Source of the DNA: Acidimicrobiales bacterium | Lineage (GTDB): Bacteria > Actinomycetota > Acidimicrobiia > Acidimicrobiales > SKKL01 | Direction of reading: 5' to 3' | Length of the DNA: 64,000 nt | Assembly (NCBI GenBank): GCA_034521975.1 | Contig: JAXHLR010000006.1 | Location: 124,001-188,000, forward strand | The notes under the pieces: model-generated | What the model was told of the DNA's origin: nothing | The model's database searches: none | Seen by the model: only the letters and a program-made list of their open reading frames with translations | Program-made: the position numbers and the translations under genes | Part shown: positions 1-64,000 of the stretch, one piece after another | Numbering within the stretch: the first letter of the stretch is position 1 | Layout of the letters: each line of letters starts with the position of its first letter

Positions 1-373
1 TCACGGGCGGCGGCCAGGAAGTCGGTGGCCGCGATCTCGTCGAGGCCACGAGCGCGGCGCACCGCGTTCAGCGAGATCCGCAGGAAGTAGGCGTTTCCGA
101 CGCCGGGGAGCTCGGTCGGGTACTGGAAGGCCAGGAACACCCCCGCCGTCGCCCGGTCCTCGGGGTCGAGGGCCAGGAGATCGGCGCCGTCGAGGGTCAC
201 CGTCCCCCGGACCTCGTACCCGTCGCGGCCGGCCAGCACGTTGGACAACGTGCTCTTGCCGGCACCGTTGGGACCCATCACGGCGTGGACCTCCCCCGCC
301 GGCAGGTCGAGATCAACACCGGTCAGGATCGCGTTCCCGTCGATCGAGGCGTGCAGGTCGGCGATGTGCAGCA

Positions 374-374
<1 letters not shown>
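1..374 (-). CDS. sufC: SufC, Fe-S cluster assembly ATPase (3' end outside window)
   Basis: Cytoplasmic ABC-type ATPase that energises the SufBCD scaffold for iron-sulfur cluster assembly. The visible N-terminal 124 residues start MLHIADLHASIDGNAIL and contain the Walker A motif GPNGAGKST, followed by a Q-loop region (FLAFQYPTELPGV) typical of SufC. The start ATG overlaps the sufB stop (TGATG), so the two genes are translationally coupled. The C-terminal signature motif and Walker B lie beyond the window edge. Family assignment is firm; completeness cannot be judged. Confidence 0.93.
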
Positions 375-1819
<1,445 letters not shown>

Positions 1820-1839
1820 CCTTCCGTCCCTTTATTTCT

Positions 1840-1853
1840 ACCACATACTTGGT
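1840..1853. promoter_or_regulatory. AT-rich inverted repeat upstream of sufB, possible operator
   Basis: ACCACATACTTGGT has ACCA/TGGT arms and lies in an unusually AT-rich stretch 21-34 bases upstream of the sufB start, where a promoter is expected. SUF operons are commonly controlled by Fe-S regulators (SufR or Rrf2 types), but I cannot match this to a known box. The rest of 1854-2090 shows no gene I can support. Confidence 0.25.
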
Positions 1854-2093
1854 TTATTCCACCGGTCAGACGACACAGGATCGCTGCCCGGCGGCTTCGT
1901 CCCAACTCAAGCCGGACCTTTCGGTCCCCTCCCGCGCGAGGGTCTCGGCGGCTCCCCCGTCACAGGTGCAGCGAGGCTCTCCGTCGCCGGCACAATGTGG
2001 CACAGTTTCGAGCCGAAACGGGGTGGTAGGGACCGAATCAGAGTGACACACGTCGCCACGCGTTGGGACGTACGCATGGGGCCCGAGAACGAC

Positions 2094-2140
2094 GAAACCC
2101 CTGGTCAGGCACTGTGTTGAGCGCTGCGACCAGGGGTTTC
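2094..2140 (-). terminator. 13-bp perfect inverted repeat just after tRNA-Glu
   Basis: GAAACCCCTGGTC (2094-2106) and its exact reverse complement (2128-2140) flank a 21-base loop, five bases beyond the encoded CCA of tRNA-Glu on the same strand. Position and stem strength fit a transcription terminator or processing hairpin for the tRNA transcript. There is only a short T run (TTTCGTC) after it on the minus strand, so intrinsic termination is not certain. Confidence 0.5.
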
Positions 2141-2145
2141 TCGCG

Positions 2146-2221
2146 TGGTACCCCCAACGGGATTCGAACCCGTGCCGCCACCTTGAGAGGGTGGTGTCCT
2201 AGGCCGCTAGACGATGGGGGC
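2146..2221 (-). tRNA. tRNA-Glu (anticodon CTC), CCA encoded
   Basis: Full cloverleaf: acceptor GCCCCCA pairing with TGGGGGT (G1-U72 wobble), D arm with GTCTAGCGGCCTAGGAC, anticodon stem CCACC/GGTGG with loop CTCTCAA (anticodon CTC), T arm CGGGTTCGAATCCCG, then A and an encoded CCA. Likely cotranscribed with tRNA-Gln located upstream on the same strand. Confidence 0.96.
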
Positions 2222-2340
2222 CGGTGCGCTCCACGAGGGAGCCGCTCGACTCTAGCAAGGGGCAGAGCCGCGCCCCAAGACAGAGATCGGGGCCTACGTG
2301 GCGAGACCCCCGGGCAAGATCGCCGGGAGCCTCACGACAG

Positions 2341-2412
2341 CTCGGGGGGGAGGACTCGAACCCCCAACGACTGGACCAGAACCAGCTGTGTTACCGATTA
2401 CACCACCCCCGA
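2341..2412 (-). tRNA. tRNA-Gln (anticodon CTG), CCA not encoded
   Basis: Acceptor TCGGGGG/CCCCCGA, D arm GTGTAATCGGTAACAC, anticodon stem GCTGG/CCAGT around loop TTCTGGT (anticodon CTG), T arm GGGGGTTCGAGTCCTCC, discriminator G. The genomic sequence after the discriminator is not CCA, unlike the neighbouring tRNA-Glu. This tRNA is the expected substrate of the GatCAB amidotransferase encoded at 57-60 kb after mischarging by a GluRS. Confidence 0.95.
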
Positions 2413-2577
2413 TCGGGTGAGCGATCACTGTAGCCGAGGCGGTCCGGGCGCCGAAAACCGATCCGACCTGCCGGCGGGAACGACTCCCGGGCACCACCGT
2501 CGCTGCTCTGTCGTGAACCGATCGCGTGGGAGCTGCGTAGTACCGCGTGCAGATCCCGATGGAAGGACGACGCCACC

Positions 2578-3096
2578 ATGAGTCGACGTGTGCTGATCAC
2601 CGTGTTCGCGGCCTTGGCCCTGATCGCGGCGGGGTGCGGGGATGACGATGCTGACGATGCCGGCGACACCCCAGACGAGCCCGGAGTCGAGGAGACCACC
2701 GACGACGAGGCGATGGACGACGACGCTGGCGACTCACCACCGATGAGCCCGGCAGAGCTGAGCGTCGAGGACCAGAGCGGCGACGGCACCACGGTGCAGG
2801 TGGCCTCGGTGACCCTGCCCGCCGACGGGTTCATCGCCGTGCACGCCGACGACGGCGGCCCGGGACCGGTCATCGGCTCGAGCGACCTGCTCCCCGCGGG
2901 CGAGTCCACCGACGTTGAGATCACCTTGGACGAGGCGGTCTCGGGCGACACGACCCTGTGGCCCATGGCCCACATCGACACCAACCTCAACGGCACCTAC
3001 GACTTCGGCTCCCCTCCGGAACCAGATGCGGACGGGCCGGCGACCTTCGCCGATGGCGAGGTCGCGGTGCTGCCGCTCGACTACTCGATCGAGTGA
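2578..3096 (+). CDS. DUF7282-like lipoprotein
   Basis: 172-residue predicted lipoprotein. A signal peptide (MSRRVLITVFAALALIAAGC) ends in a lipobox with Cys20 as the lipidation site. An acidic Asp/Glu/Thr/Pro-rich linker of about 40 residues follows, then one domain with VTLPADGFIAVHADDGG, an LLPAGEST turn and a TLWPMAHIDTNLNGTYDFG segment. This resembles the DUF7282 domain seen in archaeal and actinobacterial surface proteins, whose function is not known. GGAAGG precedes the ATG. Domain naming is by recollection of the family pattern. Confidence 0.75.
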   Translation: MSRRVLITVFAALALIAAGCGDDDADDAGDTPDEPGVEETTDDEAMDDDAGDSPPMSPAELSVEDQSGDGTTVQVASVTLPADGFIAVHADDGGPGPVIGSSDLLPAGESTDVEITLDEAVSGDTTLWPMAHIDTNLNGTYDFGSPPEPDADGPATFADGEVAVLPLDYSIE

Positions 3097-3126
3097 GCCC
3101 GATTCGACGCGGGCCCGGGTGCCGCC

Positions 3127-3735
3127 CTAGCCCAACGAGTCGAGTCGCCGGAACCCGACGAGGCGCCCCAGTCCGACCGCGGCGGTCTCCCGAACGAGCG
3201 AGCGAGCCCCGAAGCCGGTGTCGGTCGGCGACACCCTGGCGTCGATCCCCACCTCGGCAGCGATCGCCAGCAGTCGCTTCGAGTGGTAGCCATCGGAGAC
3301 CAACAGGGCGCTCGACAGGCCGCGCTGTTCGAGGATCCGCGATGTCGCCGCCAACTCGGTGTAGGTGCTCGTGCCGTCCACCTCCAGCAACAGCGCATCG
3401 TCGGGGATGTCACGGTCACGGAGGTAGTGGTAGCCGGCCAACGCCTGGGTGAAGCGGTCGCCCTCCTGGCGCCCACCGGTGACCACCACCACCGGAGCGT
3501 GACCCGCCCGGTACAGCTCGACGGCATGGTCGAGGCGGCCCCGCAGCACCGGCGACGGTTCCCCGTCGTACTGGGCGGCACCCAGCACCACGATGGCATC
3601 CGCGGGACCGGCCTGGTCGAGACGGGCGTCGCTCCACACCTGCACCAAGGTGGCCAGCAGATAGACCGCAGCCAAGGCCGCGAAGCCGACCAGCACCATC
3701 AGCGCCCGTCGCACCCACCGGGCCCGATGGCGCAT
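3127..3735 (-). CDS. YdcF/SanA-like DUF218 membrane protein
   Basis: 202 residues. A basic N-terminus and one membrane helix (about residues 11-31) are followed by a DUF218 domain with DAIVVLGAAQYDGEPSPVL, VVVVTGG, a TSTYTELAAT segment and LLVSDGYHSKR. Family members such as E. coli SanA and YdcF are linked to envelope integrity, but the reaction is not established. The start is three bases after the gltX stop, so it is probably cotranscribed with gltX. It converges on the lipoprotein gene. Confidence 0.85.
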   Translation of the reverse strand: MRHRARWVRRALMVLVGFAALAAVYLLATLVQVWSDARLDQAGPADAIVVLGAAQYDGEPSPVLRGRLDHAVELYRAGHAPVVVVTGGRQEGDRFTQALAGYHYLRDRDIPDDALLLEVDGTSTYTELAATSRILEQRGLSSALLVSDGYHSKRLLAIAAEVGIDARVSPTDTGFGARSLVRETAAVGLGRLVGFRRLDSLG

Positions 3736-3738
3736 GGT

Positions 3739-5166
3739 TCAGAGTCGGGTTCGGGCTGCTTGGAGACGCCGGAGCGTCTCGTCCCGACCCAACAGCTCGA
3801 GCGACTCGAACAGCGGCAGGCCCTTGGACCGACCGAGGGTGGCGACCCGCACCGGGGCCTGGGCCTTGGCCAGCTGAGGATTGCCCTCGGCACCGACGAG
3901 GTCGGCGTCGTGGGCCGCCTGCTCGACGATCGAGCGCACAACCTCCGCTGTCCACTCCCCTGCCGACTCGACGCTGTCGATCGCGCTGTCGAGCACCGCC
4001 GCGGCGTGGGCCTTGCCCATCTCCTTGTTCCAGCTGTCGGGGTCGTCGGGCGGATCGTCGAGGAACAACCAATCGATCAGCTCGGGGACCTCGCCGAGGG
4101 TCCGGCACCGTTCCTGGACCAGCGGCGCGAGCCGCTCGAACGCAGACGGGTCGAAGCGGTCGGGAGCCCACGGGACCTCACCAGCGGTGACCCACGGTCG
4201 CGCCCGCACCACGAACTCGTCGACCGGGAGCGCCCTGAGATACTCACCGTTGAAGTGGCTCAGCTTCTTGAGGTCGAACGCGGCCGGACTCTTGCCGATG
4301 TCGGCCAGCTCGAACAGCTCGACGATCTCGGACAGGGGGCGGATCTCGACGCCATCGGGAGCACCCCAGCCCAGGGTGGCGAGGTAGTTCAGCATCGCCT
4401 CGGGCAGGAACCCACGGTCGAGGTAGTCCGCGATGTTGACGTCGTCGCGCCGTTTCGACAGCTTCTTACGGGCCTCGTTCACGATGAGCGGCAGGTGCGC
4501 GTAGACCGGGGGCTCGGGATGACCGAGCGCCTCACGTAGCAGGAGCACCTTCGGGGTGGTGTTGACCAGGTCCTCGCCACGGATGACGTGGGTGATGCCC
4601 ATGTCGATGTCGTCTACGGCGTTGGCCAGCAGGAACATCGGGACCCCGTTGGATCGGACGATGACGAAGTCCTCGAGGTGACGGTTCTCGAACTCGACCC
4701 GCTCGCGTATGACGTCGTCCCAGGCGGTGACGCCATCGTCGGGGGTGCGGAACCGCACGACCACACCGTCGCCGGGCGCGACGTCGCGGTCGCGGCAGTA
4801 CCCGTCGTAGCCGGGTGGCCCGCCACGCTCGTCGGCCCTGGCCTTGACCGCCTCCTGGGTGCAATCGCACCGGTAGGCCAATCCGTCGGCGAGGAACCGC
4901 TCGGCGGCGTCGCGGTACAGGTCGAACCGAGCGGACTGATGGTGGGTCTCGTCCCAGTCGAGGCCCAGTCGTCGGAGCGCGTCGAGCACCGCCTCGGTGA
5001 GCTCGGCGGTGCTGCGGTCGGTGTCGGTGTCCTCGACGCGCACGATGAAGGTGCCCCCCGTGTGGCGGGCGTAGAGCCAGTTGAACAGCGCCGAGCGGGC
5101 ACCGCCGACGTGCAGGTAGCCCGTGGGCGCAGGTGAGAAGCGAACCCGGGGGGTCGAGGTGGTCAC
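3739..5166 (-). CDS. gltX: Glutamyl-tRNA synthetase
   Basis: 475-residue class I synthetase that charges tRNA-Glu. The HIGH-type motif is in RFSPAPTGYLHVGGARSALF near residue 15 and the KMSKS-type motif is KLSKRRDD in the middle of the protein. Length is normal. The window also encodes tRNA-Glu, tRNA-Gln and GatCAB, so this enzyme is likely non-discriminating and also charges tRNA-Gln with Glu; that is inference from context. ydcF follows three bases downstream. Confidence 0.96.
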   Translation of the reverse strand: MTTSTPRVRFSPAPTGYLHVGGARSALFNWLYARHTGGTFIVRVEDTDTDRSTAELTEAVLDALRRLGLDWDETHHQSARFDLYRDAAERFLADGLAYRCDCTQEAVKARADERGGPPGYDGYCRDRDVAPGDGVVVRFRTPDDGVTAWDDVIRERVEFENRHLEDFVIVRSNGVPMFLLANAVDDIDMGITHVIRGEDLVNTTPKVLLLREALGHPEPPVYAHLPLIVNEARKKLSKRRDDVNIADYLDRGFLPEAMLNYLATLGWGAPDGVEIRPLSEIVELFELADIGKSPAAFDLKKLSHFNGEYLRALPVDEFVVRARPWVTAGEVPWAPDRFDPSAFERLAPLVQERCRTLGEVPELIDWLFLDDPPDDPDSWNKEMGKAHAAAVLDSAIDSVESAGEWTAEVVRSIVEQAAHDADLVGAEGNPQLAKAQAPVRVATLGRSKGLPLFESLELLGRDETLRRLQAARTRL

Positions 5167-5176
5167 CCGCGACAGG

Positions 5177-5710
5177 CTACGCCGCTGGGGGCAGGTCGAA
5201 GACCGAATGCCAGTCGGCCTGGGCGTCGGCCACCACCTTGGTGTGGGGCTGGCGGAGCACGCGCTCGGGCACCATGTCGACGAGTCGGCGGCGCTCGGCC
5301 CAGTGGTGCGAGCTCGCCACCTCGGCGAACAGCGGCATGCGGAACTCGACGAGATCGTGGGGAGCCACGGCCAGGAAGCCCCACACCCCGAACGCCAACG
5401 TGAGATCGTGGACGACGGGCGCCCGTCCGAACAGTGACGATCGCTTCATGGCCAGTGCGGTGCAGCCGGCGATGACGTCGTCGAGATGCTCGCGCTCGGC
5501 CAGGACAAGTTGGTCGACCATGCCGTGGGCCAGCTTCAGTGCGTAGCCGAGGTCGGGGCCCTGGCTGCCGAGCAGCGGGCCCGACGGCTGGCCCGGTCCG
5601 ACGAGGTCGCCGGGCCGTGCCGCTTCCCAGGAGGCGGGCCGCCGGGGCGGCGACGCGTAGGTGCGGGGCTCATCGATGGTGGTGATGGGGACGTACTCGG
5701 GTGCAGCCAC
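5177..5710 (-). CDS. Unknown protein at the end of the leuB-ilvE-cimA operon
   Basis: About 177 residues. I chose the GTG at 5710, 10 bases after the cimA stop, giving MAAPEYVPITTIDEPRTY; the open frame extends upstream into cimA but in a different frame, so that part is not coding. I do not recognise the family. It is soluble-looking with no membrane segment, has several His and Trp residues (GMVDQLVLAEREHLDDVIAG, then SSHHWAERRRLVDM) and ends QADWHSVFDLPPAA. Its tight placement suggests cotranscription with the branched-chain genes. It lies between cimA and gltX, all on the minus strand. Confidence 0.7.
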   Translation of the reverse strand: MAAPEYVPITTIDEPRTYASPPRRPASWEAARPGDLVGPGQPSGPLLGSQGPDLGYALKLAHGMVDQLVLAEREHLDDVIAGCTALAMKRSSLFGRAPVVHDLTLAFGVWGFLAVAPHDLVEFRMPLFAEVASSHHWAERRRLVDMVPERVLRQPHTKVVADAQADWHSVFDLPPAA

Positions 5711-5720
5711 GTCGAGCAGG

Positions 5721-7352
5721 CTAGTCCCGGGCGTGCAACAGGCCGAAGACGAGCGAGTCGAGCAGGGCCTGCCACGACGCCTCGATGATGTTCTCGGAGA
5801 CGCCGATGGTCGACCAGGTGTGCTCACCGTCGGTCGAGTCGAGCAGCACCCGGGTGACCGCCGCCGTGCCCGCACCGGTGTCGAGGACGCGCACCTTGAA
5901 GTCGACCAGGTGCAGGTCGTCGAGCTCGGGGAGGCGAGGCTCGATGGCCGCCCGGAGCGCGGCGTCGAGGGCGTTCACCGGCCCGTTGCCCTCACCGGTG
6001 GCGATGATGCGATCGCCGTTGACCCGCACCTTGATGGTGGCCTCGGTGGTGACCTCACCACCCGCACGGTGGTCGACGATCACCCGGAACGACTCGAACT
6101 CGAAGAACTCCTGGCTCCAGCCCGCAGCGTGGCGCATCAACAGTTCGAGCGAGCCGTCGGCCACCTCGAAGTGATAGCCGCGGTGCTCGAGCTCCTTGAG
6201 CTGGGCGACGACCTCGCCGAGCTGGCTCGGGTCGAGCTCGAGGCCGAGCTGGCGGGCCTTGAGCTCGACGGTGGCGCGACCGGACAGGTCCGAGACGAGG
6301 AAACGAGTGCTGTTGCCCACCGCCTCGGGATCGACGTGCTCGTAGCTGTCGGGGCTGCGGGCGATGGCGCTCGTGTGCAGCCCCGCCTTGTGGGCGAAGG
6401 CCGAGGTGCCCACGTAGGGCGCCTGGTTCAGCAGTGGCATGTTCACCAGCTCGGCCACGTGGTGCGACACCGAGGTGAGCTGCTCGATGCGGCCCTCGGG
6501 CAACGTCTCGATGCCCATCTTGAGCGTGAGGTTGGGGACGAGCTGGGTCAGGTCGCAGTTCCCGGTTCGCTCGCCGTAGCCGTTGATGGTGCCCTGCACA
6601 TGGGTCGAGCCCGAGACGACCCCGGCGATGGCGTTGGCGGTGGCGCAACCGGTGTCGTTCTGGGTGTGCATGCCGACGGTGACCTCGGGGAAGTGACCGA
6701 CCACCTCGGCGACGATCGGGCCGACCTCGTGGGGAAGCGAGCCGCCGTTGGTGTCGCAGAGCACGAGGGCGTCGACCCCGGCCATGGCGGCTCCCTCGAG
6801 CACCCGCAGGGCGAACTCGGGATTGCGCTTGTACCCGTCGAAGAAGTGCTCGGCGTCGAAGAAGACCCGGAGGCCCTCGGCCTTCAGGAACCGCACCGAA
6901 TCGGCGACCATGGCCACCGCCTCGTCGAGGGTGGTGCGCAGCGCCTCGGTCACGTGGTAGTCCCACGACTTGCCGACGATGCAGGCGGTGGACACACCGG
7001 ACTCGACCAGGACCCGCAACGTCGGATCGTCGTCGACCTTGCCGACGGCGCGGCGGGTGGATCCGAACGCCACCAACGTCGAGGTCGAGAGCGTCAGCTC
7101 CTTGGCGGCCCGGCGGAAGAACTCCTCGTCCTTGGGGTTGGCACCCGGATACCCACCCTCGATCCAGTGCACCCCGAGACGGTCGAGCTGTTCGACGATG
7201 CGGAGCTTGTCGTCGACGGTGACCGAGATCCCCTCGAACTGGACGCCGTCGCGCAGCGTGGTGTCGAAGATCTCGACCGCCTGGGGCCACGCCGGGTCGC
7301 GCACCGGCGCCAGGCGCGCCGCGGTCGGCTCGCCCTGCTCACTCGTCGACAT
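5721..7352 (-). CDS. cimA: (R)-citramalate synthase
   Basis: 543-residue enzyme of the LeuA/HMG-CoA-lyase-like family, condensing pyruvate and acetyl-CoA to citramalate, the first step of the threonine-independent isoleucine pathway. Visible features: EIFDTTLRDGVQFEG at about residue 28 (metal-binding D and R of the TIM barrel), VLCDTNGG, the GMHTQNDTGCATAN metal-binding histidine motif, NGYGERTGNCDL, and a C-terminal regulatory domain. The length and YGERTGN context favour CimA over LeuA. The start overlaps the end of ilvE by 14 bases. Confidence 0.93.
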   Translation of the reverse strand: MSTSEQGEPTAARLAPVRDPAWPQAVEIFDTTLRDGVQFEGISVTVDDKLRIVEQLDRLGVHWIEGGYPGANPKDEEFFRRAAKELTLSTSTLVAFGSTRRAVGKVDDDPTLRVLVESGVSTACIVGKSWDYHVTEALRTTLDEAVAMVADSVRFLKAEGLRVFFDAEHFFDGYKRNPEFALRVLEGAAMAGVDALVLCDTNGGSLPHEVGPIVAEVVGHFPEVTVGMHTQNDTGCATANAIAGVVSGSTHVQGTINGYGERTGNCDLTQLVPNLTLKMGIETLPEGRIEQLTSVSHHVAELVNMPLLNQAPYVGTSAFAHKAGLHTSAIARSPDSYEHVDPEAVGNSTRFLVSDLSGRATVELKARQLGLELDPSQLGEVVAQLKELEHRGYHFEVADGSLELLMRHAAGWSQEFFEFESFRVIVDHRAGGEVTTEATIKVRVNGDRIIATGEGNGPVNALDAALRAAIEPRLPELDDLHLVDFKVRVLDTGAGTAAVTRVLLDSTDGEHTWSTIGVSENIIEASWQALLDSLVFGLLHARD

Positions 7353-8259
7353 GGGTCAACCAGTCCTTGTACCGGTCGTCTCGCCCCTCCACCGCGGCGA
7401 AGTACGTCTCCTGGATCTGGCGGGTGATGGGACCGGGGAGACCGATCTCACGGTCGTCGACCGAACGGACCGGGACCACCTCGGCCGCAGTGCCGCTCAG
7501 GAACGCCTCATCGGCGGTGTAGAGGTCGGAGCGCAACAGGTTGCCGGTCTCGTACGGGACGCCGAGATCGTCGGCGATGCGGTGCACCGAGTCCTGGGTG
7601 ATGCCCTCGAGCGCACCCGCGCTGACCGGCGGGGTGATGATCCGCCCGTGCTTCACCACGAAGATGTTCTCGCCGGTGCACTCGCTGACATAGCCCTGGG
7701 TCGACAACATGATGGCTTCGTCGTAGCCGGCCTTGATCGCCTCGACCTTGGCCATCGACGAGTTGATGTACATCCCGGTGCCCTTGGCTGCCGGCGGCAT
7801 GATGTTGGGGTCGTGGCGCTTCCACGAGCTCACCTTCATGCGCACCCCGTTGCGGATGCCGTCGTCGCCCAGGTAGCTCCCCCACGGCCAGATGGCGATC
7901 GCCACGTCGACCGAACACGGCAGGGGGTTGAGGCCCATCTCGCCGTAGCCGAGGTAGGCGATGGGGCGGATGTAGCAGCTCTCCACGTTGTTCACCCGAA
8001 CGGTCTCGATCGTCGCCTCGATGAGCTGCTCGGGGGTGAAGGGGATGTCGATGAGAAAGATCTGGGCGCTGTCGAACAGGCGGTGGATGTGGTCCTCGAG
8101 GCGGAAGATCGCCGGGCCCCGTTCGGTCGGGTAGGCGCGGATGCCCTCGAACACCCCGCTGCCGTAGTGGAGCGAGTGGGTGAGGATGTGGATCTTGGCG
8201 TCGGCCCAGTCGACCAGCTCGCCGTTCATCCAGATCTTGTCAACGGTTTCGATGGGCAT
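7339..8259 (-). CDS. ilvE: Branched-chain amino acid aminotransferase
   Basis: 306-residue fold-type IV PLP enzyme that makes the last step of Leu, Ile and Val synthesis. The catalytic lysine is Lys159 in MPPAAKGTGMYINS; the LHYGSGVFEGIR and GYVSECTGENIF motifs are typical of IlvE. It starts at the base next to the leuB stop and overlaps cimA at its 3' end, so it is the middle gene of the leuB-ilvE-cimA operon. Confidence 0.95.
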   Translation of the reverse strand: MPIETVDKIWMNGELVDWADAKIHILTHSLHYGSGVFEGIRAYPTERGPAIFRLEDHIHRLFDSAQIFLIDIPFTPEQLIEATIETVRVNNVESCYIRPIAYLGYGEMGLNPLPCSVDVAIAIWPWGSYLGDDGIRNGVRMKVSSWKRHDPNIMPPAAKGTGMYINSSMAKVEAIKAGYDEAIMLSTQGYVSECTGENIFVVKHGRIITPPVSAGALEGITQDSVHRIADDLGVPYETGNLLRSDLYTADEAFLSGTAAEVVPVRSVDDREIGLPGPITRQIQETYFAAVEGRDDRYKDWLTHVDE

Positions 8260-9252
8260 TCAGTCCCCCTGGACCCCGGCGGCGATCGCGTCGCCGATCT
8301 CTGTTGTGGAACCGGCCGGCGCCTCGGCGCACGCCCGGCGGATTCGCTCCGCGGCATCGGACTCGCCGAGGAAGTCGAGCATCATCGCCGCCGAGAGGAT
8401 GGCGGCGACGGGGTTGGCCTTGTTCTGGCCGGCGATGTCGGGTGCCGAGCCGTGCACCGGTTCGAACATCGACGGTCCGGTGCGGCTCGGGTTCAGGTTG
8501 GCCGACGACGCGATGCCGATCCCTCCCGAGATGGCACCGCCGAGATCGGTGAGGATGTCGCCGAAGAGGTTGTCGGTGACGATGACGTCGTAGCGGCCGG
8601 GATCCTCGACGAAGTAGATGCAGGCGGCGTCGACGTGATGATAGGCCGTGCTCACGTCAGGGTAGTCGGCGGCGACCTCGGCGAAGGTCCGATCCCACAG
8701 GTCGCCGGCGAAGGTCAACACGTTGGTCTTGTGCACCAGGGTCAGGTGCTTGGCCGGCCGGCTCTGGGCGAGATCGAAGGCGTAGCGCACGCAACGCTCG
8801 ACTCCCATGCGGGTGTTGACCGACCCCTGGGTGGCGATCTCGTGCGGTGTGCCCTTGCGGAGGAACCCGCCCTCGCCGGCGTAGGTGCCCTCGGTGTTCT
8901 CGCGGATGACGATCATGTCGACATCGGGAGCCTTGATGAAGGGTCGCTGGTTGGCATAGAGGTCGAGCGAGAAGCGCATCTTGAGCAGCAGACCACGCTC
9001 GATGACCCCCGGTGGCACATCGGGCGTCCCGACCGCGCCGAGGAACAGCGCGTCGAGCCCCCGCCACTCGTCGAGCACCTCGTCGGGGAGGATCGTGCCG
9101 TCGCGCAGGTAGCGCGCACCGCCGAGGTCGTAGTCGACGGTCTCGAGCGGCACGCCTGCGGCCGCGACCACCTTGAGCCCCTCGGCGACGACATCGGGAC
9201 CGATGCCGTCACCCCCGATGACCCCGATGCGGTGCGGACGCTGCTGACTCAC
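8260..9252 (-). CDS. leuB: 3-isopropylmalate dehydrogenase
   Basis: NAD-dependent beta-decarboxylating dehydrogenase of leucine synthesis. It starts [13 protein letters not shown], has the [16 protein letters not shown] arginine region, a [15 protein letters not shown] motif and the metal-binding [14 protein letters not shown] chose the GTG at 9252 (330 residues) because AGGGAGAGG lies 6-7 bases upstream; a longer ATG start at 9288 would begin inside the attenuator terminator. In a citramalate-pathway organism, LeuB-type enzymes can also act on methylmalate. Confidence 0.92.
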
Positions 9253-9275
9253 CAAGACAACCTCTCCCTGGAACG

Positions 9276-9301
9276 AAAAACCGTCCACCGGAGGTGGACG
9301 G
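9276..9301 (-). terminator. Attenuator terminator upstream of leuB
   Basis: On the minus strand, CCGTCCACC, a TCC loop and GGTGGACGG form a perfect 9-bp stem followed directly by TTTTT, 24 bases before the leuB start. It is a textbook intrinsic terminator inside the 5' leader, so it should act as an attenuator for leuB-ilvE-cimA. Confidence 0.85.
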
Positions 9302-9308
9302 TGAACAC

Positions 9309-9332
9309 GCGCACGTCGAGATCGACGTGCGC
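9309..9332 (-). promoter_or_regulatory. Leader hairpin at the stop codon of the leuB leader peptide
   Basis: On the minus strand, GCGCACGTC, loop GATCTC and GACGTGCGC form a perfect 9-bp hairpin whose first base is the G of the leader peptide TAG stop. It is placed to be disrupted by a ribosome on the leader codons, the usual pause or anti-terminator geometry. Confidence 0.7.
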
Positions 9333-9370
9333 TACCGAATGCGGGCTACTGGCGAAAAGAGACCGGTCAC
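9332..9370 (-). CDS. Leader peptide of the leuB-ilvE-cimA attenuator
   Basis: Short frame GTG to TAG encoding [12 protein letters not shown] (12 residues). It uses CTC (Leu), GTA (Val) and ATT (Ile); GTA and ATT are rare codons in this GC-rich sequence, which suits ribosome stalling on scarce branched-chain tRNAs. The GTG lies 9 bases after a -10 box, so the message is leaderless or nearly so; no Shine-Dalgarno is visible. Support comes mainly from the layout: promoter, short frame, hairpin, terminator, leuB. Confidence 0.6.
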
Positions 9371-9379
9371 AGGGTCACA

Positions 9380-9408
9380 AGTGTCGATCAGGGGGGCACG
9401 TCCGTCAA
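9380..9408 (-). promoter_or_regulatory. Promoter of the leuB-ilvE-cimA leader
   Basis: Minus strand TTGACG, 17-base spacer, GACACT. The predicted start of transcription falls at about 9373, two or three bases before the leader-peptide GTG. Confidence 0.6.
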
Positions 9409-9443
9409 ACGCGCAACGCGGTCTCGACCGGCCGGGCGCCCGT

Positions 9444-9449
9444 TACCCT
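9444..9449 (+). promoter_or_regulatory. -10 box of greA (leaderless start)
   Basis: TACCCT fits TANNNT and ends 7 bases before the greA GTG, which would place the first transcribed base at the start codon. No Shine-Dalgarno is seen. I cannot identify a clear -35 box. Confidence 0.5.
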
Positions 9450-9456
9450 GTTCGAC

Positions 9457-9930
9457 GTGGCACAGACGCATCACCTCTCCCAGGCCGCCTTCGACCGGCT
9501 CAAGGCCGAGCACGACGACCTCACCACCCGCGGGCGCATCGAGATCGCCCGCAAGATCGAGACCGCCCGCGAGCTGGGCGATCTTTCCGAGAACGGCGAC
9601 TACCACGCCGCCAAGGACGAACAGGGCCACATGGAGGGCCGGATCGCCCACCTGGCCTCCATGATCGAGAACGCCGAGATCGTCGAGGCGCCGACAGGAT
9701 CCGAGGAGGTGCACCCCGGGTCGATCGTGTCGATCGTCTACGAGGACGACGAGACGCCCGAGCGCTACCTCATCGGGTCGATCGAGGAGCGCCACGACGA
9801 CCTCGAGGTCGTGTCGTTGACCTCGCCACTCGGCGCGGCACTGATGGGAGCGGCGGTGGGCGACGAGGTGAGCTACCAGACCCCTATCGGGGCCGAGCTG
9901 TCGGTCACCATCGTCGAGATCGAGAACTGA
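9457..9930 (+). CDS. greA: Transcription elongation factor GreA
   Basis: 157 residues, normal GreA length. The protein enters the RNA polymerase secondary channel and stimulates cleavage of backtracked RNA. The N-terminal coiled coil has the catalytic tip sequence LGDLSENGDYHAAKDEQ with its paired acidic residues; the C-terminal FKBP-like domain ends VSYQTPIGAELSVTIVEIEN. I chose the GTG at 9457 (MAQTHHLSQAAFDRL) because of family alignment and the -10 box just upstream. It is divergent to the leuB operon. Confidence 0.94.
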   Translation: MAQTHHLSQAAFDRLKAEHDDLTTRGRIEIARKIETARELGDLSENGDYHAAKDEQGHMEGRIAHLASMIENAEIVEAPTGSEEVHPGSIVSIVYEDDETPERYLIGSIEERHDDLEVVSLTSPLGAALMGAAVGDEVSYQTPIGAELSVTIVEIEN

Positions 9931-9948
9931 ACGGCAGGCCGGATCACC

Positions 9949-10824
9949 GTGCGTGAACCCCGGCTGCCACCCGGACGTCCGCTGGAGCTGCCCGGACGGG
10001 GCACGACCTTCGTGCGCGAGTTGCCTGCCCCGCCGGGGGCGCCCACCCTGTTCCTGCTGCACGGATGGATGGCCAGCGCCGACCTCAACTGGTTCGCGGT
10101 GTTCCCCGAGCTGGTCGGACGCTATGGCGTGGTCACCATCGACCACCGCGGGCACGGGCGTGGCATCCGGAGCCGGCGCCGCTTCCGCCTTCGGGACTGT
10201 GCCGACGACGCTGTGGCCGCACTCGACGAACTGGGGATCGACACCGTCATTCCGGTGGGGTACTCGATGGGCGGACCCATCGCCCAGCTGCTGTGGCGCC
10301 ACCACCGAGACCGGGTGGATGGTCTGGTGCTGTGCGCCACCAGCCGCAACTTCGCGGGCAGTCCGATGGCCAAGGCCAGCTTCAGCGTCTTCCCCACGAT
10401 CGCCCTCGCCGGACGGGTCACCCCGGCCACCCTTCGCCAACGGGCCATGGAGCGGATGATGGTGCGCCGCAACGGGGGCGACAGCGGCTGGTTCCACGAG
10501 GAGTCGGTTCGCCACGATCCGGTGGCCCTGGCCGAAGCGGGCGGGGCGATCGGGCGGTTCACCTCCCACGAGTGGATCGGCGGGGTCGACGTGCCCACCG
10601 CGGTGGTGATCACCGAGCAGGACTCGGTGATCCCTCCAAATCGTCAGGAGAAGCTGGCTGCGGCCATCCCCGGCGCAACGGTTCACCGGGTTCCGGGCGA
10701 CCACACGGTGTGTGTCACCGAACCCCACCTGTTCGGGCCGGTGCTGCGGGACGCCTGCGCCTCGGTTGCCGCGAGGGTGCAGATCCAGCGGCGTGGCACG
10801 TCGCCCGATCCTCTCTCCACCTGA
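9949..10824 (+). CDS. Alpha/beta hydrolase
   Basis: 291-residue hydrolase-fold protein with the oxyanion HGW motif near residue 38, nucleophile Ser106 in GYSMGG, an acid candidate in TEQDSVIPP and a catalytic His in PGDHTV. It has no signal peptide, so it is probably cytoplasmic. It starts with GTG 18 bases after greA and is likely cotranscribed. Substrate cannot be told from sequence. Confidence 0.85.
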   Translation: MREPRLPPGRPLELPGRGTTFVRELPAPPGAPTLFLLHGWMASADLNWFAVFPELVGRYGVVTIDHRGHGRGIRSRRRFRLRDCADDAVAALDELGIDTVIPVGYSMGGPIAQLLWRHHRDRVDGLVLCATSRNFAGSPMAKASFSVFPTIALAGRVTPATLRQRAMERMMVRRNGGDSGWFHEESVRHDPVALAEAGGAIGRFTSHEWIGGVDVPTAVVITEQDSVIPPNRQEKLAAAIPGATVHRVPGDHTVCVTEPHLFGPVLRDACASVAARVQIQRRGTSPDPLST

Positions 10825-10929
10825 TCCCCAGCCCCGACCGCGGCGAAGGGGCCAGGATCGGGACCTCTGGCCCTACCCGAAGGGGATCTCGGCGGCGACG
10901 ATCGAGTTGCGGACGCGGGAGGGACCGAC

Positions 10930-11340
10930 ATGGACGACACGACCGCCGTGGAGGGTGTCGTACTGCTCGACACACCCGACGGCGGGGGGGCGCTCGAACG
11001 CGCGATCCTCGAACGGCTCGGCCACCCCGTCATCGAGTGCAACGGGCCGTCCGCCGACGGCATCTGCCCCCTGCTCATGGGCGCCCCGTGCTTCCTCTTC
11101 GAACAGGCACGAGGAATCGTGTTCGAGCTCGATCTCGACCGCTCACAGCACCGGGCCATCCTCGATCGCTATCAGGAGCTCGCACCGGCGGATCTCCCCA
11201 TCCGGGTGGTCCTCAAGCCCGGCCAGCGGGAGAGGTACGCCGACGAGCTGCGCGACGTCGTGGTGTGGGACCACGAGCCCTCGATCGACGACCTGGGTGC
11301 CTTTGCGGCCCAGATCGAAGCGGTCGAGCGGTCCGGCTGA
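10930..11340 (+). CDS. Unknown 136-residue protein
   Basis: Small acidic protein with a good ribosome binding site (GGGAGGG) before the ATG. It has an alpha/beta look (VVLLDTPDGGGALERAILERLG, then FELDLDRSQHRAILDRY) and a central cysteine-containing loop, DGICPLLMGAPCFLFEQ. I do not recognise a family. It points toward, and ends close to, the convergent ndgR-like gene. Confidence 0.75.
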   Translation: MDDTTAVEGVVLLDTPDGGGALERAILERLGHPVIECNGPSADGICPLLMGAPCFLFEQARGIVFELDLDRSQHRAILDRYQELAPADLPIRVVLKPGQRERYADELRDVVVWDHEPSIDDLGAFAAQIEAVERSG

Positions 11341-11350
11341 GCCACCGGCC

Positions 11351-12007
11351 TCAGCCGTTGAGGTCGGCCTCGATCCGGCGTGCCGCGGCGACGACCGCCT
11401 CGCCATGGCGCGCCCCGGGTCGCTCCCCCATCCGGTCGACCGGCCCGGACACGCTCACCGCGGCGACCACCTGATCGCGATCGTCACGGACCGGTGCGCT
11501 GACCGAGGCCACCCCCGCTTCGCGCTCGCCGATGCTCTCGGCCCAGGGGGAACCGGCCGCCGACGCTTCACCACCGAGGATCCGTCCCGCCGAGCCGACC
11601 TCCAGGGGCAGTGAGGCACCCAACGCGACGATCGTGCGGAGGCCGTGGGGTGACTCCAGGGAAGCGACGCAGACCCGGGTGTGTCCGTCCCGCACGTAGA
11701 GCTGGACACTCTCGCCGGTATCGGCCCGCAATGACTCGAGGGCGGGGCGGGCGACATCGGGCAACGCCAGCGCGCGGCTCGCCGCCCGGCCCAGGGCCAC
11801 GAGCCGCAGACCGGGCACGAACTGTCCCCGGTCGTCGCGGCGCACCAGGCCGTGGGCCTCGAGCGCCACCGCCAGGCGATGGGCGGTCGCCCGCGGCAGA
11901 CCGGTGGCTTCGACCAGCCCACCGAGGTCGAGCGCACCATGCTCCACCGCATCGAGCACCCGGACCGCCTTGTCGATCACGCCGACACCCGTTACTCTAG
12001 GTTCCAC
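11351..12007 (-). CDS. ndgR: IclR-family regulator of leucine synthesis (NdgR/LtbR type)
   Basis: About 218 residues: an N-terminal winged helix (VIDKAVRVLDAVEHG, then GLPRATAHRLAVALEAHGLV) and a C-terminal effector domain. The segments TGVGVIDKA and SIGEREAGVASVSAPVR closely resemble Streptomyces NdgR, and the gene is divergent to leuCD as ndgR/ltbR are. I chose the GTG at 12007, 8 bases after a TATACT -10 box, because it matches the N-terminal length of NdgR and implies a leaderless mRNA; GTG 11980 is a shorter alternative. It probably controls leuCD and itself. Confidence 0.88.
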   Translation of the reverse strand: MEPRVTGVGVIDKAVRVLDAVEHGALDLGGLVEATGLPRATAHRLAVALEAHGLVRRDDRGQFVPGLRLVALGRAASRALALPDVARPALESLRADTGESVQLYVRDGHTRVCVASLESPHGLRTIVALGASLPLEVGSAGRILGGEASAAGSPWAESIGEREAGVASVSAPVRDDRDQVVAAVSVSGPVDRMGERPGARHGEAVVAAARRIEADLNG

Positions 12008-12015
12008 AGAACAGG

Positions 12016-12044
12016 AGTATAGTCTCACATACTGAGATTCTCAA
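12016..12044 (-). promoter_or_regulatory. Promoter of the ndgR-like gene with overlapping operator palindromes
   Basis: Minus strand TTGAGA, 17-base spacer, TATACT: a near-consensus promoter. The same DNA on the plus strand contains TATAGT (12018-12023), a candidate -10 for leuC, so the two divergent promoters overlap. TCTCA/TGAGA repeats (12023-12037) and TGAGATTCTCA (12033-12043) overlap this promoter and are likely operator sites for the regulator. Confidence 0.7.
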
Positions 12045-12079
12045 CCCTGTGAGGTCCGCCAGCCAGGGAGCACGCAGCG

Positions 12080-13489
12080 ATGAACGACCGGCCCCGCACC
12101 ATGGCCGACAAGATCTGGGAGCGCCACCTGGTGCACCGCGGCGATGGCGATCCCGACCTGCTCTACATCGATCTTCACCTCGTCCACGAGGTCACCTCGC
12201 CCCAGGCGTTCGACGGGTTGCGCCTCGAAGGCCGCCGTGTGCGGCGCCCCGACCTCACCGTCGCCACCGAGGACCACAACGTACCGACCGCCGACATCGA
12301 CCAGCCCATCGCCGATCCGATCTCACGCACCCAGGTCGACACCCTCCGCCACAACGCCGAGGAGTTCGGGGTCACGCTGCACCCCATGGGAAGCCCGGGA
12401 CAGGGCATCGTCCACGTGATCGGGCCCGAACAGGGACTCACCCAGCCGGGCATGACCATCGTGTGCGGCGACAGCCACACCTCCACCCACGGGGCGTTCG
12501 GGGCCCTCGCCTTCGGCATCGGCACCAGCGAGGTCGAACACGTCCTCGCCACCCAGACCCTCCCCCAGCAACGACCGGGCACCATGGCCGTCACCGTCGA
12601 CGGCACACCGCCAGAGGGCACCACCGCCAAGGACATCATCCTCGCCGTCATCGGCCGCATCGGCACCGGCGGTGGAGTGGGCTCGATCATCGAGTATCGC
12701 GGCGAAGCCATCCGGGCGTTGTCGATGGAGGGCCGGATGACTGTGTGCAACATGTCGATCGAAGCCGGGGCCAAAGCCGGCCTGATCGCTCCCGACGAGA
12801 CCACCTTCGAGTACCTGAAGGGCCGGCCCCACGCCCCCACCGGCGAGACCTGGAACGCAGCCGTCGCCGACTGGCGGTCGCTCACCACCGATCCGGGTGC
12901 CGCCTTCGACAAAGAGGTCGTGCTCGACGCCAGCGAGATCGTCCCGCACGTCTCGTGGGGCACGAACCCCTCGCAGGTCGCGCCCATCACCGCATCGGTC
13001 CCCGACCCCGACTCCTATGCCGAGCCCAGCTCCCGCGACGCCGCCCGCCGCGCCCTCGACTACATGGGCCTCACCGCCGGCACACCGATCCGAGACATCC
13101 CCGTCGACACGGTGTTCATCGGATCCTGCACCAACAGCCGCATCGAAGACCTCCGAGCGGCCGCCCAGATCGCCCGAGGCCGCCACGTGGCCGATGGTGT
13201 GCGCACCCTGGTCGTCCCCGGCTCCTTCGCGGTCAAGCAGCAGGCCGAGGCCGAAGGGCTCCACGAGATCTTCACCGCCGCCGGGTTCGACTGGCGCGAG
13301 CCGGGCTGTTCGATGTGTCTGGCCATGAACCCCGACAAGCTCGCTCCCGGCGAGCGGTGCGCCTCCACCAGCAACCGCAACTTCGAGGGACGCCAGGGAC
13401 GTGGCGGCCGCACCCACCTGGTGTCGCCCGCGGTCGCCACCGCGACCGCCATCGCCGGACACTTCGCCACCCCCGCCGACCTGGACTGA
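12080..13489 (+). CDS. leuC: 3-isopropylmalate dehydratase large subunit
   Basis: 469-residue aconitase-family subunit that with LeuD isomerises 2- to 3-isopropylmalate, and in citramalate-pathway organisms also citramalate to methylmalate. The [4Fe-4S] ligands are Cys350 ([12 protein letters not shown]), Cys410 and Cys413 ([12 protein letters not shown]). AGGGAG lies 9 bases before the ATG. leuD follows after 12 bases. Expression is probably controlled by the divergent IclR regulator. Confidence 0.96.
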
Positions 13490-13501
13490 GAAGAGGAAGC
13501 C

Positions 13502-14095
13502 ATGGAAGCCGTCCACATCGTCTCGGGCACCGCGGTGCCCCTCGACCGCTCCGACGTCGACACCGACCAGATCATCCCCTCCGACTGGCTCAAACGGGTC
13601 GAGCGCACCGGGTTCGGCGCCGGGCTCTTCTCGGAGTGGCGCGACGACCGCGACTTCGTGTTGAACCAGCCCCAGTACGCGGGCGCCTCGATCCTCGTCG
13701 CGGGCCCCAACTTCGGAACCGGCTCCTCGCGCGAGCACGCCGTCTGGGCGATCATGGACTACGGGTTCGCGGCGGTGGTCTCGCCCCGGTTCGGCGACAT
13801 CTTCCGCAACAATGCCACCAAGAACGGACTCGTTCCGGTCCAGGTCGATGATGCGACCGGCGAGGCGCTGTTGCAAGCCATCGAGGCCGATCCCGCCCTC
13901 GAGCTCACGATCGATGTCGAGCGCCGCATCCTGAGTGCCCCGTCGCTCGGCCTCGAGGTCGAGTTCCCGCTCGACGCGTCCACCCAGGAACGCTTCCTGG
14001 AAGGGCTCGACGACATCGGGATCACGCTCCGCTACGCCGAGGACATCGACCGCTTCGAGACGTCCCGTCCCGCCTGGGCACCCTCCCTGGACTGA
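13502..14095 (+). CDS. leuD: 3-isopropylmalate dehydratase small subunit
   Basis: 197-residue swivelling subunit with the DVDTDQIIPSDWLKR motif near the N-terminus and GPNFGTGSSREHAVWAI, which form part of the substrate site. A strong ribosome binding site (GAGGAA) follows the leuC stop. Normal length for LeuD. Confidence 0.96.
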   Translation: MEAVHIVSGTAVPLDRSDVDTDQIIPSDWLKRVERTGFGAGLFSEWRDDRDFVLNQPQYAGASILVAGPNFGTGSSREHAVWAIMDYGFAAVVSPRFGDIFRNNATKNGLVPVQVDDATGEALLQAIEADPALELTIDVERRILSAPSLGLEVEFPLDASTQERFLEGLDDIGITLRYAEDIDRFETSRPAWAPSLD

Positions 14096-14134
14096 GATTC
14101 CGGATCGGCGGGAACCGGAGGCGGGAGCGGTTCG

Positions 14135-14173
14135 TCACACCTCCAACACCAGTACACGGCATGGAGGGTGTGA
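14135..14173 (+). promoter_or_regulatory. Hairpin that can hide the ribosome binding site of the next gene
   Basis: TCACACCTCCA (14135-14145) pairs with TGGAGGGTGTGA (14162-14173), 11 base pairs with one bulged G. The GGAGGG Shine-Dalgarno (14163-14168) of the gene starting at 14175 lies inside the stem, so folding should block translation. Confidence 0.5.
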
Positions 14174-14174
14174 C

Positions 14175-16334
14175 ATGGGACGACGCTGGCTGAGCCCGGG
14201 AGCGGCGATCGCGGCGATCACGGTGGTGGGGCTGCTCGCCGGCTGCACCTCGTCGAGCGAGGAGGACCCCACCGCGAGCCCACCCGAGACCGTCGAGCTC
14301 GGAGGAGACGACGTCGAGCTCGTCTCCGCGCTGTTGCAGCGCTATGACTCGTGCGACGCGTTCCTCGCCGACGTGAAGGCCGAAGCCCTCGAACGGGTCG
14401 GGCCCTACGGACTCGGCAACCAGCACGGCTACCCCATCGGCCTCGGCGGCGGCGATGGCCGCATGGCCTTCGCCGAAGCGGGCGACGACATGGCCGACTC
14501 CGCCGGGTCGGCGCCCGCGCCGACGGCGACCGGCACCGATCCCGCGTTCTCGGGCACGAACCTGCAGGAACAGGGCGTCGACGAGCCCGACCTCGTCAAG
14601 ACCGACGGCACCCTCGCGGCCGCGGTCAGCGGCGACCGCCTACACATGATCGACGTGGTCGATCCCTCCGACCCACAGCTGCTGTCGTCGACTCCGCTGG
14701 CCGGCCACGGGGCCGAACTGCTGCTCGACGGCGACCGCCTCCTGGTGCTGCAACGGACCGGACAGCACTGGGGACCGCCCCAGCCGCTTCATGGGGAGGC
14801 CATCGGTGCGCCAGCGGGAGCCGCCGGCACCGGGTCCAGTGCGTCGGGCGGCGGTGACCGAGTCGCTCCCGGACCGTACCTGCCCTCAGCCGAGCTCACC
14901 ACGATCGCCATGGTCGACATCTCCGATCCCGAGACACCACGGGCCGAGCGCACCTGGACCGTCGAGGGTGGCTACCTCAGCGCCAGGGCGGTCGACGGCA
15001 CTGCCCGCATCGTTGCCCGGAGCAACCCGGCGAGCACCCTGGCATTCGTCTATCCGAGCGGCCCGAACGCCGAGGAGGCGGCCACCGAGGCCAACCGGGC
15101 GGTGATCGAGGCCTCGACGATCGACGACTGGGTCCCGTCGCTGACCGTCAGCGACGCCGACGGCACCGTGACCACCGAGACGCGGGTCGCACCCTGTGAC
15201 CAGCTCTACCGGCCGTCGGTGTTCTCCGGGTTCGGGTTGGTGTCGGTCCTCACCGCCGACATGGGCGGCGACGGGGTGAACGAGAACGACGGCGTCGGCG
15301 TGCTCTCGAGCGGCGAGACCGTCTATGCGTCGCCAACCAGCCTCTTCGTCGCCACCAACCAGTGGCTCGACCCCGAACCCGACCCCGCCACCTCCGAGGA
15401 CATCATGCCGGTGCCACCACGCCGCTCGCAGCGCACCGACGTCCACCAGTTCGCGATCGACGAGCCCGGGCCCGCCCACTACCTGGCGTCGGGATCGGTC
15501 GAGGGGCGGGTCCTCAACCAGTTCTCGATGTCCGAGCACGACGGGCACCTGCGGATCGCGGTCACCGAGGATCGCAACGGTTCCGACTCGGCCAGCTCGG
15601 TGGTCGTGCTGAGCCGCGACGGCGAGACGCTCGACGAGGTCGGCAGGGTGGGCGACCTGGGCGTGACCGAGCAGATCTACGCCGTGCGGTTCATGGGTGA
15701 CCGTGGCTATGTGGTGACGTTCCGCCAGATCGACCCGCTCTACACGCTCGACCTCTCCGATCCCGCCGATCCGAAGATGCTCGGCGAGCTCAAGATCCCG
15801 GGGTTCTCGTCATACCTGCACCCGGTCGGCCAGGACCTGTTGGTCGGAGTCGGCCAGGACGCCACCGATGACGGGCGGGTGACCGGCTCACAGGTGTCGC
15901 TGTTCGACGTCTCGGACCCCGCTGACCCGCAGCGGGTGTCCCAGCTCGACCTCGGCGAGGGCACGAACTCCGAGGTCGAGCACGATCACCGGGCGTTCCT
16001 GTTCTGGGAGGACCTCGCGGTGCTGCCGTTCACCGCCTACCGATGGGAGGACGGCGACGACTCGATGCGCACCGGGGCGGTGGGTGTCGACATCGACGTC
16101 GAGGCCCGTGCACTCAGCGAGCGGGGTCGCATCAGCCACGCCGACCAGCCGTCGGGGGCGGTGGGTGAACCCTCGACCAGTGCACCGCACCCGTCGTGGG
16201 AGCGACAGCACCGCAGCCAGATCCGCCGCTCGCTCGTGGTCGGCGACTCACTGCTGACGGTGTCCGCTCGGGGCATCCTCTCCTCCGACCTCGACACCTT
16301 GGAGCCCGCGGGCTGGTCCAGCTTCGACGGCTGA
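14175..16334 (+). CDS. Secreted beta-propeller lipoprotein
   Basis: About 719 residues. Signal peptide with lipobox LLAGC (Cys24), then an acidic linker and a large domain with the hallmark TNLQEQGVDEPDLVKTDG, followed by repeated MVDISDPETP, LDLSDPADPKMLGELKIPG and FDVSDPADPQRVSQLDLGEG blades. This fits the C-terminal beta-propeller family of secreted proteins (Beta_propel). It is probably exposed on the cell surface; its role is unknown. The ATG at 14175 is chosen from the signal peptide and GGAGGG. It converges on serA with an 8-base gap. Confidence 0.88.
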   Translation: MGRRWLSPGAAIAAITVVGLLAGCTSSSEEDPTASPPETVELGGDDVELVSALLQRYDSCDAFLADVKAEALERVGPYGLGNQHGYPIGLGGGDGRMAFAEAGDDMADSAGSAPAPTATGTDPAFSGTNLQEQGVDEPDLVKTDGTLAAAVSGDRLHMIDVVDPSDPQLLSSTPLAGHGAELLLDGDRLLVLQRTGQHWGPPQPLHGEAIGAPAGAAGTGSSASGGGDRVAPGPYLPSAELTTIAMVDISDPETPRAERTWTVEGGYLSARAVDGTARIVARSNPASTLAFVYPSGPNAEEAATEANRAVIEASTIDDWVPSLTVSDADGTVTTETRVAPCDQLYRPSVFSGFGLVSVLTADMGGDGVNENDGVGVLSSGETVYASPTSLFVATNQWLDPEPDPATSEDIMPVPPRRSQRTDVHQFAIDEPGPAHYLASGSVEGRVLNQFSMSEHDGHLRIAVTEDRNGSDSASSVVVLSRDGETLDEVGRVGDLGVTEQIYAVRFMGDRGYVVTFRQIDPLYTLDLSDPADPKMLGELKIPGFSSYLHPVGQDLLVGVGQDATDDGRVTGSQVSLFDVSDPADPQRVSQLDLGEGTNSEVEHDHRAFLFWEDLAVLPFTAYRWEDGDDSMRTGAVGVDIDVEARALSERGRISHADQPSGAVGEPSTSAPHPSWERQHRSQIRRSLVVGDSLLTVSARGILSSDLDTLEPAGWSSFDG

Positions 16335-16342
16335 GGCGTGGT

Positions 16343-17917
16343 TCAGTCGCTCGAGCGACCGGCGGCGTGAACCGACAGGATCCCGTCGGCGGCCTGGAGC
16401 TGGCGGACCACATCTGCCGAGATCGCCTGTCCGGTGGCGATCACCATCAACGCCGAGTCGCCCCCTTCGGTTTGGCCCACCGCCATGTCGGCGATGTTGA
16501 CCTCGGCCTGGCCGAGGATCGTGCCGACCGATCCGATGACGCCCGGTCGGTCGTCGTTGCGGATGAACAACATGTTCGCGGCCGGCGGCACGTCGATGGC
16601 GTGCTGGTCGACCATGACGATGCGCGCGTCGCCCCGCGGTCCGGCAAGCGTGCCGGCGATGGAGTGGTCCCCGCCGCGCAAGGTGATGAGGTTGACGAAC
16701 TCCTGGGTGGCTTCGGTCTTGATCTCGCGGACGCCGACACCCCGGGACTCGGCGAGCTGCGGGGCGTTCACATAGGTGACCGGCTCGTCGGTCACGCTGC
16801 CGAGCAGGCCCCGAAGCACCGACAGGGTGAGGATGCGGGTGTCGTACTCGGCCAAGTGACCCTGGTACTCGATCTCGAGGGTGGAGGGCATGCCGTCGGT
16901 GAGCCCCACGAAGAGCTGACCGAGCCGTTCCGCCATCGGCAGGAATGGCTGGATCTCCTCGGCAGCCTCACTGGCGGCGATGTTCACCGCGAACGGAACG
17001 AAGTCACCAGCGAGGGCGAGGGCGATCTGCTCCGCGACGATGACCCCCGCCTTGTCCTGGGCCTCGGCGGTACTTGCCCCGAGGTGGGGGGTGGCCACCA
17101 CCTGGGAGTGGGCGAACAGCGGGGACTCGGTGCACGGCTCCTCCTCGAACACGTCGAGGGCGGCCCCGGCCACCGTGCCGGCGGTGATGGCCCGGTCGAG
17201 CGCCGCCTCGTCGATGATCCCGCCCCGTGCGCAGTTGACGATCCGGAGTCCGGGCTTGGCCTTGGCGAGCAGGTCGTCGTCGATCAGGCCGACGCTCTCG
17301 GGGGTCTTGAGGAGATGGATGGTGACGAAGTCGGCCTGGGACATGAGCTCGTCGAGCTCGAGCAGCTCGATGCCGAGCTGGCGACCCCGCTCGGCCGACA
17401 CCCAGGGATCCCACGCGACCAGGCGCATGCCGAAGGCCAGGCACCGCTGGGCGACGAGGGTGCCGATGCGCCCGAGCCCCAGCACACCGAGGGTCTTGCC
17501 GTAGAGCTCGGTGCCCTCCCACTGCGACTTCTCCCATCGTCCCGCCTGGAGGGCGCCGTGGGCCTGGGGCACGTTGCGGGCCTGGCTCAACAGCAGTGCC
17601 ATGGTGTGCTCGGCGGTCGAGAGGCTGTTGGAGCCCGGTGCGTTGGCCACCATGACCCCGCGGCTGGTCGCCGCCGCGACGTCGACGTTGTCGACCCCGA
17701 GGCCCGCCCGGCCGATCGCGACCAGGTCCGAACCGGCATCGAGCACCTCGGCGGTCACCTTGGTGGCCGAGCGGATGACCAGGGCCGATGCTCCCTTCAC
17801 CAGTTCGAGCAGCTCGTCCGGGGCCGGTCCGAGCTGGATGTCGACCTCATGGCCTGCTTCGCGCAGACGCTCGAGGCCTCGTTCGGCGAGTGATTCGGTG
17901 ACGAGGATGCGGGCCAT
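16343..17917 (-). CDS. serA: D-3-phosphoglycerate dehydrogenase
   Basis: 524 residues, the long form used by actinobacteria. NAD-binding Rossmann motif GLGRIGTLVAQRCLAFGM at about residue 150, catalytic Arg in NCARGGIIDE, and the His of PHLGASTAEAQ; the C-terminus carries an intervening domain and an ACT domain (MLFIRNDDRPGVIGSVGTIL) that binds serine for feedback control. The start at MARILVTES is set by family alignment; the ATG has no clear Shine-Dalgarno. It follows the S9 peptidase gene by 45 bases. Confidence 0.95.
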   Translation of the reverse strand: MARILVTESLAERGLERLREAGHEVDIQLGPAPDELLELVKGASALVIRSATKVTAEVLDAGSDLVAIGRAGLGVDNVDVAAATSRGVMVANAPGSNSLSTAEHTMALLLSQARNVPQAHGALQAGRWEKSQWEGTELYGKTLGVLGLGRIGTLVAQRCLAFGMRLVAWDPWVSAERGRQLGIELLELDELMSQADFVTIHLLKTPESVGLIDDDLLAKAKPGLRIVNCARGGIIDEAALDRAITAGTVAGAALDVFEEEPCTESPLFAHSQVVATPHLGASTAEAQDKAGVIVAEQIALALAGDFVPFAVNIAASEAAEEIQPFLPMAERLGQLFVGLTDGMPSTLEIEYQGHLAEYDTRILTLSVLRGLLGSVTDEPVTYVNAPQLAESRGVGVREIKTEATQEFVNLITLRGGDHSIAGTLAGPRGDARIVMVDQHAIDVPPAANMLFIRNDDRPGVIGSVGTILGQAEVNIADMAVGQTEGGDSALMVIATGQAISADVVRQLQAADGILSVHAAGRSSD

Positions 17918-17962
17918 GTGGCAATGATGGAGCCCCGGCGGGCCTGTCGCCAAGCTCGATCC

Positions 17963-19933
17963 TCAACCGGTGACCAGTGGCACCGCCTCGATGGCGTCGT
18001 TGGGAGCGAATCCGAGCACGTGACCGTAGAACCACAGCTCCGCCTCCAGGGCCCGGATGATGTTGGGGGCTTGGCGGAACCCGTGCTGCTCGCCCTCGAA
18101 GGCCAGGTAGGCGACGATGACCCCCCGCTCGGCGAGGGCCGACACGATCGCTTCGGACTGGTTGGGCGGCACGATCGCGTCCTCGGTGCCCTGGAACACG
18201 ATGAGCGGTCGGTCGAACCCGTCGAGGTGGTGGATCGGCGACCGGTCGCGGTAGATGGCCTCGGCCTCGGGGAGCGGACCGACGAGCCCGTCGAGGTAGC
18301 GGGACTCGAACTTGTGGGTGTCGTTGGCGAGGGCGAGCAGGTCGGCGACGCCGTAGTGGCTGGCACCGGCGACGAACGCGTCGCGAAACGCCAGCGCGGC
18401 CAATGTGGTGAAGCCGCCGGCCGACCCGCCCCGGATGAGGAGGCGGTCGGCGTCGACGAGCCCGTGGGCAGCGAGATGGGTGGCGGCCGCGACGCAGTCG
18501 TCCACGTCGACCACTCCCCACTGGCCGTCGAGCTGGCGACGATAGGCCCGGCCGTAGCCTGTCGAGCCTCGGTAGTTCACGTCCACCACGGCGAATCCCC
18601 TGCTGGTCCAGAACTGGGTGGCGAGGCTGAGCTGAGGTCGGGCGGCACCGGTCGGCCCACCGTGGCTCATCACCAGCAGCGGGGGTCGTTCGCCCTCGGG
18701 CTCGGCGGTGTCGGGGTTGGTCGGCGGGTAGTAGAGGCCGTGCGCGGTCCGACCGCCGGTCGACGGGAACGAGATGGGCTGCGGAGCCGAGAACCAGCTG
18801 GGGTCGAGACCGAGGTCGCGTGGTGGCCGCAGGAGCTCGACCTCGGGTGTGGCTCCCGTGAGGTGGATCCGGACGATGGCAGGCTCGGAGTGCGGCGATG
18901 CCGCGACGCACACCACACCCTCGGGCACCGCTCGCAGCGCGCTGATGGCCGTGAACGGTGTGTCGATCTCGACCAGGTCCGCGCCAACGAGCACGGCGAG
19001 TCGATCCATGCCGTCGCGGCTGAGGGCCATGACGGTTCTGCCGTCGGCCAACTCGACGTATCGCGACTGGCCGAAGACCCAGGGCGGGGTGGCGACCTCG
19101 GCATCGACGGGGGCGAGCGGGACCAGCTGGCCGCGGGATTCGACCCGGTGCAGGTTCCACCAGTCGGAGCGGTCCGACACGACCCGCAGCCCGCCGTCGC
19201 CGGTCCACTCCGGCTGGACGAGCGACTCGTCGGGCCCACCCGCCAGGTACCGCGGATCGACCAGATGCGGCAGGGCGCCGTCGAGGTCGAGCTCGGCGAC
19301 CCACAACTCGGTGCCGTCCCACGGCATCCTCGGGTGGTCCCACACCAACCAGACCAGGCGCGCTCCCGCTGGGTCGAAGCGGGGTGCAGCGACGAAGTCG
19401 GAGCCGGCCACGAGGGCCACCGGCTCCGATGACCCGTCGGCGCGCAGGATCACGATCTCGTTGCGGGCTTCGTCGAGCGGGCCGCCGTCGGGGAGGACAT
19501 GGGTCTCACGGACACAGGCCAACCAGGTGCCGTCGGGGCTGAGGTGGCCATCCGCGTAGCGCCACCCGTGATTCGCCGGTGGTTCGGCGGTGACCGGTTC
19601 CGGTTCGTCGTTGCCGGCGGCGAGGCGCCAGATGCGCTGATCGGTCCAGTTCACGAACCACACCGAGCCGTGGCCGACCCACCACGCCCGACCGCCGTAC
19701 TCGTGGACACGGGTGCGCACCGACATCGCCGACGGGAGGGGTTCGGTGAGGCTGCCGTCGCGGTCGCGCCGGACAAGCGCCACCCGACCGCCCTCGTCGG
19801 GCCGGCTCTCGGACCACCAGATGGCACCGGTCGATGGGTCGACCTGTGCGTCACTCAGCCCCGCGGCCGCGCGGACCACCAGGTCCGCGGTGATCGCGGA
19901 CGGCCATGTGCCGCAGGGGCGGGGCGAACCCAT
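17963..19933 (-). CDS. S9-family prolyl oligopeptidase / acylaminoacyl peptidase
   Basis: About 656 residues. An N-terminal beta-propeller-like region is followed by the catalytic hydrolase domain: nucleophile Ser in RGGSAGGFTTL (about residue 505), acid Asp in QGTEDAIVPPNQSE and His in FEGEQHGFRQ. It has no signal peptide, so it is probably cytoplasmic. The ATG overlaps the stop of the upstream aminotransferase gene (TGATG). The peptide substrates are not known. Confidence 0.9.
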   Translation of the reverse strand: MGSPRPCGTWPSAITADLVVRAAAGLSDAQVDPSTGAIWWSESRPDEGGRVALVRRDRDGSLTEPLPSAMSVRTRVHEYGGRAWWVGHGSVWFVNWTDQRIWRLAAGNDEPEPVTAEPPANHGWRYADGHLSPDGTWLACVRETHVLPDGGPLDEARNEIVILRADGSSEPVALVAGSDFVAAPRFDPAGARLVWLVWDHPRMPWDGTELWVAELDLDGALPHLVDPRYLAGGPDESLVQPEWTGDGGLRVVSDRSDWWNLHRVESRGQLVPLAPVDAEVATPPWVFGQSRYVELADGRTVMALSRDGMDRLAVLVGADLVEIDTPFTAISALRAVPEGVVCVAASPHSEPAIVRIHLTGATPEVELLRPPRDLGLDPSWFSAPQPISFPSTGGRTAHGLYYPPTNPDTAEPEGERPPLLVMSHGGPTGAARPQLSLATQFWTSRGFAVVDVNYRGSTGYGRAYRRQLDGQWGVVDVDDCVAAATHLAAHGLVDADRLLIRGGSAGGFTTLAALAFRDAFVAGASHYGVADLLALANDTHKFESRYLDGLVGPLPEAEAIYRDRSPIHHLDGFDRPLIVFQGTEDAIVPPNQSEAIVSALAERGVIVAYLAFEGEQHGFRQAPNIIRALEAELWFYGHVLGFAPNDAIEAVPLVTG

Positions 19934-21135
19934 CAACCCGATGAGAGCAGCGTCGCGATGCGGCTGATGCCTTCGACGAGGTCGTCGTCGCCGAGCGCGA
20001 ACGAGAGACGGGCATAGCCGGGCGAACCGAACGCTTCGCCGGGGACGATGGCGACCTTGGCCTCGTCGAGAAGCAGATCGGCCAGCTCCAGGGTGGAGCC
20101 GGGTCGGCGTCCGGCGATCTCGCGGCCGAGGACGCCCTCGAAGGAGGGGAACGCGTAGAAGGCTCCCTGGGGGTCGAGGACCGTGACGCCGTCGATGGCC
20201 GACAGCAGCTCGCACATCTTCTGGCCGCGACGCTCGAAGGCGGCGCGCATCTCGGCGACGGCATCGAGGGGGCCGCTCACCGCTGCCAGCGCTGCTCGCT
20301 GGGAGACGTTGGCCACGTTGGAGGTCTGGTGGGACTGCAGATTGGTGGCAGCCCCGGCCACGTCAGCAGGGGCGATCATCCACCCCACCCGCCAACCGGT
20401 CATGGCATAGGTCTTGGCAACACCGTTGAGCACCACGCACTGCTCGGCCAGCTCTGGCACACGAGCCGGCATGGAGGTGAAGACGTGATCGCCGTAGGTG
20501 AGGTGCTCGTAGATCTCATCGGTGATCACCCAGATGCCGTGCTCGACCGCCCATCGGCCGATGGCTTCGACCTCGTCGGGCGGATAGACCGCTCCGCTGG
20601 GGTTGGACGGCGACACGAACACCATGGCCTTGGTGCGGTCGGTACGGGCCGCCTCCAGCTGGTCCACGCTCACCCGGAACCCCGATCCGGCATCGGTGGG
20701 GATGGGCACCGACGTGGCGCCACTGAGGGCGATCGGTTCCGGGTAGGTGGTCCAGTACGGCGCAGGAAGCAGCACCTCGTCACCCGGATCGAGCAGGGTG
20801 AGGAAGGTGTTGTAGACGGCGTGCTTGCCGCCGTTGGTGACCACCACCTGGGACGACTCGACCTCGTAGCCGGAGTCGCGCCTGGTCTTGTCGACGATGG
20901 CCGCGCGGAGCTCGGGTAGCCCGGGTGCGGGGCTGTACCGGTGATTCACCGGGTCGGTGCAGGCGGCCACTGCGGCCTCGACGATGTAGTCGGGGGTCGC
21001 GAAGTCGGGCTCACCGGCGCCGAAGCCGATGACCGGCTCACCGGCGGCTTTGAGGGCCTTGGCCTTGGAATCGACCGCCAGGGTGGCCGAGGGGCTGATC
21101 GCCGCGACGCGGCTCGAAACGCGGGGGGTGGACAT
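19933..21135 (-). CDS. Aspartate-type PLP aminotransferase
   Basis: 400-residue fold-type I aminotransferase. It has [26 protein letters not shown], the [14 protein letters not shown] loop, catalytic Lys in [16 protein letters not shown] and a C-terminal [10 protein letters not shown]. The pattern matches class Ib aspartate aminotransferases (AspB/AspC), but related enzymes act on other substrates. The start at 21135 has CAGGAG upstream. It is divergent to serC and coupled to the S9 peptidase gene. Confidence 0.9.
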
Positions 21136-21165
21136 TTCTGATTCGCTCCTGTGATCGTCGCCCGC

Positions 21166-21171
21166 GATAGT
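21166..21171 (+). promoter_or_regulatory. -10 box of serC (leaderless start)
   Basis: GATAGT ends 7 bases before the serC GTG, so transcription should begin at or within two bases of the start codon. No ribosome binding site is present. Confidence 0.45.
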
Positions 21172-21178
21172 GGCACGC

Positions 21179-22303
21179 GTGAGCGAAAACATCCCCACCA
21201 TTGACCTTCCATCTGCGATGTTGCCCACCGACGGACGCTTCGGGTCGGGCCCCTCGCTCGTGAGGCCCGAGGCCATCGCGGCACTGGCCGACGTCGCCCC
21301 CACCTACCTCGGGACATCCCACCGCCAACCTACGGTCCGCGGCGCCGTTGGTGCGCTACGGGAGGGGGTGAGCGAGCTGTTGGCCCTGCCCGACGGCTAC
21401 GAGGTGCTGTTGGGCAACGGTGGCACCACGGTGTTCTGGGACGCGGCGCTGTTCGGGCTCATCGAACAGCGCAGCCAGCACCTCTCCTTCGGTGAGTTCT
21501 CCTCCAAGTTCGCGGCGTCGGTGGCCGCGGCTCCGCACCTGGAGGCGCCGTCGGTGATCGAATCCGAGCCGGGGACCCATCCCGAGGCGGTGGCCGCAGC
21601 GGGGATCGACCTGTACGCCCTCACCCACAACGAGACCTCGACGGGGGTGATGATGCCCCTCGAACGGCCCGGTCCAGACGGCTTGGTGGCTGTTGACGCC
21701 ACCTCGGCGGCTGGTGGGCTGCGGTTCGACCCGTCTCGAGTCGACGTGTACTACTTCGCACCCCAGAAGGCGTTGGCCTCCGACGGTGGGCTGTGGATCG
21801 CGGCCTGTTCGCCAGCAGCAATCGATCGGATCGAGCGCATCGCGGCCTCCGACAGGTGGATCCCCGCCTCGATCGACCTCAAGACGGCGTTGGACAACTC
21901 ACGCAAGGACCAGACCTACAACACACCGGCGCTGGCCACGGTGTTCCTCGCCCAGCACCAGGTCGAGTGGCTGAACACCAACGGCGGAATGGACTTCGCT
22001 GCTGGTCGCTGCGACCGCTCAGCCGAAACGATCTACGGGTGGGCCACCGAGTCGCCGCTGACGTCTCCGTTCGTGACCGATCCAGCGGCGCGGTCCCACA
22101 CGGTGGCCACGATCGACTTCGACGACTCGGTGGACGCAGCGACCCTGTCCGCGGTGCTGCGCCACAATGGCATCGTCGACACCGAGTCCTACCGCAAACT
22201 GGGACGGAACCAGCTTCGGGTGGCGCTCTATCCTGCGATCGATCCCGAGGACGTGGCCGCCTTGTGCACCTGCATCGACCACATCCTCGAGCGCCTGGCC
22301 TGA
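21179..22303 (+). CDS. serC: Phosphoserine aminotransferase, actinobacterial type
   Basis: About 374 residues; second enzyme of serine synthesis, using PLP and glutamate. It has [13 protein letters not shown], a [12 protein letters not shown] segment, [13 protein letters not shown] and the catalytic Lys in [14 protein letters not shown]; the C-terminal [19 protein letters not shown] fits SerC. I chose GTG 21179 ([12 protein letters not shown]) over 21170 because the -10 box GATAGT lies 7 bases upstream. serA lies 3.3 kb away on the other strand. Confidence 0.93.
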
Positions 22304-22337
22304 CCCCCGACCAGCCTGCAACTCCAGGTCGGTCAGG
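22299..22337. terminator. Bidirectional terminator between serC and the RraA gene
   Basis: CCTGAC plus CGACC (22299-22312) pair with GGTCG plus GTCAGG (22327-22337), leaving a small bulge. The hairpin includes the stop codons of both convergent genes. T runs are weak on both sides. Confidence 0.45.
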
Positions 22338-23019
22338 AATCAAACCCCTCGAGTTCGCGGAGTGAGGCGACGGTCTGGCGCTTGTGCTCGTAGGCATCCA
22401 CCAGTGGCCTGCCGCCCCGGAGGTCATCGACCACAGCCGCTTCGGCCTCGGCATAGCGCCGAGCACGCGCAAGAACCTCGCCTTCGATGTCGGCATGAAG
22501 CGCCACGACCCCTCCGTCGTCCATGACCACGAGATCGCCACCATCGATGTGCACGTCGCCCACCTGTACCGCGTCGCCGACACCCACCACCTCGACCGAC
22601 CGGCCTGGACCAACGGTTCCCTGGGCTCGGGCCCAGGTGGGCAAAGCGAGTTCGTGGAGCGCTGCCACGTCGCGGGCAGTTCCATCGAGCACGACGCCAC
22701 GCACACCTGCGTTGCGCGCTGCAGCACCGAGGATCTCACCCCACACCGCCCCCGACATCGACGGCGCTCCACCGATCACCAGGATCCGGCCGCCGACGGA
22801 CTCTCGATTCAGGATGGAGAACAGCGGTCCGAGCCCGGCACCGTCCTCGACCATCGCCAGCTCCACGGTCACCACTCGAGCCGCCACAGGCTGGGGCGAC
22901 GTCACGATCGGCTCAAGCGGCGGCGAGATCCATCCGTTCGAACCGCCCATCAGCAACACGTCCGCGAGCGCGGTGGTCGGCGGCATGCCGACTCTGTTAG
23001 GTCCGGTCTCGCCAGTCAT
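22333..23019 (-). CDS. RraA-family aldolase/decarboxylase
   Basis: 228 residues of the RraA-like fold used by HMG/CHA aldolases, which cleave 4-hydroxy-2-oxo acids and decarboxylate oxaloacetate. Key segments: GGAPSMSGAVWGEILGAAAR, then GVRGVVLDGTARDVAAL with the Arg-Asp pair that binds substrate and metal. It lacks features that would mark it as the RNase E inhibitor. Last gene of the hyuA-hyuB-ligase-rraA run, overlapping the ligase by four bases (ATGA). It may release pyruvate or a similar acid at the end of the pathway; that is inference. Confidence 0.82.
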   Translation of the reverse strand: MTGETGPNRVGMPPTTALADVLLMGGSNGWISPPLEPIVTSPQPVAARVVTVELAMVEDGAGLGPLFSILNRESVGGRILVIGGAPSMSGAVWGEILGAAARNAGVRGVVLDGTARDVAALHELALPTWARAQGTVGPGRSVEVVGVGDAVQVGDVHIDGGDLVVMDDGGVVALHADIEGEVLARARRYAEAEAAVVDDLRGGRPLVDAYEHKRQTVASLRELEGFDS

Positions 23020-24626
23020 GGCTGTCCCTCTCCTTGGGCATCTCTCTCAGCCGGCCCGAGCAGGAACTTCCGGATCTTCCCCACCGAGGTGCGGGGCAGC
23101 TCGCGAACGACGTGCACGGCCCGCGGACGCTTCGACGGCGAAAGACGTTCGGTTGCCCAGGCCATGACCTCCTCGGGGTCGAAGTGCTCGACCTCGGGTC
23201 GGACAACGACATAGGCGACAGGAACCTCATCCCGCACAGGATCGGGCTCACCGACAACAGCGACCTCGAACACCGAAGGGTGGTCGGAGAGCACCTCCTC
23301 GACCTCGACGATCGAAACGTTCTCACCTGAGACCTTCAGGACGTCACCGGAGCGGCCCTCGAATCGGAACCAGCCCTCTTCATCGACCCGACCCCGGTCA
23401 CCTGTGCGGAACCAGACGACTCCGTCCGGCTCGTGAGAGATGATGGCCGCCTCGGTCGTGGCGGAATCGTCGAGATACTGCATGAACAGGGTCTCGCCCG
23501 GCACCCCGCCCACGACGAGGTCGCCGACCTCACCAGGCGCTGCCGGACGACCGGCGTCCGTGGTGAAGACCTCGACGGTACACCCCAGCGTGACCTGGCC
23601 CATGGCACTCGGTCGTTGCCCAACCGGTGGATTCGTCAGCACAGCCGGCAAGGTCTCGGTCATGCCATAAAGCTGACGGGGGTGACAGCCCACGAGCTCA
23701 GCGAAGGACTCGTACTGCTCATCGGTGAGGTTCTGGGCGAACCAGACATGTCGCAGAGCGAGCCCTTCGACCTCTCCTCCAGCGTCTCGGGCCAGGATCA
23801 TCCTCATCGGCGCGGCGAAGAGGCTGGCGTGGGTCGCCCCGAGCTGAGCCGCCTGTTCCCGAAAGCGGCTCGCGGAGAACGAACCGACCAGACCCACACT
23901 GGCACCGGCCGAGATCGCCGAGGCGAACGAGTAGTACTGGGCGTTCGCGTGGAAGAGCGGCAGCACAACCAGTTGACGGTCCCCCGGTCCGAGTCCGGCG
24001 GCCGCGGCCATGACGTCTCCCGCAAACGCGTAGTTGGCCTGGGTGAGCTCGACCCCCTTCGGTGCCGAGGTGGTACCCGAAGTGAACATGACCGCCAGTC
24101 GATCGGTCGGCAGGGGCGCAACTGTCGAGAGCGGGCCCGAGCCCCGGGCACTCGTCGATGACCCGTACATCCGGATCTGATCCAGTCGGGTGTCGGACTC
24201 GTCGATCGCCACCATCCCGCGCGCGGTGTCACTAGCGAGCGACGCCACCGCCTCTCGGTAGACCTCGGCCCGCTCGATGGCACAGAAGCCGACCGTCGGC
24301 TTGGTGCGGGCGATGTGGCCTGCTAGCTCGGTCGAGGACGCGTGGGGATCGGATGGGACCATCCATGCGCCGAGCCGGGCGGTGGCCAGCCAGATCGCCA
24401 CGAAGGCGGGTGAGCTGGCAAGGGTCAGGTGGACCGAGTCGCCGCGCCCGACTCCCTGTTCGTCGAGCCAGGTCGCTACCTCGCCCACCAACGAGTCGAA
24501 CTCCGAGTAGGTCCACTCGGTAACGACTCCGTCTTCGCCGAGCCAGAAGAGGAACGGCGCATCTGCCCGGGCCGCGACCGCCCGATCCCAACGGGCGGTG
24601 AAGGTCGGGAGGAACCGGCGACGCAT
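23016..24626 (-). CDS. AMP-dependent acyl-CoA synthetase/ligase
   Basis: 536 residues of the ANL superfamily, activating a carboxylic acid to acyl-AMP and then acyl-CoA. A3 motif FTSGTTSAPKGVELTQ, A5-like YGMTETLP, A7 WFRTGDRG, A8 RFEGRSGDVLKVSGENV and the C-terminal catalytic Lys in TSVGKIRKFLLG are all present, so it looks active. The closest layout is that of crotonobetaine/carnitine-CoA ligase-like enzymes, but the acid is unknown. It starts two bases after the hyuB stop. Confidence 0.88.
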   Translation of the reverse strand: MRRRFLPTFTARWDRAVAARADAPFLFWLGEDGVVTEWTYSEFDSLVGEVATWLDEQGVGRGDSVHLTLASSPAFVAIWLATARLGAWMVPSDPHASSTELAGHIARTKPTVGFCAIERAEVYREAVASLASDTARGMVAIDESDTRLDQIRMYGSSTSARGSGPLSTVAPLPTDRLAVMFTSGTTSAPKGVELTQANYAFAGDVMAAAAGLGPGDRQLVVLPLFHANAQYYSFASAISAGASVGLVGSFSASRFREQAAQLGATHASLFAAPMRMILARDAGGEVEGLALRHVWFAQNLTDEQYESFAELVGCHPRQLYGMTETLPAVLTNPPVGQRPSAMGQVTLGCTVEVFTTDAGRPAAPGEVGDLVVGGVPGETLFMQYLDDSATTEAAIISHEPDGVVWFRTGDRGRVDEEGWFRFEGRSGDVLKVSGENVSIVEVEEVLSDHPSVFEVAVVGEPDPVRDEVPVAYVVVRPEVEHFDPEEVMAWATERLSPSKRPRAVHVVRELPRTSVGKIRKFLLGPAERDAQGEGQP

Positions 24627-24628
24627 CG

Positions 24629-26196
24629 TCAGACGCGGGCGTCGTCGTCGTCGACGGATCCGTACCCTCCACCGCCGGGGAGATCGAGACGGACGACATC
24701 GCCGGGCTGGAGCGTCAGGCGCTGTTGGGTCACCACCGGTTCGCCGTTCACGGTGAACCGACCGGTCTCCCCCGCGTCGCCACCGAAGAGTCCCGCTGGG
24801 CCCTTCGCCAACCGGCTCGTCACCGCGTTCAGCTGCCATGGACGCTCCGTGTCGACGGTGAACTCGATCGTCTGGCCCAACCCACCCTTGGAGATCCCAC
24901 CACCACCCGACCCGGCGCGCAGCTCCTTGCGCAGGAACCGCAGCGGGGCAGAGGCCTCGACCACCTCGATCGGCACAGCGGAGACACCGGTCGGATAGGA
25001 CGTGGCGGAGAGCCCGGGCTTGTGAGATCGGGCACCGACCCCACCTGCGTAGGTGAACATGGCGGTGATGAAGGGGCTGCCGTCGTCGTGGTTGCCGCTC
25101 ACCTGCATGGTCCACACCGCACCTGCACCTTCGGCGATCACCGCCTCGGGGACCACCTGGGCCAACGCCTTGAGCAGTGGCATCGGCAGGAACATGCCGA
25201 CCACGTGGCGAGCGGTCCCCGGCATGGGCGTCACCGCGTTGACGATGCTGCCCTCAGGGGCTCGCATCCGGATAGGGGCCAGGCTCCCATGGTTGTTCGG
25301 GATGTCGGGGTTAAGCACGGACCGGATGGTGAAGGTCGTGTAAGCATGGGTGTAGTTGGGCGCGACGTTGATGCCCCACGGACTTGCACCCGAGGTGCCT
25401 TCGTAGTCGACGAAGATCTCACCGGCATCGGGATCGATCGTGATCGCCACCGCCACCGTGATCTCCGAACCATCAGCGAGGTCGAGGATCGAGGTCGCCT
25501 CATAGGTGCCGCCCGGAAGCGCACGCACCGCCCGCCGCGTGGCGTCCTCGGATCGATCGATGATCTCCTGGCCGAGCTCGGTGAGGTCGGCCAGCCCATG
25601 GGTGTCGCAGAGCGCGAGGAGCCGCTGGGCACCGACCTCACCGGACGCGACCTGCGCATGGAGGTCGCCTGCCATGTGATCGGGCTGACGGACGTTGGAG
25701 AGGATGAACTTCCAGACGTCGGCGTTGCGCTCTCCACCGATCATCAGCTTGGTGATGGGGATCCACAAGCCTTCTTCGAACACATCACGTCCACCCGCCC
25801 CGATGCCGTAGCCACCGACGTCGGTGTGATGGATCGTCGAGCCGAAGAAGGCGATGACCCGCTCGTCCCGGAACACCGGGCACAGCACCGTGACATCGAG
25901 CAACTGGCCCGCGGTCTTGTACGGGTCGTTGGTGATGAGCACGTCACCGGGTGAGAGGGTGGCCGCCGGGTACTCGGCGAGGATGGCGGGTGCCGAGGCG
26001 GCGAGGAGTTGATGTGGCCAGGGGTTCCCGTCACCGCCTGGGCGATCATCCTGCCATCCCGGTCGAACAGAGCATTGGCGAGGTCGCCCGCCTCGCGCAC
26101 GATCGGACTGAAGGCCGATCGTTGCAGGGCCTTGGCCTGCTCGTTGACCGTGGCGATGAGGCTGGCCCAGAGGACCTCGAGCTCGATGGCGTCCAT
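24629..26196 (-). CDS. hyuB: HyuB, hydantoinase/oxoprolinase beta subunit (apparent frameshift)
   Basis: Partner of HyuA in ATP-dependent hydantoinase, N-methylhydantoinase, caprolactamase or oxoprolinase-like enzymes. The N-terminus MDAIELEVLWASLIATVNEQ to GTPGHINS is in one frame; the remaining 460 residues (LAASAPAILAEYPAATL, then DVLITNDPY and GSTIHHTDVGG) are in another. The switch lies at about 26004-26009, where one extra C would join them into about 522 residues, the normal length. The ATG overlaps the hyuA stop (TGATG). Sequencing error or a real mutation cannot be told apart here. Confidence 0.85.
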
Positions 26197-28312
26197 CAAC
26201 GGGTACCTCCGGGGTCGCGGACGGCGACAAGCGCGCCGTCAGGGAGAACAGTGACGTCCCATCCGGGACGGATCACCGCCGTCGTCTCACGCTCTTCCAC
26301 TAGGGCTGGCCCGGCGAACCGGGCACCCGGGACGAGCTGGCTCCGACGGTAGACGAGGGTGTCGGCGCTCCCGGTGTCCCGTGCGAAGCGGGCCGGTCGG
26401 ACGTGATCCGGTCGGGGGGAGTCGGGCGGGTCAGCGGCGTGCACGATGGGCTCCACCTCGGCCTGCTGGCCTTCGATGGCTGCCAGTGCCGAGATCCGCC
26501 ACGTGACGATCTCCAGGCCAACTCCTGGAATGGCCAGACCGTAGATGCGCCGGTACTCGTCCTCGAACCGGGCGAGGAGCTCATCGTCGGTGACGGGCCA
26601 GGCGTCGGGGTCTGTGCCAGCCGGGAACCAGATGGTGATCTCGTTGCCCTGACCAACGTAACGGGCATCGACTCCGTAGCGGAACGCCACGTTCTGATCC
26701 GGGACACCGGCCGAGGTCGGAGCACGCGCCTGCCCTCGACGCGCAGCTCCTCTAGGAGCGAGTCGCGCTCGTCGTCGGGGATGCTACCGAGCCTGGCCAC
26801 CCGGGAGCGCGCCAGGTCGATCCGGACCGGCGACACCAGGGTGCCGAACGCTGACAGGACCGAGGCGTTGATGGGGAAGACGACCCGGGTGGCCTCGAGG
26901 AGCTCGGCCACCCCACAGGCGTGGACCGGTCCAGCTCCTCCGAACGCGATGAGTGGCACCCCCCGCAGATCGACGCCGTGCTCCACGGCGTGCATCCGAG
27001 CAGAGGCGGCCATGTTCTGGTTGACGAGCTCGTGGATGCCAGCGGCGGTCTCGTCGGTGCTGAGCCCGAGGGAGCTTGCGAGCTTGTCGATCGCTTGCTC
27101 AGCTGCGCTCCGGTCGAGGGGCATCTCACCGCCGAGGAACCAGTCAGCATCGAGGAGGCCGAGGATGAGATCCGCGTCGGTCACCGCGGCCTCGCCGCCG
27201 CCACGGCCATAGCAGGCGGGACCTGGATCCGCACCGGTGGAGTCGGGCCCGACCTTGAGGAGACCCAGGTCGTCCACTCGGGCGATGCTGCCGCCGCCGG
27301 CGCCGATCTCGACCAGGTCGACCGACGGGACCGATACAGGAAAGCCTGAACCCTTCTTGAACCGGTAGATCCGAGCGATCTCGAAAGTGTTGGCAAGATC
27401 GGGCTCGTGATCCTCGATCAAGCAGGACTTGGCCGTGGTCCCTCCCATGTCGAAGCAGAGGAGCCGGTCCTCGCCGAGGCGGCGTGAGTACCACGATCCA
27501 GCGAGGGCGCCAGCGGCTGGGCCGGACTCGACGAGGCGGATCGGTACACGCTTGGCGTCGGCAGCCGAGACCACGCCGCCGTTCGAGAGCATCATCAGGA
27601 CACCACCGCCGAACCCCTCGGCAGCGAGCCACTCCTCGAGCTCGTCGAGGTAGGGCCCGATGACCGGCATCGTGGCAGCATTGCAGGCACTGGTGATCAT
27701 GCGCGGGTACTCGCGGATCTGGGGCGACACCTCACTGGAGATGCAGATCGGGGCGTCGAGCGCGTCGACGAGATGGGCGACGACGAGTCGTTCGTTGGAT
27801 GGATTGGCGTAGGAGTTCAGTAGGCAGACCGCAACGGATTCGACCTCGTTGTCGACAAGCGAGGCCGCCAGCGCATCGAGAGCCGCCGACTCCGGGGCAT
27901 GACGGACCTCACCGGTCGCCATGGTGCGTTCGTCGAGCTCGAAGGTAAGCGATCTGGGGATCGGCGGCTCCGGGAACTCGATCTGGAGGTCGTACATGTC
28001 GTACCGGTGCTCATCCCGGATGAGCAGCGTGTCACCGAACCCGCTGGTGGTCACCAGCGCGGCCCGACCGATCTTTCCCTCGATGAGTGCGTTGGTGATC
28101 AGAGTCGTCGCGTGAACGATCGGTGCCCGTATCTCGGACGGGGCAACGCCCGCCTTGGTCAGCAGCTGGGCGATGCCGGCACGAACGCCGTCGAGCGGTG
28201 CAGCGGGAGTGGTAAGGGCCTTGTCCACCACCACGTTGCCGGAATTGGCATCGAGCAGCACGACATCGGTGAACGTGCCGCCGATGTCCACCGCGAGTCG
28301 CCAGTCAGCCAT
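26196..28312 (-). CDS. hyuA: HyuA, hydantoinase/oxoprolinase alpha subunit (apparent frameshift)
   Basis: ATP-binding subunit of a hydantoinase/acetone carboxylase/oxoprolinase-type enzyme. The N-terminal DIGGTFTDVVLLDA phosphate loop, the CFDMGGTTAKSCLIEDHE segment and VEIGAGGGSIARVD are clear. About 525 residues are in frame from 28312; the last 160 (NVAFRYGVDARYVGQGNEITIWFPAG onward) are in another frame, with the break near 26716-26722, where one missing base would restore about 705 residues. It overlaps the cupin gene by eight bases. It likely opens an amide ring at the cost of ATP. Confidence 0.87.
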
Positions 28313-28703
28313 GAGCCACCTCTTCCTCGGGTGCACCGACTCGGCGTGGCGCGAAGACGTCGATGATCCAGCACTCGTCATACTCGTCGTCGCCGATAAA
28401 GACCGAATCGCCGTGCCAGACTCCGGGCCGGGCGAAGTAGAGGTCACCCGGGCGCAGGACCGTGCGCTCGGTCGGCTCGTCACCTTCACCGATCCGAAAG
28501 TCGAGCCCCCCGCGCACGATGAGTCCGAACTGCTCGTGGTTGGGGTGCTGGTGCAGGTAGGAGCCGGTTGCTCCTCCCGCGATCCTCCAGAACCAGATCG
28601 TCATTCCCTCAGCATCGATCACACGGCGACGAAAACCTGGTCGCCCGGTGTCATCGAAGCTTCCCTCGTCGACGAACCACACGTCTTGATTGCCCTGGCC
28701 CAA
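28305..28703 (-). CDS. Cupin-domain protein
   Basis: 132 residues with a single cupin barrel: motif 1 HQHPNHEQFGLIVRGGLDFRI (metal-type His, His, Glu) and motif 2 PGDLYFARPGVWHGD. The start is TTG at 28703 with GAGGAGG about 10 bases upstream. It could be a small dioxygenase, isomerase or sensor; nothing fixes the substrate. It lies between VOC1 and hyuA on the same strand. Confidence 0.82.
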   Translation of the reverse strand: MGQGNQDVWFVDEGSFDDTGRPGFRRRVIDAEGMTIWFWRIAGGATGSYLHQHPNHEQFGLIVRGGLDFRIGEGDEPTERTVLRPGDLYFARPGVWHGDSVFIGDDEYDECWIIDVFAPRRVGAPEEEVAHG

Positions 28704-28778
28704 TGTTCGGAATCCTCCTCAGTGATCGCTGGCCGCAGCACCGGCACCAGAGCCGCGCCGTGGTGGACGGACCGGAGA

Positions 28779-28819
28779 CCGGCGTGGGTGCGCGCCTGCG
28801 CGGCACGCACCCACGCCGG
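28779..28819 (-). repeat. Strong intercistronic hairpin between VOC1 and the cupin gene
   Basis: CCGGCGTGGGTGCG (28779-28792) and its exact reverse complement (28806-28819) form a 14-bp stem with a 13-base loop. No T run follows on the minus strand, so partial termination or mRNA stabilisation is more likely than full termination. Confidence 0.55.
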
Positions 28820-28830
28820 GTCCGGGGAGA

Positions 28831-29203
28831 TCAGGCGTCGACGTGCGCCTCTGGGTTCGCACCCCACTCGATGATCTGCAGGTAGTTGCCGTCGGGGTCG
28901 GCCACGGTGCCGATGAGTCCGAAGGGCATCTGCTCCACCGGACGGATCCATCGGACCCCAAGGTCCTTCAGGTGCGCTTCCAGGCCTCGGCAGTCGTCCA
29001 CGTGGAAGTTGATGACGTAGCGAGCGGCGTCGGTTGCGGGCCCGGACACCTCCGAGTGCTCCTCGATGAAGTACTGGACGGGCCCGTACTCGAAGGCACC
29101 ACCCTCGTTCTCCTCGACCCCGAACCGCGCGCCGATACCAAGTCTTCATCTCATCGACGTTGCTCGACCCGATGAGCAAGCTCCCGATCGGTGGTGCAGT
29201 CAT
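28831..29203 (-). CDS. VOC (glyoxalase/dioxygenase) protein 1 (apparent frameshift)
   Basis: Small vicinal-oxygen-chelate domain protein. The N-terminus MTAPPIGSLLIGSSNVDEMK TWY is in one frame, and RFGVEENEGGAFEYGPVQYF through VINFHVDDCRGLEAHLK to DPDGNYLQIIEWGANP is in another. The break is in a CGCGCG stretch at about 29124-29136. Restored, it would be about 124 residues. AAGGAGAC precedes the ATG. First gene downstream of the strong promoter at 29327-29355. Confidence 0.75.
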
Positions 29204-29318
29204 GTTCGTCTCCTTGCCTGTGGGTGTCTGTGGAGCCGCGACATGCACGAGACCCAGACTCCGCCCGGTCAAGCCGGTTCCGGGAGCCTCCCACTGTGTC
29301 GCTCAGTCCGATTGACTG

Positions 29319-29331
29319 TTGGTCTGACAAT
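29319..29331. promoter_or_regulatory. Predicted GntR operator site 1
   Basis: TTGGTCTGACAAT (minus strand ATTGTCAGACCAA) is near-palindromic around GTC-W-GAC and contains an exact TNGTNNNACNA match, the usual FadR-subfamily operator pattern. It overlaps the -10 box and start site of the VOC1 promoter and lies upstream of the divergent gntR gene. Confidence 0.65.
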
Positions 29332-29355
29332 AGTAACGTCTGGGTGAGCTGTCAA
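29327..29355 (-). promoter_or_regulatory. Promoter of the VOC1-cupin-hyuAB-ligase-rraA operon
   Basis: Minus strand TTGACA, 17-base spacer, TATTGT: nearly consensus. The -10 is covered by operator site 1, so the regulator should block it when bound. Confidence 0.75.
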
Positions 29356-29490
29356 ACTGACTCATCGATCCTCTACGATGAACGCTGAACTACTGTGCAG
29401 CAGAAAGACCGCCCCCACGCGCCCTGGAGGGTGCGCCTGGCGGACAGCAGGCACACCCGGTGCAACGTGCGACCAGGGAAGGGAACCTCA

Positions 29491-30212
29491 ATGTCATCGC
29501 CGAACAGTCGGTTTTCCCCGATCGCGAGGACGACCGTCGCATCTGCGGTTCGCGACGCGATCGAGGAGAGCATCCGTTCAGGGGCGATGCCCCCCGGCAG
29601 CCCACTTCCGTCCGAGCGGGAGCTCTCCGAGCAGTTCGACGTCGCGCGCGCACCTCGGTCCGCGAGGCTGTCCAGGGTCTGCTCACGTTGGGCCTGATCG
29701 AAAAGCGCGGCAACCGCTCCTATGTGATCGAGCATCTGCCCTCCTTCAGGCTCGACGGCGACGACCGCCGCAAGCTCCGGGTACGCGAACTGTTCGCGGT
29801 CAGGGAGATCCTCGAGCCGCCGATCGTGCGCCTCGCCGTGCAGAAGGCCAGCGAGGACGAACGCCAACGTATCGCTGACATCGCCCGACAGTTCCAGGCC
29901 GGAATGCCCCTCGAGGAGTTCCGCCACCTCGACCGTCAGTTCCATTGGGCTTTGGCCACAGCATGCGGCAATGAGACCCTCGCCGAGCTCTCGGGAAAGG
30001 TTCTCGACAGCCTCTTCGCCTCAGACGAGTTCCACGAGCTGCTCGGCTCTCGCGACAACGATGCGGCAGTTGCCGACGTCATCGACACCTCGGTGCGGGC
30101 GCATCACCGAATCGCCGAAGCAATAGAGAGCGCCGACGCGTCGAGGGCCGTGGAGGAGATCACCGCCCATCTCCACGACGTGGAGGACCAGATGGTCTCC
30201 CGCATGTCCTGA
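29491..30212 (+). CDS. GntR/FadR-family regulator of the island (apparent frameshift)
   Basis: Winged-helix N-terminus (SAVRDAIEESIRSGAMPPGS, then LPSERELSEQFDVAR) followed by TSVREAVQGLLTLGLIEKRG in a second frame and an FCD ligand-binding domain (LREILEPPIVRLAV-type helix, RQFHWALATACGNETL and AHHRIAEAIESADASRA with the metal-binding Asp/His set). The switch is in a CG repeat at 29641-29652; removing two bases or adding one restores about 240 residues. GGGAAGGGAA precedes the ATG. As sequenced, the DNA-binding domain is cut off from the sensor domain. Likely local repressor. Confidence 0.82.
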
Positions 30213-30286
30213 CCGGATCAGGTGGGAGCCGCCGGGACCCCACGATCGCAGTGTGTTGGTGCTCGACGTCCGCCCAATGAGAGACC

Positions 30287-30793
30287 TCAGCCCTCGAGGA
30301 CCTCGAGTCGCCAGGTCACCTCCTGAGAGCCAAAGCGGCGCACGTCCCCGTCGAGGTCGAGCGGTCGCACGATCGCTTCGTTCTCCTCATCGCCCCATTC
30401 AGTGGGAGGGACCAGCCACATGACCTCGAACTCGTTGCCGTCAGGATCGCGCGAGTAGAGACTCTTGTTCACGCCATGGTCACTCGCACCGATGAGCGCG
30501 CCGGCCTCGGCGAGACGCCGCTCAGCCGCCTTCAGATCCGCGAGGGTCGGGACCTCCCATGCGATGTGGTATAGCCCGACGGTGCGGCCACCCGAAGGCG
30601 GTCCCGCTTGCTCGCCAACGCTGAACAAGGCGAGGTCGTGGTGGTTCTCCGACTCGCCCGCCCGAAGGAACGCGAACCGGTCCATCGGATCGGAGATGAC
30701 CAGCGAGAACCCCATCACCTCCTGGTAGAACTCGGCAATTCGGCGGGCGCTGCGGACATAGAGCACCGCATGGTTCAGTCGTGTGATCCTCAT
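30287..30793 (-). CDS. VOC (glyoxalase/extradiol dioxygenase-like) protein 2
   Basis: About 168 residues with one or two VOC modules: ITRLNHAVLYVRSARRIAEFYQ at the start, HHDLALFSV, GLYHIAWEVPTLADL and DPDGNEFEVMWL carry the His and Glu residues that bind metal in this family. I chose the ATG at 30793 (MRITRLNHAV); 30811 would add six residues. It lies downstream of bmpA on the same strand, separated by a hairpin. It may cleave or isomerise a pathway intermediate. Confidence 0.82.
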   Translation of the reverse strand: MRITRLNHAVLYVRSARRIAEFYQEVMGFSLVISDPMDRFAFLRAGESENHHDLALFSVGEQAGPPSGGRTVGLYHIAWEVPTLADLKAAERRLAEAGALIGASDHGVNKSLYSRDPDGNEFEVMWLVPPTEWGDEENEAIVRPLDLDGDVRRFGSQEVTWRLEVLEG

Positions 30794-30831
30794 GGCTTCT
30801 TCGCTCTTCATGGTCGATGGTCGTCATGGGG

Positions 30832-30893
30832 TAGGAAGCTGGGCCGGATCGGCGGGCGTGCCTCCCGTCCGCTCCGGCCCTCAGCTTCGGCTA
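30832..30893 (-). terminator. Long hairpin between bmpA and VOC2
   Basis: AAGCTGGGCCGGA (30836-30848) pairs with TCCGGCCCTCAGCTT (30873-30887) with a two-base bulge, and outer GTAG/CTAC arms can extend it. Partial termination here would leave the binding protein gene expressed above its downstream neighbour. Confidence 0.5.
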
Positions 30894-30921
30894 CCTCAGG
30901 TATCAGCTGGCGGCTGCTCGA

Positions 30922-32001
30922 TCAGCCGAGCCACCCGGCAATCTCTCCGGAGTCGATCGCGGCCACGACCTCGTCGAGGACTGCCTGCTCCTCCTCGCTC
31001 GGATCGCAAAGGATCGCTCCGACGCCGACGCCATCGGCCACTCCGAACAGTGCCCACTGCTCGCCCTCGGTGATCTCTCCCGCGTCGAAGGCGGCGATGA
31101 CCTCCTCGAGGTACAGCGCTGGGTTGTACAAGATGGCCATGTCGAACTCGGCACTCGTGTCATCACAACGGTCGATCGACGTCGAAGCCACGCTGATGCC
31201 TGCTTCGTTGCCCGTCCTAACCACCGCGGAGAGCGCTCCACCCAGATAGGGATAGACCACCTCGCATCCCTGGTTGATCTGGGCGGTGATGGCCTCCTGC
31301 GCGAGTGCGGTGTCCTCGAAGTCGCCGGTGTAGGTGACCAACATGTCAAGCTCCGGGTTCACGTACTCCAAGCCCGCCCGCATCGAGATGTCCATGTTGT
31401 TGACAAACTGGAGCTCTGGTCCGGCAACGATGCAGCCAGTGTCTGCTTGCCTTCGCTCGAGCAGCAGGCCCATGGCGACCCCGCCGACGTAGTGAGCTTC
31501 GTTCTCGTTCGCCCCCACGGTGGCGTAGTGCTCACTCGCAGCTGGAGCGGAGGTCACCATCACGAAGGTGCTGTCGGCGTACTCGGGCGACTCGGCGACC
31601 GGTACGAAGCCCTCCGCCAGCTCGGCGCCACCGGCGATGATGAGGTCGGGGCCCTGGCGTGCGACGTTTTCGAATGCCTCGCGCGCTGCGCCGGGGTTCA
31701 CGTTGTCTACCACGATCACCTCATAGCCAGCGGCCGCGCCCGCACCGGCAACGGCATCGGCCTGGCCCTCGTAAAATCCCCCGTCATTGCGATCTCCAGC
31801 AACCATGTATGCGATCGTGCCCGCGCCCTCATCGTCGGTCGGCTCATCAGCGTCGCCGTCATCGGGCTGATCTGTATCACCTCCAGAACCGTTCGCTCCT
31901 GTGTCGGCTTCATCGTCGTTTCCGCATGCCGTCGCTACGAGGCCCAGCACGAGCAGGATCAAGAACAGGGTTCGAGTCGGTGAGATTCGCTTGTGGGGCA
32001 T
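30922..32001 (-). CDS. BMP-family ABC transporter substrate-binding lipoprotein
   Basis: 359-residue lipoprotein: signal peptide with lipobox LVATAC (Cys26), an acidic linker, then a BMP/PnrA-type periplasmic-binding fold (TIAYMVAGDRNDGGFYEGQADAV, LIIAGGAELAEGFVPVAE, GVAMGLLLERRQADTGCIVAG). Family members bind nucleosides and related ring compounds for Nup/RBS-type ABC importers. The matching ATPase and permeases are at 40.2-43.9 kb. AAGGGAGGG precedes the ATG. It is controlled by the promoter at 32154-32182. Confidence 0.92.
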   Translation of the reverse strand: MPHKRISPTRTLFLILLVLGLVATACGNDDEADTGANGSGGDTDQPDDGDADEPTDDEGAGTIAYMVAGDRNDGGFYEGQADAVAGAGAAAGYEVIVVDNVNPGAAREAFENVARQGPDLIIAGGAELAEGFVPVAESPEYADSTFVMVTSAPAASEHYATVGANENEAHYVGGVAMGLLLERRQADTGCIVAGPELQFVNNMDISMRAGLEYVNPELDMLVTYTGDFEDTALAQEAITAQINQGCEVVYPYLGGALSAVVRTGNEAGISVASTSIDRCDDTSAEFDMAILYNPALYLEEVIAAFDAGEITEGEQWALFGVADGVGVGAILCDPSEEEQAVLDEVVAAIDSGEIAGWLG

Positions 32002-32123
32002 GTGCCCTCCCTTGTCGTTTCGGATCGGGATGGAACCGACCCCCCAGATGGTCACTGGCTCGGAACCCGACCGCCCTCTTCGGAAGGGCGGCTTTGGCAC
32101 CGCGAGCCTTCACGGATTGCCTG

Positions 32124-32136
32124 ATTGTCAGACCGT
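32124..32136. promoter_or_regulatory. Predicted GntR operator site 2
   Basis: ATTGTCAGACCGT, 11 of 13 bases identical to site 1 in the same orientation, located about 11-23 bases downstream of the predicted bmpA transcription start. An AGGCTGTCAGCCT palindrome (32146-32158) lies beside it. Confidence 0.6.
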
Positions 32137-32153
32137 CCTGCTATCAGGCTGTC

Positions 32154-32182
32154 AGCCTAATGAGCGGCGGGGGGCGCGTCAA
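32154..32182 (-). promoter_or_regulatory. Promoter of bmpA
   Basis: Minus strand TTGACG, 17-base spacer, TAGGCT, beginning 13 bases after the coxL stop. It gives bmpA its own start of transcription within the island. Confidence 0.65.
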
Positions 32183-32194
32183 GGAATACGAGGA

Positions 32195-34632
32195 TCAACC
32201 CATCGCGAGGTTCGTGCCTCGCATCCGGACGCCGGCAAGGGGATCGATCTCGTGCCCCGCCTCGCGGAGCAGCTGGCGGAGTCGGGCCGCTCCGAGGTTG
32301 GTCTGGCGAATCGTGACCCCGAAGGGCCTCAGCGCGTCATGGATAGCGTTGGCCAGCGCGGTGGGCCCGACGATGATCCCGGCCTCACCGGCACCACGGA
32401 ACCCTCCGGACAGTGCAGCGGGGGTCTCCCGATGGACGGTCCGGACTCGGGGACCGAGTCGAACGCCGGGATCTTGTAGTCGAGCAGCGAGGTGGTGAGG
32501 GGCTGACCCAACTCGTCATAGAGGACCTCCTCGAGCAGCACGGCGCCAACGGCCTGGGCGAACGCGCCCTGGATCTGACCATCGACAATCATGGGGTTGA
32601 TCACCCGTCCACAGTCGTGGACGATAACTGCGTCCTCGACCGAGACGTGCCCCGTGTTGACGTCTACCTCGACCACGACGGCCGCGGCCGCAGTGGCATA
32701 GGTCGCGGCGACGTTCATGCGCCCCTGCTCGTCGGGAAAGGCGCTCGTGTTGCCCGGATCGTAGGCCTCCAGCACGCTGAGTCCCATGTCCTCTCCCTTG
32801 GGGACCAGGAAGGTGTGCAGGTAGGCAGCACCCGCCACCGCAGCGAACGGCAGCTCGGCTTCCCCGGTGCGGAACATGCCGTCATCGAGGGCCACCGCCT
32901 CGACCGGAACCTCCAGCATCGCAGCGGCAATCCTCAGCATCTTGTCTCGCAAGCGCTCAGTGGCCCGAAGCACGGCCCCACCACCCATGACCGCAGAACG
33001 ACTTCCCCACGTGCCCATGCCATAGGGCAGCATTGCTGTATCGCCTTCCTCGACGCGGACGTGGGCCAGCGGCACTCCTAGTCCGTCGGATGCGACCTGA
33101 GCGAGCATCGTGGCGTGCCCTTGGCCTTGGCACTTGGTCCCCACCGCGATCGTCACCTGACCATCGGGCTGGACCGTCACCAGCGCCATCTCGAAGCCCC
33201 CGTAGCGACCCGCAACGACGTGCAGGTTGGGCGCGGTGGCCTCGACCATCGATCCGAGGCCGATGCCGAGGTGACGACCCTCAGCCCGCGCAGCCTCCTG
33301 GCGCTCCCGAATGCTCCAGTAGCCGACCTCCTCGAGTACCTGCTCCAACTGAGCGGAGAAGCTGCCCACGTCATAGGCGGCGCCGGTCGCCGACGAGTAG
33401 GGTCGGGGAGCGTCGGGGATCATGTTGAGCTGCCGAACCTCCGCAGGGTCCTTTCCGAGGCGCTCCGCGAGCAGATCCATCATCCGCTCGATCGAGAACT
33501 GTGCCTGCGGCTGCCCGAACCCTCGGTACGTGCCGAGTGGGCACTTGTTCGTGGCCACACAGTGGAGATGATAGGCGTAGCGCTGAATGTCGTAGGTGCC
33601 GGTCATGAGGCTCGTCGTCACCATCGCCGGCGCCGCGCCGGTGAAGTACAGCTCGGGACTTCCCACGTCTGCGACGATCTTCGCCCTGAGGCCCAGCACC
33701 CTTCCGTCGTCCCGATAGGCCAGCTCGACCTCGTGCACCTGGTCCCGGGAGTGGACACTCGCCGCCAGGCTCTCCGACCGGTCCTGCACCCACATGACCG
33801 GATGAGGCACCAACATCGCGACCAGGGCGACCAGTGACTCCTCTCGCATGAAGTGCTGCTTGTTCCCAAACCCGCCACCCATGTCCGGGGCGACCACCCG
33901 GATTCTCGCTTCGCTCAGCCCGGTGACGTCGGACACCACGGTTCGGAGATTGTGCGGCTGCTGAGACGATGCATGGAGCAGCAGGTCGCCGGTGCCCGGG
34001 TCGAATGAGCCGCAGGCTCCATGGCCCTCCATCGGAAGCCCGATGACCCGATGCTGGGTGAAGCGCTCGGTCAACACGCCATCGGCAGACGCGAACGCGT
34101 CATCGAGATCACCGGTGTCGAACTCGAGGGTGAGGAACTCGTTGGAGCCCCAAGCGTCGTACAGTTGCGGCGCATCCGCCGCAGTCGCGGCGATCGGGTC
34201 GGTCACTGCGGGCAGCACCTCGTAGTCGACCTCGATGAGCTCGAGCGCGTCCTCGGCCTGATATCGGCTCTCGGCCACCACCACGGCGACGGGCTCACCG
34301 ACGAAGCGCACCTTCTCGATCGCCAGCACGTACCACTCCAACGGCTTGATCGTCGGTAGCGGCAGGAGATGGGAGAACGGTTGGCTCACCCGAGCAAGCT
34401 CTGCCCCGGTGAAGGCTGCGACCACCCCGGGGGACTCGAGCGCTGGAGCGATGTCGATGCTCGTGATGAGAGCGTGAGCGTGTGGACTCCGCAGGATCGC
34501 GAGATGCTTCAACCCGGGCACATCGAGATCAGCGAGATAGGTTCCGCGGCCAGTCAGAAAGCGGACGTCCTCCACCCGGGGGACGCGCTGACCGATCATC
34601 GGCTCGGCGGCTCCGGCAACTGCTTCGCTCAC
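32195..34632 (-). CDS. Xanthine dehydrogenase-family molybdenum-binding subunit (CoxL-like; apparent frameshift)
   Basis: Catalytic large subunit of a molybdenum hydroxylase. In frame from 34632: QRVPRVEDVRFLTGRG, MGGGFGNKQ, the loop LGTYRGFGQPQAQF and the GTKCQGQGHATM segment. After DSVPE the reading shifts at about 32445; the other frame continues VRTVHRETPAALSGGF RGAGEAG with the catalytic Glu and ends RGTNLAMG at 32195, giving about 812 residues if one G is restored. The active-site loop is not the AYXCSFR of true CO dehydrogenase. ATGA overlap with coxS. Confidence 0.85.
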
Positions 34633-35129
34633 CTGCGGTCGCCTCCTTCGCTATTGTGGTCTCGGTCCGAAGATCTGCCCGCGGCCTCACAAACAGCGTC
34701 GACGATCGACTCGTAACCGGTGCAACGACAGAGATTGCCCGCCAAGGCCGTTCGGACATCCTCCGGTGTGGGGGCGGGATTATCACCCAACAACTCGACC
34801 GCAGCGATGACGATCCCCGACGTGCAGAACCCGCACTGGAGCCCGTGATTGGCCCGCAGCGACTCCTGGACCGGGTGCAGCGCCTGGGGCTGTCCGACTC
34901 CTTCGACGGTCACGATCTCGCACCCACCGGCCTGCACCGCGAACATGAGGCACGATCGGACGGCGGTGCCATCCACCAGGACCGCGCACGAGCCGCACGA
35001 CCCCTCCTCGCAGGCCGCATGGGTGCCGGTCAACCGCAACCGGTCCCTCAGCAGGTCGAGGAGCAACAGACGAGGCTCGACCTCGCCCTCGTACGGCTGC
35101 CCGTTGACCACGGTCTCGATCTCGGTCAT
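34629..35129 (-). CDS. CoxS-like [2Fe-2S] subunit of the molybdenum hydroxylase
   Basis: 166 residues with two [2Fe-2S] domains: Cys40, Cys45, Cys48 and Cys60 in CEEGSCGSCAVLVDG, and Cys99, Cys102, Cys134 and Cys136 in CGFCTSG and LCRCTGY. It passes electrons between the Mo site and FAD. It overlaps coxL and coxM by four bases each, in the usual M-S-L order. Confidence 0.94.
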   Translation of the reverse strand: MTEIETVVNGQPYEGEVEPRLLLLDLLRDRLRLTGTHAACEEGSCGSCAVLVDGTAVRSCLMFAVQAGGCEIVTVEGVGQPQALHPVQESLRANHGLQCGFCTSGIVIAAVELLGDNPAPTPEDVRTALAGNLCRCTGYESIVDAVCEAAGRSSDRDHNSEGGDRR

Positions 35130-36004
35130 CCTCTGCTTCCCTCACTCCGCGCCCAGGCGGTTCGAATGGTCTCGAGCAACAGCAGTTGGACCAGCTCGGC
35201 CCGATCCTCGACCGACACGTGCGCGTCCCCGATCGGATCGAAGCTTCCGGCCACACGCGCCGCCATCTCTCGTAGGAGGTCGTCGGAGAGCGCGCCGTGG
35301 CCAACCATCGGCTCGAGCGCCGCGGAGAGGTCGACCGGGACCGACGAGAGGGCGCAACCTCCAGCCCGGGCACTGGTGCAGCGTCCCTCGGCGTCGCGCC
35401 GCAGCACGACCCCGACGCCCGCCGTGGCGAAGTCACCCCTTCGGGGCGCGACTTCAGCGAACGCTGTGCCATCACCCGGCTGCGCTCTTGGAACCGAGAC
35501 GTCGACCACAACCTCTCCCGGTTCGATGGCAGTCGAGAAGAACCCTTCGAAGAAGTCGATCGCTGCCACCTCGCGTTCGCCCTCGCCGTCCCGCAGGCGC
35601 ACGCTGGCACCCAGCGCGATGAGCGCGGCGGGAAGCTCGGCAGCCGGATCGCCATGAGCGATGCTGCCGCCGAGGGTCCCGCGGTTCCGGATCTGAGGAT
35701 GTGCGATGTGGCCTGCCGCCTCGGCGAGCAACGGGGACACCTCGGCTACCTGGGGATCCCGCTCTAGACGACGATGCCGACACAGGGCACCCAACCGGAC
35801 CCACTCCTCATCGACCTCCACAATGTCGAGGGCCGACAGCCCGTTCAGGTCGACCAGCAGTGACGGTCGAGAAAGTCGGTGGTTCATCAATGGGACGAGG
35901 CTCTGACCTCCGGCGAGGATTCGAGCCTCCTCATCCGATGCGAGCGCCTCGAGCGCTTCATCGAGGTTGGTGACCGCGAGGTAGTCGAACGTCGCCGGTT
36001 TCAC
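35126..36004 (-). CDS. CoxM-like FAD-binding subunit of the molybdenum hydroxylase
   Basis: 292 residues. FAD motifs ILAGGQSLVPLMNHRL and NRGTLGGSIAHGDPAAELP are in the expected places, followed by the C-terminal CO dehydrogenase flavoprotein domain. The start is GTG at 36004. First gene of coxMSL, divergent from the EamA transporter gene, with the TATAAA-like -10 and operator site 3 between them. Confidence 0.92.
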   Translation of the reverse strand: MKPATFDYLAVTNLDEALEALASDEEARILAGGQSLVPLMNHRLSRPSLLVDLNGLSALDIVEVDEEWVRLGALCRHRRLERDPQVAEVSPLLAEAAGHIAHPQIRNRGTLGGSIAHGDPAAELPAALIALGASVRLRDGEGEREVAAIDFFEGFFSTAIEPGEVVVDVSVPRAQPGDGTAFAEVAPRRGDFATAGVGVVLRRDAEGRCTSARAGGCALSSVPVDLSAALEPMVGHGALSDDLLREMAARVAGSFDPIGDAHVSVEDRAELVQLLLLETIRTAWARSEGSRG

Positions 36005-36101
36005 GGTCTTCGCCTCGTGATCCCTGTGCTTGCATGGCCCTGCATCAGACCTCCCACTAGCCAGACGGCTGGACCCCCGGCATTTTATAACCGATCTTCA
36101 G

Positions 36102-36114
36102 ACAGTCAGACCAT
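36102..36114. promoter_or_regulatory. Predicted GntR operator site 3 in the coxM-EamA divergent promoter
   Basis: ACAGTCAGACCAT keeps the GTCAGACC core of sites 1 and 2. On the minus strand it overlaps the -35 position of a promoter whose -10 is TATAAA (36083-36088 region) for coxM; on the plus strand it abuts TAGGAT, a -10 candidate for the EamA gene. Confidence 0.55.
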
Positions 36115-36130
36115 AGGATGTCCTGCTGAT

Positions 36131-37024
36131 ATGGTCAACAGGCACCGCATCGGTCTCGTCATCGCAGCCGCGGCGCTGTGGGCACTCCTCAGCATCTGGG
36201 TGACCGAGGCCCTCGCAGCCGGGGTCGGGCCTCGCGAGGTGGGGTTCTGGCGGGCGGCGGTCGGCGCCGGGTGCTTCGCGCTCCACGCCCTCCTGAATCG
36301 GAGCCGGCTAGAGGTTCGCCAGCTCCCGTCCGGCTTCGTGCTCGGCGTCATCGGCGTCGCACTGTTCTTCGTCGCGCTCCCCGAAGCGGTGTCGCGAGCC
36401 GGAATCGGCATCGCGTGGGTGCTGCTCTACACCGCACCGGGCTTCGTCCTGGTCGTCGCATGGCTGCAAGGAGCCCCTGTCCGATTGCGACCCGTGGGCC
36501 TGCTCGCGATGGTGCTCCTCGGCGTCGCGCTCATCGCCGGGGACACCGCAACGATCGGATCCGGCACCGGTCTGCTCTGGGGGTTGGTCAGTGGAGCCGC
36601 CTACGCATCCCACTACGTGGTGGGGGGCTCGGCGGCTCCGGGCAGCCCCCTGAGCCGCTACGCGTTCGCCCTCGGGATCGGAGCGCTCATGATCGTTCCG
36701 TTCGTGGACTGGGCGCCCAAGTCTCCAGAGGCATGGTTCCACCTGGTGTCGACGGGTGTGGTCTCCACCTACCTGCCGTTCCTCGCCCTCGCCTACGCAC
36801 TCCGAACAGTCGACCCCACCACGGCCGCCATGCTCGCAACGCTCGAGCCCGTGTTCGCCACGACGATCGCGGCAACTGCGTACGGGGACGTGCTCGGACC
36901 AGTCACCCTCATCGGGGGTGTCCTGATCCTGGGCGCGGCCACGCTCAGCGCGACCCGACCGGCGACCGCCGCCGCCTCACGTCCAGCGCTTCATCGAACT
37001 CCGCCCGGCCACGACTCGCGATAG
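36131..37024 (+). CDS. EamA/DMT-family transporter
   Basis: 297 residues with about ten membrane helices in two EamA repeats; the first starts IGLVIAAAALWALLSIWVTEAL and the second GLLWGLVSGAAYASHYVVGG. Such proteins usually export amino acids or metabolites. It is the only plus-strand gene of the island besides gntR. Its last 34 bases overlap the 3' end of the convergent Rieske gene. The role here may be export of a toxic intermediate or product; that is inference. Confidence 0.85.
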   Translation: MVNRHRIGLVIAAAALWALLSIWVTEALAAGVGPREVGFWRAAVGAGCFALHALLNRSRLEVRQLPSGFVLGVIGVALFFVALPEAVSRAGIGIAWVLLYTAPGFVLVVAWLQGAPVRLRPVGLLAMVLLGVALIAGDTATIGSGTGLLWGLVSGAAYASHYVVGGSAAPGSPLSRYAFALGIGALMIVPFVDWAPKSPEAWFHLVSTGVVSTYLPFLALAYALRTVDPTTAAMLATLEPVFATTIAATAYGDVLGPVTLIGGVLILGAATLSATRPATAAASRPALHRTPPGHDSR

Positions 37025-38160
37025 CGCTTCACCAGCCAGCGGTTGAACTGCTGCAGCGTCTCCTCCTGCCAGGAGTACCGACCCCTCGGAGCAAAGACCG
37101 AGCGCAGTCCCTTCTGGGTCATCTCATCGGCGTAGAGATCCTGGATGTTGAAGTTCTCCACGCCCCGATCGGCGGCATCGAAGAGGAACTCGAACATCGG
37201 GTCGTCGAGCGCAGCCTGCTCGAAGCAGTAGCCGATGTGGATCGTGATCGACTCCGGCCCCGTCGGGTCGATGATGAAGTAGGCGACCTCGTCAGGAACG
37301 ATCGCCAGCGCCAAGGTGGGTGGGATCAGGACGAACGACCCCCGCATGCGGTCCTCGTCGGTCAATCCCTCGAACACCGGGAACATTGCTCGCTTCATCG
37401 GGTTGAAGGACCCGTCCTTCTCGGTGAAGTGCTGGATCCGACCGATCGCGTTGTCCTCGTCGTCCCATTCGAGGAAGTCGTTCATGTGGCTGGGAGCGAA
37501 CGTCTGCAGTGGTCCGTGCAGTCGACTGGCATGGTAGGGGTCGTTGAAGTTCTCCATCATGATCTTCCAGTTCCACGGAAGATCGGCATGGGTCCGCCCA
37601 TCGAGGGTCTTGGTGTTCTCCAAGCCGTAGTTCTCGAGGATCGCATCGATCTTCGTCAACGACGGTGCGAGAGGCCTCGGGTCGGGGCCGAAGGAGACGA
37701 AGATGAAGCCCTGCCACAGCTCGACAGCCAAGCGTGGCAACGGGTAGTCGGCCTTGTCGAACCCGACGGCCCGATCCATCGCTGGCGTTCCGAGCAGCTC
37801 ACCGTCCAGACCGTAGGCCCAGTGGTGGTACGGACAAGTGAACCGATTGCAGTTGCCACTGTCATCGGCGACCACCATGCCACGGTGCTGACACACCGCT
37901 GACATCACGTTGACCTGCCCCTCCTTGTCCCTCGCGATGATCAGCGGCTCCCCGAAGAGCGTCAGGGTGCGGTAGTCGCCAGGCTCGGGGATCTGATCGG
38001 ACCGTCCGACACAGAGCCAGTCCTTGAGGAAGATTGCCTCCTTCTCGAAGTCATACCACTCCTGCGAACGGTACAGGTCAGGGGGCAGCAACCGAGCTTC
38101 GTCCACAGGCTGGACCGATTCCTCGAAGCTGGCGAGGAGCTCATCGTCGAAGACGCTCAT
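36991..38160 (-). CDS. Rieske oxygenase alpha subunit 1
   Basis: 389 residues. Rieske [2Fe-2S] ligands Cys90, His92, Cys109, His112 (CQHRG and CPYHHW), and a catalytic domain with mononuclear iron ligands His210 and His215 in NFNDPYHASRLHG; Asp207 is the likely bridging residue between the two centres. The C-terminal FAPRGRYSWQEETLQQFNRW is shared with the other two Rieske proteins of the island. AGGAG precedes the ATG. No ferredoxin or reductase gene is nearby. It resembles the choline/carnitine-type monooxygenase group more than classic aromatic dioxygenases. Confidence 0.9.
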   Translation of the reverse strand: MSVFDDELLASFEESVQPVDEARLLPPDLYRSQEWYDFEKEAIFLKDWLCVGRSDQIPEPGDYRTLTLFGEPLIIARDKEGQVNVMSAVCQHRGMVVADDSGNCNRFTCPYHHWAYGLDGELLGTPAMDRAVGFDKADYPLPRLAVELWQGFIFVSFGPDPRPLAPSLTKIDAILENYGLENTKTLDGRTHADLPWNWKIMMENFNDPYHASRLHGPLQTFAPSHMNDFLEWDDEDNAIGRIQHFTEKDGSFNPMKRAMFPVFEGLTDEDRMRGSFVLIPPTLALAIVPDEVAYFIIDPTGPESITIHIGYCFEQAALDDPMFEFLFDAADRGVENFNIQDLYADEMTQKGLRSVFAPRGRYSWQEETLQQFNRWLVKRYRESWPGGVR

Positions 38161-38180
38161 TCTCAACTCTCCTTGTGTGG

Positions 38181-38196
38181 GTTCGGTCCACCGAAC
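38181..38196 (-). repeat. Hairpin between the NTF2-like gene and Rieske 1
   Basis: GTTCGG, loop TCCA, CCGAAC: a perfect 6-bp hairpin in the 71-base spacer, just before the ribosome binding site of Rieske 1. Possible mRNA processing or stability element. Confidence 0.35.
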
Positions 38197-38231
38197 GGGA
38201 CTGCCGACATCGGCTGGAGGAGCCGTCGGGC

Positions 38232-38780
38232 TCAGAGCTGACCCCGGGTCTCGAAGGTCAGCGGCGAGACATACCGGGTCTTCAACCATCCGTGCTCGAA
38301 CGGTGTGACGAAGGTGTCCCGATACCGAATGTGCTTGATGAACCAACTGCCGTCGAGGCACGCGAAGTCGTTCTCGTACCAGGCACCCATCCAGACCTGG
38401 GCGCGACCGTCCCGGAGGGTCGCCGCCTCCAGCACCTGCCACTGACCCCATCCGGTCATGAGGTCCTGGGCTACACCGATCGACGCGTTGGCGAGATAGT
38501 GCGCCGTGAAGGGAAGCATCGACGGGTTGTCGAGGAACATCTCATAGATCCCGGCACGGCCCTCGGTAACGCCGAACTCAGCGAAGTTGCCCTGGCCCTC
38601 CCACTTCGCATCCTCGGTGAACATCGAAGCGATCAGCTCCGCCGACTTCACCACGTCACACGCATGGATGTATCGATACATCAGCTTCTCGATGCGGTCG
38701 ACAGCATCGTGATGCTCGACCCGCTCCCGCAGCCGCGCAACCTCGGTCCGCAGTCGCTCGATCTCACTTCTCTCGGTCAT
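38232..38780 (-). CDS. SnoaL/NTF2-like protein
   Basis: 182 residues. An N-terminal coiled-coil helix (SEIERLRTEVARLRERVEHH) leads into an NTF2-like cone fold: AVDRIEKLMYRYIHACDVV, MFTEDAKWEGQGNFAEFGVTEG, TAHYLANASIGV, WYENDFACLDGSWFIKHIRY. SnoaL-like proteins include isomerases and dehydratases, and the beta subunit of ring-hydroxylating dioxygenases has the same fold, so a subunit role beside the two Rieske alpha proteins is possible. GGAAGGA precedes the ATG. Confidence 0.82.
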   Translation of the reverse strand: MTERSEIERLRTEVARLRERVEHHDAVDRIEKLMYRYIHACDVVKSAELIASMFTEDAKWEGQGNFAEFGVTEGRAGIYEMFLDNPSMLPFTAHYLANASIGVAQDLMTGWGQWQVLEAATLRDGRAQVWMGAWYENDFACLDGSWFIKHIRYRDTFVTPFEHGWLKTRYVSPLTFETRGQL

Positions 38781-38801
38781 CTCGATTCCTTCCTCTCGTA
38801 T

Positions 38802-38840
38802 CGCCTGATCCGCGAACTGCAAGTCGGGACCGATCAGGCG
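38802..38840 (-). repeat. 9-bp inverted repeat between Rieske 2 and the NTF2-like gene
   Basis: CGCCTGATC (38802-38810) and GATCAGGCG (38832-38840) with a 21-base loop, inside a 164-base spacer that holds no gene. Possible processing site or weak terminator within the operon. Confidence 0.4.
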
Positions 38841-38944
38841 GGCGTGAGCCCGACGGAACGGCGCGTTGTCCAGAGCCCGACGGGCACGGTCGAATGCCTG
38901 TCGCAGCCAACCAACGCGACGGGTCCGTGCACCGCGGCGTCTCA

Positions 38945-40126
38945 TCACGACGTGGCCAGGCCGACCTCGTTGGCGTAGGACCGATAGCGCTGGACCAGCC
39001 AGCGGTTGAGCTGCACGATGGTCGTCTCCTTCCAGGAGAACGGTCCACGCGGAGCGAACTGGGACCGAAGGCCCTTCTGGACCAGCGTGTCGGCCTTGAC
39101 GTCCTGCTCGTTGTACATCATCACCCCGTCCACGATCCATCGGATGATGTGGTCGAAGTTGTCGACCTTCACGGACTCCGGAGGCACACAGAGGCCGATG
39201 CGCAACGAGATCTCATTTGCCCCCTTGGGCAGGATCACGAAGTAGAACATGTGATCCGGCACGAGCCCGATCGGGGTCATCGGCGGGACCATCGCGAACA
39301 TCACCCGGTTTCGCTGTTCCTCGGTGAGCGTCTCGATCGGTGGCAAAAGCGCCCGGTGGACTGGATTGAACGCGGCGTCCTTCCGGTCGAAGCCGGTCGG
39401 ATGCATGATCACGTTCTCGTCAGGGGTGTGCTCACAGAAGCCATGACCCAGGGCGAAGTCATGGATGCCCTTGTGCAGGTACGCGTTGTGATATGGCTCC
39501 ATGAAGTTCTCGAGCATGATCTTCCAGTTCCAGGGGTAGCTGTCGACCTCGATGGGCGGAAGGCTCACCATGTCGGCGACCCCGTAGTTCTCCATCTCCT
39601 GCTCGAGCGCGACCAGCGTGGGAGCCAGTGGCGATGCATCCTGCTGGTAGTGGCAGAAGATGAACCCCTGCCAGAGTTCCACCTTCAGCGATGGCAGGGT
39701 GCAGGCCGACTTGTCCCATTCGGTCTTGTTCATCTCGGGTGTGTGCACCACCGCGCCTTGAAGGTCGTAGGACCAGAAGTGCAGTGGGCAGCGCATCAGG
39801 CCGCGTTCGATGCTCCCGCTTCCCTCCATGAGGAGATGCCCGCGGTGCCGGCACACGTTGGACATCACCCGGATATCTCCGTCGTCGTTCAGCACGACGA
39901 GTGGGTCATCGTTGATATCGATCGTGAAGTAGTCCCCCGAGTTGGCGACCTGGTCGGCGCGCCCGACGCAGAGCCAGTTCCGTTCGAAGATGGCCTTCTT
40001 CTCGAACTCGAACCACTCCTCGGAGGTGTAGATGTGGGGCGGGAAGAACTTGGCGGTCGCCACATCTCCGGTCGACCGTTCGAGGTCCTGGAGTACGTCG
40101 TCGTTGATGAGATGGGAGAAGCTCAT
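38945..40126 (-). CDS. Rieske oxygenase alpha subunit 2
   Basis: 393 residues. Rieske ligands Cys92, His94, Cys113, His116 (CRHRG and CPLHFW); iron ligands His213 and His218 in NFMEPYHNAYLHKG. The bridging position is Glu210 rather than Asp, as described for carnitine monooxygenase CntA and related amine oxygenases. The C-terminal FAPRGPFSWKETTIVQLNRW matches its two paralogues. It lies downstream of the ABC permease genes, with a 59-base gap. Confidence 0.9.
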   Translation of the reverse strand: MSFSHLINDDVLQDLERSTGDVATAKFFPPHIYTSEEWFEFEKKAIFERNWLCVGRADQVANSGDYFTIDINDDPLVVLNDDGDIRVMSNVCRHRGHLLMEGSGSIERGLMRCPLHFWSYDLQGAVVHTPEMNKTEWDKSACTLPSLKVELWQGFIFCHYQQDASPLAPTLVALEQEMENYGVADMVSLPPIEVDSYPWNWKIMLENFMEPYHNAYLHKGIHDFALGHGFCEHTPDENVIMHPTGFDRKDAAFNPVHRALLPPIETLTEEQRNRVMFAMVPPMTPIGLVPDHMFYFVILPKGANEISLRIGLCVPPESVKVDNFDHIIRWIVDGVMMYNEQDVKADTLVQKGLRSQFAPRGPFSWKETTIVQLNRWLVQRYRSYANEVGLATS

Positions 40127-40185
40127 TCTGGTGGGTGTTCCTTTCTGGTGATCAGTCGTTCGTGCTTCGGGGGCTGATGGATGCT

Positions 40186-41094
40186 TCACACCGCTCTGCG
40201 TTCGAACCCGATGCCGAGCATTCGTGGTTGACGCTGACGCTGGCGGAAGATGTACAAGGCGAGGAGTGCCATGATGTACGGAGAGGCGATGAGCAGCTGC
40301 GGGTTGAGCTCGATGCCCAGGGCCGGCAACGCGAGCCGAAGTGCGTCCATGAACCCGAACACGAAGCAGCCGAGCAGGGCCCCCTTGATGCTCCACGCCC
40401 CGAAGATCACAGCGGCGATGGCGATGAACCCTCGGCCCGCTGTCATGTTCGGGCTGAAACCGCCGATGGCCCCGATCGAGAGGAAGGCCCCACCGAAACC
40501 GGCGTAGAGGCCACCGATGATGATCGCCTGCCGCCGCCGGAGGTTCACGGAGATGCCGGTGGCATCCGCCGCCTGCGGGTTCTCGCCCACTGCTTGGGCC
40601 TCGAGACCCCACCGGGTCCGATGGATCAGGAACCAGGCGAGCGGTACGAGCAGGTAGATGGCGAAGAACGGGGCTCGTTGCTCGAACAGCACCTCGCCGA
40701 GAACAGGGATCTGGGCCAAGGGCGGGATCGACCAGACTGGGAACCGCTCTGGATTGAAGCTCATTGACACGAAGAGGAACGTCGTGAGACCCAGAGCGAG
40801 GATGTTCAGCGTCAGGCCCACCACGAACTGGTTCACCGTGAGCGCGTGGGACAGGTAGGCCTGCACCAGGGCCACAACCCCGCCGATCGCGATTCCTGCG
40901 AGGAGCCCGATCATGGCAGATCCCGAGACCGAGGAGCCGACCACCGCGCCGAAGGCCCCGGCAAGCATCCCCCCTTCGACCGAGATGTTGAGGGTCCCTG
41001 CTTTCTCGGCGACGAGCTCGCCCATCGCCACGAAGGCCAGCGGCACAGCCAAGCGCGTTGCGCTGTCCAGTAGGAGTGTGATGTCGCCGACCAC
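40186..41094 (-). CDS. ABC importer permease (NupQ/YufQ type)
   Basis: 302 residues with about eight to ten membrane helices; it contains AVPLAFVAMGELVAEKAGTLNISVEGGM, the family hallmark, and AVGENPQAADATGI, the coupling-helix region. It belongs to the RbsC-like permeases that pair with BMP-type binding proteins in nucleoside uptake. It starts at GTG 41094, directly next to the stop of the other permease gene. Confidence 0.92.
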   Translation of the reverse strand: MVGDITLLLDSATRLAVPLAFVAMGELVAEKAGTLNISVEGGMLAGAFGAVVGSSVSGSAMIGLLAGIAIGGVVALVQAYLSHALTVNQFVVGLTLNILALGLTTFLFVSMSFNPERFPVWSIPPLAQIPVLGEVLFEQRAPFFAIYLLVPLAWFLIHRTRWGLEAQAVGENPQAADATGISVNLRRRQAIIIGGLYAGFGGAFLSIGAIGGFSPNMTAGRGFIAIAAVIFGAWSIKGALLGCFVFGFMDALRLALPALGIELNPQLLIASPYIMALLALYIFRQRQRQPRMLGIGFERRAV

Positions 41095-42270
41095 CTACGC
41101 ACCTGCCTTCGCTACGTTGGCTCCGGCTTCCGCTTCGATCTGTTCGACCATGAGGCGCGCCTGACGACGGCGCTTGCGCCGACGCACGTACAGGGAGGGG
41201 AGCATGATCGCCAGGACGATCAGGGACTGGACCACTCCGACGATCGCCGAGTTCACCCCGGTCGCGGCAAGCACACCACCTCCCGCACGCAACGCGCCGA
41301 ACAGGAACGCGACGAAGATGGCAAAGATCGGGCTGAACCCAGCCACGAGCGCCACGAGCAGTCCTTCCCATCCGTAGTTGTTCGACAGCCCTGGGTTCAC
41401 CCGGAACGCCACCCCAGAGAGGATCACCCCACCAGCAAGGCCAGCGAATGCTCCTGACATGAGCAGGGCACCGCTACCGAAGGCGAGGTCGGACACTCCC
41501 GCCCGCTTCGCGGTACGCTTGTTGAGGCCGAACATCCTGAGCCGGAACCCCCACGTGGTCCGAGCGATCGCGAACCCGGCCGCGAGCGCCAGCCCCAGCG
41601 CGAGGAAGATCCCCACATGGAGCCGGTATCCCGAACCGGAGATGAGCACGGGAAGGCGCGCTGTCGCACTGACCGGATCGCTCTGTGGCGCCGCAGGCTG
41701 GATCGATCCCTCAGGGACGGTCTCCTGGAGCAACCACGAGCGGTTCACCAGGTACGAGACCAGAGCGAAGGCGATGAAGTTGAGCAGGAGCGTCGTGATG
41801 ACCTCGCTCACGCGTGCCTGGTGGCGGAGAATCGCAGCGATGCCGGCCCAACAGGCTCCCCCAAGTGCCGCAGCGAGGAGCACGGCGGGAAGAACCAACA
41901 CGATCGGGCCGGGCACGGTCAGGCCGACGACCACTGCCAACGTCGCTCCGATGACGAACTGCCCCTCCTGACCGATGTTGACAAAACCTGCTCGACCGGC
42001 GATCGCCGCACCGATCGCCACGATGAGGAGCGGGCCGGTGTGGTTGAGGGTGGTCACAAAGGATGACAACGACCCGAGACTGCCCTGGAGCATCGAGCTG
42101 AAGGCAGAGCCGGGCGGGTTCCCCGCGATCCAGAGCAGCGTGGCGGCGAGAGCGAGCGCCGAGAAGACGGCGATGGCGGCGAGACCGGCGAACCAGGCGA
42201 GGTCGGCCGCAGCAGCGGGCGTCAGCCGGCCCCGCATCCGGTAGAGGACGTCCCTGGGCGAGGTGGTCAC
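41095..42270 (-). CDS. ABC importer permease (NupP/YufP type)
   Basis: 391 residues with about ten helices; contains GRAGFVNIGQEGQFVIGA, the EVITTLLLNFIAF segment and LNKRTAKRAGVSD as the coupling region. Second membrane subunit of the BMP-linked importer. It overlaps the ATPase gene by four bases. Confidence 0.92.
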   Translation of the reverse strand: MTTSPRDVLYRMRGRLTPAAAADLAWFAGLAAIAVFSALALAATLLWIAGNPPGSAFSSMLQGSLGSLSSFVTTLNHTGPLLIVAIGAAIAGRAGFVNIGQEGQFVIGATLAVVVGLTVPGPIVLVLPAVLLAAALGGACWAGIAAILRHQARVSEVITTLLLNFIAFALVSYLVNRSWLLQETVPEGSIQPAAPQSDPVSATARLPVLISGSGYRLHVGIFLALGLALAAGFAIARTTWGFRLRMFGLNKRTAKRAGVSDLAFGSGALLMSGAFAGLAGGVILSGVAFRVNPGLSNNYGWEGLLVALVAGFSPIFAIFVAFLFGALRAGGGVLAATGVNSAIVGVVQSLIVLAIMLPSLYVRRRKRRRQARLMVEQIEAEAGANVAKAGA

Positions 42271-43856
42271 TCCGTCTCACCACCCATCAGGAGGCCGAGC
42301 CGTCCGAGGTCGACGTCTGCACGGAGCATCTCGCCCACGACTGCCCCTCGGAAAATCACCGCCACTCGGTCTGCCAAGGCGAGGATCTCGTCGAGTTCGG
42401 TCGACACCAACAGGATGCCGGCCCCCTCGCTCGCCGCGAGTCTGAGGCGGTGCCACAAATACTCCATGGCCCCGACATCGAGTCCCCGTGTCGGCTGCTC
42501 GGCGATGATGAAATCTGGTCTTCGCGACAGCTCCCGGGCGAGCACAACCTTCTGCTGGTTGCCACCGGAGAGAGTCCACATGGGAGCGTGTACATCGCTG
42601 CACATGACGTCGAACTCCTCGACCAACATCCTGGCGTTGGCGTCGATCGCTTCTCGATCGATCACGCTGCTGCGTGTCACCGAATCCAGGTGGTTGAGCA
42701 CCAGGTTCTCGGCGATCGACATGTCGAGCACGCAACCCGAGTCGTGGCGTTCGGCAGGGACTACTCCGAGCGCAGAGAGATCCGCTGGCACGCCTTCACC
42801 ACAGTCGGCTCCGGCGATCGACACCGACCCCGTTCCGCCCGGGATTAGCCCGCTCAACACCTCGACCAGGACGCTCTGACCATTGCCCTCGACACCCGCA
42901 AGCCCGACGATCTCACCCCGTCGCACCGACAGTGAGAACTCGTCGAGCAAACGGTGGCCGTCATCGCTGTGCACGGTCAGCGAGTCGATCTCCAATGAGC
43001 GATCAATCTCGGCCTGGCGCTCGATGTCCGCGTCAAAGGCCTCGTCGACGTCACCGAGGCCGAGAGCCGCACCTTCACGATCGAGCGCGACGTCCCGCCC
43101 AAGCATGAAGCTCGCCAGTGACGGGGCATCGGTCTCCACCGTCGGCATGGATGCCACGACGGCACCCGACCGCAACACCGTGACCCGATCGGTTGCAGCG
43201 AGGATCTCCGAGAGCCGGTGGCTGATCAGTACTGCGGCGTAGCCGTGATCGTCGACCATTGACCGCAACACGGTGAAGAGCCGCACCGACTCTGCCTGGG
43301 TCAGGACCGAAGTGGGCTCATCGAGGATGATCACCTTCGGATCGCTGCGGAGGCACTTGATGATCTCGACCCGCTGACGCATCCCAGCCGACAAGTCCTC
43401 CACCCGTGCCATGGGGTCGACCTCGATGCCGAAGCGCTCCCCAATCGACTCGACGAGACCGATTGCCCGTCTGGGACTGAACCGTTCGGCGTCACCAAGC
43501 AATACGTTCTGCCACACTGTGAGCGAGCTCACTAGGCTGAAGTGCTGGTGGACCATCCCCACCCCGGAGCGGGCCGCCACGGCAGGATCACCTGGTGCCA
43601 GGGCGGTCCCGTCAACCACGACCCGGCCGCGGTCAGCCGTCTCTACGCCGACCACCACCTTCATCAGCGTCGATTTCCCTGCTCCGTTCTGCCCGAGCAG
43701 GCCCATGACCTCGCCTGGACGGACCTCAAAGGAGATGTCGTCGCACGCGACCAGAGGCCCGAACAGCTTCGTCACCCGGTCGATAGCCAGGAGGGGGTGC
43801 TCGCTCTCAGCGTGACCATGGCCGGCAGTCGGCATCGTCGTCCCGTCGACGGTCAT
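42267..43856 (-). CDS. ABC importer ATPase with two nucleotide-binding domains
   Basis: 529 residues, the RbsA/NupO layout. Domain 1 has Walker A GQNGAGKST, signature LSAGMRQRVEI and Walker B VIILDEPTSVL; domain 2 has a degenerate Walker A (GVEGNGQS), signature LSGGNQQKVVLARE and FIIAEQPTRGLD. Degeneration of one site is normal for this family. ATGA overlap with the DUF1989 gene upstream. Confidence 0.94.
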   Translation of the reverse strand: MTVDGTTMPTAGHGHAESEHPLLAIDRVTKLFGPLVACDDISFEVRPGEVMGLLGQNGAGKSTLMKVVVGVETADRGRVVVDGTALAPGDPAVAARSGVGMVHQHFSLVSSLTVWQNVLLGDAERFSPRRAIGLVESIGERFGIEVDPMARVEDLSAGMRQRVEIIKCLRSDPKVIILDEPTSVLTQAESVRLFTVLRSMVDDHGYAAVLISHRLSEILAATDRVTVLRSGAVVASMPTVETDAPSLASFMLGRDVALDREGAALGLGDVDEAFDADIERQAEIDRSLEIDSLTVHSDDGHRLLDEFSLSVRRGEIVGLAGVEGNGQSVLVEVLSGLIPGGTGSVSIAGADCGEGVPADLSALGVVPAERHDSGCVLDMSIAENLVLNHLDSVTRSSVIDREAIDANARMLVEEFDVMCSDVHAPMWTLSGGNQQKVVLARELSRRPDFIIAEQPTRGLDVGAMEYLWHRLRLAASEGAGILLVSTELDEILALADRVAVIFRGAVVGEMLRADVDLGRLGLLMGGETE

Positions 43857-44481
43857 TCGACCCTCTCCATCTCGAGGCTGGTCGGACCGCTGCCGCTGAT
43901 CTGGATGACGTCCATCGGGCAGGCCGAGACGACTACATAAGCGTCCAGCTCGGCCCGTAGCTCCACTCGGTCGCCGGGCTTCGAGGTGGCTTCGCGGTAG
44001 TCGATCGTGCCATCGGCCATCGGCGGGGTGTTCATGAAGAGGTTGACCGGGTTGAGGGGCTGACGTCGGGGGTGAACCCCAAAGCCACGGCGCACTCGCG
44101 GAGGTTCTCTTCGCAGCTGTCGTGGTGACCTTCGACTCCGAGCTGCCGGTAGCGCTCTGGGTCACACGCGGCGATGAGCAGATCGTGGATCCCCGGAGAC
44201 GTGTCGGACACCAGGGTGAGGATCGGGCGGCGCCGGTTCGTGAAGAAGGCCTCACCGATCGCCGGAAACAAGCGACGCAACGCAGACCGGGTGTGGGAGG
44301 CACTGAGATGTTCGGTGGGGTCCTCGGCGACGAACGCGAAGAGGTCCCCCACCTGTGCCCCGTGGACGTCGCGCACAGCGAGGGTCTCGCCACGGCGCAC
44401 CAACACGCCTCGTCCCTTGCGGGCAGGTACTTCCACGCGCGGACCCCATTCGAGAGACTGCCCGGAATCGGGTGCGGTCAC
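43853..44481 (-). CDS. DUF1989 / urea carboxylase-associated protein (apparent frameshift)
   Basis: N-terminal part from GTG 44481: RVEVPARKGRGVLVRRGETLAV, SASHTRSALRRLFPAIGEAF, HDSCEENLRECAVALGF. The C-terminal part, RRQPLNPVNLFMNTPPM to GDRVELRAELDAYVVVSACPMDV, is in another frame; adding one C to the CCCCC run at 44068-44072 joins them into about 209 residues. DUF1989 proteins travel with urea carboxylase and other nitrogen-release systems; their activity is not settled. AAGGAGG lies 8 bases before the GTG, and the GTGA overlaps the asparaginase stop. Confidence 0.83.
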
Positions 44482-45521
44482 GTCGTCGCCTCCTTCTTCG
44501 CCTCGATGATCGGCGGATCGGTGTCTCGGGTTCCTGAACCGAGCGCGATGCGAGGGTCGTGGCCTGCCGCGAGGAGCAGGCGCAGCAGTGTCACCACCTT
44601 GGTGACGGGCAAGGTCGGAGCGGGGATCAGGCCCGCAGCAAGCAAGTCCCGCTCCGATCCCTCGAACCCATAGGTACGTCGAAGTGGCGGGCCAGCGCCG
44701 GTACGCGTCGTGTAGACCACCGGTATCTCGCCGGCCAGCCAGGCGAGGGGCGATACCCAGCTCGGTGGCACGTGGCCACCTCCCAGGGCCGCAACGACGA
44801 CACCGTCGACCGATCCGTCGACGAGCACCGACACCGTCGACGGATCGGCTCCGGGCAGCGAGGACACGAGCACCACGTGGGAGGGATGCAGCGTGCTCGG
44901 GTCGGGCCGGATCGGGCCCAGGCGCACACGCGGCGACAGCACCAGCTCGGGCGAACCCTCGACCACCCATCCGAGCGCTCCAGGGACAGACTCGAAGGCG
45001 GCCGGAGACGCGGAGTGGCCCTTGGTGACCAGTGCCCCAGCGTGGATCTCCGAGGACAGGACGGCGGTGACGCCGATGCCGCGGCACGTGTCGGACCGGG
45101 CGACGGTGACCGCGTCGGCCAAGTTGGCGAGCCCGTCAGCGCCCGGCTGATCCCCAACCCTCATCGATCCGGTGACCACCACCGGCATCTCGTCGTCGTG
45201 CATGAGGTCGAGCGCGAAGGCGAGCTCCTCGATGGCGTCGGTGCCCTGGGTCAGCACCACGCCACGCCGGCCAGCAGCGGCCTCGGCGGAGATGGTGGCG
45301 GCCAGCTCCACCCACTCTTCGACCCCGAGCGCACCGCTCGAGGTCTGGTGGACCTGGGACGTCGTGACCGGGCCAAGTCCCGCTGCCGCAGCCAGGTCGG
45401 CGACGCCCTCCACGGGAACAGCTCCCTGTCCCTGGTCCTGCATCGCGATCGTGCCACCCAGGCCCATGATGAGGATCTCGTCGTCGTCGATCGGTCGCCC
45501 CGTCTCCCCCACGCGTCCCAC
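44478..45521 (-). CDS. Asparaginase-family amidohydrolase
   Basis: 347 residues of the type I/II asparaginase/glutaminase fold. The two catalytic threonine motifs are ILIMGLGGTIAM near residue 20 and VVLTQGTDAIEELAFALDL near residue 90; VVVTGSMRVGDQPGADG follows as in the family. It has no signal peptide. In this operon it may release ammonia from an open-chain amide made by the pathway rather than asparagine; that is inference. Start is GTG 45521, right after the Rieske 3 stop. Confidence 0.88.
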   Translation of the reverse strand: MGRVGETGRPIDDDEILIMGLGGTIAMQDQGQGAVPVEGVADLAAAAGLGPVTTSQVHQTSSGALGVEEWVELAATISAEAAAGRRGVVLTQGTDAIEELAFALDLMHDDEMPVVVTGSMRVGDQPGADGLANLADAVTVARSDTCRGIGVTAVLSSEIHAGALVTKGHSASPAAFESVPGALGWVVEGSPELVLSPRVRLGPIRPDPSTLHPSHVVLVSSLPGADPSTVSVLVDGSVDGVVVAALGGGHVPPSWVSPLAWLAGEIPVVYTTRTGAGPPLRRTYGFEGSERDLLAAGLIPAPTLPVTKVVTLLRLLLAAGHDPRIALGSGTRDTDPPIIEAKKEATT

Positions 45522-46775
45522 CTACCGTCGGACAGAGACCGGTGCGCCATTCACCGAATCCGCAGCGCGGTATCGCTCGATCAGCCAGGTGTTGAAATCG
45601 GCCAGCACCGACTCCTGCCAGGAGTAGCGACCACGTGGGGCAAAGCGGGACTCCATGCCTCGCTGGACGGCGGTGTTCGCGGGGAGGTCCTGGTTGTTGA
45701 AGAACTCGACCCCGCTTACCTGCATCTCGAGCGTCTGCCTGAACAGCGGTAGCTCGACGGTGCTCTTCGGGAAGATGTAGGCCATCGAGAGCGTGTGGGT
45801 GCCGGGTCCAGTCGGCAGCACGGTGAACCAGAACGCCGAGTCGCACTGGATCCCCATCATCAGCCCGGGCGGCACGTAGACGAACTGGACGCTGTTGCGC
45901 TCGACCTCAGTCAGAGTCTCGATCGTGGGGAACAGCGCCTTCTGGATCGGGTTGAAGCCACCCTCGGCAACCTCGGTCGGATGGTGCCCGTACATGTAGG
46001 CCTGACCCGGCTCGAAGAGGGCGTAGTTGATCGTCGAGCTCGGGGCGAAATCGTGGATGATGGCGTGGAGACGGTCGGGGTGATACCCCTCCATGAAGTT
46101 CTCGACCATCACCTTCCAGTTGAACGGCAGATCCTCGATGAGCTCGGGATCAACGGTGACCATCTCGTCGATGTGCCAGTTCTGGAGGAAGGCATCGAGG
46201 GGGCCGAGCCGAGGAGCGAGAGGCTCGGCATCACCGCTGAGGTTGATGAAGATGAAGCCCTGCCATACTTCCACTCGAAGTTCAGGTAGGCGGATTGTGG
46301 ACTTGTCGAAGCCGTTCGTCCTGTTCATCTCCGGTGCGCCGAGCAGACGGCCATCGAGGTCGTAGATCCACCAGTGGTAGGGACACTTGAAGGTCCGGGT
46401 GTTCCCGCTCGTCTCGGGAGGAAGCTCCAGCCACTCCTCCTTCGGACGTTCCCCCGGGGCGGTGACACACATTGCCCGATGCTGGCACACCGAGGACAGG
46501 ACCTTGACCTCGCCCTCGGAGCTGCGGACCACGATGAGTGACTCGCCCAGCACAGTGATGGTGAAGAAGTCGCCGGTGTTCACCACCTGATCGCTTCGCC
46601 CCACACAGATCCACTCCCGCTCGAACACCGCCTGCATCTCGAAGTCGAAGAAGGCCGAATCGGTGTACACGCTCGGTGGCATCCCCACCGCGTCAGCAAA
46701 GCTCCCAGCAGAGCGATCGAACTCCTCGAGGGGGATCGGGCTGGCAAGCCCCGACGCGTTGGGTCCAGTTGTCAT
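45522..46775 (-). CDS. Rieske oxygenase alpha subunit 3
   Basis: 417 residues. Rieske ligands Cys97, His99, Cys131, His134, with a spacer of 31 residues that is 13 longer than in Rieske 2, because of an inserted ERPKEEWLELPPETSGN loop. Iron ligands His232 and His237 in NFMEGYHPDRLHA, bridging Glu229. The C-terminal FAPRGRYSWQESVLADFNTW matches its paralogues. First gene of the operon running through the amidase, DUF1989, ABC importer and Rieske 2 to Rieske 1. GGAGGG precedes the ATG. Confidence 0.9.
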   Translation of the reverse strand: MTTGPNASGLASPIPLEEFDRSAGSFADAVGMPPSVYTDSAFFDFEMQAVFEREWICVGRSDQVVNTGDFFTITVLGESLIVVRSSEGEVKVLSSVCQHRAMCVTAPGERPKEEWLELPPETSGNTRTFKCPYHWWIYDLDGRLLGAPEMNRTNGFDKSTIRLPELRVEVWQGFIFINLSGDAEPLAPRLGPLDAFLQNWHIDEMVTVDPELIEDLPFNWKVMVENFMEGYHPDRLHAIIHDFAPSSTINYALFEPGQAYMYGHHPTEVAEGGFNPIQKALFPTIETLTEVERNSVQFVYVPPGLMMGIQCDSAFWFTVLPTGPGTHTLSMAYIFPKSTVELPLFRQTLEMQVSGVEFFNNQDLPANTAVQRGMESRFAPRGRYSWQESVLADFNTWLIERYRAADSVNGAPVSVRR

Positions 46776-48300
46776 TCATCCCTCCGAGGAAGATACGGCC
46801 TGTTGACCTGATTGTCTGTCCAACGGACAGGATCGTGCACGGTGTGCCCGATGTCAACTCGGGCGCGTCCCGCTCGTGACGCGCATCAGAGACCTGCCGC
46901 GCGGGGCGCGGAACGTCGAAACCGGGCAGGACCAGGGTGTGCCTTGGCTTGTGTTCGGGAGCGGCTCGACCAGAGACCGGCCGCGACTCAGCGGCGGCGG
47001 CGAAGCCTCGCTCGAGGTCGGCGATGATGTCGTCGAGGGTCTCGAGCCCGACCGACAGGCGCACCAGGCCGGGCTCGACCCCCGACTGCAGCTGCTCCTC
47101 CTCGGAGAGCTGGCTGTGGGTCGTGGTCGACGGCTGGATCACCAGGCTGCGGGTGTCGCCGATGTTGGCGACGTGGTAGTGCAGCTCGAGCGCCTCGACG
47201 AAGCGGCGTCCCGCCTCCTGACCACCCTTGATCACGAAGGCCGGCACCGAACCGGCCCCCTTGGGGGCGAGACGCTGGGCCCGCTCATACCACCGGCTCG
47301 ACGCCAATCCGGCGTAGGCCACCGACTCCACCTGATCATGTCCCTCGAGGAACTCGGCCACCGCCTGCGCGTTGGAGACGTGGCGCTCCATGCGCAAGCT
47401 CAGGGTCTCGAGCCCCTGCAGGAAGTAGAAGACGTTCTGCGGGCTGATCGCCGTTCCCAGATCTCGCAACAGCTGCACCCGGGCCTTGGCGATGAACGCG
47501 CCGTGGCCGAGCATCGGGAAGTACTGCAGGCCGTGATAGCTCGGGTCGGGCTCGGTGAAGTTGGGGAACCGCCCGCTCGCCTCGTAGTCGAAGGTGCCAC
47601 CGTCGACGATCACCCCACCGATCGAGGTGCCGTGACCGCCGATGAACTTGGTGGCCGAGTGGACCACGACGTCGGCACCCCACTCGAGCGGCCTGATCAG
47701 ATAGGGCGTGGCCACGGTGTTGTCGATCACCAGGGGGATCCCGTGCTCGTGGGCGATGGCCGACACCCCCTCGAGGTCGAAGATGTCGTTGCGGGGATTG
47801 CCGATCGACTCGCCGTAGAACACCTTGGTGTTGTCGCGGACCGCGGCCCGCCACGCGTCGAGGTCGTCGGGGTCGTCGATGAAGCTGACCTCGATGCCCA
47901 TCTTGGGCAGCGTGTAGTGGAACAGGTTGTAGGTGCCGCCGTAGAGCGAGGCGGACGACACCACATGGCTGCCCGACTCGGCCAGGTTGAGGATCGTCAG
48001 CGTCTCGGCCGACTGGCCGCTGGAGACCGCGAGCGCTCCGGGGACACCAGCAGCGGTCTCGGCGATCCCACCCTCGAGCGCGGCCATCCGCGTCTCGAAC
48101 ACCACCTGGGTGGGGTTCATGATCCTCGTGTAGATGTTGCCCGGCTGGGCGAGCGCGAACAGGTTCGCCGCGTGTTCGGCGCTGTCGAACCGGTACGACG
48201 TGGTCTGGTAGATGGGGACGGCCACCGCCCCGGTCGTGGGGTCAGCCTGCTGTCCAGCATGGATCTGGCGGGTCTCGAAACCCAGGTCGCGGTCGGTCAT
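46693..48300 (-). CDS. metY: O-acetylhomoserine sulfhydrylase with an abnormal C-terminal extension
   Basis: PLP enzyme making homocysteine from O-acetylhomoserine and sulfide. ETRQIHAGQQ, the YGGTYNLF segment, VDNTVATPYLIRPLEWGAD and the PLP lysine in VVHSATKFIGGHG are all present. Family similarity ends at DLERGFAAAA, about residue 437, yet the frame runs on for some 95 residues through the next promoter and into Rieske 3. One extra C at about 46991 would place TGA at 46988-46990 and give a normal 437-residue protein. The extension is probably not real. AGGAGG precedes the ATG. Confidence 0.88.
   Translation of the reverse strand: MTDRDLGFETRQIHAGQQADPTTGAVAVPIYQTTSYRFDSAEHAANLFALAQPGNIYTRIMNPTQVVFETRMAALEGGIAETAAGVPGALAVSSGQSAETLTILNLAESGSHVVSSASLYGGTYNLFHYTLPKMGIEVSFIDDPDDLDAWRAAVRDNTKVFYGESIGNPRNDIFDLEGVSAIAHEHGIPLVIDNTVATPYLIRPLEWGADVVVHSATKFIGGHGTSIGGVIVDGGTFDYEASGRFPNFTEPDPSYHGLQYFPMLGHGAFIAKARVQLLRDLGTAISPQNVFYFLQGLETLSLRMERHVSNAQAVAEFLEGHDQVESVAYAGLASSRWYERAQRLAPKGAGSVPAFVIKGGQEAGRRFVEALELHYHVANIGDTRSLVIQPSTTTHSQLSEEEQLQSGVEPGLVRLSVGLETLDDIIADLERGFAAAAESRPVSGRAAPEHKPRHTLVLPGFDVPRPARQVSDARHERDAPELTSGTPCTILSVGQTIRSTGRIFLGGMNDNWTQRVGACQPDPPRGVRSLCWELC
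46811..46823. promoter_or_regulatory. Predicted GntR operator site 4
   Basis: ATTGTCTGTCCAA, 11 of 13 bases identical to site 1 (ATTGTCAGACCAA). It overlaps the predicted transcription start of the Rieske 3 operon. A perfect CTGTCC-AAC-GGACAG inverted repeat (46816-46830) overlaps it and may be part of the same site or a separate one. Confidence 0.55.
46829..46857 (-). promoter_or_regulatory. Promoter of the Rieske 3 operon
   Basis: Minus strand TTGACA, 17-base spacer, GATCCT: perfect -35, weak -10. It lies within the extended metY frame, which supports the view that metY really stops earlier. Confidence 0.6.
46863..46884 (-). terminator. Hairpin downstream of metY
   Basis: GCGCGTC (46863-46869), 8-base loop, GACGCGC (46878-46884). 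It lies between the likely true metY end and the Rieske 3 promoter, where a terminator would be expected. No strong T run. Confidence 0.35.
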
Positions 48301-48363
48301 CGGTCCTCCTGTGACGAATCCGCCGCAGCCTAGACCCTCAATTCCCGACCTGGCCAGTCAGAA

Positions 48364-49395
48364 TTAGCCCTGACCGCCCGACACGTCCTGCACCCGGGTC
48401 TTCCCCGCCGAGATCCACGGCATCATCTGGCGCAGCTCGGCGCCCACCTTCTCGATGGGGTGGTCGTGTCCCCGGCGCTCCAGCTCGAGGAACCGTGGAC
48501 GCCCAGCACGGGACTCAGCGATCCACTCCTCCGCGAACTTGCCGGAACGGACCTCGTCGAGGATCACCTTCATCTCGGCCTTCACCGCGTCGTTGATCAC
48601 CCGTGGGCCCCGTGTCAGGTCCCCGTACTCGGCGGTGTCCGACACCGAGTAGCGCATCCCGCCGATGCCCTGCTCGTACATGAGGTCGACGATGAGCTTG
48701 AGCTCGTGGAGGCACTCGAAGTAGGCCGACTCGGGCTGGTAGCCGGCCTCGACCAAGGTCTCGAACCCGGCTTGGACCAGCGCCGTCAACCCTCCGCAGA
48801 GCACCACCTGCTCGCCGAAGAGATCGGTCTCGGTCTCTTCCTCGAAGGTCGTGCGCAACACCCCCGCCCGGGTGCCGCCGATGGCGTCGGCATAGGCCAG
48901 CGCCAGCGCCTCGGCCGAGCCGCTGGCATCCTGGGACACCGCGATCAGACACGGCACTCCCCCGCCTTCGCTGTAGGTGCGCCGCACCAGGTGACCCGGA
49001 CCCTTCGGCGCGACCATGGCCGAGTCGACCCCCGCGGGCGGCACGATCTGGCCGAAACGGATGTTGAACCCGTGGGCGAAGAAGATGGCATCGCCCTCTG
49101 AGAGGTGCGGCTCGATCGACTCCGCGTACACCGACCCCTGCTCGGTGTCGGGCAACAAGATCATGATGAGATCGGCCTCGGCGGCAGCGTCGGCGACCGA
49201 GAGCACCCGCAAGCCGGCCTCCTCGGCCTTGGCGACCGAGGAGGAACCCTCGCGCAAGCCCACCCGCACGTCGATCCCCGACTCCTTGAGGTTGAGGGCG
49301 TGGGCGTGGCCCTGCGAGCCGTATCCGATCACCGCCACCTTGCGATCGGCGATGAGCGATCGGTCGGCGTCCTTTGCGTACAACACGTTGGCCAC
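48364..49395 (-). CDS. ilvC: Ketol-acid reductoisomerase
   Basis: 343-residue class I enzyme; second step of valine and isoleucine synthesis, NADPH and Mg dependent. Cofactor motif [30 protein letters not shown], and the [36 protein letters not shown] metal-binding region. I chose GTG 49395 ([14 protein letters not shown]) with AGGAGA upstream. Follows ilvN by 31 bases. Confidence 0.95.
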
Positions 49396-49426
49396 TGAGG
49401 GTCTCCTGTTCAGGTCCGAGTTGGTT

Positions 49427-49924
49427 TCAGGGGGTTCGTTCGAGCTTGGGGAGCGCCACGCGACCGGTTCGCTGGAGCTCCACGATCCCATAGGGTCGCA
49501 GCAGCTCCTCGAAGTCGTCCACCTTGACCGGACTCCCCTCGAGGGCGACGGTGATGGCCGCGTGGGTGACGTTGAGGATCTTCGCCTCGAAGATCTGCAC
49601 CAACTCGAGGACCCGGGCCCGCTCCTCCCCCTCGGCCTTGACGGTCGCGAGCAACAGCTCACGTTCGACCGAGTGCCGCGGATCGAGCTCGCTGATCGAC
49701 ACCACGTTGATGAGCTTGAACAGCTGCTTGACGATCTGGTCGAGCGGCGCCGACTCGACGTCGACGACGATGGTGATGCGGCTGAGCGACTCGTCGTCGG
49801 TCGGCGCCACCGCCAGCGACTCGATGTTGTAGCCCCGCCGGGCGAACAGACCCGCGACCCGCGCAAGGACTCCCGCCTTGTTCTGCACCAGGACCGTGAG
49901 GGTGCGGTGGCCGAACTCGGTCAT
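49427..49924 (-). CDS. ilvN: Acetolactate synthase small (regulatory) subunit
   Basis: 165 residues. N-terminal ACT domain [32 protein letters not shown] binds valine for feedback control; the C-terminal domain activates the catalytic subunit. The ATG overlaps the ilvB stop (ATGA). Normal length. Confidence 0.95.
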
Positions 49925-51666
49925 CGGAGCTGCCCCTCCTGCGACGGCTGCACCACGACCTCGGAGTTGGTAGCCCCGGCCGGGACCATGGGAAACACCT
50001 TCTCGCGGGCGTCGGTGCGGAAGTCGATGACCACCGGCCGGTCGTTGATGGCGTTGGCCTTCTCGATCGCGGCCGGCACCTCCTCGGGCGACTCGACCCG
50101 CATCCCGACACACCCCATCGACTCGGCCCACATCTTGTAGTCGGGAAGGTCGGGCGACAGGTAGACCTCGGAGTAGCGCTCCTCGTAGAACATCTCCTGC
50201 CACTGCCGCACCATTCCGAGGTAGGCGTTGTTCAAGATGGCGACCTTGACCGGGATGCGTTCGGCCGCGGCGGTGACCAGTTCCTGGGCGGTCATCTGGA
50301 AGCAGCCGTCGCCGTCGATGGCCCAGACGGTGCGGTCGGGCTTGCCGACCTTGGCGCCGATGGCCGCCGGCACCGAAAAGCCCATGGTGCCCAGACCGCC
50401 GGAGTTCACCCAGGTGTAGGGATGGTCGAAACCCCAGTACTGGCTGGCCCACATCTGGTGCTGGCCGACCCCGGACACCAGGATCGTGTCGTCGGGGGTC
50501 GTCGGCGAGTCGCGCAGCTGCTCGAGCACGTACTGCGGCTTGAGCGCCTCGCCCGGATCGGACGGCTCGTAGGCGAGCGGATACCGCTCCTGCCACCCAC
50601 TGACCCGGGATCTCCACTCGGAACGGTCGGCCTGGGACTCGGCGCCACCGCGTTCGCGCAGCACCGACACCAGATCCTCGATCACCAGACGGCAGTCGCC
50701 GACGATCCCGACATCGGGCCGGCGCACCTTGCCGATCTCGGCCGGGTCGATGTCGGCGTGGATGATCTTGGCGTCGGGAGCGAAGCCGTCGAGCTTGCCG
50801 GTGACCCGGTCGTCGAAGCGGCTGCCCAGCGCCACCAACAGATCGGCCTCCTGCATGGCGGTGATCGCGGTGTAGGTGCCGTGCATGCCCGGCATGCCGA
50901 GGGCCAGCTCGTGGCTGTCGGGGAACGCACCCCGGGCCATCAGCGTGGTCACGACGTGGATGCCGGTGAGCTCGGCGAGCTCGCGCAGCGCCTCGGCCGC
51001 CCGCGCCTTGAGGATGCCACCACCCACGTAGAGCACCGGTCGGCGCGCCTCGCAGATGAGGTCGGCCGCGGCGCGGATCGCAGCGGGATCACCGTGGGTC
51101 TCGGGCTGGTAGCCGGGCAGATCGACCGACTCGGGCCAGTACCACTCGAGGGCCGAGGCCGGGTTCTTGGGATCGACGATGTCCTTGGGGATGTCGACCA
51201 GGACCGGGCCGGGGCGACCGGTGGTGGCGATGTGGAAGGCCTCGCGGATGATGCGGGGGATGTCGGCCGCGTCGGTCACGAGCTCGTTGTGCTTGGTGAC
51301 CGACCGTGTGATCCCGACCGTGTCGCACTCCTGGAAGGCGTCGGTCCCGATCGCCCCGCTCGCCACCTGGCCGGTGATGACCACCATGGGGATCGAGTCC
51401 ATGTAGGCATCGCAGAGGGGGGTGACGATGTTGGTGGCGGCCGGCCCACTGGTGACCATGGCGACCCCGGGACGGCCGGTCGCATGGGCATAGCCCTCGG
51501 CCATGTGGCCGGCGCCCTGCTCGTGACGCACGAGGATGTGGCGGATCGGCGAGTCGATGATCGGGTCGTACACCGGGAGGATGGCACCGCCGGGCAATCC
51601 GAAGATCACCTCGACACCTTCCATCTCCAGACTCTTGATCAGGGCGTGTCCACCGTTGGTCAACAT
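49921..51666 (-). CDS. ilvB: Acetolactate synthase large (catalytic) subunit
   Basis: 581-residue thiamine diphosphate enzyme making acetolactate and acetohydroxybutyrate. It has [17 protein letters not shown] with the catalytic glutamate in [15 protein letters not shown], the [14 protein letters not shown]-site region and the ThDP motif [12 protein letters not shown] to [12 protein letters not shown]. Its Shine-Dalgarno is weak (GAGGAT). The 5' leader at 51667-51899 contains an attenuator, so expression should respond to branched-chain aminoacyl-tRNA supply. Confidence 0.95.
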
Positions 51667-51738
51667 GTGGGGATCCTCGAGTTCGTACAGGTCAGCATTG
51701 GGGTCGACAGGGCTGAGTGGTCAGGGAGACATGGTCCG

Positions 51739-51770
51739 AAAAACGACGACGACCTCCCGATGGGGAGGCC
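51739..51770 (-). terminator. Attenuator terminator upstream of ilvB
   Basis: On the minus strand, GGCCTCCC, loop CATC and GGGAGGTC form an 8-bp stem (one G-U pair) followed by a T-rich stretch ending in TTTTT (51743-51739). It lies 72 bases before the ilvB start, inside the leader. Confidence 0.8.
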
Positions 51771-51774
51771 GAGG

Positions 51775-51805
51775 AGCGCACGCGGGGAGAGCGACAGCGT
51801 GCGCT
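51775..51805 (-). promoter_or_regulatory. Leader hairpin at the stop codon of the ilvB leader peptide
   Basis: On the minus strand, AGCGCACGC and GCGTGCGCT form a perfect 9-bp stem with a 13-base loop. The stem begins within the TAG stop of the leader peptide, the same layout as in the leuB leader. Confidence 0.7.
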
Positions 51806-51860
51806 AGGACACTACGAGAAGCTCGAACACGGTGCTCACGTGCACCAGTCTGGCAGCCAC
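51804..51860 (-). CDS. ilvL: Leader peptide of the ilvBNC attenuator
   Basis: Frame GTG to TAG encoding MAARLVHVSTVFELLVVS (18 residues). Eight residues are Leu or Val, with LLVV coded CTT CTC GTA GTG just before the end; CTT and GTA are rare here. A strong Shine-Dalgarno, GGGGAGG, lies 5 bases before the GTG. Ribosome stalling at the LLVV codons should prevent the downstream terminator from forming. It starts 39 bases after the ilvD stop, so the promoter may lie inside or upstream of ilvD. Confidence 0.75.
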   Translation of the reverse strand: MAARLVHVSTVFELLVVS

Positions 51861-51899
51861 GGTCACCTCCCCGCAACACGACTCGCCACTACGGCGGGA

Positions 51900-53579
51900 T
51901 CAGGCCTCGGTGACCGCCCCTCGCTCGGCCCCCTGGACCAGCCGGGCGAACTTGGCCAGCACCCCGGTGGTGTAGCGGGGTTCGGGCAGCTTCCAGTCCG
52001 CCCGGCGGGCGGCAAGGGTGTCCTCGTCCACCAGGAGATCGATCCGGTGCGACGCGACGTCGACCAGGATCCGGTCGCCCTCCTCCACAAAGGCGATCGG
52101 CCCGCCGGCGACCGCCTCGGGAGCGACGTGGCCGATGCAGAAGCCGTGGGTGCCTCCCGAGAAGCGTCCGTCGGTGAGCAGCGCCGCGTCGCCACCGCGG
52201 CCCACGCCCTTCATGGCGCCGGTGATGGCCAGCATCTCGCGCATCCCGGGACCACCCTTGGGGCCCTCGTAGCGGATGACCACGATATCGCCGGCCTCGA
52301 TGCGACCGGCGAGGACCGCCTCCATGGCGGCGTCCTCGCCATCGAAGACCCGGGCCCGACCTTCGAAGTGATCGAAGTCGATCCCCGCGACCTTCAGCAC
52401 CGCGCCATCGGGAGCGAGCGAACCTCGCAACACGGCGATGCCACCGATGTCGTGGATCGGATCATCGAAGCGGTGCACGACCTCGCCATCGGGTCCCGGC
52501 GGGTCGATCATGGCCAGGTTCTCGGCCACGGTCTTGCCGGTGACGGTCACCTCGTCACCGTGCAGCACGCCGGCTTCGAGCAGCATCGCCATCACGACCG
52601 GAACCCCACCGATCCGGTCGATGTCCCACATGTGGTACTTGCCGTGGGGCTTGGTGTCGGCCAGATGCGGCACGCGGGCCGCCACCTTGTTGAAGTCCTC
52701 GAGCTGCAGGTCGACCTGGGCCTCGTTGGCGATGGCCAGCAGGTGCAGCACGGCATTGGTGGACCCACCGAGGGCCATCGTCACCGCGATGGCGTTCTCG
52801 AACGCGCCCTTGGTGAGGATGTCGCGGGGGCGGATGCCCAACCGCAACAGGTTCACCACCGCCGCACCGCTGGCGACCGCGAACTCGTCACGGCGGCGGT
52901 CGACCGCGGCCGCCGAGGCGCTGGCCGGCAGCGACATGCCCAGCGCTTCGGCCACCGACGCCATGGTGTTGGCGGTGAACATGCCGGCGCAGGCGCCGAT
53001 GGTGGGACAGGCCTCGCGCTCGATGGCGTCGAGCTCGGCGTCGTCGATGTTCCCCGCCGCGCGAGCCCCCACCGCCTCGAACACGCTGGTGATGTCGAGC
53101 ACCGTGCCGTTGTGGTTGCCGGGAAGGATCGACCCCCCGTAGAGGAAGACCGACGCCAGGTTGATGCGGGCCGCGGCCATGAGCATGCCGGGCAGTGACT
53201 TGTCGCATCCCGCCAGGGTGACCATGCCATCGAGGCGTTCGGCGTGCATCACGGTCTCGACCGAGTCGGCGATGACCTCACGGGAGACGAGCGAGGCACG
53301 CATCCCCTCGTGGCCCATCGAGATGCCGTCGCTGACGGCGATGGTGGTGAACTCGAGCGGGTAGCCACCAGCGTCGCGGACGCCCTGCTTGGAGCCCTTG
53401 GCGAGCCGGTCGAGCGGCATGTTGCACGGCGTGACCTCGTTCCACGACGAGGCGATCGCCACCTGGGGCTTGCCCCAGTCGGCGTCGGTCATGCCGACCG
53501 CACGGAGCATGGCCCGTGCCGGCGCGCGCTCGTAGCCGTCGGTGACCTCGTGGGATCGGGGCTTCATGGGATCGCTCAT
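51900..53579 (-). CDS. ilvD: Dihydroxyacid dehydratase
   Basis: 559-residue Fe-S dehydratase, third step of valine and isoleucine synthesis. Cluster cysteines are in [19 protein letters not shown] and [14 protein letters not shown]; the C-terminal [22 protein letters not shown] motif is present. A TAGTCT -10 box (53586-53591) ends 6 bases before the ATG, so the mRNA is probably leaderless. The ilvB leader lies downstream. Confidence 0.95.
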
Positions 53580-53585
53580 GCCCGC

Positions 53586-53591
53586 AGACTA
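53586..53591 (-). promoter_or_regulatory. -10 box of ilvD (leaderless start)
   Basis: Minus strand TAGTCT, 6 bases before the ilvD ATG. The divergent ABC gene has its own -10 candidate TAACAT (53607-53612), 8 bases before its ATG at 53621, so both genes of this divergent pair may have leaderless mRNAs. Confidence 0.5.
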
Positions 53592-53620
53592 GTGAGCCTC
53601 ACGATCTAACATGACCTCGA

Positions 53621-54553
53621 ATGACACCAGCGACCGACCAGCACGCCGCGGTGACCGGCGAGGGCATCACCAAGCGGTGGGGCTCGACGAGCGTGCTCGA
53701 GGCCGCATCGTTTCGCATCGGCAGCGGAGTGACGGGACTCCTCGGTGCCAACGGTGCCGGAAAGACGACCCTGCTCGGCATGATCCTCGGCCTGCACCGG
53801 GCCGACAGCGGCACCCTCACGGTCCTGGGCCACGATCCCACAGCGCTCGGGGCCGAGGTGCGGGCCAGGATCGGGTACTCACCGGAGCATCACGTGCTGC
53901 CGCCCGACATGCGGGCCCACGACCTCGTGGCCCTCATCGCCAGGGTGCATGGCATCCCCCGGCGGGCCGCCACCACCCGTGCCAGCGACGCCCTGTGGCT
54001 GGTGGGTCTGGGCGAGGAGCGCTACCGGGCGATCGGCACGATGTCCACGGGACAACGCCAGCGGGTCAAGCTCGCCCAGGCGATCGCCCACGATCCGGTG
54101 CTCGTGCTGCTCGACGAGCCCACCGACGGGCTCGACCCGGTGCAGCGCGAGGAGATCCTGGCGCTCATCCGACGTATCGGCACCGAGTTCGGCATCGACG
54201 TCGTGTTGTCCTCGCACCTGCTCGACGAGGTCGAGCGGGTCTGTGACTCGGTGGTGATCCTGGGCAACGGCGGCGTGCTCGCGTCGGGGGCCATCGAGGA
54301 CATCCGGGGCGACAGCACCGGCATCGTGGCCGAGGTCGACGATCACCTCGACCTGGTGGCGGCCGCGCTCGAGGCTGCCGGTTGGATCGTTGCCATCGAC
54401 GGCACGCGTCTGAGCGTGGACCTGCACCCCGCCGATGTCGACCGAGGGCTCGACGCCGTGCGCGACGCCGTCTCCGAGGCGAACGCCCCCCTGCGGTCGT
54501 TGGTCCCCCAGCGCCTCAGCCTCGAACAGGTCTTCCTGCAGGAGCTGGCGTGA
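53621..54553 (+). CDS. ABC-2 transporter ATPase A
   Basis: 310 residues. Walker A GLLGANGAGKTTLLG, signature MSTGQRQRVKLAQ, Walker B VLVLLDEPTDGLD, H-loop SSHLLDEVERV, and a C-terminal regulatory extension. It starts a four-gene operon in which each gene overlaps the next by 1 to 4 bases. Substrate unknown; this type usually exports drugs, lipids or polysaccharide. Confidence 0.9.
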   Translation: MTPATDQHAAVTGEGITKRWGSTSVLEAASFRIGSGVTGLLGANGAGKTTLLGMILGLHRADSGTLTVLGHDPTALGAEVRARIGYSPEHHVLPPDMRAHDLVALIARVHGIPRRAATTRASDALWLVGLGEERYRAIGTMSTGQRQRVKLAQAIAHDPVLVLLDEPTDGLDPVQREEILALIRRIGTEFGIDVVLSSHLLDEVERVCDSVVILGNGGVLASGAIEDIRGDSTGIVAEVDDHLDLVAAALEAAGWIVAIDGTRLSVDLHPADVDRGLDAVRDAVSEANAPLRSLVPQRLSLEQVFLQELA

Positions 54554-55440
54554 GCGATGGTGGGCCGATGAGCGACGCGGCACGCATCGCCGACCAGGGC
54601 TACCGCTCCTACGGCGGGCCACGCCACGGCACCGCCGGGTCGATCCGTGCGGTCACCCTGCACAGCATCGCTCGGGTGCTCGGCATCCGACGGGGAGCGA
54701 TGGCCAAGGTGCTCCCGGTGATCATCATCGTCTTGTCGATGCTGCCCGCGGCCGTGTTCGTCGGCATGGCGGCGGTCCTGCCGGGGTCGCTGATCGAGGA
54801 GGGGGTGCTCCCCAGCTATGGCCAGTACTACGGCTACATCACCTCGGCCATCGTCATCTTCGCCGCGTTCGTCGCCCCCGAGCTGCTCTGCACCGACCGG
54901 CGCACCCGACTGCTGGGGCTGCTGCTTGCCTCGCCACTCGATCGCATCACCTACCTCCTGTCCAAAGCGCTCGCCGTGGCCATCTCGCTCGCCGTGGTCA
55001 CGATCGGCCCGCCCCTGCTGATGCTGCTTGCCTTCACCTTCGAAGGGGCCGGACCCGCATCACCGGCCGACTGGCTGACGGTGTTGGGCCGGATCCTCCT
55101 GGCCGGCGCCGTCATCGCCGCGCTCCACACCTCGCTGTCGCTGGCGGTGTCGAGCTTCACCGACCGCAACGCGCTGGCCTCGGCCGGGATCCTGCTCACC
55201 CTCCTGCTCAGCGGCATCGTGACCAGCGCGCTCATCAACGGCGCCGAGTTGTCCTCCACGCTCGCGGTGCTCGACCTCCTCGGTCTTCCCTTCGAGCTGA
55301 TCACCCGCATCTACCCCGACGTCGATCCGGCACGGCCCGAGCTGGCAACCGGACTGGTCGCCGCCGCCAACGCAGGCTGGACCCTCGTCTTCGCGGTCGT
55401 GGTCGTGGTGCGGTACCGGCGTCTGGTGGTCACCCGATGA
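54550..55440 (+). CDS. ABC-2 transporter permease A
   Basis: About 296 residues with six membrane helices (KVLPVIIIVLSMLPAAVFVGM, ITSAIVIFAAFVAPEL, then ALAVAISLAVVTIGPPLLML and others). I chose GTG 54550, which overlaps the ATPase stop as GTGA; ATG 54568 is the alternative. The cytoplasmic CTDRRTRLLGLLLASPLDR loop is typical of ABC-2 export permeases. Confidence 0.87.
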   Translation: MSDGGPMSDAARIADQGYRSYGGPRHGTAGSIRAVTLHSIARVLGIRRGAMAKVLPVIIIVLSMLPAAVFVGMAAVLPGSLIEEGVLPSYGQYYGYITSAIVIFAAFVAPELLCTDRRTRLLGLLLASPLDRITYLLSKALAVAISLAVVTIGPPLLMLLAFTFEGAGPASPADWLTVLGRILLAGAVIAALHTSLSLAVSSFTDRNALASAGILLTLLLSGIVTSALINGAELSSTLAVLDLLGLPFELITRIYPDVDPARPELATGLVAAANAGWTLVFAVVVVVRYRRLVVTR

Positions 55441-56360
55441 GCCCGGCGACGATCCACTTCGACGAGGCCTCGAAGCACTTCGGCGATCTCGTCGCGGTGT
55501 CAGAGGTGAGCTTTCGGATCGGGGGCGGGGTGACGGCGCTGCTCGGCCCCAACGGTGCCGGCAAGTCCACGGTGCTGCGGATGATGTGCGGGATGATCGC
55601 TCCCACCCTCGGCAGGGTCAGGGTCCTGGATCGAGACCCCCGACGCGAGACCTCGCTGGCCGGCGACATCGGCCTGGTGTCCCAGCACGACGGCCTGTTC
55701 GACCGCCAGCGAGCACTGGAGTTCGTCGCCCTTGCCGCCACCTTGCAGGGCATCGCCGACCCGACCGCGGCCGCAGCCGCTGCCCTCGAGACCGTCGAGC
55801 TCGATCCCGCCGACCGACGCGTCCTCGGCACCTACTCCAAGGGCATGCGCCAGCGGGTCAAGCTCGCGCAGGCGCTCGTGCACGATCCCCGTGTGCTGAT
55901 CCTCGACGAGCCCCTCACCGGGCTCGACCCGCGGCAGCGCTCGCACATGATCGAGCTGTTCCACCGTCTGGGCGACGAAGGGCGGTGCGTGGTGGTGTCG
56001 AGCCACGTCCTCGACGAGGTCGAACGCATCGGCTCGCGCATCCTCGTCATCGCTCAGGGCCGGTTGGCCGCCGAGGGCGACTTCCGCGCCATCCGGGCGC
56101 TGATGGACGACCGCCCCCACCGCATCCGCCTCCGCTCCGACCATCCTCGCGAGCTGGCCGGGGCGCTCCTGGCCGCGGGAGCAGCAATGGCGGTGCGCCT
56201 CGACGGCGCCGACGGCGTCATGGTCGAGACCACCGACATCGTCACCTTCCGGACCTCGGTGGCCACCCTCGCTCGGCGGAGCGACGCTCGCCTCTATGAG
56301 TTGGTCGGCCTCGACGACGACCTCGAGAGCGTCTTTCGCTACCTGGTCGGAGGTCGGTGA
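55437..56360 (+). CDS. ABC-2 transporter ATPase B
   Basis: 307 residues. Walker A LLGPNGAGKSTVLRM, signature YSKGMRQRVKLAQALV, Walker B VLILDEPLTGLD, H-loop SSHVLDEVERI. Similar to ATPase A, suggesting duplication of an ATPase-permease pair. ATGA overlap with permease A. Confidence 0.9.
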   Translation: MSPATIHFDEASKHFGDLVAVSEVSFRIGGGVTALLGPNGAGKSTVLRMMCGMIAPTLGRVRVLDRDPRRETSLAGDIGLVSQHDGLFDRQRALEFVALAATLQGIADPTAAAAAALETVELDPADRRVLGTYSKGMRQRVKLAQALVHDPRVLILDEPLTGLDPRQRSHMIELFHRLGDEGRCVVVSSHVLDEVERIGSRILVIAQGRLAAEGDFRAIRALMDDRPHRIRLRSDHPRELAGALLAAGAAMAVRLDGADGVMVETTDIVTFRTSVATLARRSDARLYELVGLDDDLESVFRYLVGGR

Positions 56361-57082
56361 TGGGCCGGCTGAGGCCGTTTCGGGCCCTGACCACCACCCT
56401 GGTGTCGGTGTCGGTGAGCCGGGCGCGCCTGACCGGTCTCGTCGCCCTGGGCGCCCTCGCCGTCGTGGTCGGGTTCGCGATCGGAGCCGCCGGACCGTCC
56501 TCGGCGACCCAGGCCGGCGCCGACCTCGTCAACGCCTACGGGCTCACCATCCTCGCTCCGATCGTGACCCTGGTGATCGCCTCTGCCACCCTCGGCGACT
56601 GCCTCGAGGACAACACGCTGGTGTACCTGTGGCTGCGACCGATCCCCAGGGCGCTGATCGTCGCCTCAGCGGGCGCGGCCGCACTCCTGACCGCAGGACC
56701 CACCGTGGTGGTGTCGCTGGTGATCGCCGCCGCGCTCACCGGTGGTGGGGGCACTCTGGTGGCCGCCACCGCGCTGGCCGCGATCCTGGCGGTGGTCGGC
56801 TACCTCGGGCTGTTCGTCCTGCTCGGACTGCTCACCAAGCGCCCGCTCGCCTGGGGCGTGCTCTACATCCTGATCTGGGAAGGGTTCATCGCCAGGGCCG
56901 GCACCTCGTCCAGTCAGCTCTCGATCCAGTACTACGCCAGGTCGGTGCTGGCCGAGATGGCCGAGGTGAGCCTGCGGCTCGGCGACGCCTCGATCGGTGT
57001 CGCGGTGGTCGTCCCGGTGGCGGCGATGGTGGTCGGCCTTGCGGCGGCGACGTTTCGGCTCAGGCACCTCAGCGTGGCCTGA
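56360..57082 (+). CDS. ABC-2 transporter permease B
   Basis: 240 residues with about six membrane helices, beginning with LVALGALAVVVGFAIGAAG, and the ASATLGDCLEDNTLVYLWLRP loop. The ATG at 56360 overlaps the stop of ATPase B (TGATG); GTG 56357 is equally placed. Ends ten bases before the convergent gatB. Confidence 0.87.
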   Translation: MGRLRPFRALTTTLVSVSVSRARLTGLVALGALAVVVGFAIGAAGPSSATQAGADLVNAYGLTILAPIVTLVIASATLGDCLEDNTLVYLWLRPIPRALIVASAGAAALLTAGPTVVVSLVIAAALTGGGGTLVAATALAAILAVVGYLGLFVLLGLLTKRPLAWGVLYILIWEGFIARAGTSSSQLSIQYYARSVLAEMAEVSLRLGDASIGVAVVVPVAAMVVGLAAATFRLRHLSVA

Positions 57083-57092
57083 ACCACGAGGG

Positions 57093-58517
57093 TCAGCTGC
57101 CGGCCCGTTCACGCAGCAGTGAGGTCACCACCTTGCCGTCGGCCTGTCCCTTGGTGGCCTTCATGACCGCGCCGACGAAGAACCCGGCGACCTTCTGGTT
57201 GCCGTCGCAGTAGCTCGCCCACTCGTCGGGGTGTTCGGCGATCAGCCCGTCGACGACCGACGCCAGCTCGCCGGTGTCCATGGCCTCGAACCCGTGCTCG
57301 GACGCGAGCTCCTCGGGGCCGCGTCCGGTTTCGACCATGTCGGCGAGCACCGTCTTGGCCTGGGTGGCGGTGAGCTCACCGCCGGTCTCCATGGCGATGA
57401 GGCGGGCGAAGGCCCGGGGGTCGAGGCGGTCGGCGCCGTCGACGGCGAGGTTGTTGTCGATGTGGGTGAGCACGCGGTCGGGAGCGGCGCCGGCTTCGAT
57501 CGCCGCGAGGGCGAGGGGGTCGAGGTCGCGTTCGACGGTCATGGCCGCGGCCGACGGTTCGACCCCTGCTGCTTCGGCCACGGCCCGTCGACGGTCGGCG
57601 GGCAGCGGCGGGAGCGCCTCGTCGATGGCCCGGACATCGTCGTCGCTGGGCTCGAGCGGTACCAGGTCGGGTTCGGCGAAGTAGCGGTAGTCCTCGGCCT
57701 CCTCCTTGGAGCGCAACGTGTGGGTCCGACCGTCGGCCTCGTCCCAGTGGCGGGTCTGTTGGATCACCCGCTCGCCGGCTTCGAGCAGATCGACCTGTCG
57801 GAGGGCCTCGTAGTCGATGGCTCGGCCAAGCGACCGCAGGGAGTTGAGGTTCTTGATCTCGCACCGGGTGCCGAAAGGGTCGCCCGGGCGGTTGACCGAC
57901 ACGTTGGCGTCGACCCGCATCGAGCCCTCCTCCATCCTGGCGTCGGACACGTCGATGGCGAGGATGATCGCCCGCAGTTCGGCGACGTACTGGCGCGCCT
58001 GCTCGGCGGTGCGCAGGTCGGGCTTGCCGACGATCTCGATGAGCGGGACGCCCGCCCGGTTGTAGTCCACCAGGGAGTACCCGGCCTCGTGGATGCGACC
58101 GCCTCCTCCGACGTGGGTGCTCTTGCCGGTGTCCTCTTCGATGTGGGCCCGCTCGATCCCGACCCGGGTGCCGTCGGGCAGCTCGAGCCAGCCTTCGACG
58201 TTGGTGGGCAGGTCGTACTGCGACACCTGGTAGTCCTTGGGCATGTCGGGATAGAAGTAGTTCTTGCGGGCGAACACCGACCGGCGGACCTCGCAGTGCA
58301 GGGCACGACCGAGGCGCATCGCGTAGGTGACCGCAGACCCGTTGACCACCGGCAGCGAACCGGGCAGGCCGAGACACACCGGGCAGACGTTGGTGTTGGG
58401 CTCGGAACCGAACTGGTTGGGGCATCCGCAGAACAGCTTGGTGGCGGTGGAGAGCTCGCAGTGGACCTCGAGGCCGACGACCATCTCCCATCCCTCGGGC
58501 AGCACGGTGTCGCTCAC
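57093..58517 (-). CDS. gatB: Asp/Glu-tRNA amidotransferase subunit B
   Basis: 474 residues. GatB binds the mischarged tRNA and activates Glu-tRNA-Gln or Asp-tRNA-Asn with ATP. It has [49 protein letters not shown] and the C-terminal YqeY-like helical domain. Normal length. It overlaps gatA by four bases. Confidence 0.96.
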
Positions 58518-59950
58518 GACGTCACCTCCTCGCGCACGGCGGCGGCTTCGAGCACCGCCGCGGTCCGGAACATGTCGATCTCGCCGAGGGACGGTGCCAA
58601 CACCTGGACCCCGACCGGCAGGCCGTCGTCACCGGTACCGAAGGGGACCGACATGGCGGGGTCGCCGGAGAGGTTGGACGGGATCGTGCACACGTCGTTG
58701 AGATACATGGTGAGCGGGTCGGCGGTCTTGTCGCCGAGGGGGAAGGCAGTGGTGGGCGAGGTGGGCGACAACAGGACGTCGAAGCGCTGGTAGGCAGCGG
58801 TGAAGTCGCGGATGATCAGCGTGCGCACCTTCTGGGCCTTGCCGTAGTAGGCGTCGTAGTAGCCGGCGGACAGGGCGTAGGTGCCGAGCATGATCCGCCG
58901 CTTGACCTCGTCGCCGAACCCCGCGGTGCGGGTGGCCAGGTTCATCTCCGGGGTCGTGGCCGCGTCGACGCGGAGGCCATAGCGCACACCGTCGTAGCGG
59001 GCCAGGTTGCTCGACGCCTCGGCGGGGGCGATCAGGTAGTACGCCGACAGGCCGTAGACCGCAGCGGGGACCGACGCCTCGGCGACCTCGGCCCCGGCGG
59101 CGGCCAGGACCTCGGCCGCCTCGTTCACCCTGCGGGCCACATCGGGGGCGATGCCCTCACCGGAGAGCTCGGTCACGACGCCCACCCGCAGACCGGCGAC
59201 ACCGTCGGTGAGGTGACGGCGGACCGGTGGTACCGCTCGGGGGATCGAGGTGGAGTCGGCGGGATCGTGACCGCCGATGACCTCGAGGACCATCGCCGCG
59301 TCGTCGACGGTGGTGGCGAACGGACCGATCTGGTCGAGCGACGAGGCGAAGGCGATCAGCCCGTAGCGCGACACCAGCCCGTAGGTCGGCTTCACCCCGA
59401 CCACGCCGCACAACGCCGCCGGCTGGCGGATCGAACCTCCGGTGTCGGACCCGAGGGCCAGCGGCGAGAACCCGGCCGCGACCGCGGCCGCCGAACCGCC
59501 GCTTGAGCCCCCGGGGACCCGGGAGGTGTCGTGGGGATTGCGGGTGGGGCCGAAGGCCGAGTTCTCGGTGGAGCTGCCCATGGCGAACTCGTCGAGGTTG
59601 GTCTTGCCGACCATCACCGCCCCCGCGTCGGCGAGGCGCTGCACCACGGTGGCGTCATAGGGCGGCCGCCACCCGTCGAGGATGCGCGACGAGCAGGTGG
59701 TGGCGACACCCCGGGTGCAGAGGTTGTCCTTGAGGGCGATGGGCACGCCGGCGAGGGGGCCGGGGTCCTCCCCCGCCTCCACCCGCTGGTCGATCGCGGC
59801 CGCGACCGAACGGGCGGCCTCGGCGGTGACCAGGTTGAAGGCGTGTATCTGGTCCTCACGAGCCTCGATGGCGGCGAGGTGCTCGTCGACGACGGCGAGC
59901 GCGCTGCGCTCGCCCGACCGGACCGCGGCAGACAGCGACGCGGCGGTCAT
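58514..59950 (-). CDS. gatA: Asp/Glu-tRNA amidotransferase subunit A
   Basis: 478-residue amidase-signature enzyme that frees ammonia from glutamine. The catalytic Lys-cisSer-Ser set is visible: VPIALKDN, then [14 protein letters not shown] and [15 protein letters not shown]. It overlaps gatC and gatB by four bases each. Confidence 0.96.
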
Positions 59951-60249
59951 GGTGTCTCCCCCAGCACGGGCGGCACCCGGAACATGGCGTCCTCGGCCGA
60001 GGGGGCCTCGGTGAGCACCTCGTCGCGGTCGAGGGTCGGGCGCACCTCGTCGGGCCGGAACACGTTCGCCAGCGGATAGGGATGAGCGGTGGGCTCGACG
60101 CCGGTGACGTCGAGGGCGCCGACGTCGCGTGCGTGCTCGAGCACCGCGGCGAGCTGTTCGGTGAAGTGGTCGAGCTCGTCGTCGGCGAGCTGCAGGCGGG
60201 CGAGATCGGCCACGTGGGCGACCTCGTCCCGGGAGATGGGGGCAGACAT
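59947..60249 (-). CDS. gatC: Asp/Glu-tRNA amidotransferase subunit C
   Basis: 100-residue belt subunit starting [21 protein letters not shown] and ending [11 protein letters not shown], typical of GatC. A TAGGCT -10 box (60258-60263) ends 8 bases before the ATG, so a leaderless mRNA is likely. First gene of gatC-gatA-gatB. Confidence 0.94.
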
Positions 60250-60344
60250 GGTCCCCGAGCCTACCGGTGGGCCGAGGGACCGCTGTCGTGGCCGTGGCAC
60301 CCCTCGCTGACACCGCGACCGGCGCCCCTCCCTCCAGTCGACGG

Positions 60345-61139
60345 TCAGGTGGAGTGGCGGTCGACGATGCGCTGGGCGCGGGCCAGCACGGGTGCGTCTA
60401 CCAGGGCACCCTCGAACCGGAACGCCCCCTCACCGGGACGGCGACCGGCTTCGGCCAGCACGGCCTCGGCCCAACCCAGCTCGGCGGGTGACCCGAACAC
60501 CGAAGCGGCGACAGCAACCTGGCGCGGGTGGATGCAGAGCTTGGCCCCCATCCCGAGCGCCGCGGCGGACCTGCAGTCGGCTTCGAGACCTGCATCGTCG
60601 TCCATGGCGAGAAAGGGGCCGTCGATGGGCGGCGGCTTGCCGGCAGCCGCCGCCGCGAGTGCGAGCCGGGAGCGTGGCACCAGGAGCAGCGGCTCCGACG
60701 GGTCGACCCCAAGTGCAGCCGAGTAGTCGACCGCTCCGAACGCCAGCAGGTCGACCGCTTCGAGGGTTGCCAACGAGTCGCAACGAAGGATGCCCCGGGG
60801 GGTTTCGACCAGCGCGATCAGCACCTCGATCTGCGGGAGTGCGACGCGGACCCTGTCGACCACGGCTGCCGACTCCACCTTCGGGACCATCACTCCGCGG
60901 AGCTGTGGCAGTTCGGCGAGGACGGCCAGATCGGCCTCGAGGTGCTCGTCGGCGTTGAGCCGGACATGGACCGGCTGATCGGCGAGGTCGTCCACGAGCG
61001 ACCGGCGGGCGGCATCCTTCGCCGACGGGGCCACGGCGTCCTCGAGGTCGACGATGACCGCGTCGGCGCCCGAGTCGAATGCCTTCGGCACACGGTCGAC
61101 CCGTGTGGCAGGAACGAAGAGATAGGTCCTGGGCGTCAT
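60345..61139 (-). CDS. HpcH/CitE-type lyase, probable citramalyl-CoA lyase
   Basis: 264 residues of the CitE/malyl-CoA lyase TIM-barrel family: [39 protein letters not shown] with a metal or substrate residue, [15 protein letters not shown], and [12 protein letters not shown]. Placed last after an Mct-like and a MaoC-like gene with ATGA overlaps, it most likely cleaves (S)-citramalyl-CoA to pyruvate and acetyl-CoA. Malyl- or other beta-hydroxyacyl-CoA substrates are possible. Confidence 0.85.
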
Positions 61140-61975
61140 CGCTCGACGGCCGCGGTGGCGCTCATGGTCGTCGTCCCCCGCGGGTCGACCGCGACCAGCT
61201 CGACGGACTCTGCTTCGTTCCGATCGCCGCGGAGCCGGAGGGGGGCGCCGGCGAATGCAGGCGCTTGACCACGGAAGCGGAACCCAGCCAGGTGGTCCCG
61301 CTCGGAACCGAGCAGATCGAGGAGGAGAACCGCTTGCAGCGGCCCATGCACGACCAGACCTGGGTAGCCCTCGACGCCGGTTGCGTAGGCGAGGTCGTAG
61401 TGAATCCGGTGGGCGTTGTAGGTGAGCGCGGAGAACCGGAAGAGCATCCGGGAATCTGGAACGACCGTTCGTTCGAGGTCGGCCGACGCAATGGGCTCGC
61501 GATCGTCGGTGCCCGACGCATCAGCCTGCGGCCGCGAAGGACTCGAGCTGGTCGAGGCCGGACGGTAGACGAGGTCCTGCTCTTCGACGACGCCGAGCTG
61601 GCCCTCCGATGAGATCTCGTGCCGGACGGTCACAAAGATCAGCCGACCGCTGCGCCCCTCCTTCTCGACCGGGTCGGAATAGGTCGTCGTACGAGTCAAC
61701 GGCGAACCGACCGCGAGCGGTGAGCGGAACTCGACCCGCCCGCCTGCGAACATCCGTCGATAGGTACCGTCGGTGGGCGCGGCGGGCATCGGGACATGTC
61801 CGTCTTCCTGCAACCCAGACTGCCGCGACTCCGGGAGGAACGCGAGCCAGTGCCACAGCGGAGGGAGCGGATCGCCCGGTCCCGGTGGTGGACCCTCGGC
61901 CTCGATCAGGTCGTGCAACGCCCGGACCGATCGAGGGTTGACCTCGTCGTGGGCAGTGAGGGGTTCGCGCGTCAT
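61136..61975 (-). CDS. meh: MaoC-type hydratase, probable mesaconyl-C4-CoA hydratase
   Basis: 279 residues with two hot-dog modules. The C-terminal one has the hydratase motif FSALTYNAHRIHYDLAYAT followed by YPGLVVHGPLQAVLLLDLL; the N-terminal one has PLPPLWHWLAFLPE. The length and gene order match Chloroflexus Meh, which hydrates 3-methylfumaryl-CoA (mesaconyl-C4-CoA) to citramalyl-CoA. It overlaps both neighbours by four bases. Confidence 0.82.
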   Translation of the reverse strand: MTREPLTAHDEVNPRSVRALHDLIEAEGPPPGPGDPLPPLWHWLAFLPESRQSGLQEDGHVPMPAAPTDGTYRRMFAGGRVEFRSPLAVGSPLTRTTTYSDPVEKEGRSGRLIFVTVRHEISSEGQLGVVEEQDLVYRPASTSSSPSRPQADASGTDDREPIASADLERTVVPDSRMLFRFSALTYNAHRIHYDLAYATGVEGYPGLVVHGPLQAVLLLDLLGSERDHLAGFRFRGQAPAFAGAPLRLRGDRNEAESVELVAVDPRGTTTMSATAAVER

Positions 61976-63216
61976 CCCGATCTCGTCGCCTGGTCCGATC
62001 CACCGATGAGTCCGGAGGCACGCAACTGCTCGAGCCGTTCGGGGCCGAGACCCAGCAGCTCGGTGAGCACCTCATCGGTGTGCTCGCCGAGGAGGGGCGC
62101 CAGACGGACCTCGGGTGGGTTGTCGGCCGACCGCAGCACCGAGCCGGGCGCCGGGTATGTTCCGATGCCGGGCTGGTCGACCGACGCGAAGATCTGACTC
62201 TGGGCGAGCAGAGAGTCGTCATCGATCACCAGTTGCTCGACCGTGCGGTACGAACCCCACAGGACCCCGCTCGCGTCCAACTCCTTGGCCACCAAGTCAT
62301 AGGGACGACTCGAGAACCAGGGGCGAAGCAGCGCGGCAAGGACCTCACGGTGGCGGTACCGCTCCTCCTCTCGACTCAGATCGGCCTCGAGCGACGTCTC
62401 GAGCGCCGCGACGACCTGCTCGAGGCGAGTGACCTCCAGGAGGTGCTTCCATTGACGTGGGGTGAGCGCCACCACCATCACCCGCTCGCCGTCGGCCGTG
62501 GCGAAGTCGCAGCCGAAGCTGCCGTAGAGGTAGTTGCCTTCACGCAGGCGGCTCCTGCCGTTGATCGCCACGTCACCGACGAACCCCAGGTGAGCCATCG
62601 TCGCCACCGCCACATCGGCCAAGGCGACGGTGATCGACTGCCCCTCGCCGGTGATCGTGCGATGACGCTCTGCCGCGAGCACCGCCATCGCCGCGTGGAC
62701 ACCGGTGAGGAGGTCCCAGGCAGGCAGAACGTGGTTGACCGGTTGATTGAGCGTCTCGGGTCCGGTGATGAGGGGGAGCCCCACACCCGAGTTGATGGTG
62801 TAGTCGACCGCTGGTCCGCCGCTGCTGAGCCCCTCGATCTGGACATGGATGAGGTCCTCACGCTCGGCCCGAAGCGCCTCGTAGCCGAGCCACTCCTGTC
62901 CAACCGCGTTGGTGAGCAGGATCCCACCAGCGGGCGCCTGTGCGCGCAGGAGGTCGGTCACAAGCTCGCGCCCCTCATCGGAGCGCAGGTCGATCTCGAT
63001 CGAGCGCTTGGCTCGGTTGAGCCCTGCCCAGTAGATGCTCACACCGCTCGGAGCGAGGGGAAGCCGGCCCACGTCGGTCGCTCCTCCGACCGGGTCCACC
63101 CGCACCACCTCGGCACCGAGCTGGGCGAGCGCCATGGCACCTGACGGCCCGGCGACATAGGTCGAGACCTCGATCACCCGGAGGCCTTCGAGCGGTTGCC
63201 AGGCACCTGCGGTCAA
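61972..63216 (-). CDS. mct: CaiB/BaiF-type CoA transferase, probable mesaconyl-CoA C1:C4 isomerase
   Basis: About 414 residues of the class III CoA-transferase family. It closely resembles Chloroflexus Mct as I recall it: LRVIEVSTYVAGPSGAMALAQLGAEV, IYWAGLNRAKRSIEIDLRS, VDYTINSGVGLPLITGP, NHVLPAWDLLTG with nucleophile Asp168, GNYLYGSFGCDF and SYRTVEQL. Mct moves CoA from C1 to C4 within mesaconyl-CoA. I chose TTG 63216, with GGAG 7 bases upstream; the frame is open to 63282. First gene of the operon, divergent to a MarR regulator. Confidence 0.87.
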   Translation of the reverse strand: MTAGAWQPLEGLRVIEVSTYVAGPSGAMALAQLGAEVVRVDPVGGATDVGRLPLAPSGVSIYWAGLNRAKRSIEIDLRSDEGRELVTDLLRAQAPAGGILLTNAVGQEWLGYEALRAEREDLIHVQIEGLSSGGPAVDYTINSGVGLPLITGPETLNQPVNHVLPAWDLLTGVHAAMAVLAAERHRTITGEGQSITVALADVAVATMAHLGFVGDVAINGRSRLREGNYLYGSFGCDFATADGERVMVVALTPRQWKHLLEVTRLEQVVAALETSLEADLSREEERYRHREVLAALLRPWFSSRPYDLVAKELDASGVLWGSYRTVEQLVIDDDSLLAQSQIFASVDQPGIGTYPAPGSVLRSADNPPEVRLAPLLGEHTDEVLTELLGLGPERLEQLRASGLIGGSDQATRSG

Positions 63217-63308
63217 CGGTTCACTCCGATGTCTCTCGGCTGGATGTGCATGCCCGGACTGTAGATGAGCGCTCACATACATGTCGAGGTCCAGGAGGGT
63301 GTAGCGTC

Positions 63309-63836
63309 GTGCCCACCATGGGGAGGGCCTACCGTCGCACTGTCGGACACGACCGGGACGCGACCTTCGATCCCCTTGCCGAGGCCAATCGGCAGTTCCT
63401 CGCTCATGATCTGGACCGACCGCGTTCGATGCACGCCGCGGTCTCGCTCATCCACGCCCACCAGGTCGTGAGCACCCGGATCGAACGCACGCTTCGGCCC
63501 CTGGGGCTGACCTTCGCCCGCTACGAGGTGCTCATGCTGCTCTCGTTCTCTCGCTCCGGCTCCCTGCCCATCACCAAGGTCGGCGAGCGGCTCCTGGTCC
63601 ACCCCACCGGCGCCACCAAGCTGGTCGACAAGCTCGAGGCCCAGGACTTGGTGTGCCGCAAGCCCAATCCGCAAGACCGCCGCGGCACCTTGGCCGAGAT
63701 CACTCCGGCCGGGCGTCGACTCGGCCAGCGCGCCTCATCACTGCTCGGCGAGATCGGCTTCGGCGTCGACCTGCCCGACCCAGACCTCGAGACACTGATC
63801 GAACTGCTCCGGACCGTCCGATCGATGGAAGCCTGA
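63309..63836 (+). CDS. MarR-family regulator
   Basis: About 175 residues. Winged helix-turn-helix: LTFARYEVLMLLSFSRSGSLPITKVGERLLVHPTGATKLVDKLEAQDLVCRK with the wing NPQDRRGTLAEITPAGR, flanked by dimerisation helices. GTG 63309 follows AGGAGG by 10 bases; ATG 63318 is the alternative. Its divergent position makes it the likely regulator of the mct-meh-lyase operon; the ligand is unknown, perhaps a CoA ester or dicarboxylate. Confidence 0.87.
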   Translation: MPTMGRAYRRTVGHDRDATFDPLAEANRQFLAHDLDRPRSMHAAVSLIHAHQVVSTRIERTLRPLGLTFARYEVLMLLSFSRSGSLPITKVGERLLVHPTGATKLVDKLEAQDLVCRKPNPQDRRGTLAEITPAGRRLGQRASSLLGEIGFGVDLPDPDLETLIELLRTVRSMEA

Positions 63837-63884
63837 CTCGCAAGGCGCGCCCCCTTCGGGCCGGGTCTGCCCTGACCGGCGACG

Positions 63885-64000
63885 CTAGGAGCCGACTCGC
63901 CGGGCGAACTCGACGGCACGCTCGTTGATGAGCTCGCGGTCGTGGTCGAGGGTGGCGACGTGGTAGCTGCGTTCGAGAGCGACACGTTCGACCGGCCCGC
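63885..64000 (-). CDS. Carboxylesterase-like alpha/beta hydrolase (C-terminal end only)
   Basis: The last 38 or so codons of a gene entering from the right edge. It reads LERSYHVATLDHDRELINER, then AVEFARRVGS and a TAG stop. The SYHVATLDHD segment holds the catalytic His of the Est30/YvaK-type carboxylesterase family. The 48 bases between the MarR stop and this gene hold nothing I can support. Confidence 0.7.
   Translation of the reverse strand, partial: GPVERVALERSYHVATLDHDRELINERAVEFARRVGS

Follow-up and report, generated by a model that had tools for sequence, protein, structure and literature searches.

What does the large block of catabolic genes between serC and metY in this Acidimicrobiales bacterium break down, and how did it come to lie there? 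In the 64-kb window (the whole stretch of DNA that was analysed, to which all coordinates refer), the block spans ~24.7 kb (22308..46986) between serC on the left (21170-22303, plus strand) and metY on the right (46693-48300, minus strand), and our own recount of its genes gave 22, the number in the original prediction. Because the gap between serC and metY measures just 131-998 bp in three relatives (815, 998, and 131 bp, counted from gene ends), the block is an insertion; it was missing between these genes in all three same-genus or same-family genomes examined. Homology to three relatives stops at 22304-22307 and at 46987-46991, GC content is 0.656 in the island versus 0.682-0.708 for 19 stretches sampled across the genome, and the metY reading frame extends ~97 codons into the island across the insertion boundary. 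No direct repeat of at least 9 bases was found between 22241-22420 and 46901-47080, no tRNA lies at the island edges (both tRNAs of the window are at 2146-2412), and no integrase family was detected among the scanned island proteins, which sets the block apart from integrase-type genomic islands. All three PF00848 matches and the sole DUF1989 gene of the 3.3-Mb genome fall within it.

We consider it fairly probable that this island was horizontally acquired and serves to import and oxidatively degrade a planar N-heterocycle, one resembling a nucleobase, nucleoside, pterin, flavin, or pyridine and possibly N-alkylated. Against this reading, no single gene fixes the substrate, and the scores of the Rieske, ligase, HyuAB, and importer proteins lie below NCBIfam cut-offs. 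Nearly all gene families originally listed were found in their place (start codons are approximate; minus strand unless noted), with a weaker second VOC-type protein (VOC2, 28831..29203, split frame, frameshifted near 29136), the larger piece of which reached 20.5 bits against a PF00903 cut-off of 20.6. The insertion, six frameshifts, a GntR/FCD regulator (29491..30212, plus strand, frameshifted near 29650; PF00392 in the first piece, PF07729 in the second), and an EamA-type transporter (36178..37024, plus strand; PF00892, matched on 35879-37024) had not been part of that prediction.

The importer bears on the nature of the substrate. The structure model of the BMP substrate-binding protein (30922..32001; PF02608) matched PnrA, RfuA, Lbp, BmpD, AtzT, and other BMP-type chains in fold searches with Z scores of 26-32 (next row, 20.3). 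Together with one ATPase (42267..43859; PF00005 in two stretches) and two BPD_transp_2 (PF02653) permeases (permease 1, 41095..42270; permease 2, 40186..41094), it has the composition of BMP/PnrA-type importers. The model supports a nucleoside/riboflavin-binder fold, in line with the earlier proposal of a Nup/BMP-type importer. Fold and subunit set are shared with PnrA (nucleosides), RfuA (riboflavin), Lbp (guanosine), and AtzT, but the fold alignments to these proteins are just 15-22% identical, and an N-heterocycle ligand is predicted from the model. A vitamin B6 transporter (NCBIfam NF047927-NF047930) was rejected, as its models scored 28.9, 171.7, 130.2, and 379.2 bits, all below their cut-offs of 400, 465, 400, and 670 bits. 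Next to the binding protein lies a molybdenum hydroxylase, with a large subunit (MoL, 32203..34632; PF01315, PF02738, PF20256), a [2Fe-2S] small subunit (MoS, 34629..35129; PF01799, PF00111), and an FAD subunit (35126..36004; PF00941, PF03450). This L/S/M organisation is common to the quinoline 2-oxidoreductase/CO dehydrogenase family, from which the island enzyme differs in its large subunit, frameshifted near 32440. The nearest solved chain is 1t3q, quinoline 2-oxidoreductase, and by this relationship the enzyme may well oxidise N-heterocycles, as had been suggested.

The three Rieske oxygenases admit a different substrate. A bridging Asp is found in RieC (36991..38160; PF00355, PF00848; ENFNDPYHASRLH), which lies beside a SnoaL/NTF2-like protein (38232..38780; PF13577), a possible oxygenase beta subunit. 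RieB (38945..40120; ENFMEPYHNAYLH) and RieA (45522..46775; ENFMEGYHPDRLH), both assigned from domain matches and the residue motif, alone carry the bridging Glu of the group V (quaternary amine) Rieske monooxygenases. The substrate might instead be a quaternary or N-methylated amine, for example a betaine like trigonelline, homarine, or stachydrine, with RieA and RieB as N-demethylases and the remaining genes handling the ring. This is consistent with the bridging Glu of the carnitine monooxygenase CntA, which is also the top solved relative by phmmer of RieA (107 bits), RieB (126 bits), and RieC (117 bits); more broadly, CntA, GbcA, and Stc2 (acting on carnitine, glycine betaine, and stachydrine) are the top solved and NCBIfam relatives. 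The top NCBIfam match of the ligase is likewise a crotonobetaine/carnitine-CoA ligase, at a score below its cut-off, and five genomes (G182, G098, G056, G130, and G228) have formate-dehydrogenase-like genes close to their RieC orthologues (domains of these genes confirmed for G182 and G228), an arrangement compatible with release of formaldehyde. We nevertheless regard a betaine substrate as unlikely: motif inspection revealed no Cys-X-X-Cys pair in RieA, RieB, or RieC, whereas CntA and Stc2 have one, and an excerpt of PMC10952381 describes such a pair at the mononuclear iron of some group V Rieske monooxygenases. In addition, scores are far below the GbcA cut-off, RieC carries Asp, unlike the Glu of carnitine monooxygenase, as do four RieA relatives at 49% identity (L068, L070, L079, and L082), and the importer is BMP-type.

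For ring opening, HyuA (26196..28312, frameshifted near 26720; PF05378, PF01968, and PF19278 in two frames) and HyuB (24629..26196, frameshifted near 26009; PF02538) had been proposed as an ATP-driven pair. HyuA, with 6yra and 7hk5 as nearest solved chains, keeps the motifs DIGGTFTD, DMGGT, and GADPGP, the ATP-binding set given for the A subunit of CapAB/HyuAB in an excerpt of PMC8453981. At the caprolactamase metal tetrad Asp41-His99-Asp102-His124, core HyuB reads D-Q-D-H in 95 of 95 alignments of at least 60% identity (84 distinct sequences, since some loci, e.g., L019 and L069, are one contig reached by two routes), so that Gln replaces His99 of CapB. His occupies this position in 32 of 34 alignments below 45% identity and also in Bosea (57.5%). 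Residue 124 is variable in most of those 34, and the solved N-methylhydantoinase has Gln there; hence, in these alignments, family members do not all keep the tetrad. Thus, the retained ATP motifs favour the proposed ring opening, while the Gln in HyuB and the frameshifts of both genes as sequenced speak against it, and the Gln makes cyclic-amide opening less secure than had been assumed. Compared with CapAB and N-methylhydantoinase, the island pair shares the protein family and the HyuA motifs but differs in the Gln, in scores below the NCBIfam cut-offs, and in its clustering with Rieske, cupin, VOC, ligase, and BMP importer genes. Among these neighbours are the cupin (28305..28703; PF07883), VOC1, a single-domain VOC/extradiol-type protein (30287..30811; PF00903, 59.3 bits), the AMP-dependent acyl-CoA ligase (23016..24626; PF00501, PF13193), and an RraA-like aldolase/decarboxylase (22333..23019; PF03737, 78.7 bits).

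Does this gene set belong together? A core of VOC1, GntR, cupin, HyuA, HyuB, CoA ligase, Rieske, BMP importer, and in part RraA recurs in Acidimicrobiia-type genomes. Across 80 core loci, matches in any position or strand were found for HyuB (79), cupin (74), ligase (66), VOC1 (64), and RieC-type proteins (57, five of them only 27-31% identical), and cupin, HyuB, Rieske, BMP, ABC, and permease 1 genes lie on one strand in 26 of the 42 core loci with both flanks present. As a control, 20 of 40 paralogous HyuA places, from five genomes, had no cupin, VOC1, GntR, BMP, Rieske, or ligase match; 12 had an ABC ATPase, and two had permeases. RieA occurs in 17 of 397 genomes of the order, and core HyuA in 16 of these 17 versus 41 of the 380 without RieA (Fisher p 7e-14, or 4e-13 when the genome of this island is excluded, uncorrected for shared ancestry and with each count taken to come from one and the same draw of 397 genomes); the RieA genomes span seven family labels, and G182, scored as having no core HyuA, does contain a HyuA piece at a contig end (67%). 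The molybdenum hydroxylase, RieA, importer, RieC, NTF2-like protein, and RieB occur together in two genomes of another family, G228 (L155) and G182 (L013/L014). HyuAB is intact in, for example, L023 and L025, and the combination of HyuAB, ligase, and RraA is present in the isolates Streptomyces albipurpureus, Thermocatellispora tengchongensis, and Sphaerimonospora mesophila.

The expected co-occurrence elsewhere thus held for the core, for RieA with core HyuA, and for this module, and failed for the amide-hydrolysing end: the asparaginase-like amidohydrolase (44478..45512; PF00710, PF17763) went undetected in all 80 core loci and in all 14 RieA loci, and DUF1989 (43867..44481, frameshifted near 44060; PF09347 in two frames) was found in 7 of 80 and 0 of 14, the sole one classified being a TMAO demethylase. 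Also counting against the N-heterocycle reading, six RieA loci have MoS/MoL genes, which are close in two (56-63%) and just 31-44% identical in the other four. Two or more unrelated catabolic pieces lying together by chance would account for the asparaginase gene and for the HyuAB core and RieC gene being on separate contigs or far apart in G182, G056, G130, and G157; we consider this quite improbable given the 16 of 17 genomes above and two loci (L166 and L167) in which importer, RieA, MoS, MoL, ligase, and HyuAB adjoin. In favour of an N-heterocycle, genes for a urease alpha subunit, an FmdA/AmdA family protein, a COG0402-type amidohydrolase, a luciferase-like monooxygenase, and a flavin reductase lie nearby in relatives; the absence from the window of the urease, formamidase-family, and deaminase-type genes of some relatives counts against it. 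Plasmid searches found no copy of the module (best RieA and RieC identities below 60%; HyuA at 66-67% in two Embleya records). A Bosea record from these searches has HyuAB with a cupin and an AMP-binding protein, and a Kozakia record was also found.

Whether the island still functions in this strain is a separate matter. Six of its 22 genes (HyuB, HyuA, VOC2, GntR, MoL, and DUF1989) are split between two frames as sequenced, the conserved GAGEAG segment of MoL sitting in another frame, and no FNR-type (PF00970) reductase to serve the Rieske enzymes was found in the genome; both observations count against N-heterocycle catabolism and would suit an island that arrived together with the core and is now decaying and functionless. 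A strict frame-switch scan, which recovers three of the six frameshifts found by other means, made three calls in the 24.4 kb island, none in 39.6 kb of flank, and 12 in a 370 kb genome sample (P(>=3) = 0.046). Since such calls also occur elsewhere in the genome, however, faulty assembly of a poorly covered region would account for the frameshifts equally well, and the frames of RieA, RieB, RieC, the importer, ligase, and RraA are open throughout, which leaves decay, on balance, doubtful.

Text searches of one open-access library turned up no pathway matching the gene set, in agreement with the original view that none has been described. The creatinine route, which would need neither ligase nor aldolase, was dropped, as the island has both, and so was the indole-3-acetate (iad) pathway, as none of the papers matched by the text search joined hydantoinase with iad and Rieske. 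The lum operon of Nocardioides simplex for lumichrome (riboflavin) catabolism (PMC12746152) shares with the island a molybdenum hydroxylase, a Rieske oxygenase, an extradiol-type dioxygenase, and a retro-aldol end for an N-heteroaromatic. It includes the P450 LumU and the thiamin enzyme LumK/L, whereas neither family was found among the scanned island proteins (compared by gene families rather than sequences), and the word hydantoinase is absent from that paper. As the gene sets differ, lumichrome catabolism was rejected as the island's identity.

For the preferred reading, breakdown of a planar N-heterocycle, the analysis establishes the gene families, the insertion, the recurrent clustering, the residue patterns, and, as a model, the fold of the binding protein; the substrate, each chemical step, and the step order we infer as follows. 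The BMP protein and ABC importer would bring in the ring compound, RieA and RieB with their bridging Glu may oxidise a C-N or N-methyl position, and the molybdenum hydroxylase would add a carbonyl beside a ring nitrogen. Oxidation or opening of the ring might then fall to RieC together with VOC1 and the SnoaL/NTF2 protein, HyuAB could open or carboxylate the resulting cyclic amide with ATP, and asparaginase and DUF1989 would remove amide or amidine nitrogen. Finally, the carbon remnant would be activated by the CoA ligase and cleaved by RraA to small acids, the whole presumably under GntR/FCD control.

Beyond this strain, we tentatively suggest that the conserved core represents an undescribed, widespread Acidimicrobiales pathway for a nucleoside- or nucleobase-like N-heterocycle, centred on a HyuAB subfamily in which a His-to-Gln change has reshaped the metal site of the B subunit to allow a new ATP-driven reaction (ring opening or carboxylation), a suggestion made less likely by the variation of HyuB position 124 in paralogues as well. 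The HyuB Gln provides a sequence marker for this subfamily, and the binding protein, HyuAB, and three Rieske enzymes of the island are directly testable proteins. If the suggestion is right, many mostly uncultured Acidimicrobiales would have in common a so far unassigned source of carbon and nitrogen.

The serC-metY interval (22308-46986), part of contig C6 in a 3.3 Mb genome of 10 contigs, holds 22 genes, 20 of them on the minus strand; the GntR/FCD regulator and the EamA transporter are the only two on the plus strand. This agrees with the original prediction, which had placed a catabolic island for an N-containing compound at 22333-46775 and named its gene families correctly; the second VOC-type protein it listed (VOC2) is present as well, but is the most weakly supported gene (its larger piece scores 20.5 bits, just short of the 20.6 cut-off). 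All three PF00848 matches of the genome (the Rieske oxygenases RieA, RieB, and RieC) and its single DUF1989 gene lie inside the island, and further molybdenum (Mo) hydroxylase large subunits are encoded outside it. No FNR-type reductase (PF00970) was found anywhere in this genome.

The block is an insertion. The genes metY and serC are adjacent in a genome of the same genus (G089) and in two of the same family (G044 and G122), separated by 815, 998, and 131 bases, respectively, by gene ends, and DNA homology of the window to these three genomes ends at 22304-22307 and 46987-46991. The same genomes lack the core HyuA and, at the thresholds used, RieA and RieB matches. The GC content of the island is 0.656, compared to 0.682-0.708 across 19 sampled stretches of the same genome. 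At the island ends, neither an integrase family nor a nearby tRNA or direct repeat was found. Separately, the metY frame extends about 97 codons into the island (46693-46986), overlapping the RieA start.

Scanning a six-HyuA alignment against named genome contigs yielded 189 relatives, the best 80 of which were taken as loci. Most of these came from genomes of uncultured actinobacteria, many of them carrying an Acidimicrobiia or Ilumatobacter label; the set also included four isolates (Sphaerimonospora, Embleya, Streptomyces albipurpureus, and Thermocatellispora) and one Acidobacteria and two Bifidobacterium breve labels that are perhaps wrong. Among these best 80 of 189, matches were counted for HyuA (80), HyuB (79), cupin (74), CoA ligase (66), VOC1 (64), RieC-type Rieske (57), GntR (46), BMP binding protein (40), ABC ATPase (36), and the permeases perm1 (35) and perm2 (34), followed by RraA (14), the Mo-hydroxylase subunits MoL and MoS (7 each), DUF1989 (7), and RieA (5); asparaginase and VOC2 had none. 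The isolates carry HyuAB, the ligase, and RraA; their Rieske protein is only 28-36% identical, and neither cupin nor VOC1 was matched in them. Within 4 kb upstream of HyuA (67 loci with enough sequence) lay cupin in 62, VOC1 in 54, and GntR in 39, and within 11.6 kb downstream (46 loci with enough sequence) HyuB in 46, ligase in 41, Rieske in 32, BMP in 31, ABC in 30, each permease in 29, and RraA in 12; where both flanks were available (42 loci), cupin, HyuB, Rieske, BMP, ABC, and perm1 shared a single strand in 26. As a control, 20 places were taken from the 40 listed for other HyuA paralogues; none of the 20 gave a cupin, VOC1, GntR, BMP, Rieske, or ligase match, while the ABC ATPase was matched in 12 and permeases in 2. 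The original prediction had proposed a search for co-occurrence elsewhere as its check and held that its lack would count against the reading; most genes do recur together, but the asparaginase, and largely DUF1989, do not.

RieA is present in 17 of 397 genomes of the order and the core HyuA in 57, the latter in 16 of the 17 RieA genomes vs 41 of the 380 others (Fisher p = 7e-14, or 4e-13 when the own genome is excluded). Neighbourhoods were read in 14 of the 15 RieA genomes other than our own and G182 (G077 was left out), several of them truncated by contig ends; the counts were perm1 13, perm2 12, ABC 11, BMP 10, MoS 6, MoL 6, RieC 5, ligase 4, and HyuAB 2, and Mo subunits were only 31-44% identical in four of them. 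RieB occurs at about 67-69% identity in G182 and G228; among 198 genomes of the order searched directly, only G182 reached this level, and a sample of 396 across the phylum yielded the own genome plus two matches at 44%. In both G228 and G182 the Mo hydroxylase, RieA, the importer, RieC, the NTF2-like protein, and RieB are grouped together, with no asparaginase or DUF1989 match there, and in G182 a creatinase/prolidase-type (M24) protein lies between two Rieske genes.

Formate-dehydrogenase-like genes and a sensor set lie near RieC orthologues in L013-L014, L017, L018, and L021; in G182 the set comprises STAS, a SpoIIE-type regulator, a periplasmic binding protein, and a TorS-like kinase. A mobilizable-typed Kozakia baliensis plasmid (pKB16680_1, L189) encodes a member of the Rieske family with 46% identity to RieC, accompanied by acetamidase/formamidase, LLM flavin oxidoreductase, isochorismatase-family, and VOC genes. 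An Acidimicrobiaceae MAG (L051:1107-3647 and 4583-6055) carries a trimethylamine N-oxide demethylase (1191.5 bits vs an NCBIfam cut-off of 1100) near an ammonium transporter, and the six other core loci with DUF1989 matches (L052, L055, L059, L063, L071, and L082) have them on the same strand.

Six island genes (HyuB, HyuA, VOC2, GntR, MoL, and DUF1989) are split between frames, and the GAGEAG segment of MoL, the site of the catalytic Glu in this family, is out of frame. With a strict automatic scan, 3 frameshifts were called in the island and none in the 39.6 kb flank; a 370 kb genome sample gave 12. The island rate, roughly fourfold over background (P about 0.046), may reflect either decay or poor local assembly. 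Elsewhere in this genome, another Mo-hydroxylase large subunit (L183, contig C3:460815-461599) is split over two frames, and the final 30 kb of that contig holds 4 strict calls.

At the protein level, MoL is nearest to quinoline 2-oxidoreductase (466 bits), and HyuA to caprolactamase and N-methylhydantoinase with ATP motifs retained. HyuB has Gln at the position of CapB ligand His99 in all 95 alignments of at least 60% identity (84 distinct sequences), with Asp41, Asp102, and His124 kept, and the window's own copy agrees at position 99; His occupies this position in 32 of 34 alignments below 45% identity and in the 57.5% identical Bosea sequence. Most of those 34 alignments vary at position 124, as does the solved N-methylhydantoinase, so the metal site tolerates change; for CapB, H99A is reported to leave less than 0.015% conversion (PMC8453981). 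RieA and RieB have a bridging Glu as described for CntA (PMC7948474 and PMC10952381), while RieC has a bridging Asp common to all 81 RieC-type places read. The BMP model (mean pLDDT 81.9) matched PnrA, riboflavin-bound RfuA, guanosine-bound Lbp, adenosine-bound BmpD, AtzT, and a small number of further BMP-type chains best, at Z 26-32, the next match being at Z 20.3. The predicted structure shares its fold with nucleoside and riboflavin binders, although a common fold is no proof of a common ligand.

Full-text searching of a single open-access library, which lacks most subscription papers, gave no publication describing this set of genes, and no gene-for-gene match to a published pathway, the other outcome held to count against the prediction, turned up there; the nearest described system is the lumichrome operon (PMC12746152). 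Some relatives' loci add genes absent from the window: urease alpha subunit (its relatives adjoin the core or RieA in L036, L039, L066, and L160, with L036 and L160 Pfam-checked), UreG-type GTPase, FmdA/AmdA-family proteins, COG0402-type amidohydrolases (scoring below cut-off but nearest to the 5'-deoxyadenosine, TRZ/ATZ, and 8-oxoguanine deaminase models), luciferase-like monooxygenase, flavin reductase, VanA/KshA-type Rieske protein, FGGY kinase, and DeoC/LacD-type aldolases. These extra genes hint, only indirectly because the window does not contain them, at a nitrogen-rich ring substrate, perhaps with a sugar part. Overall, we lean towards N-heterocycle catabolism as the function of the island.
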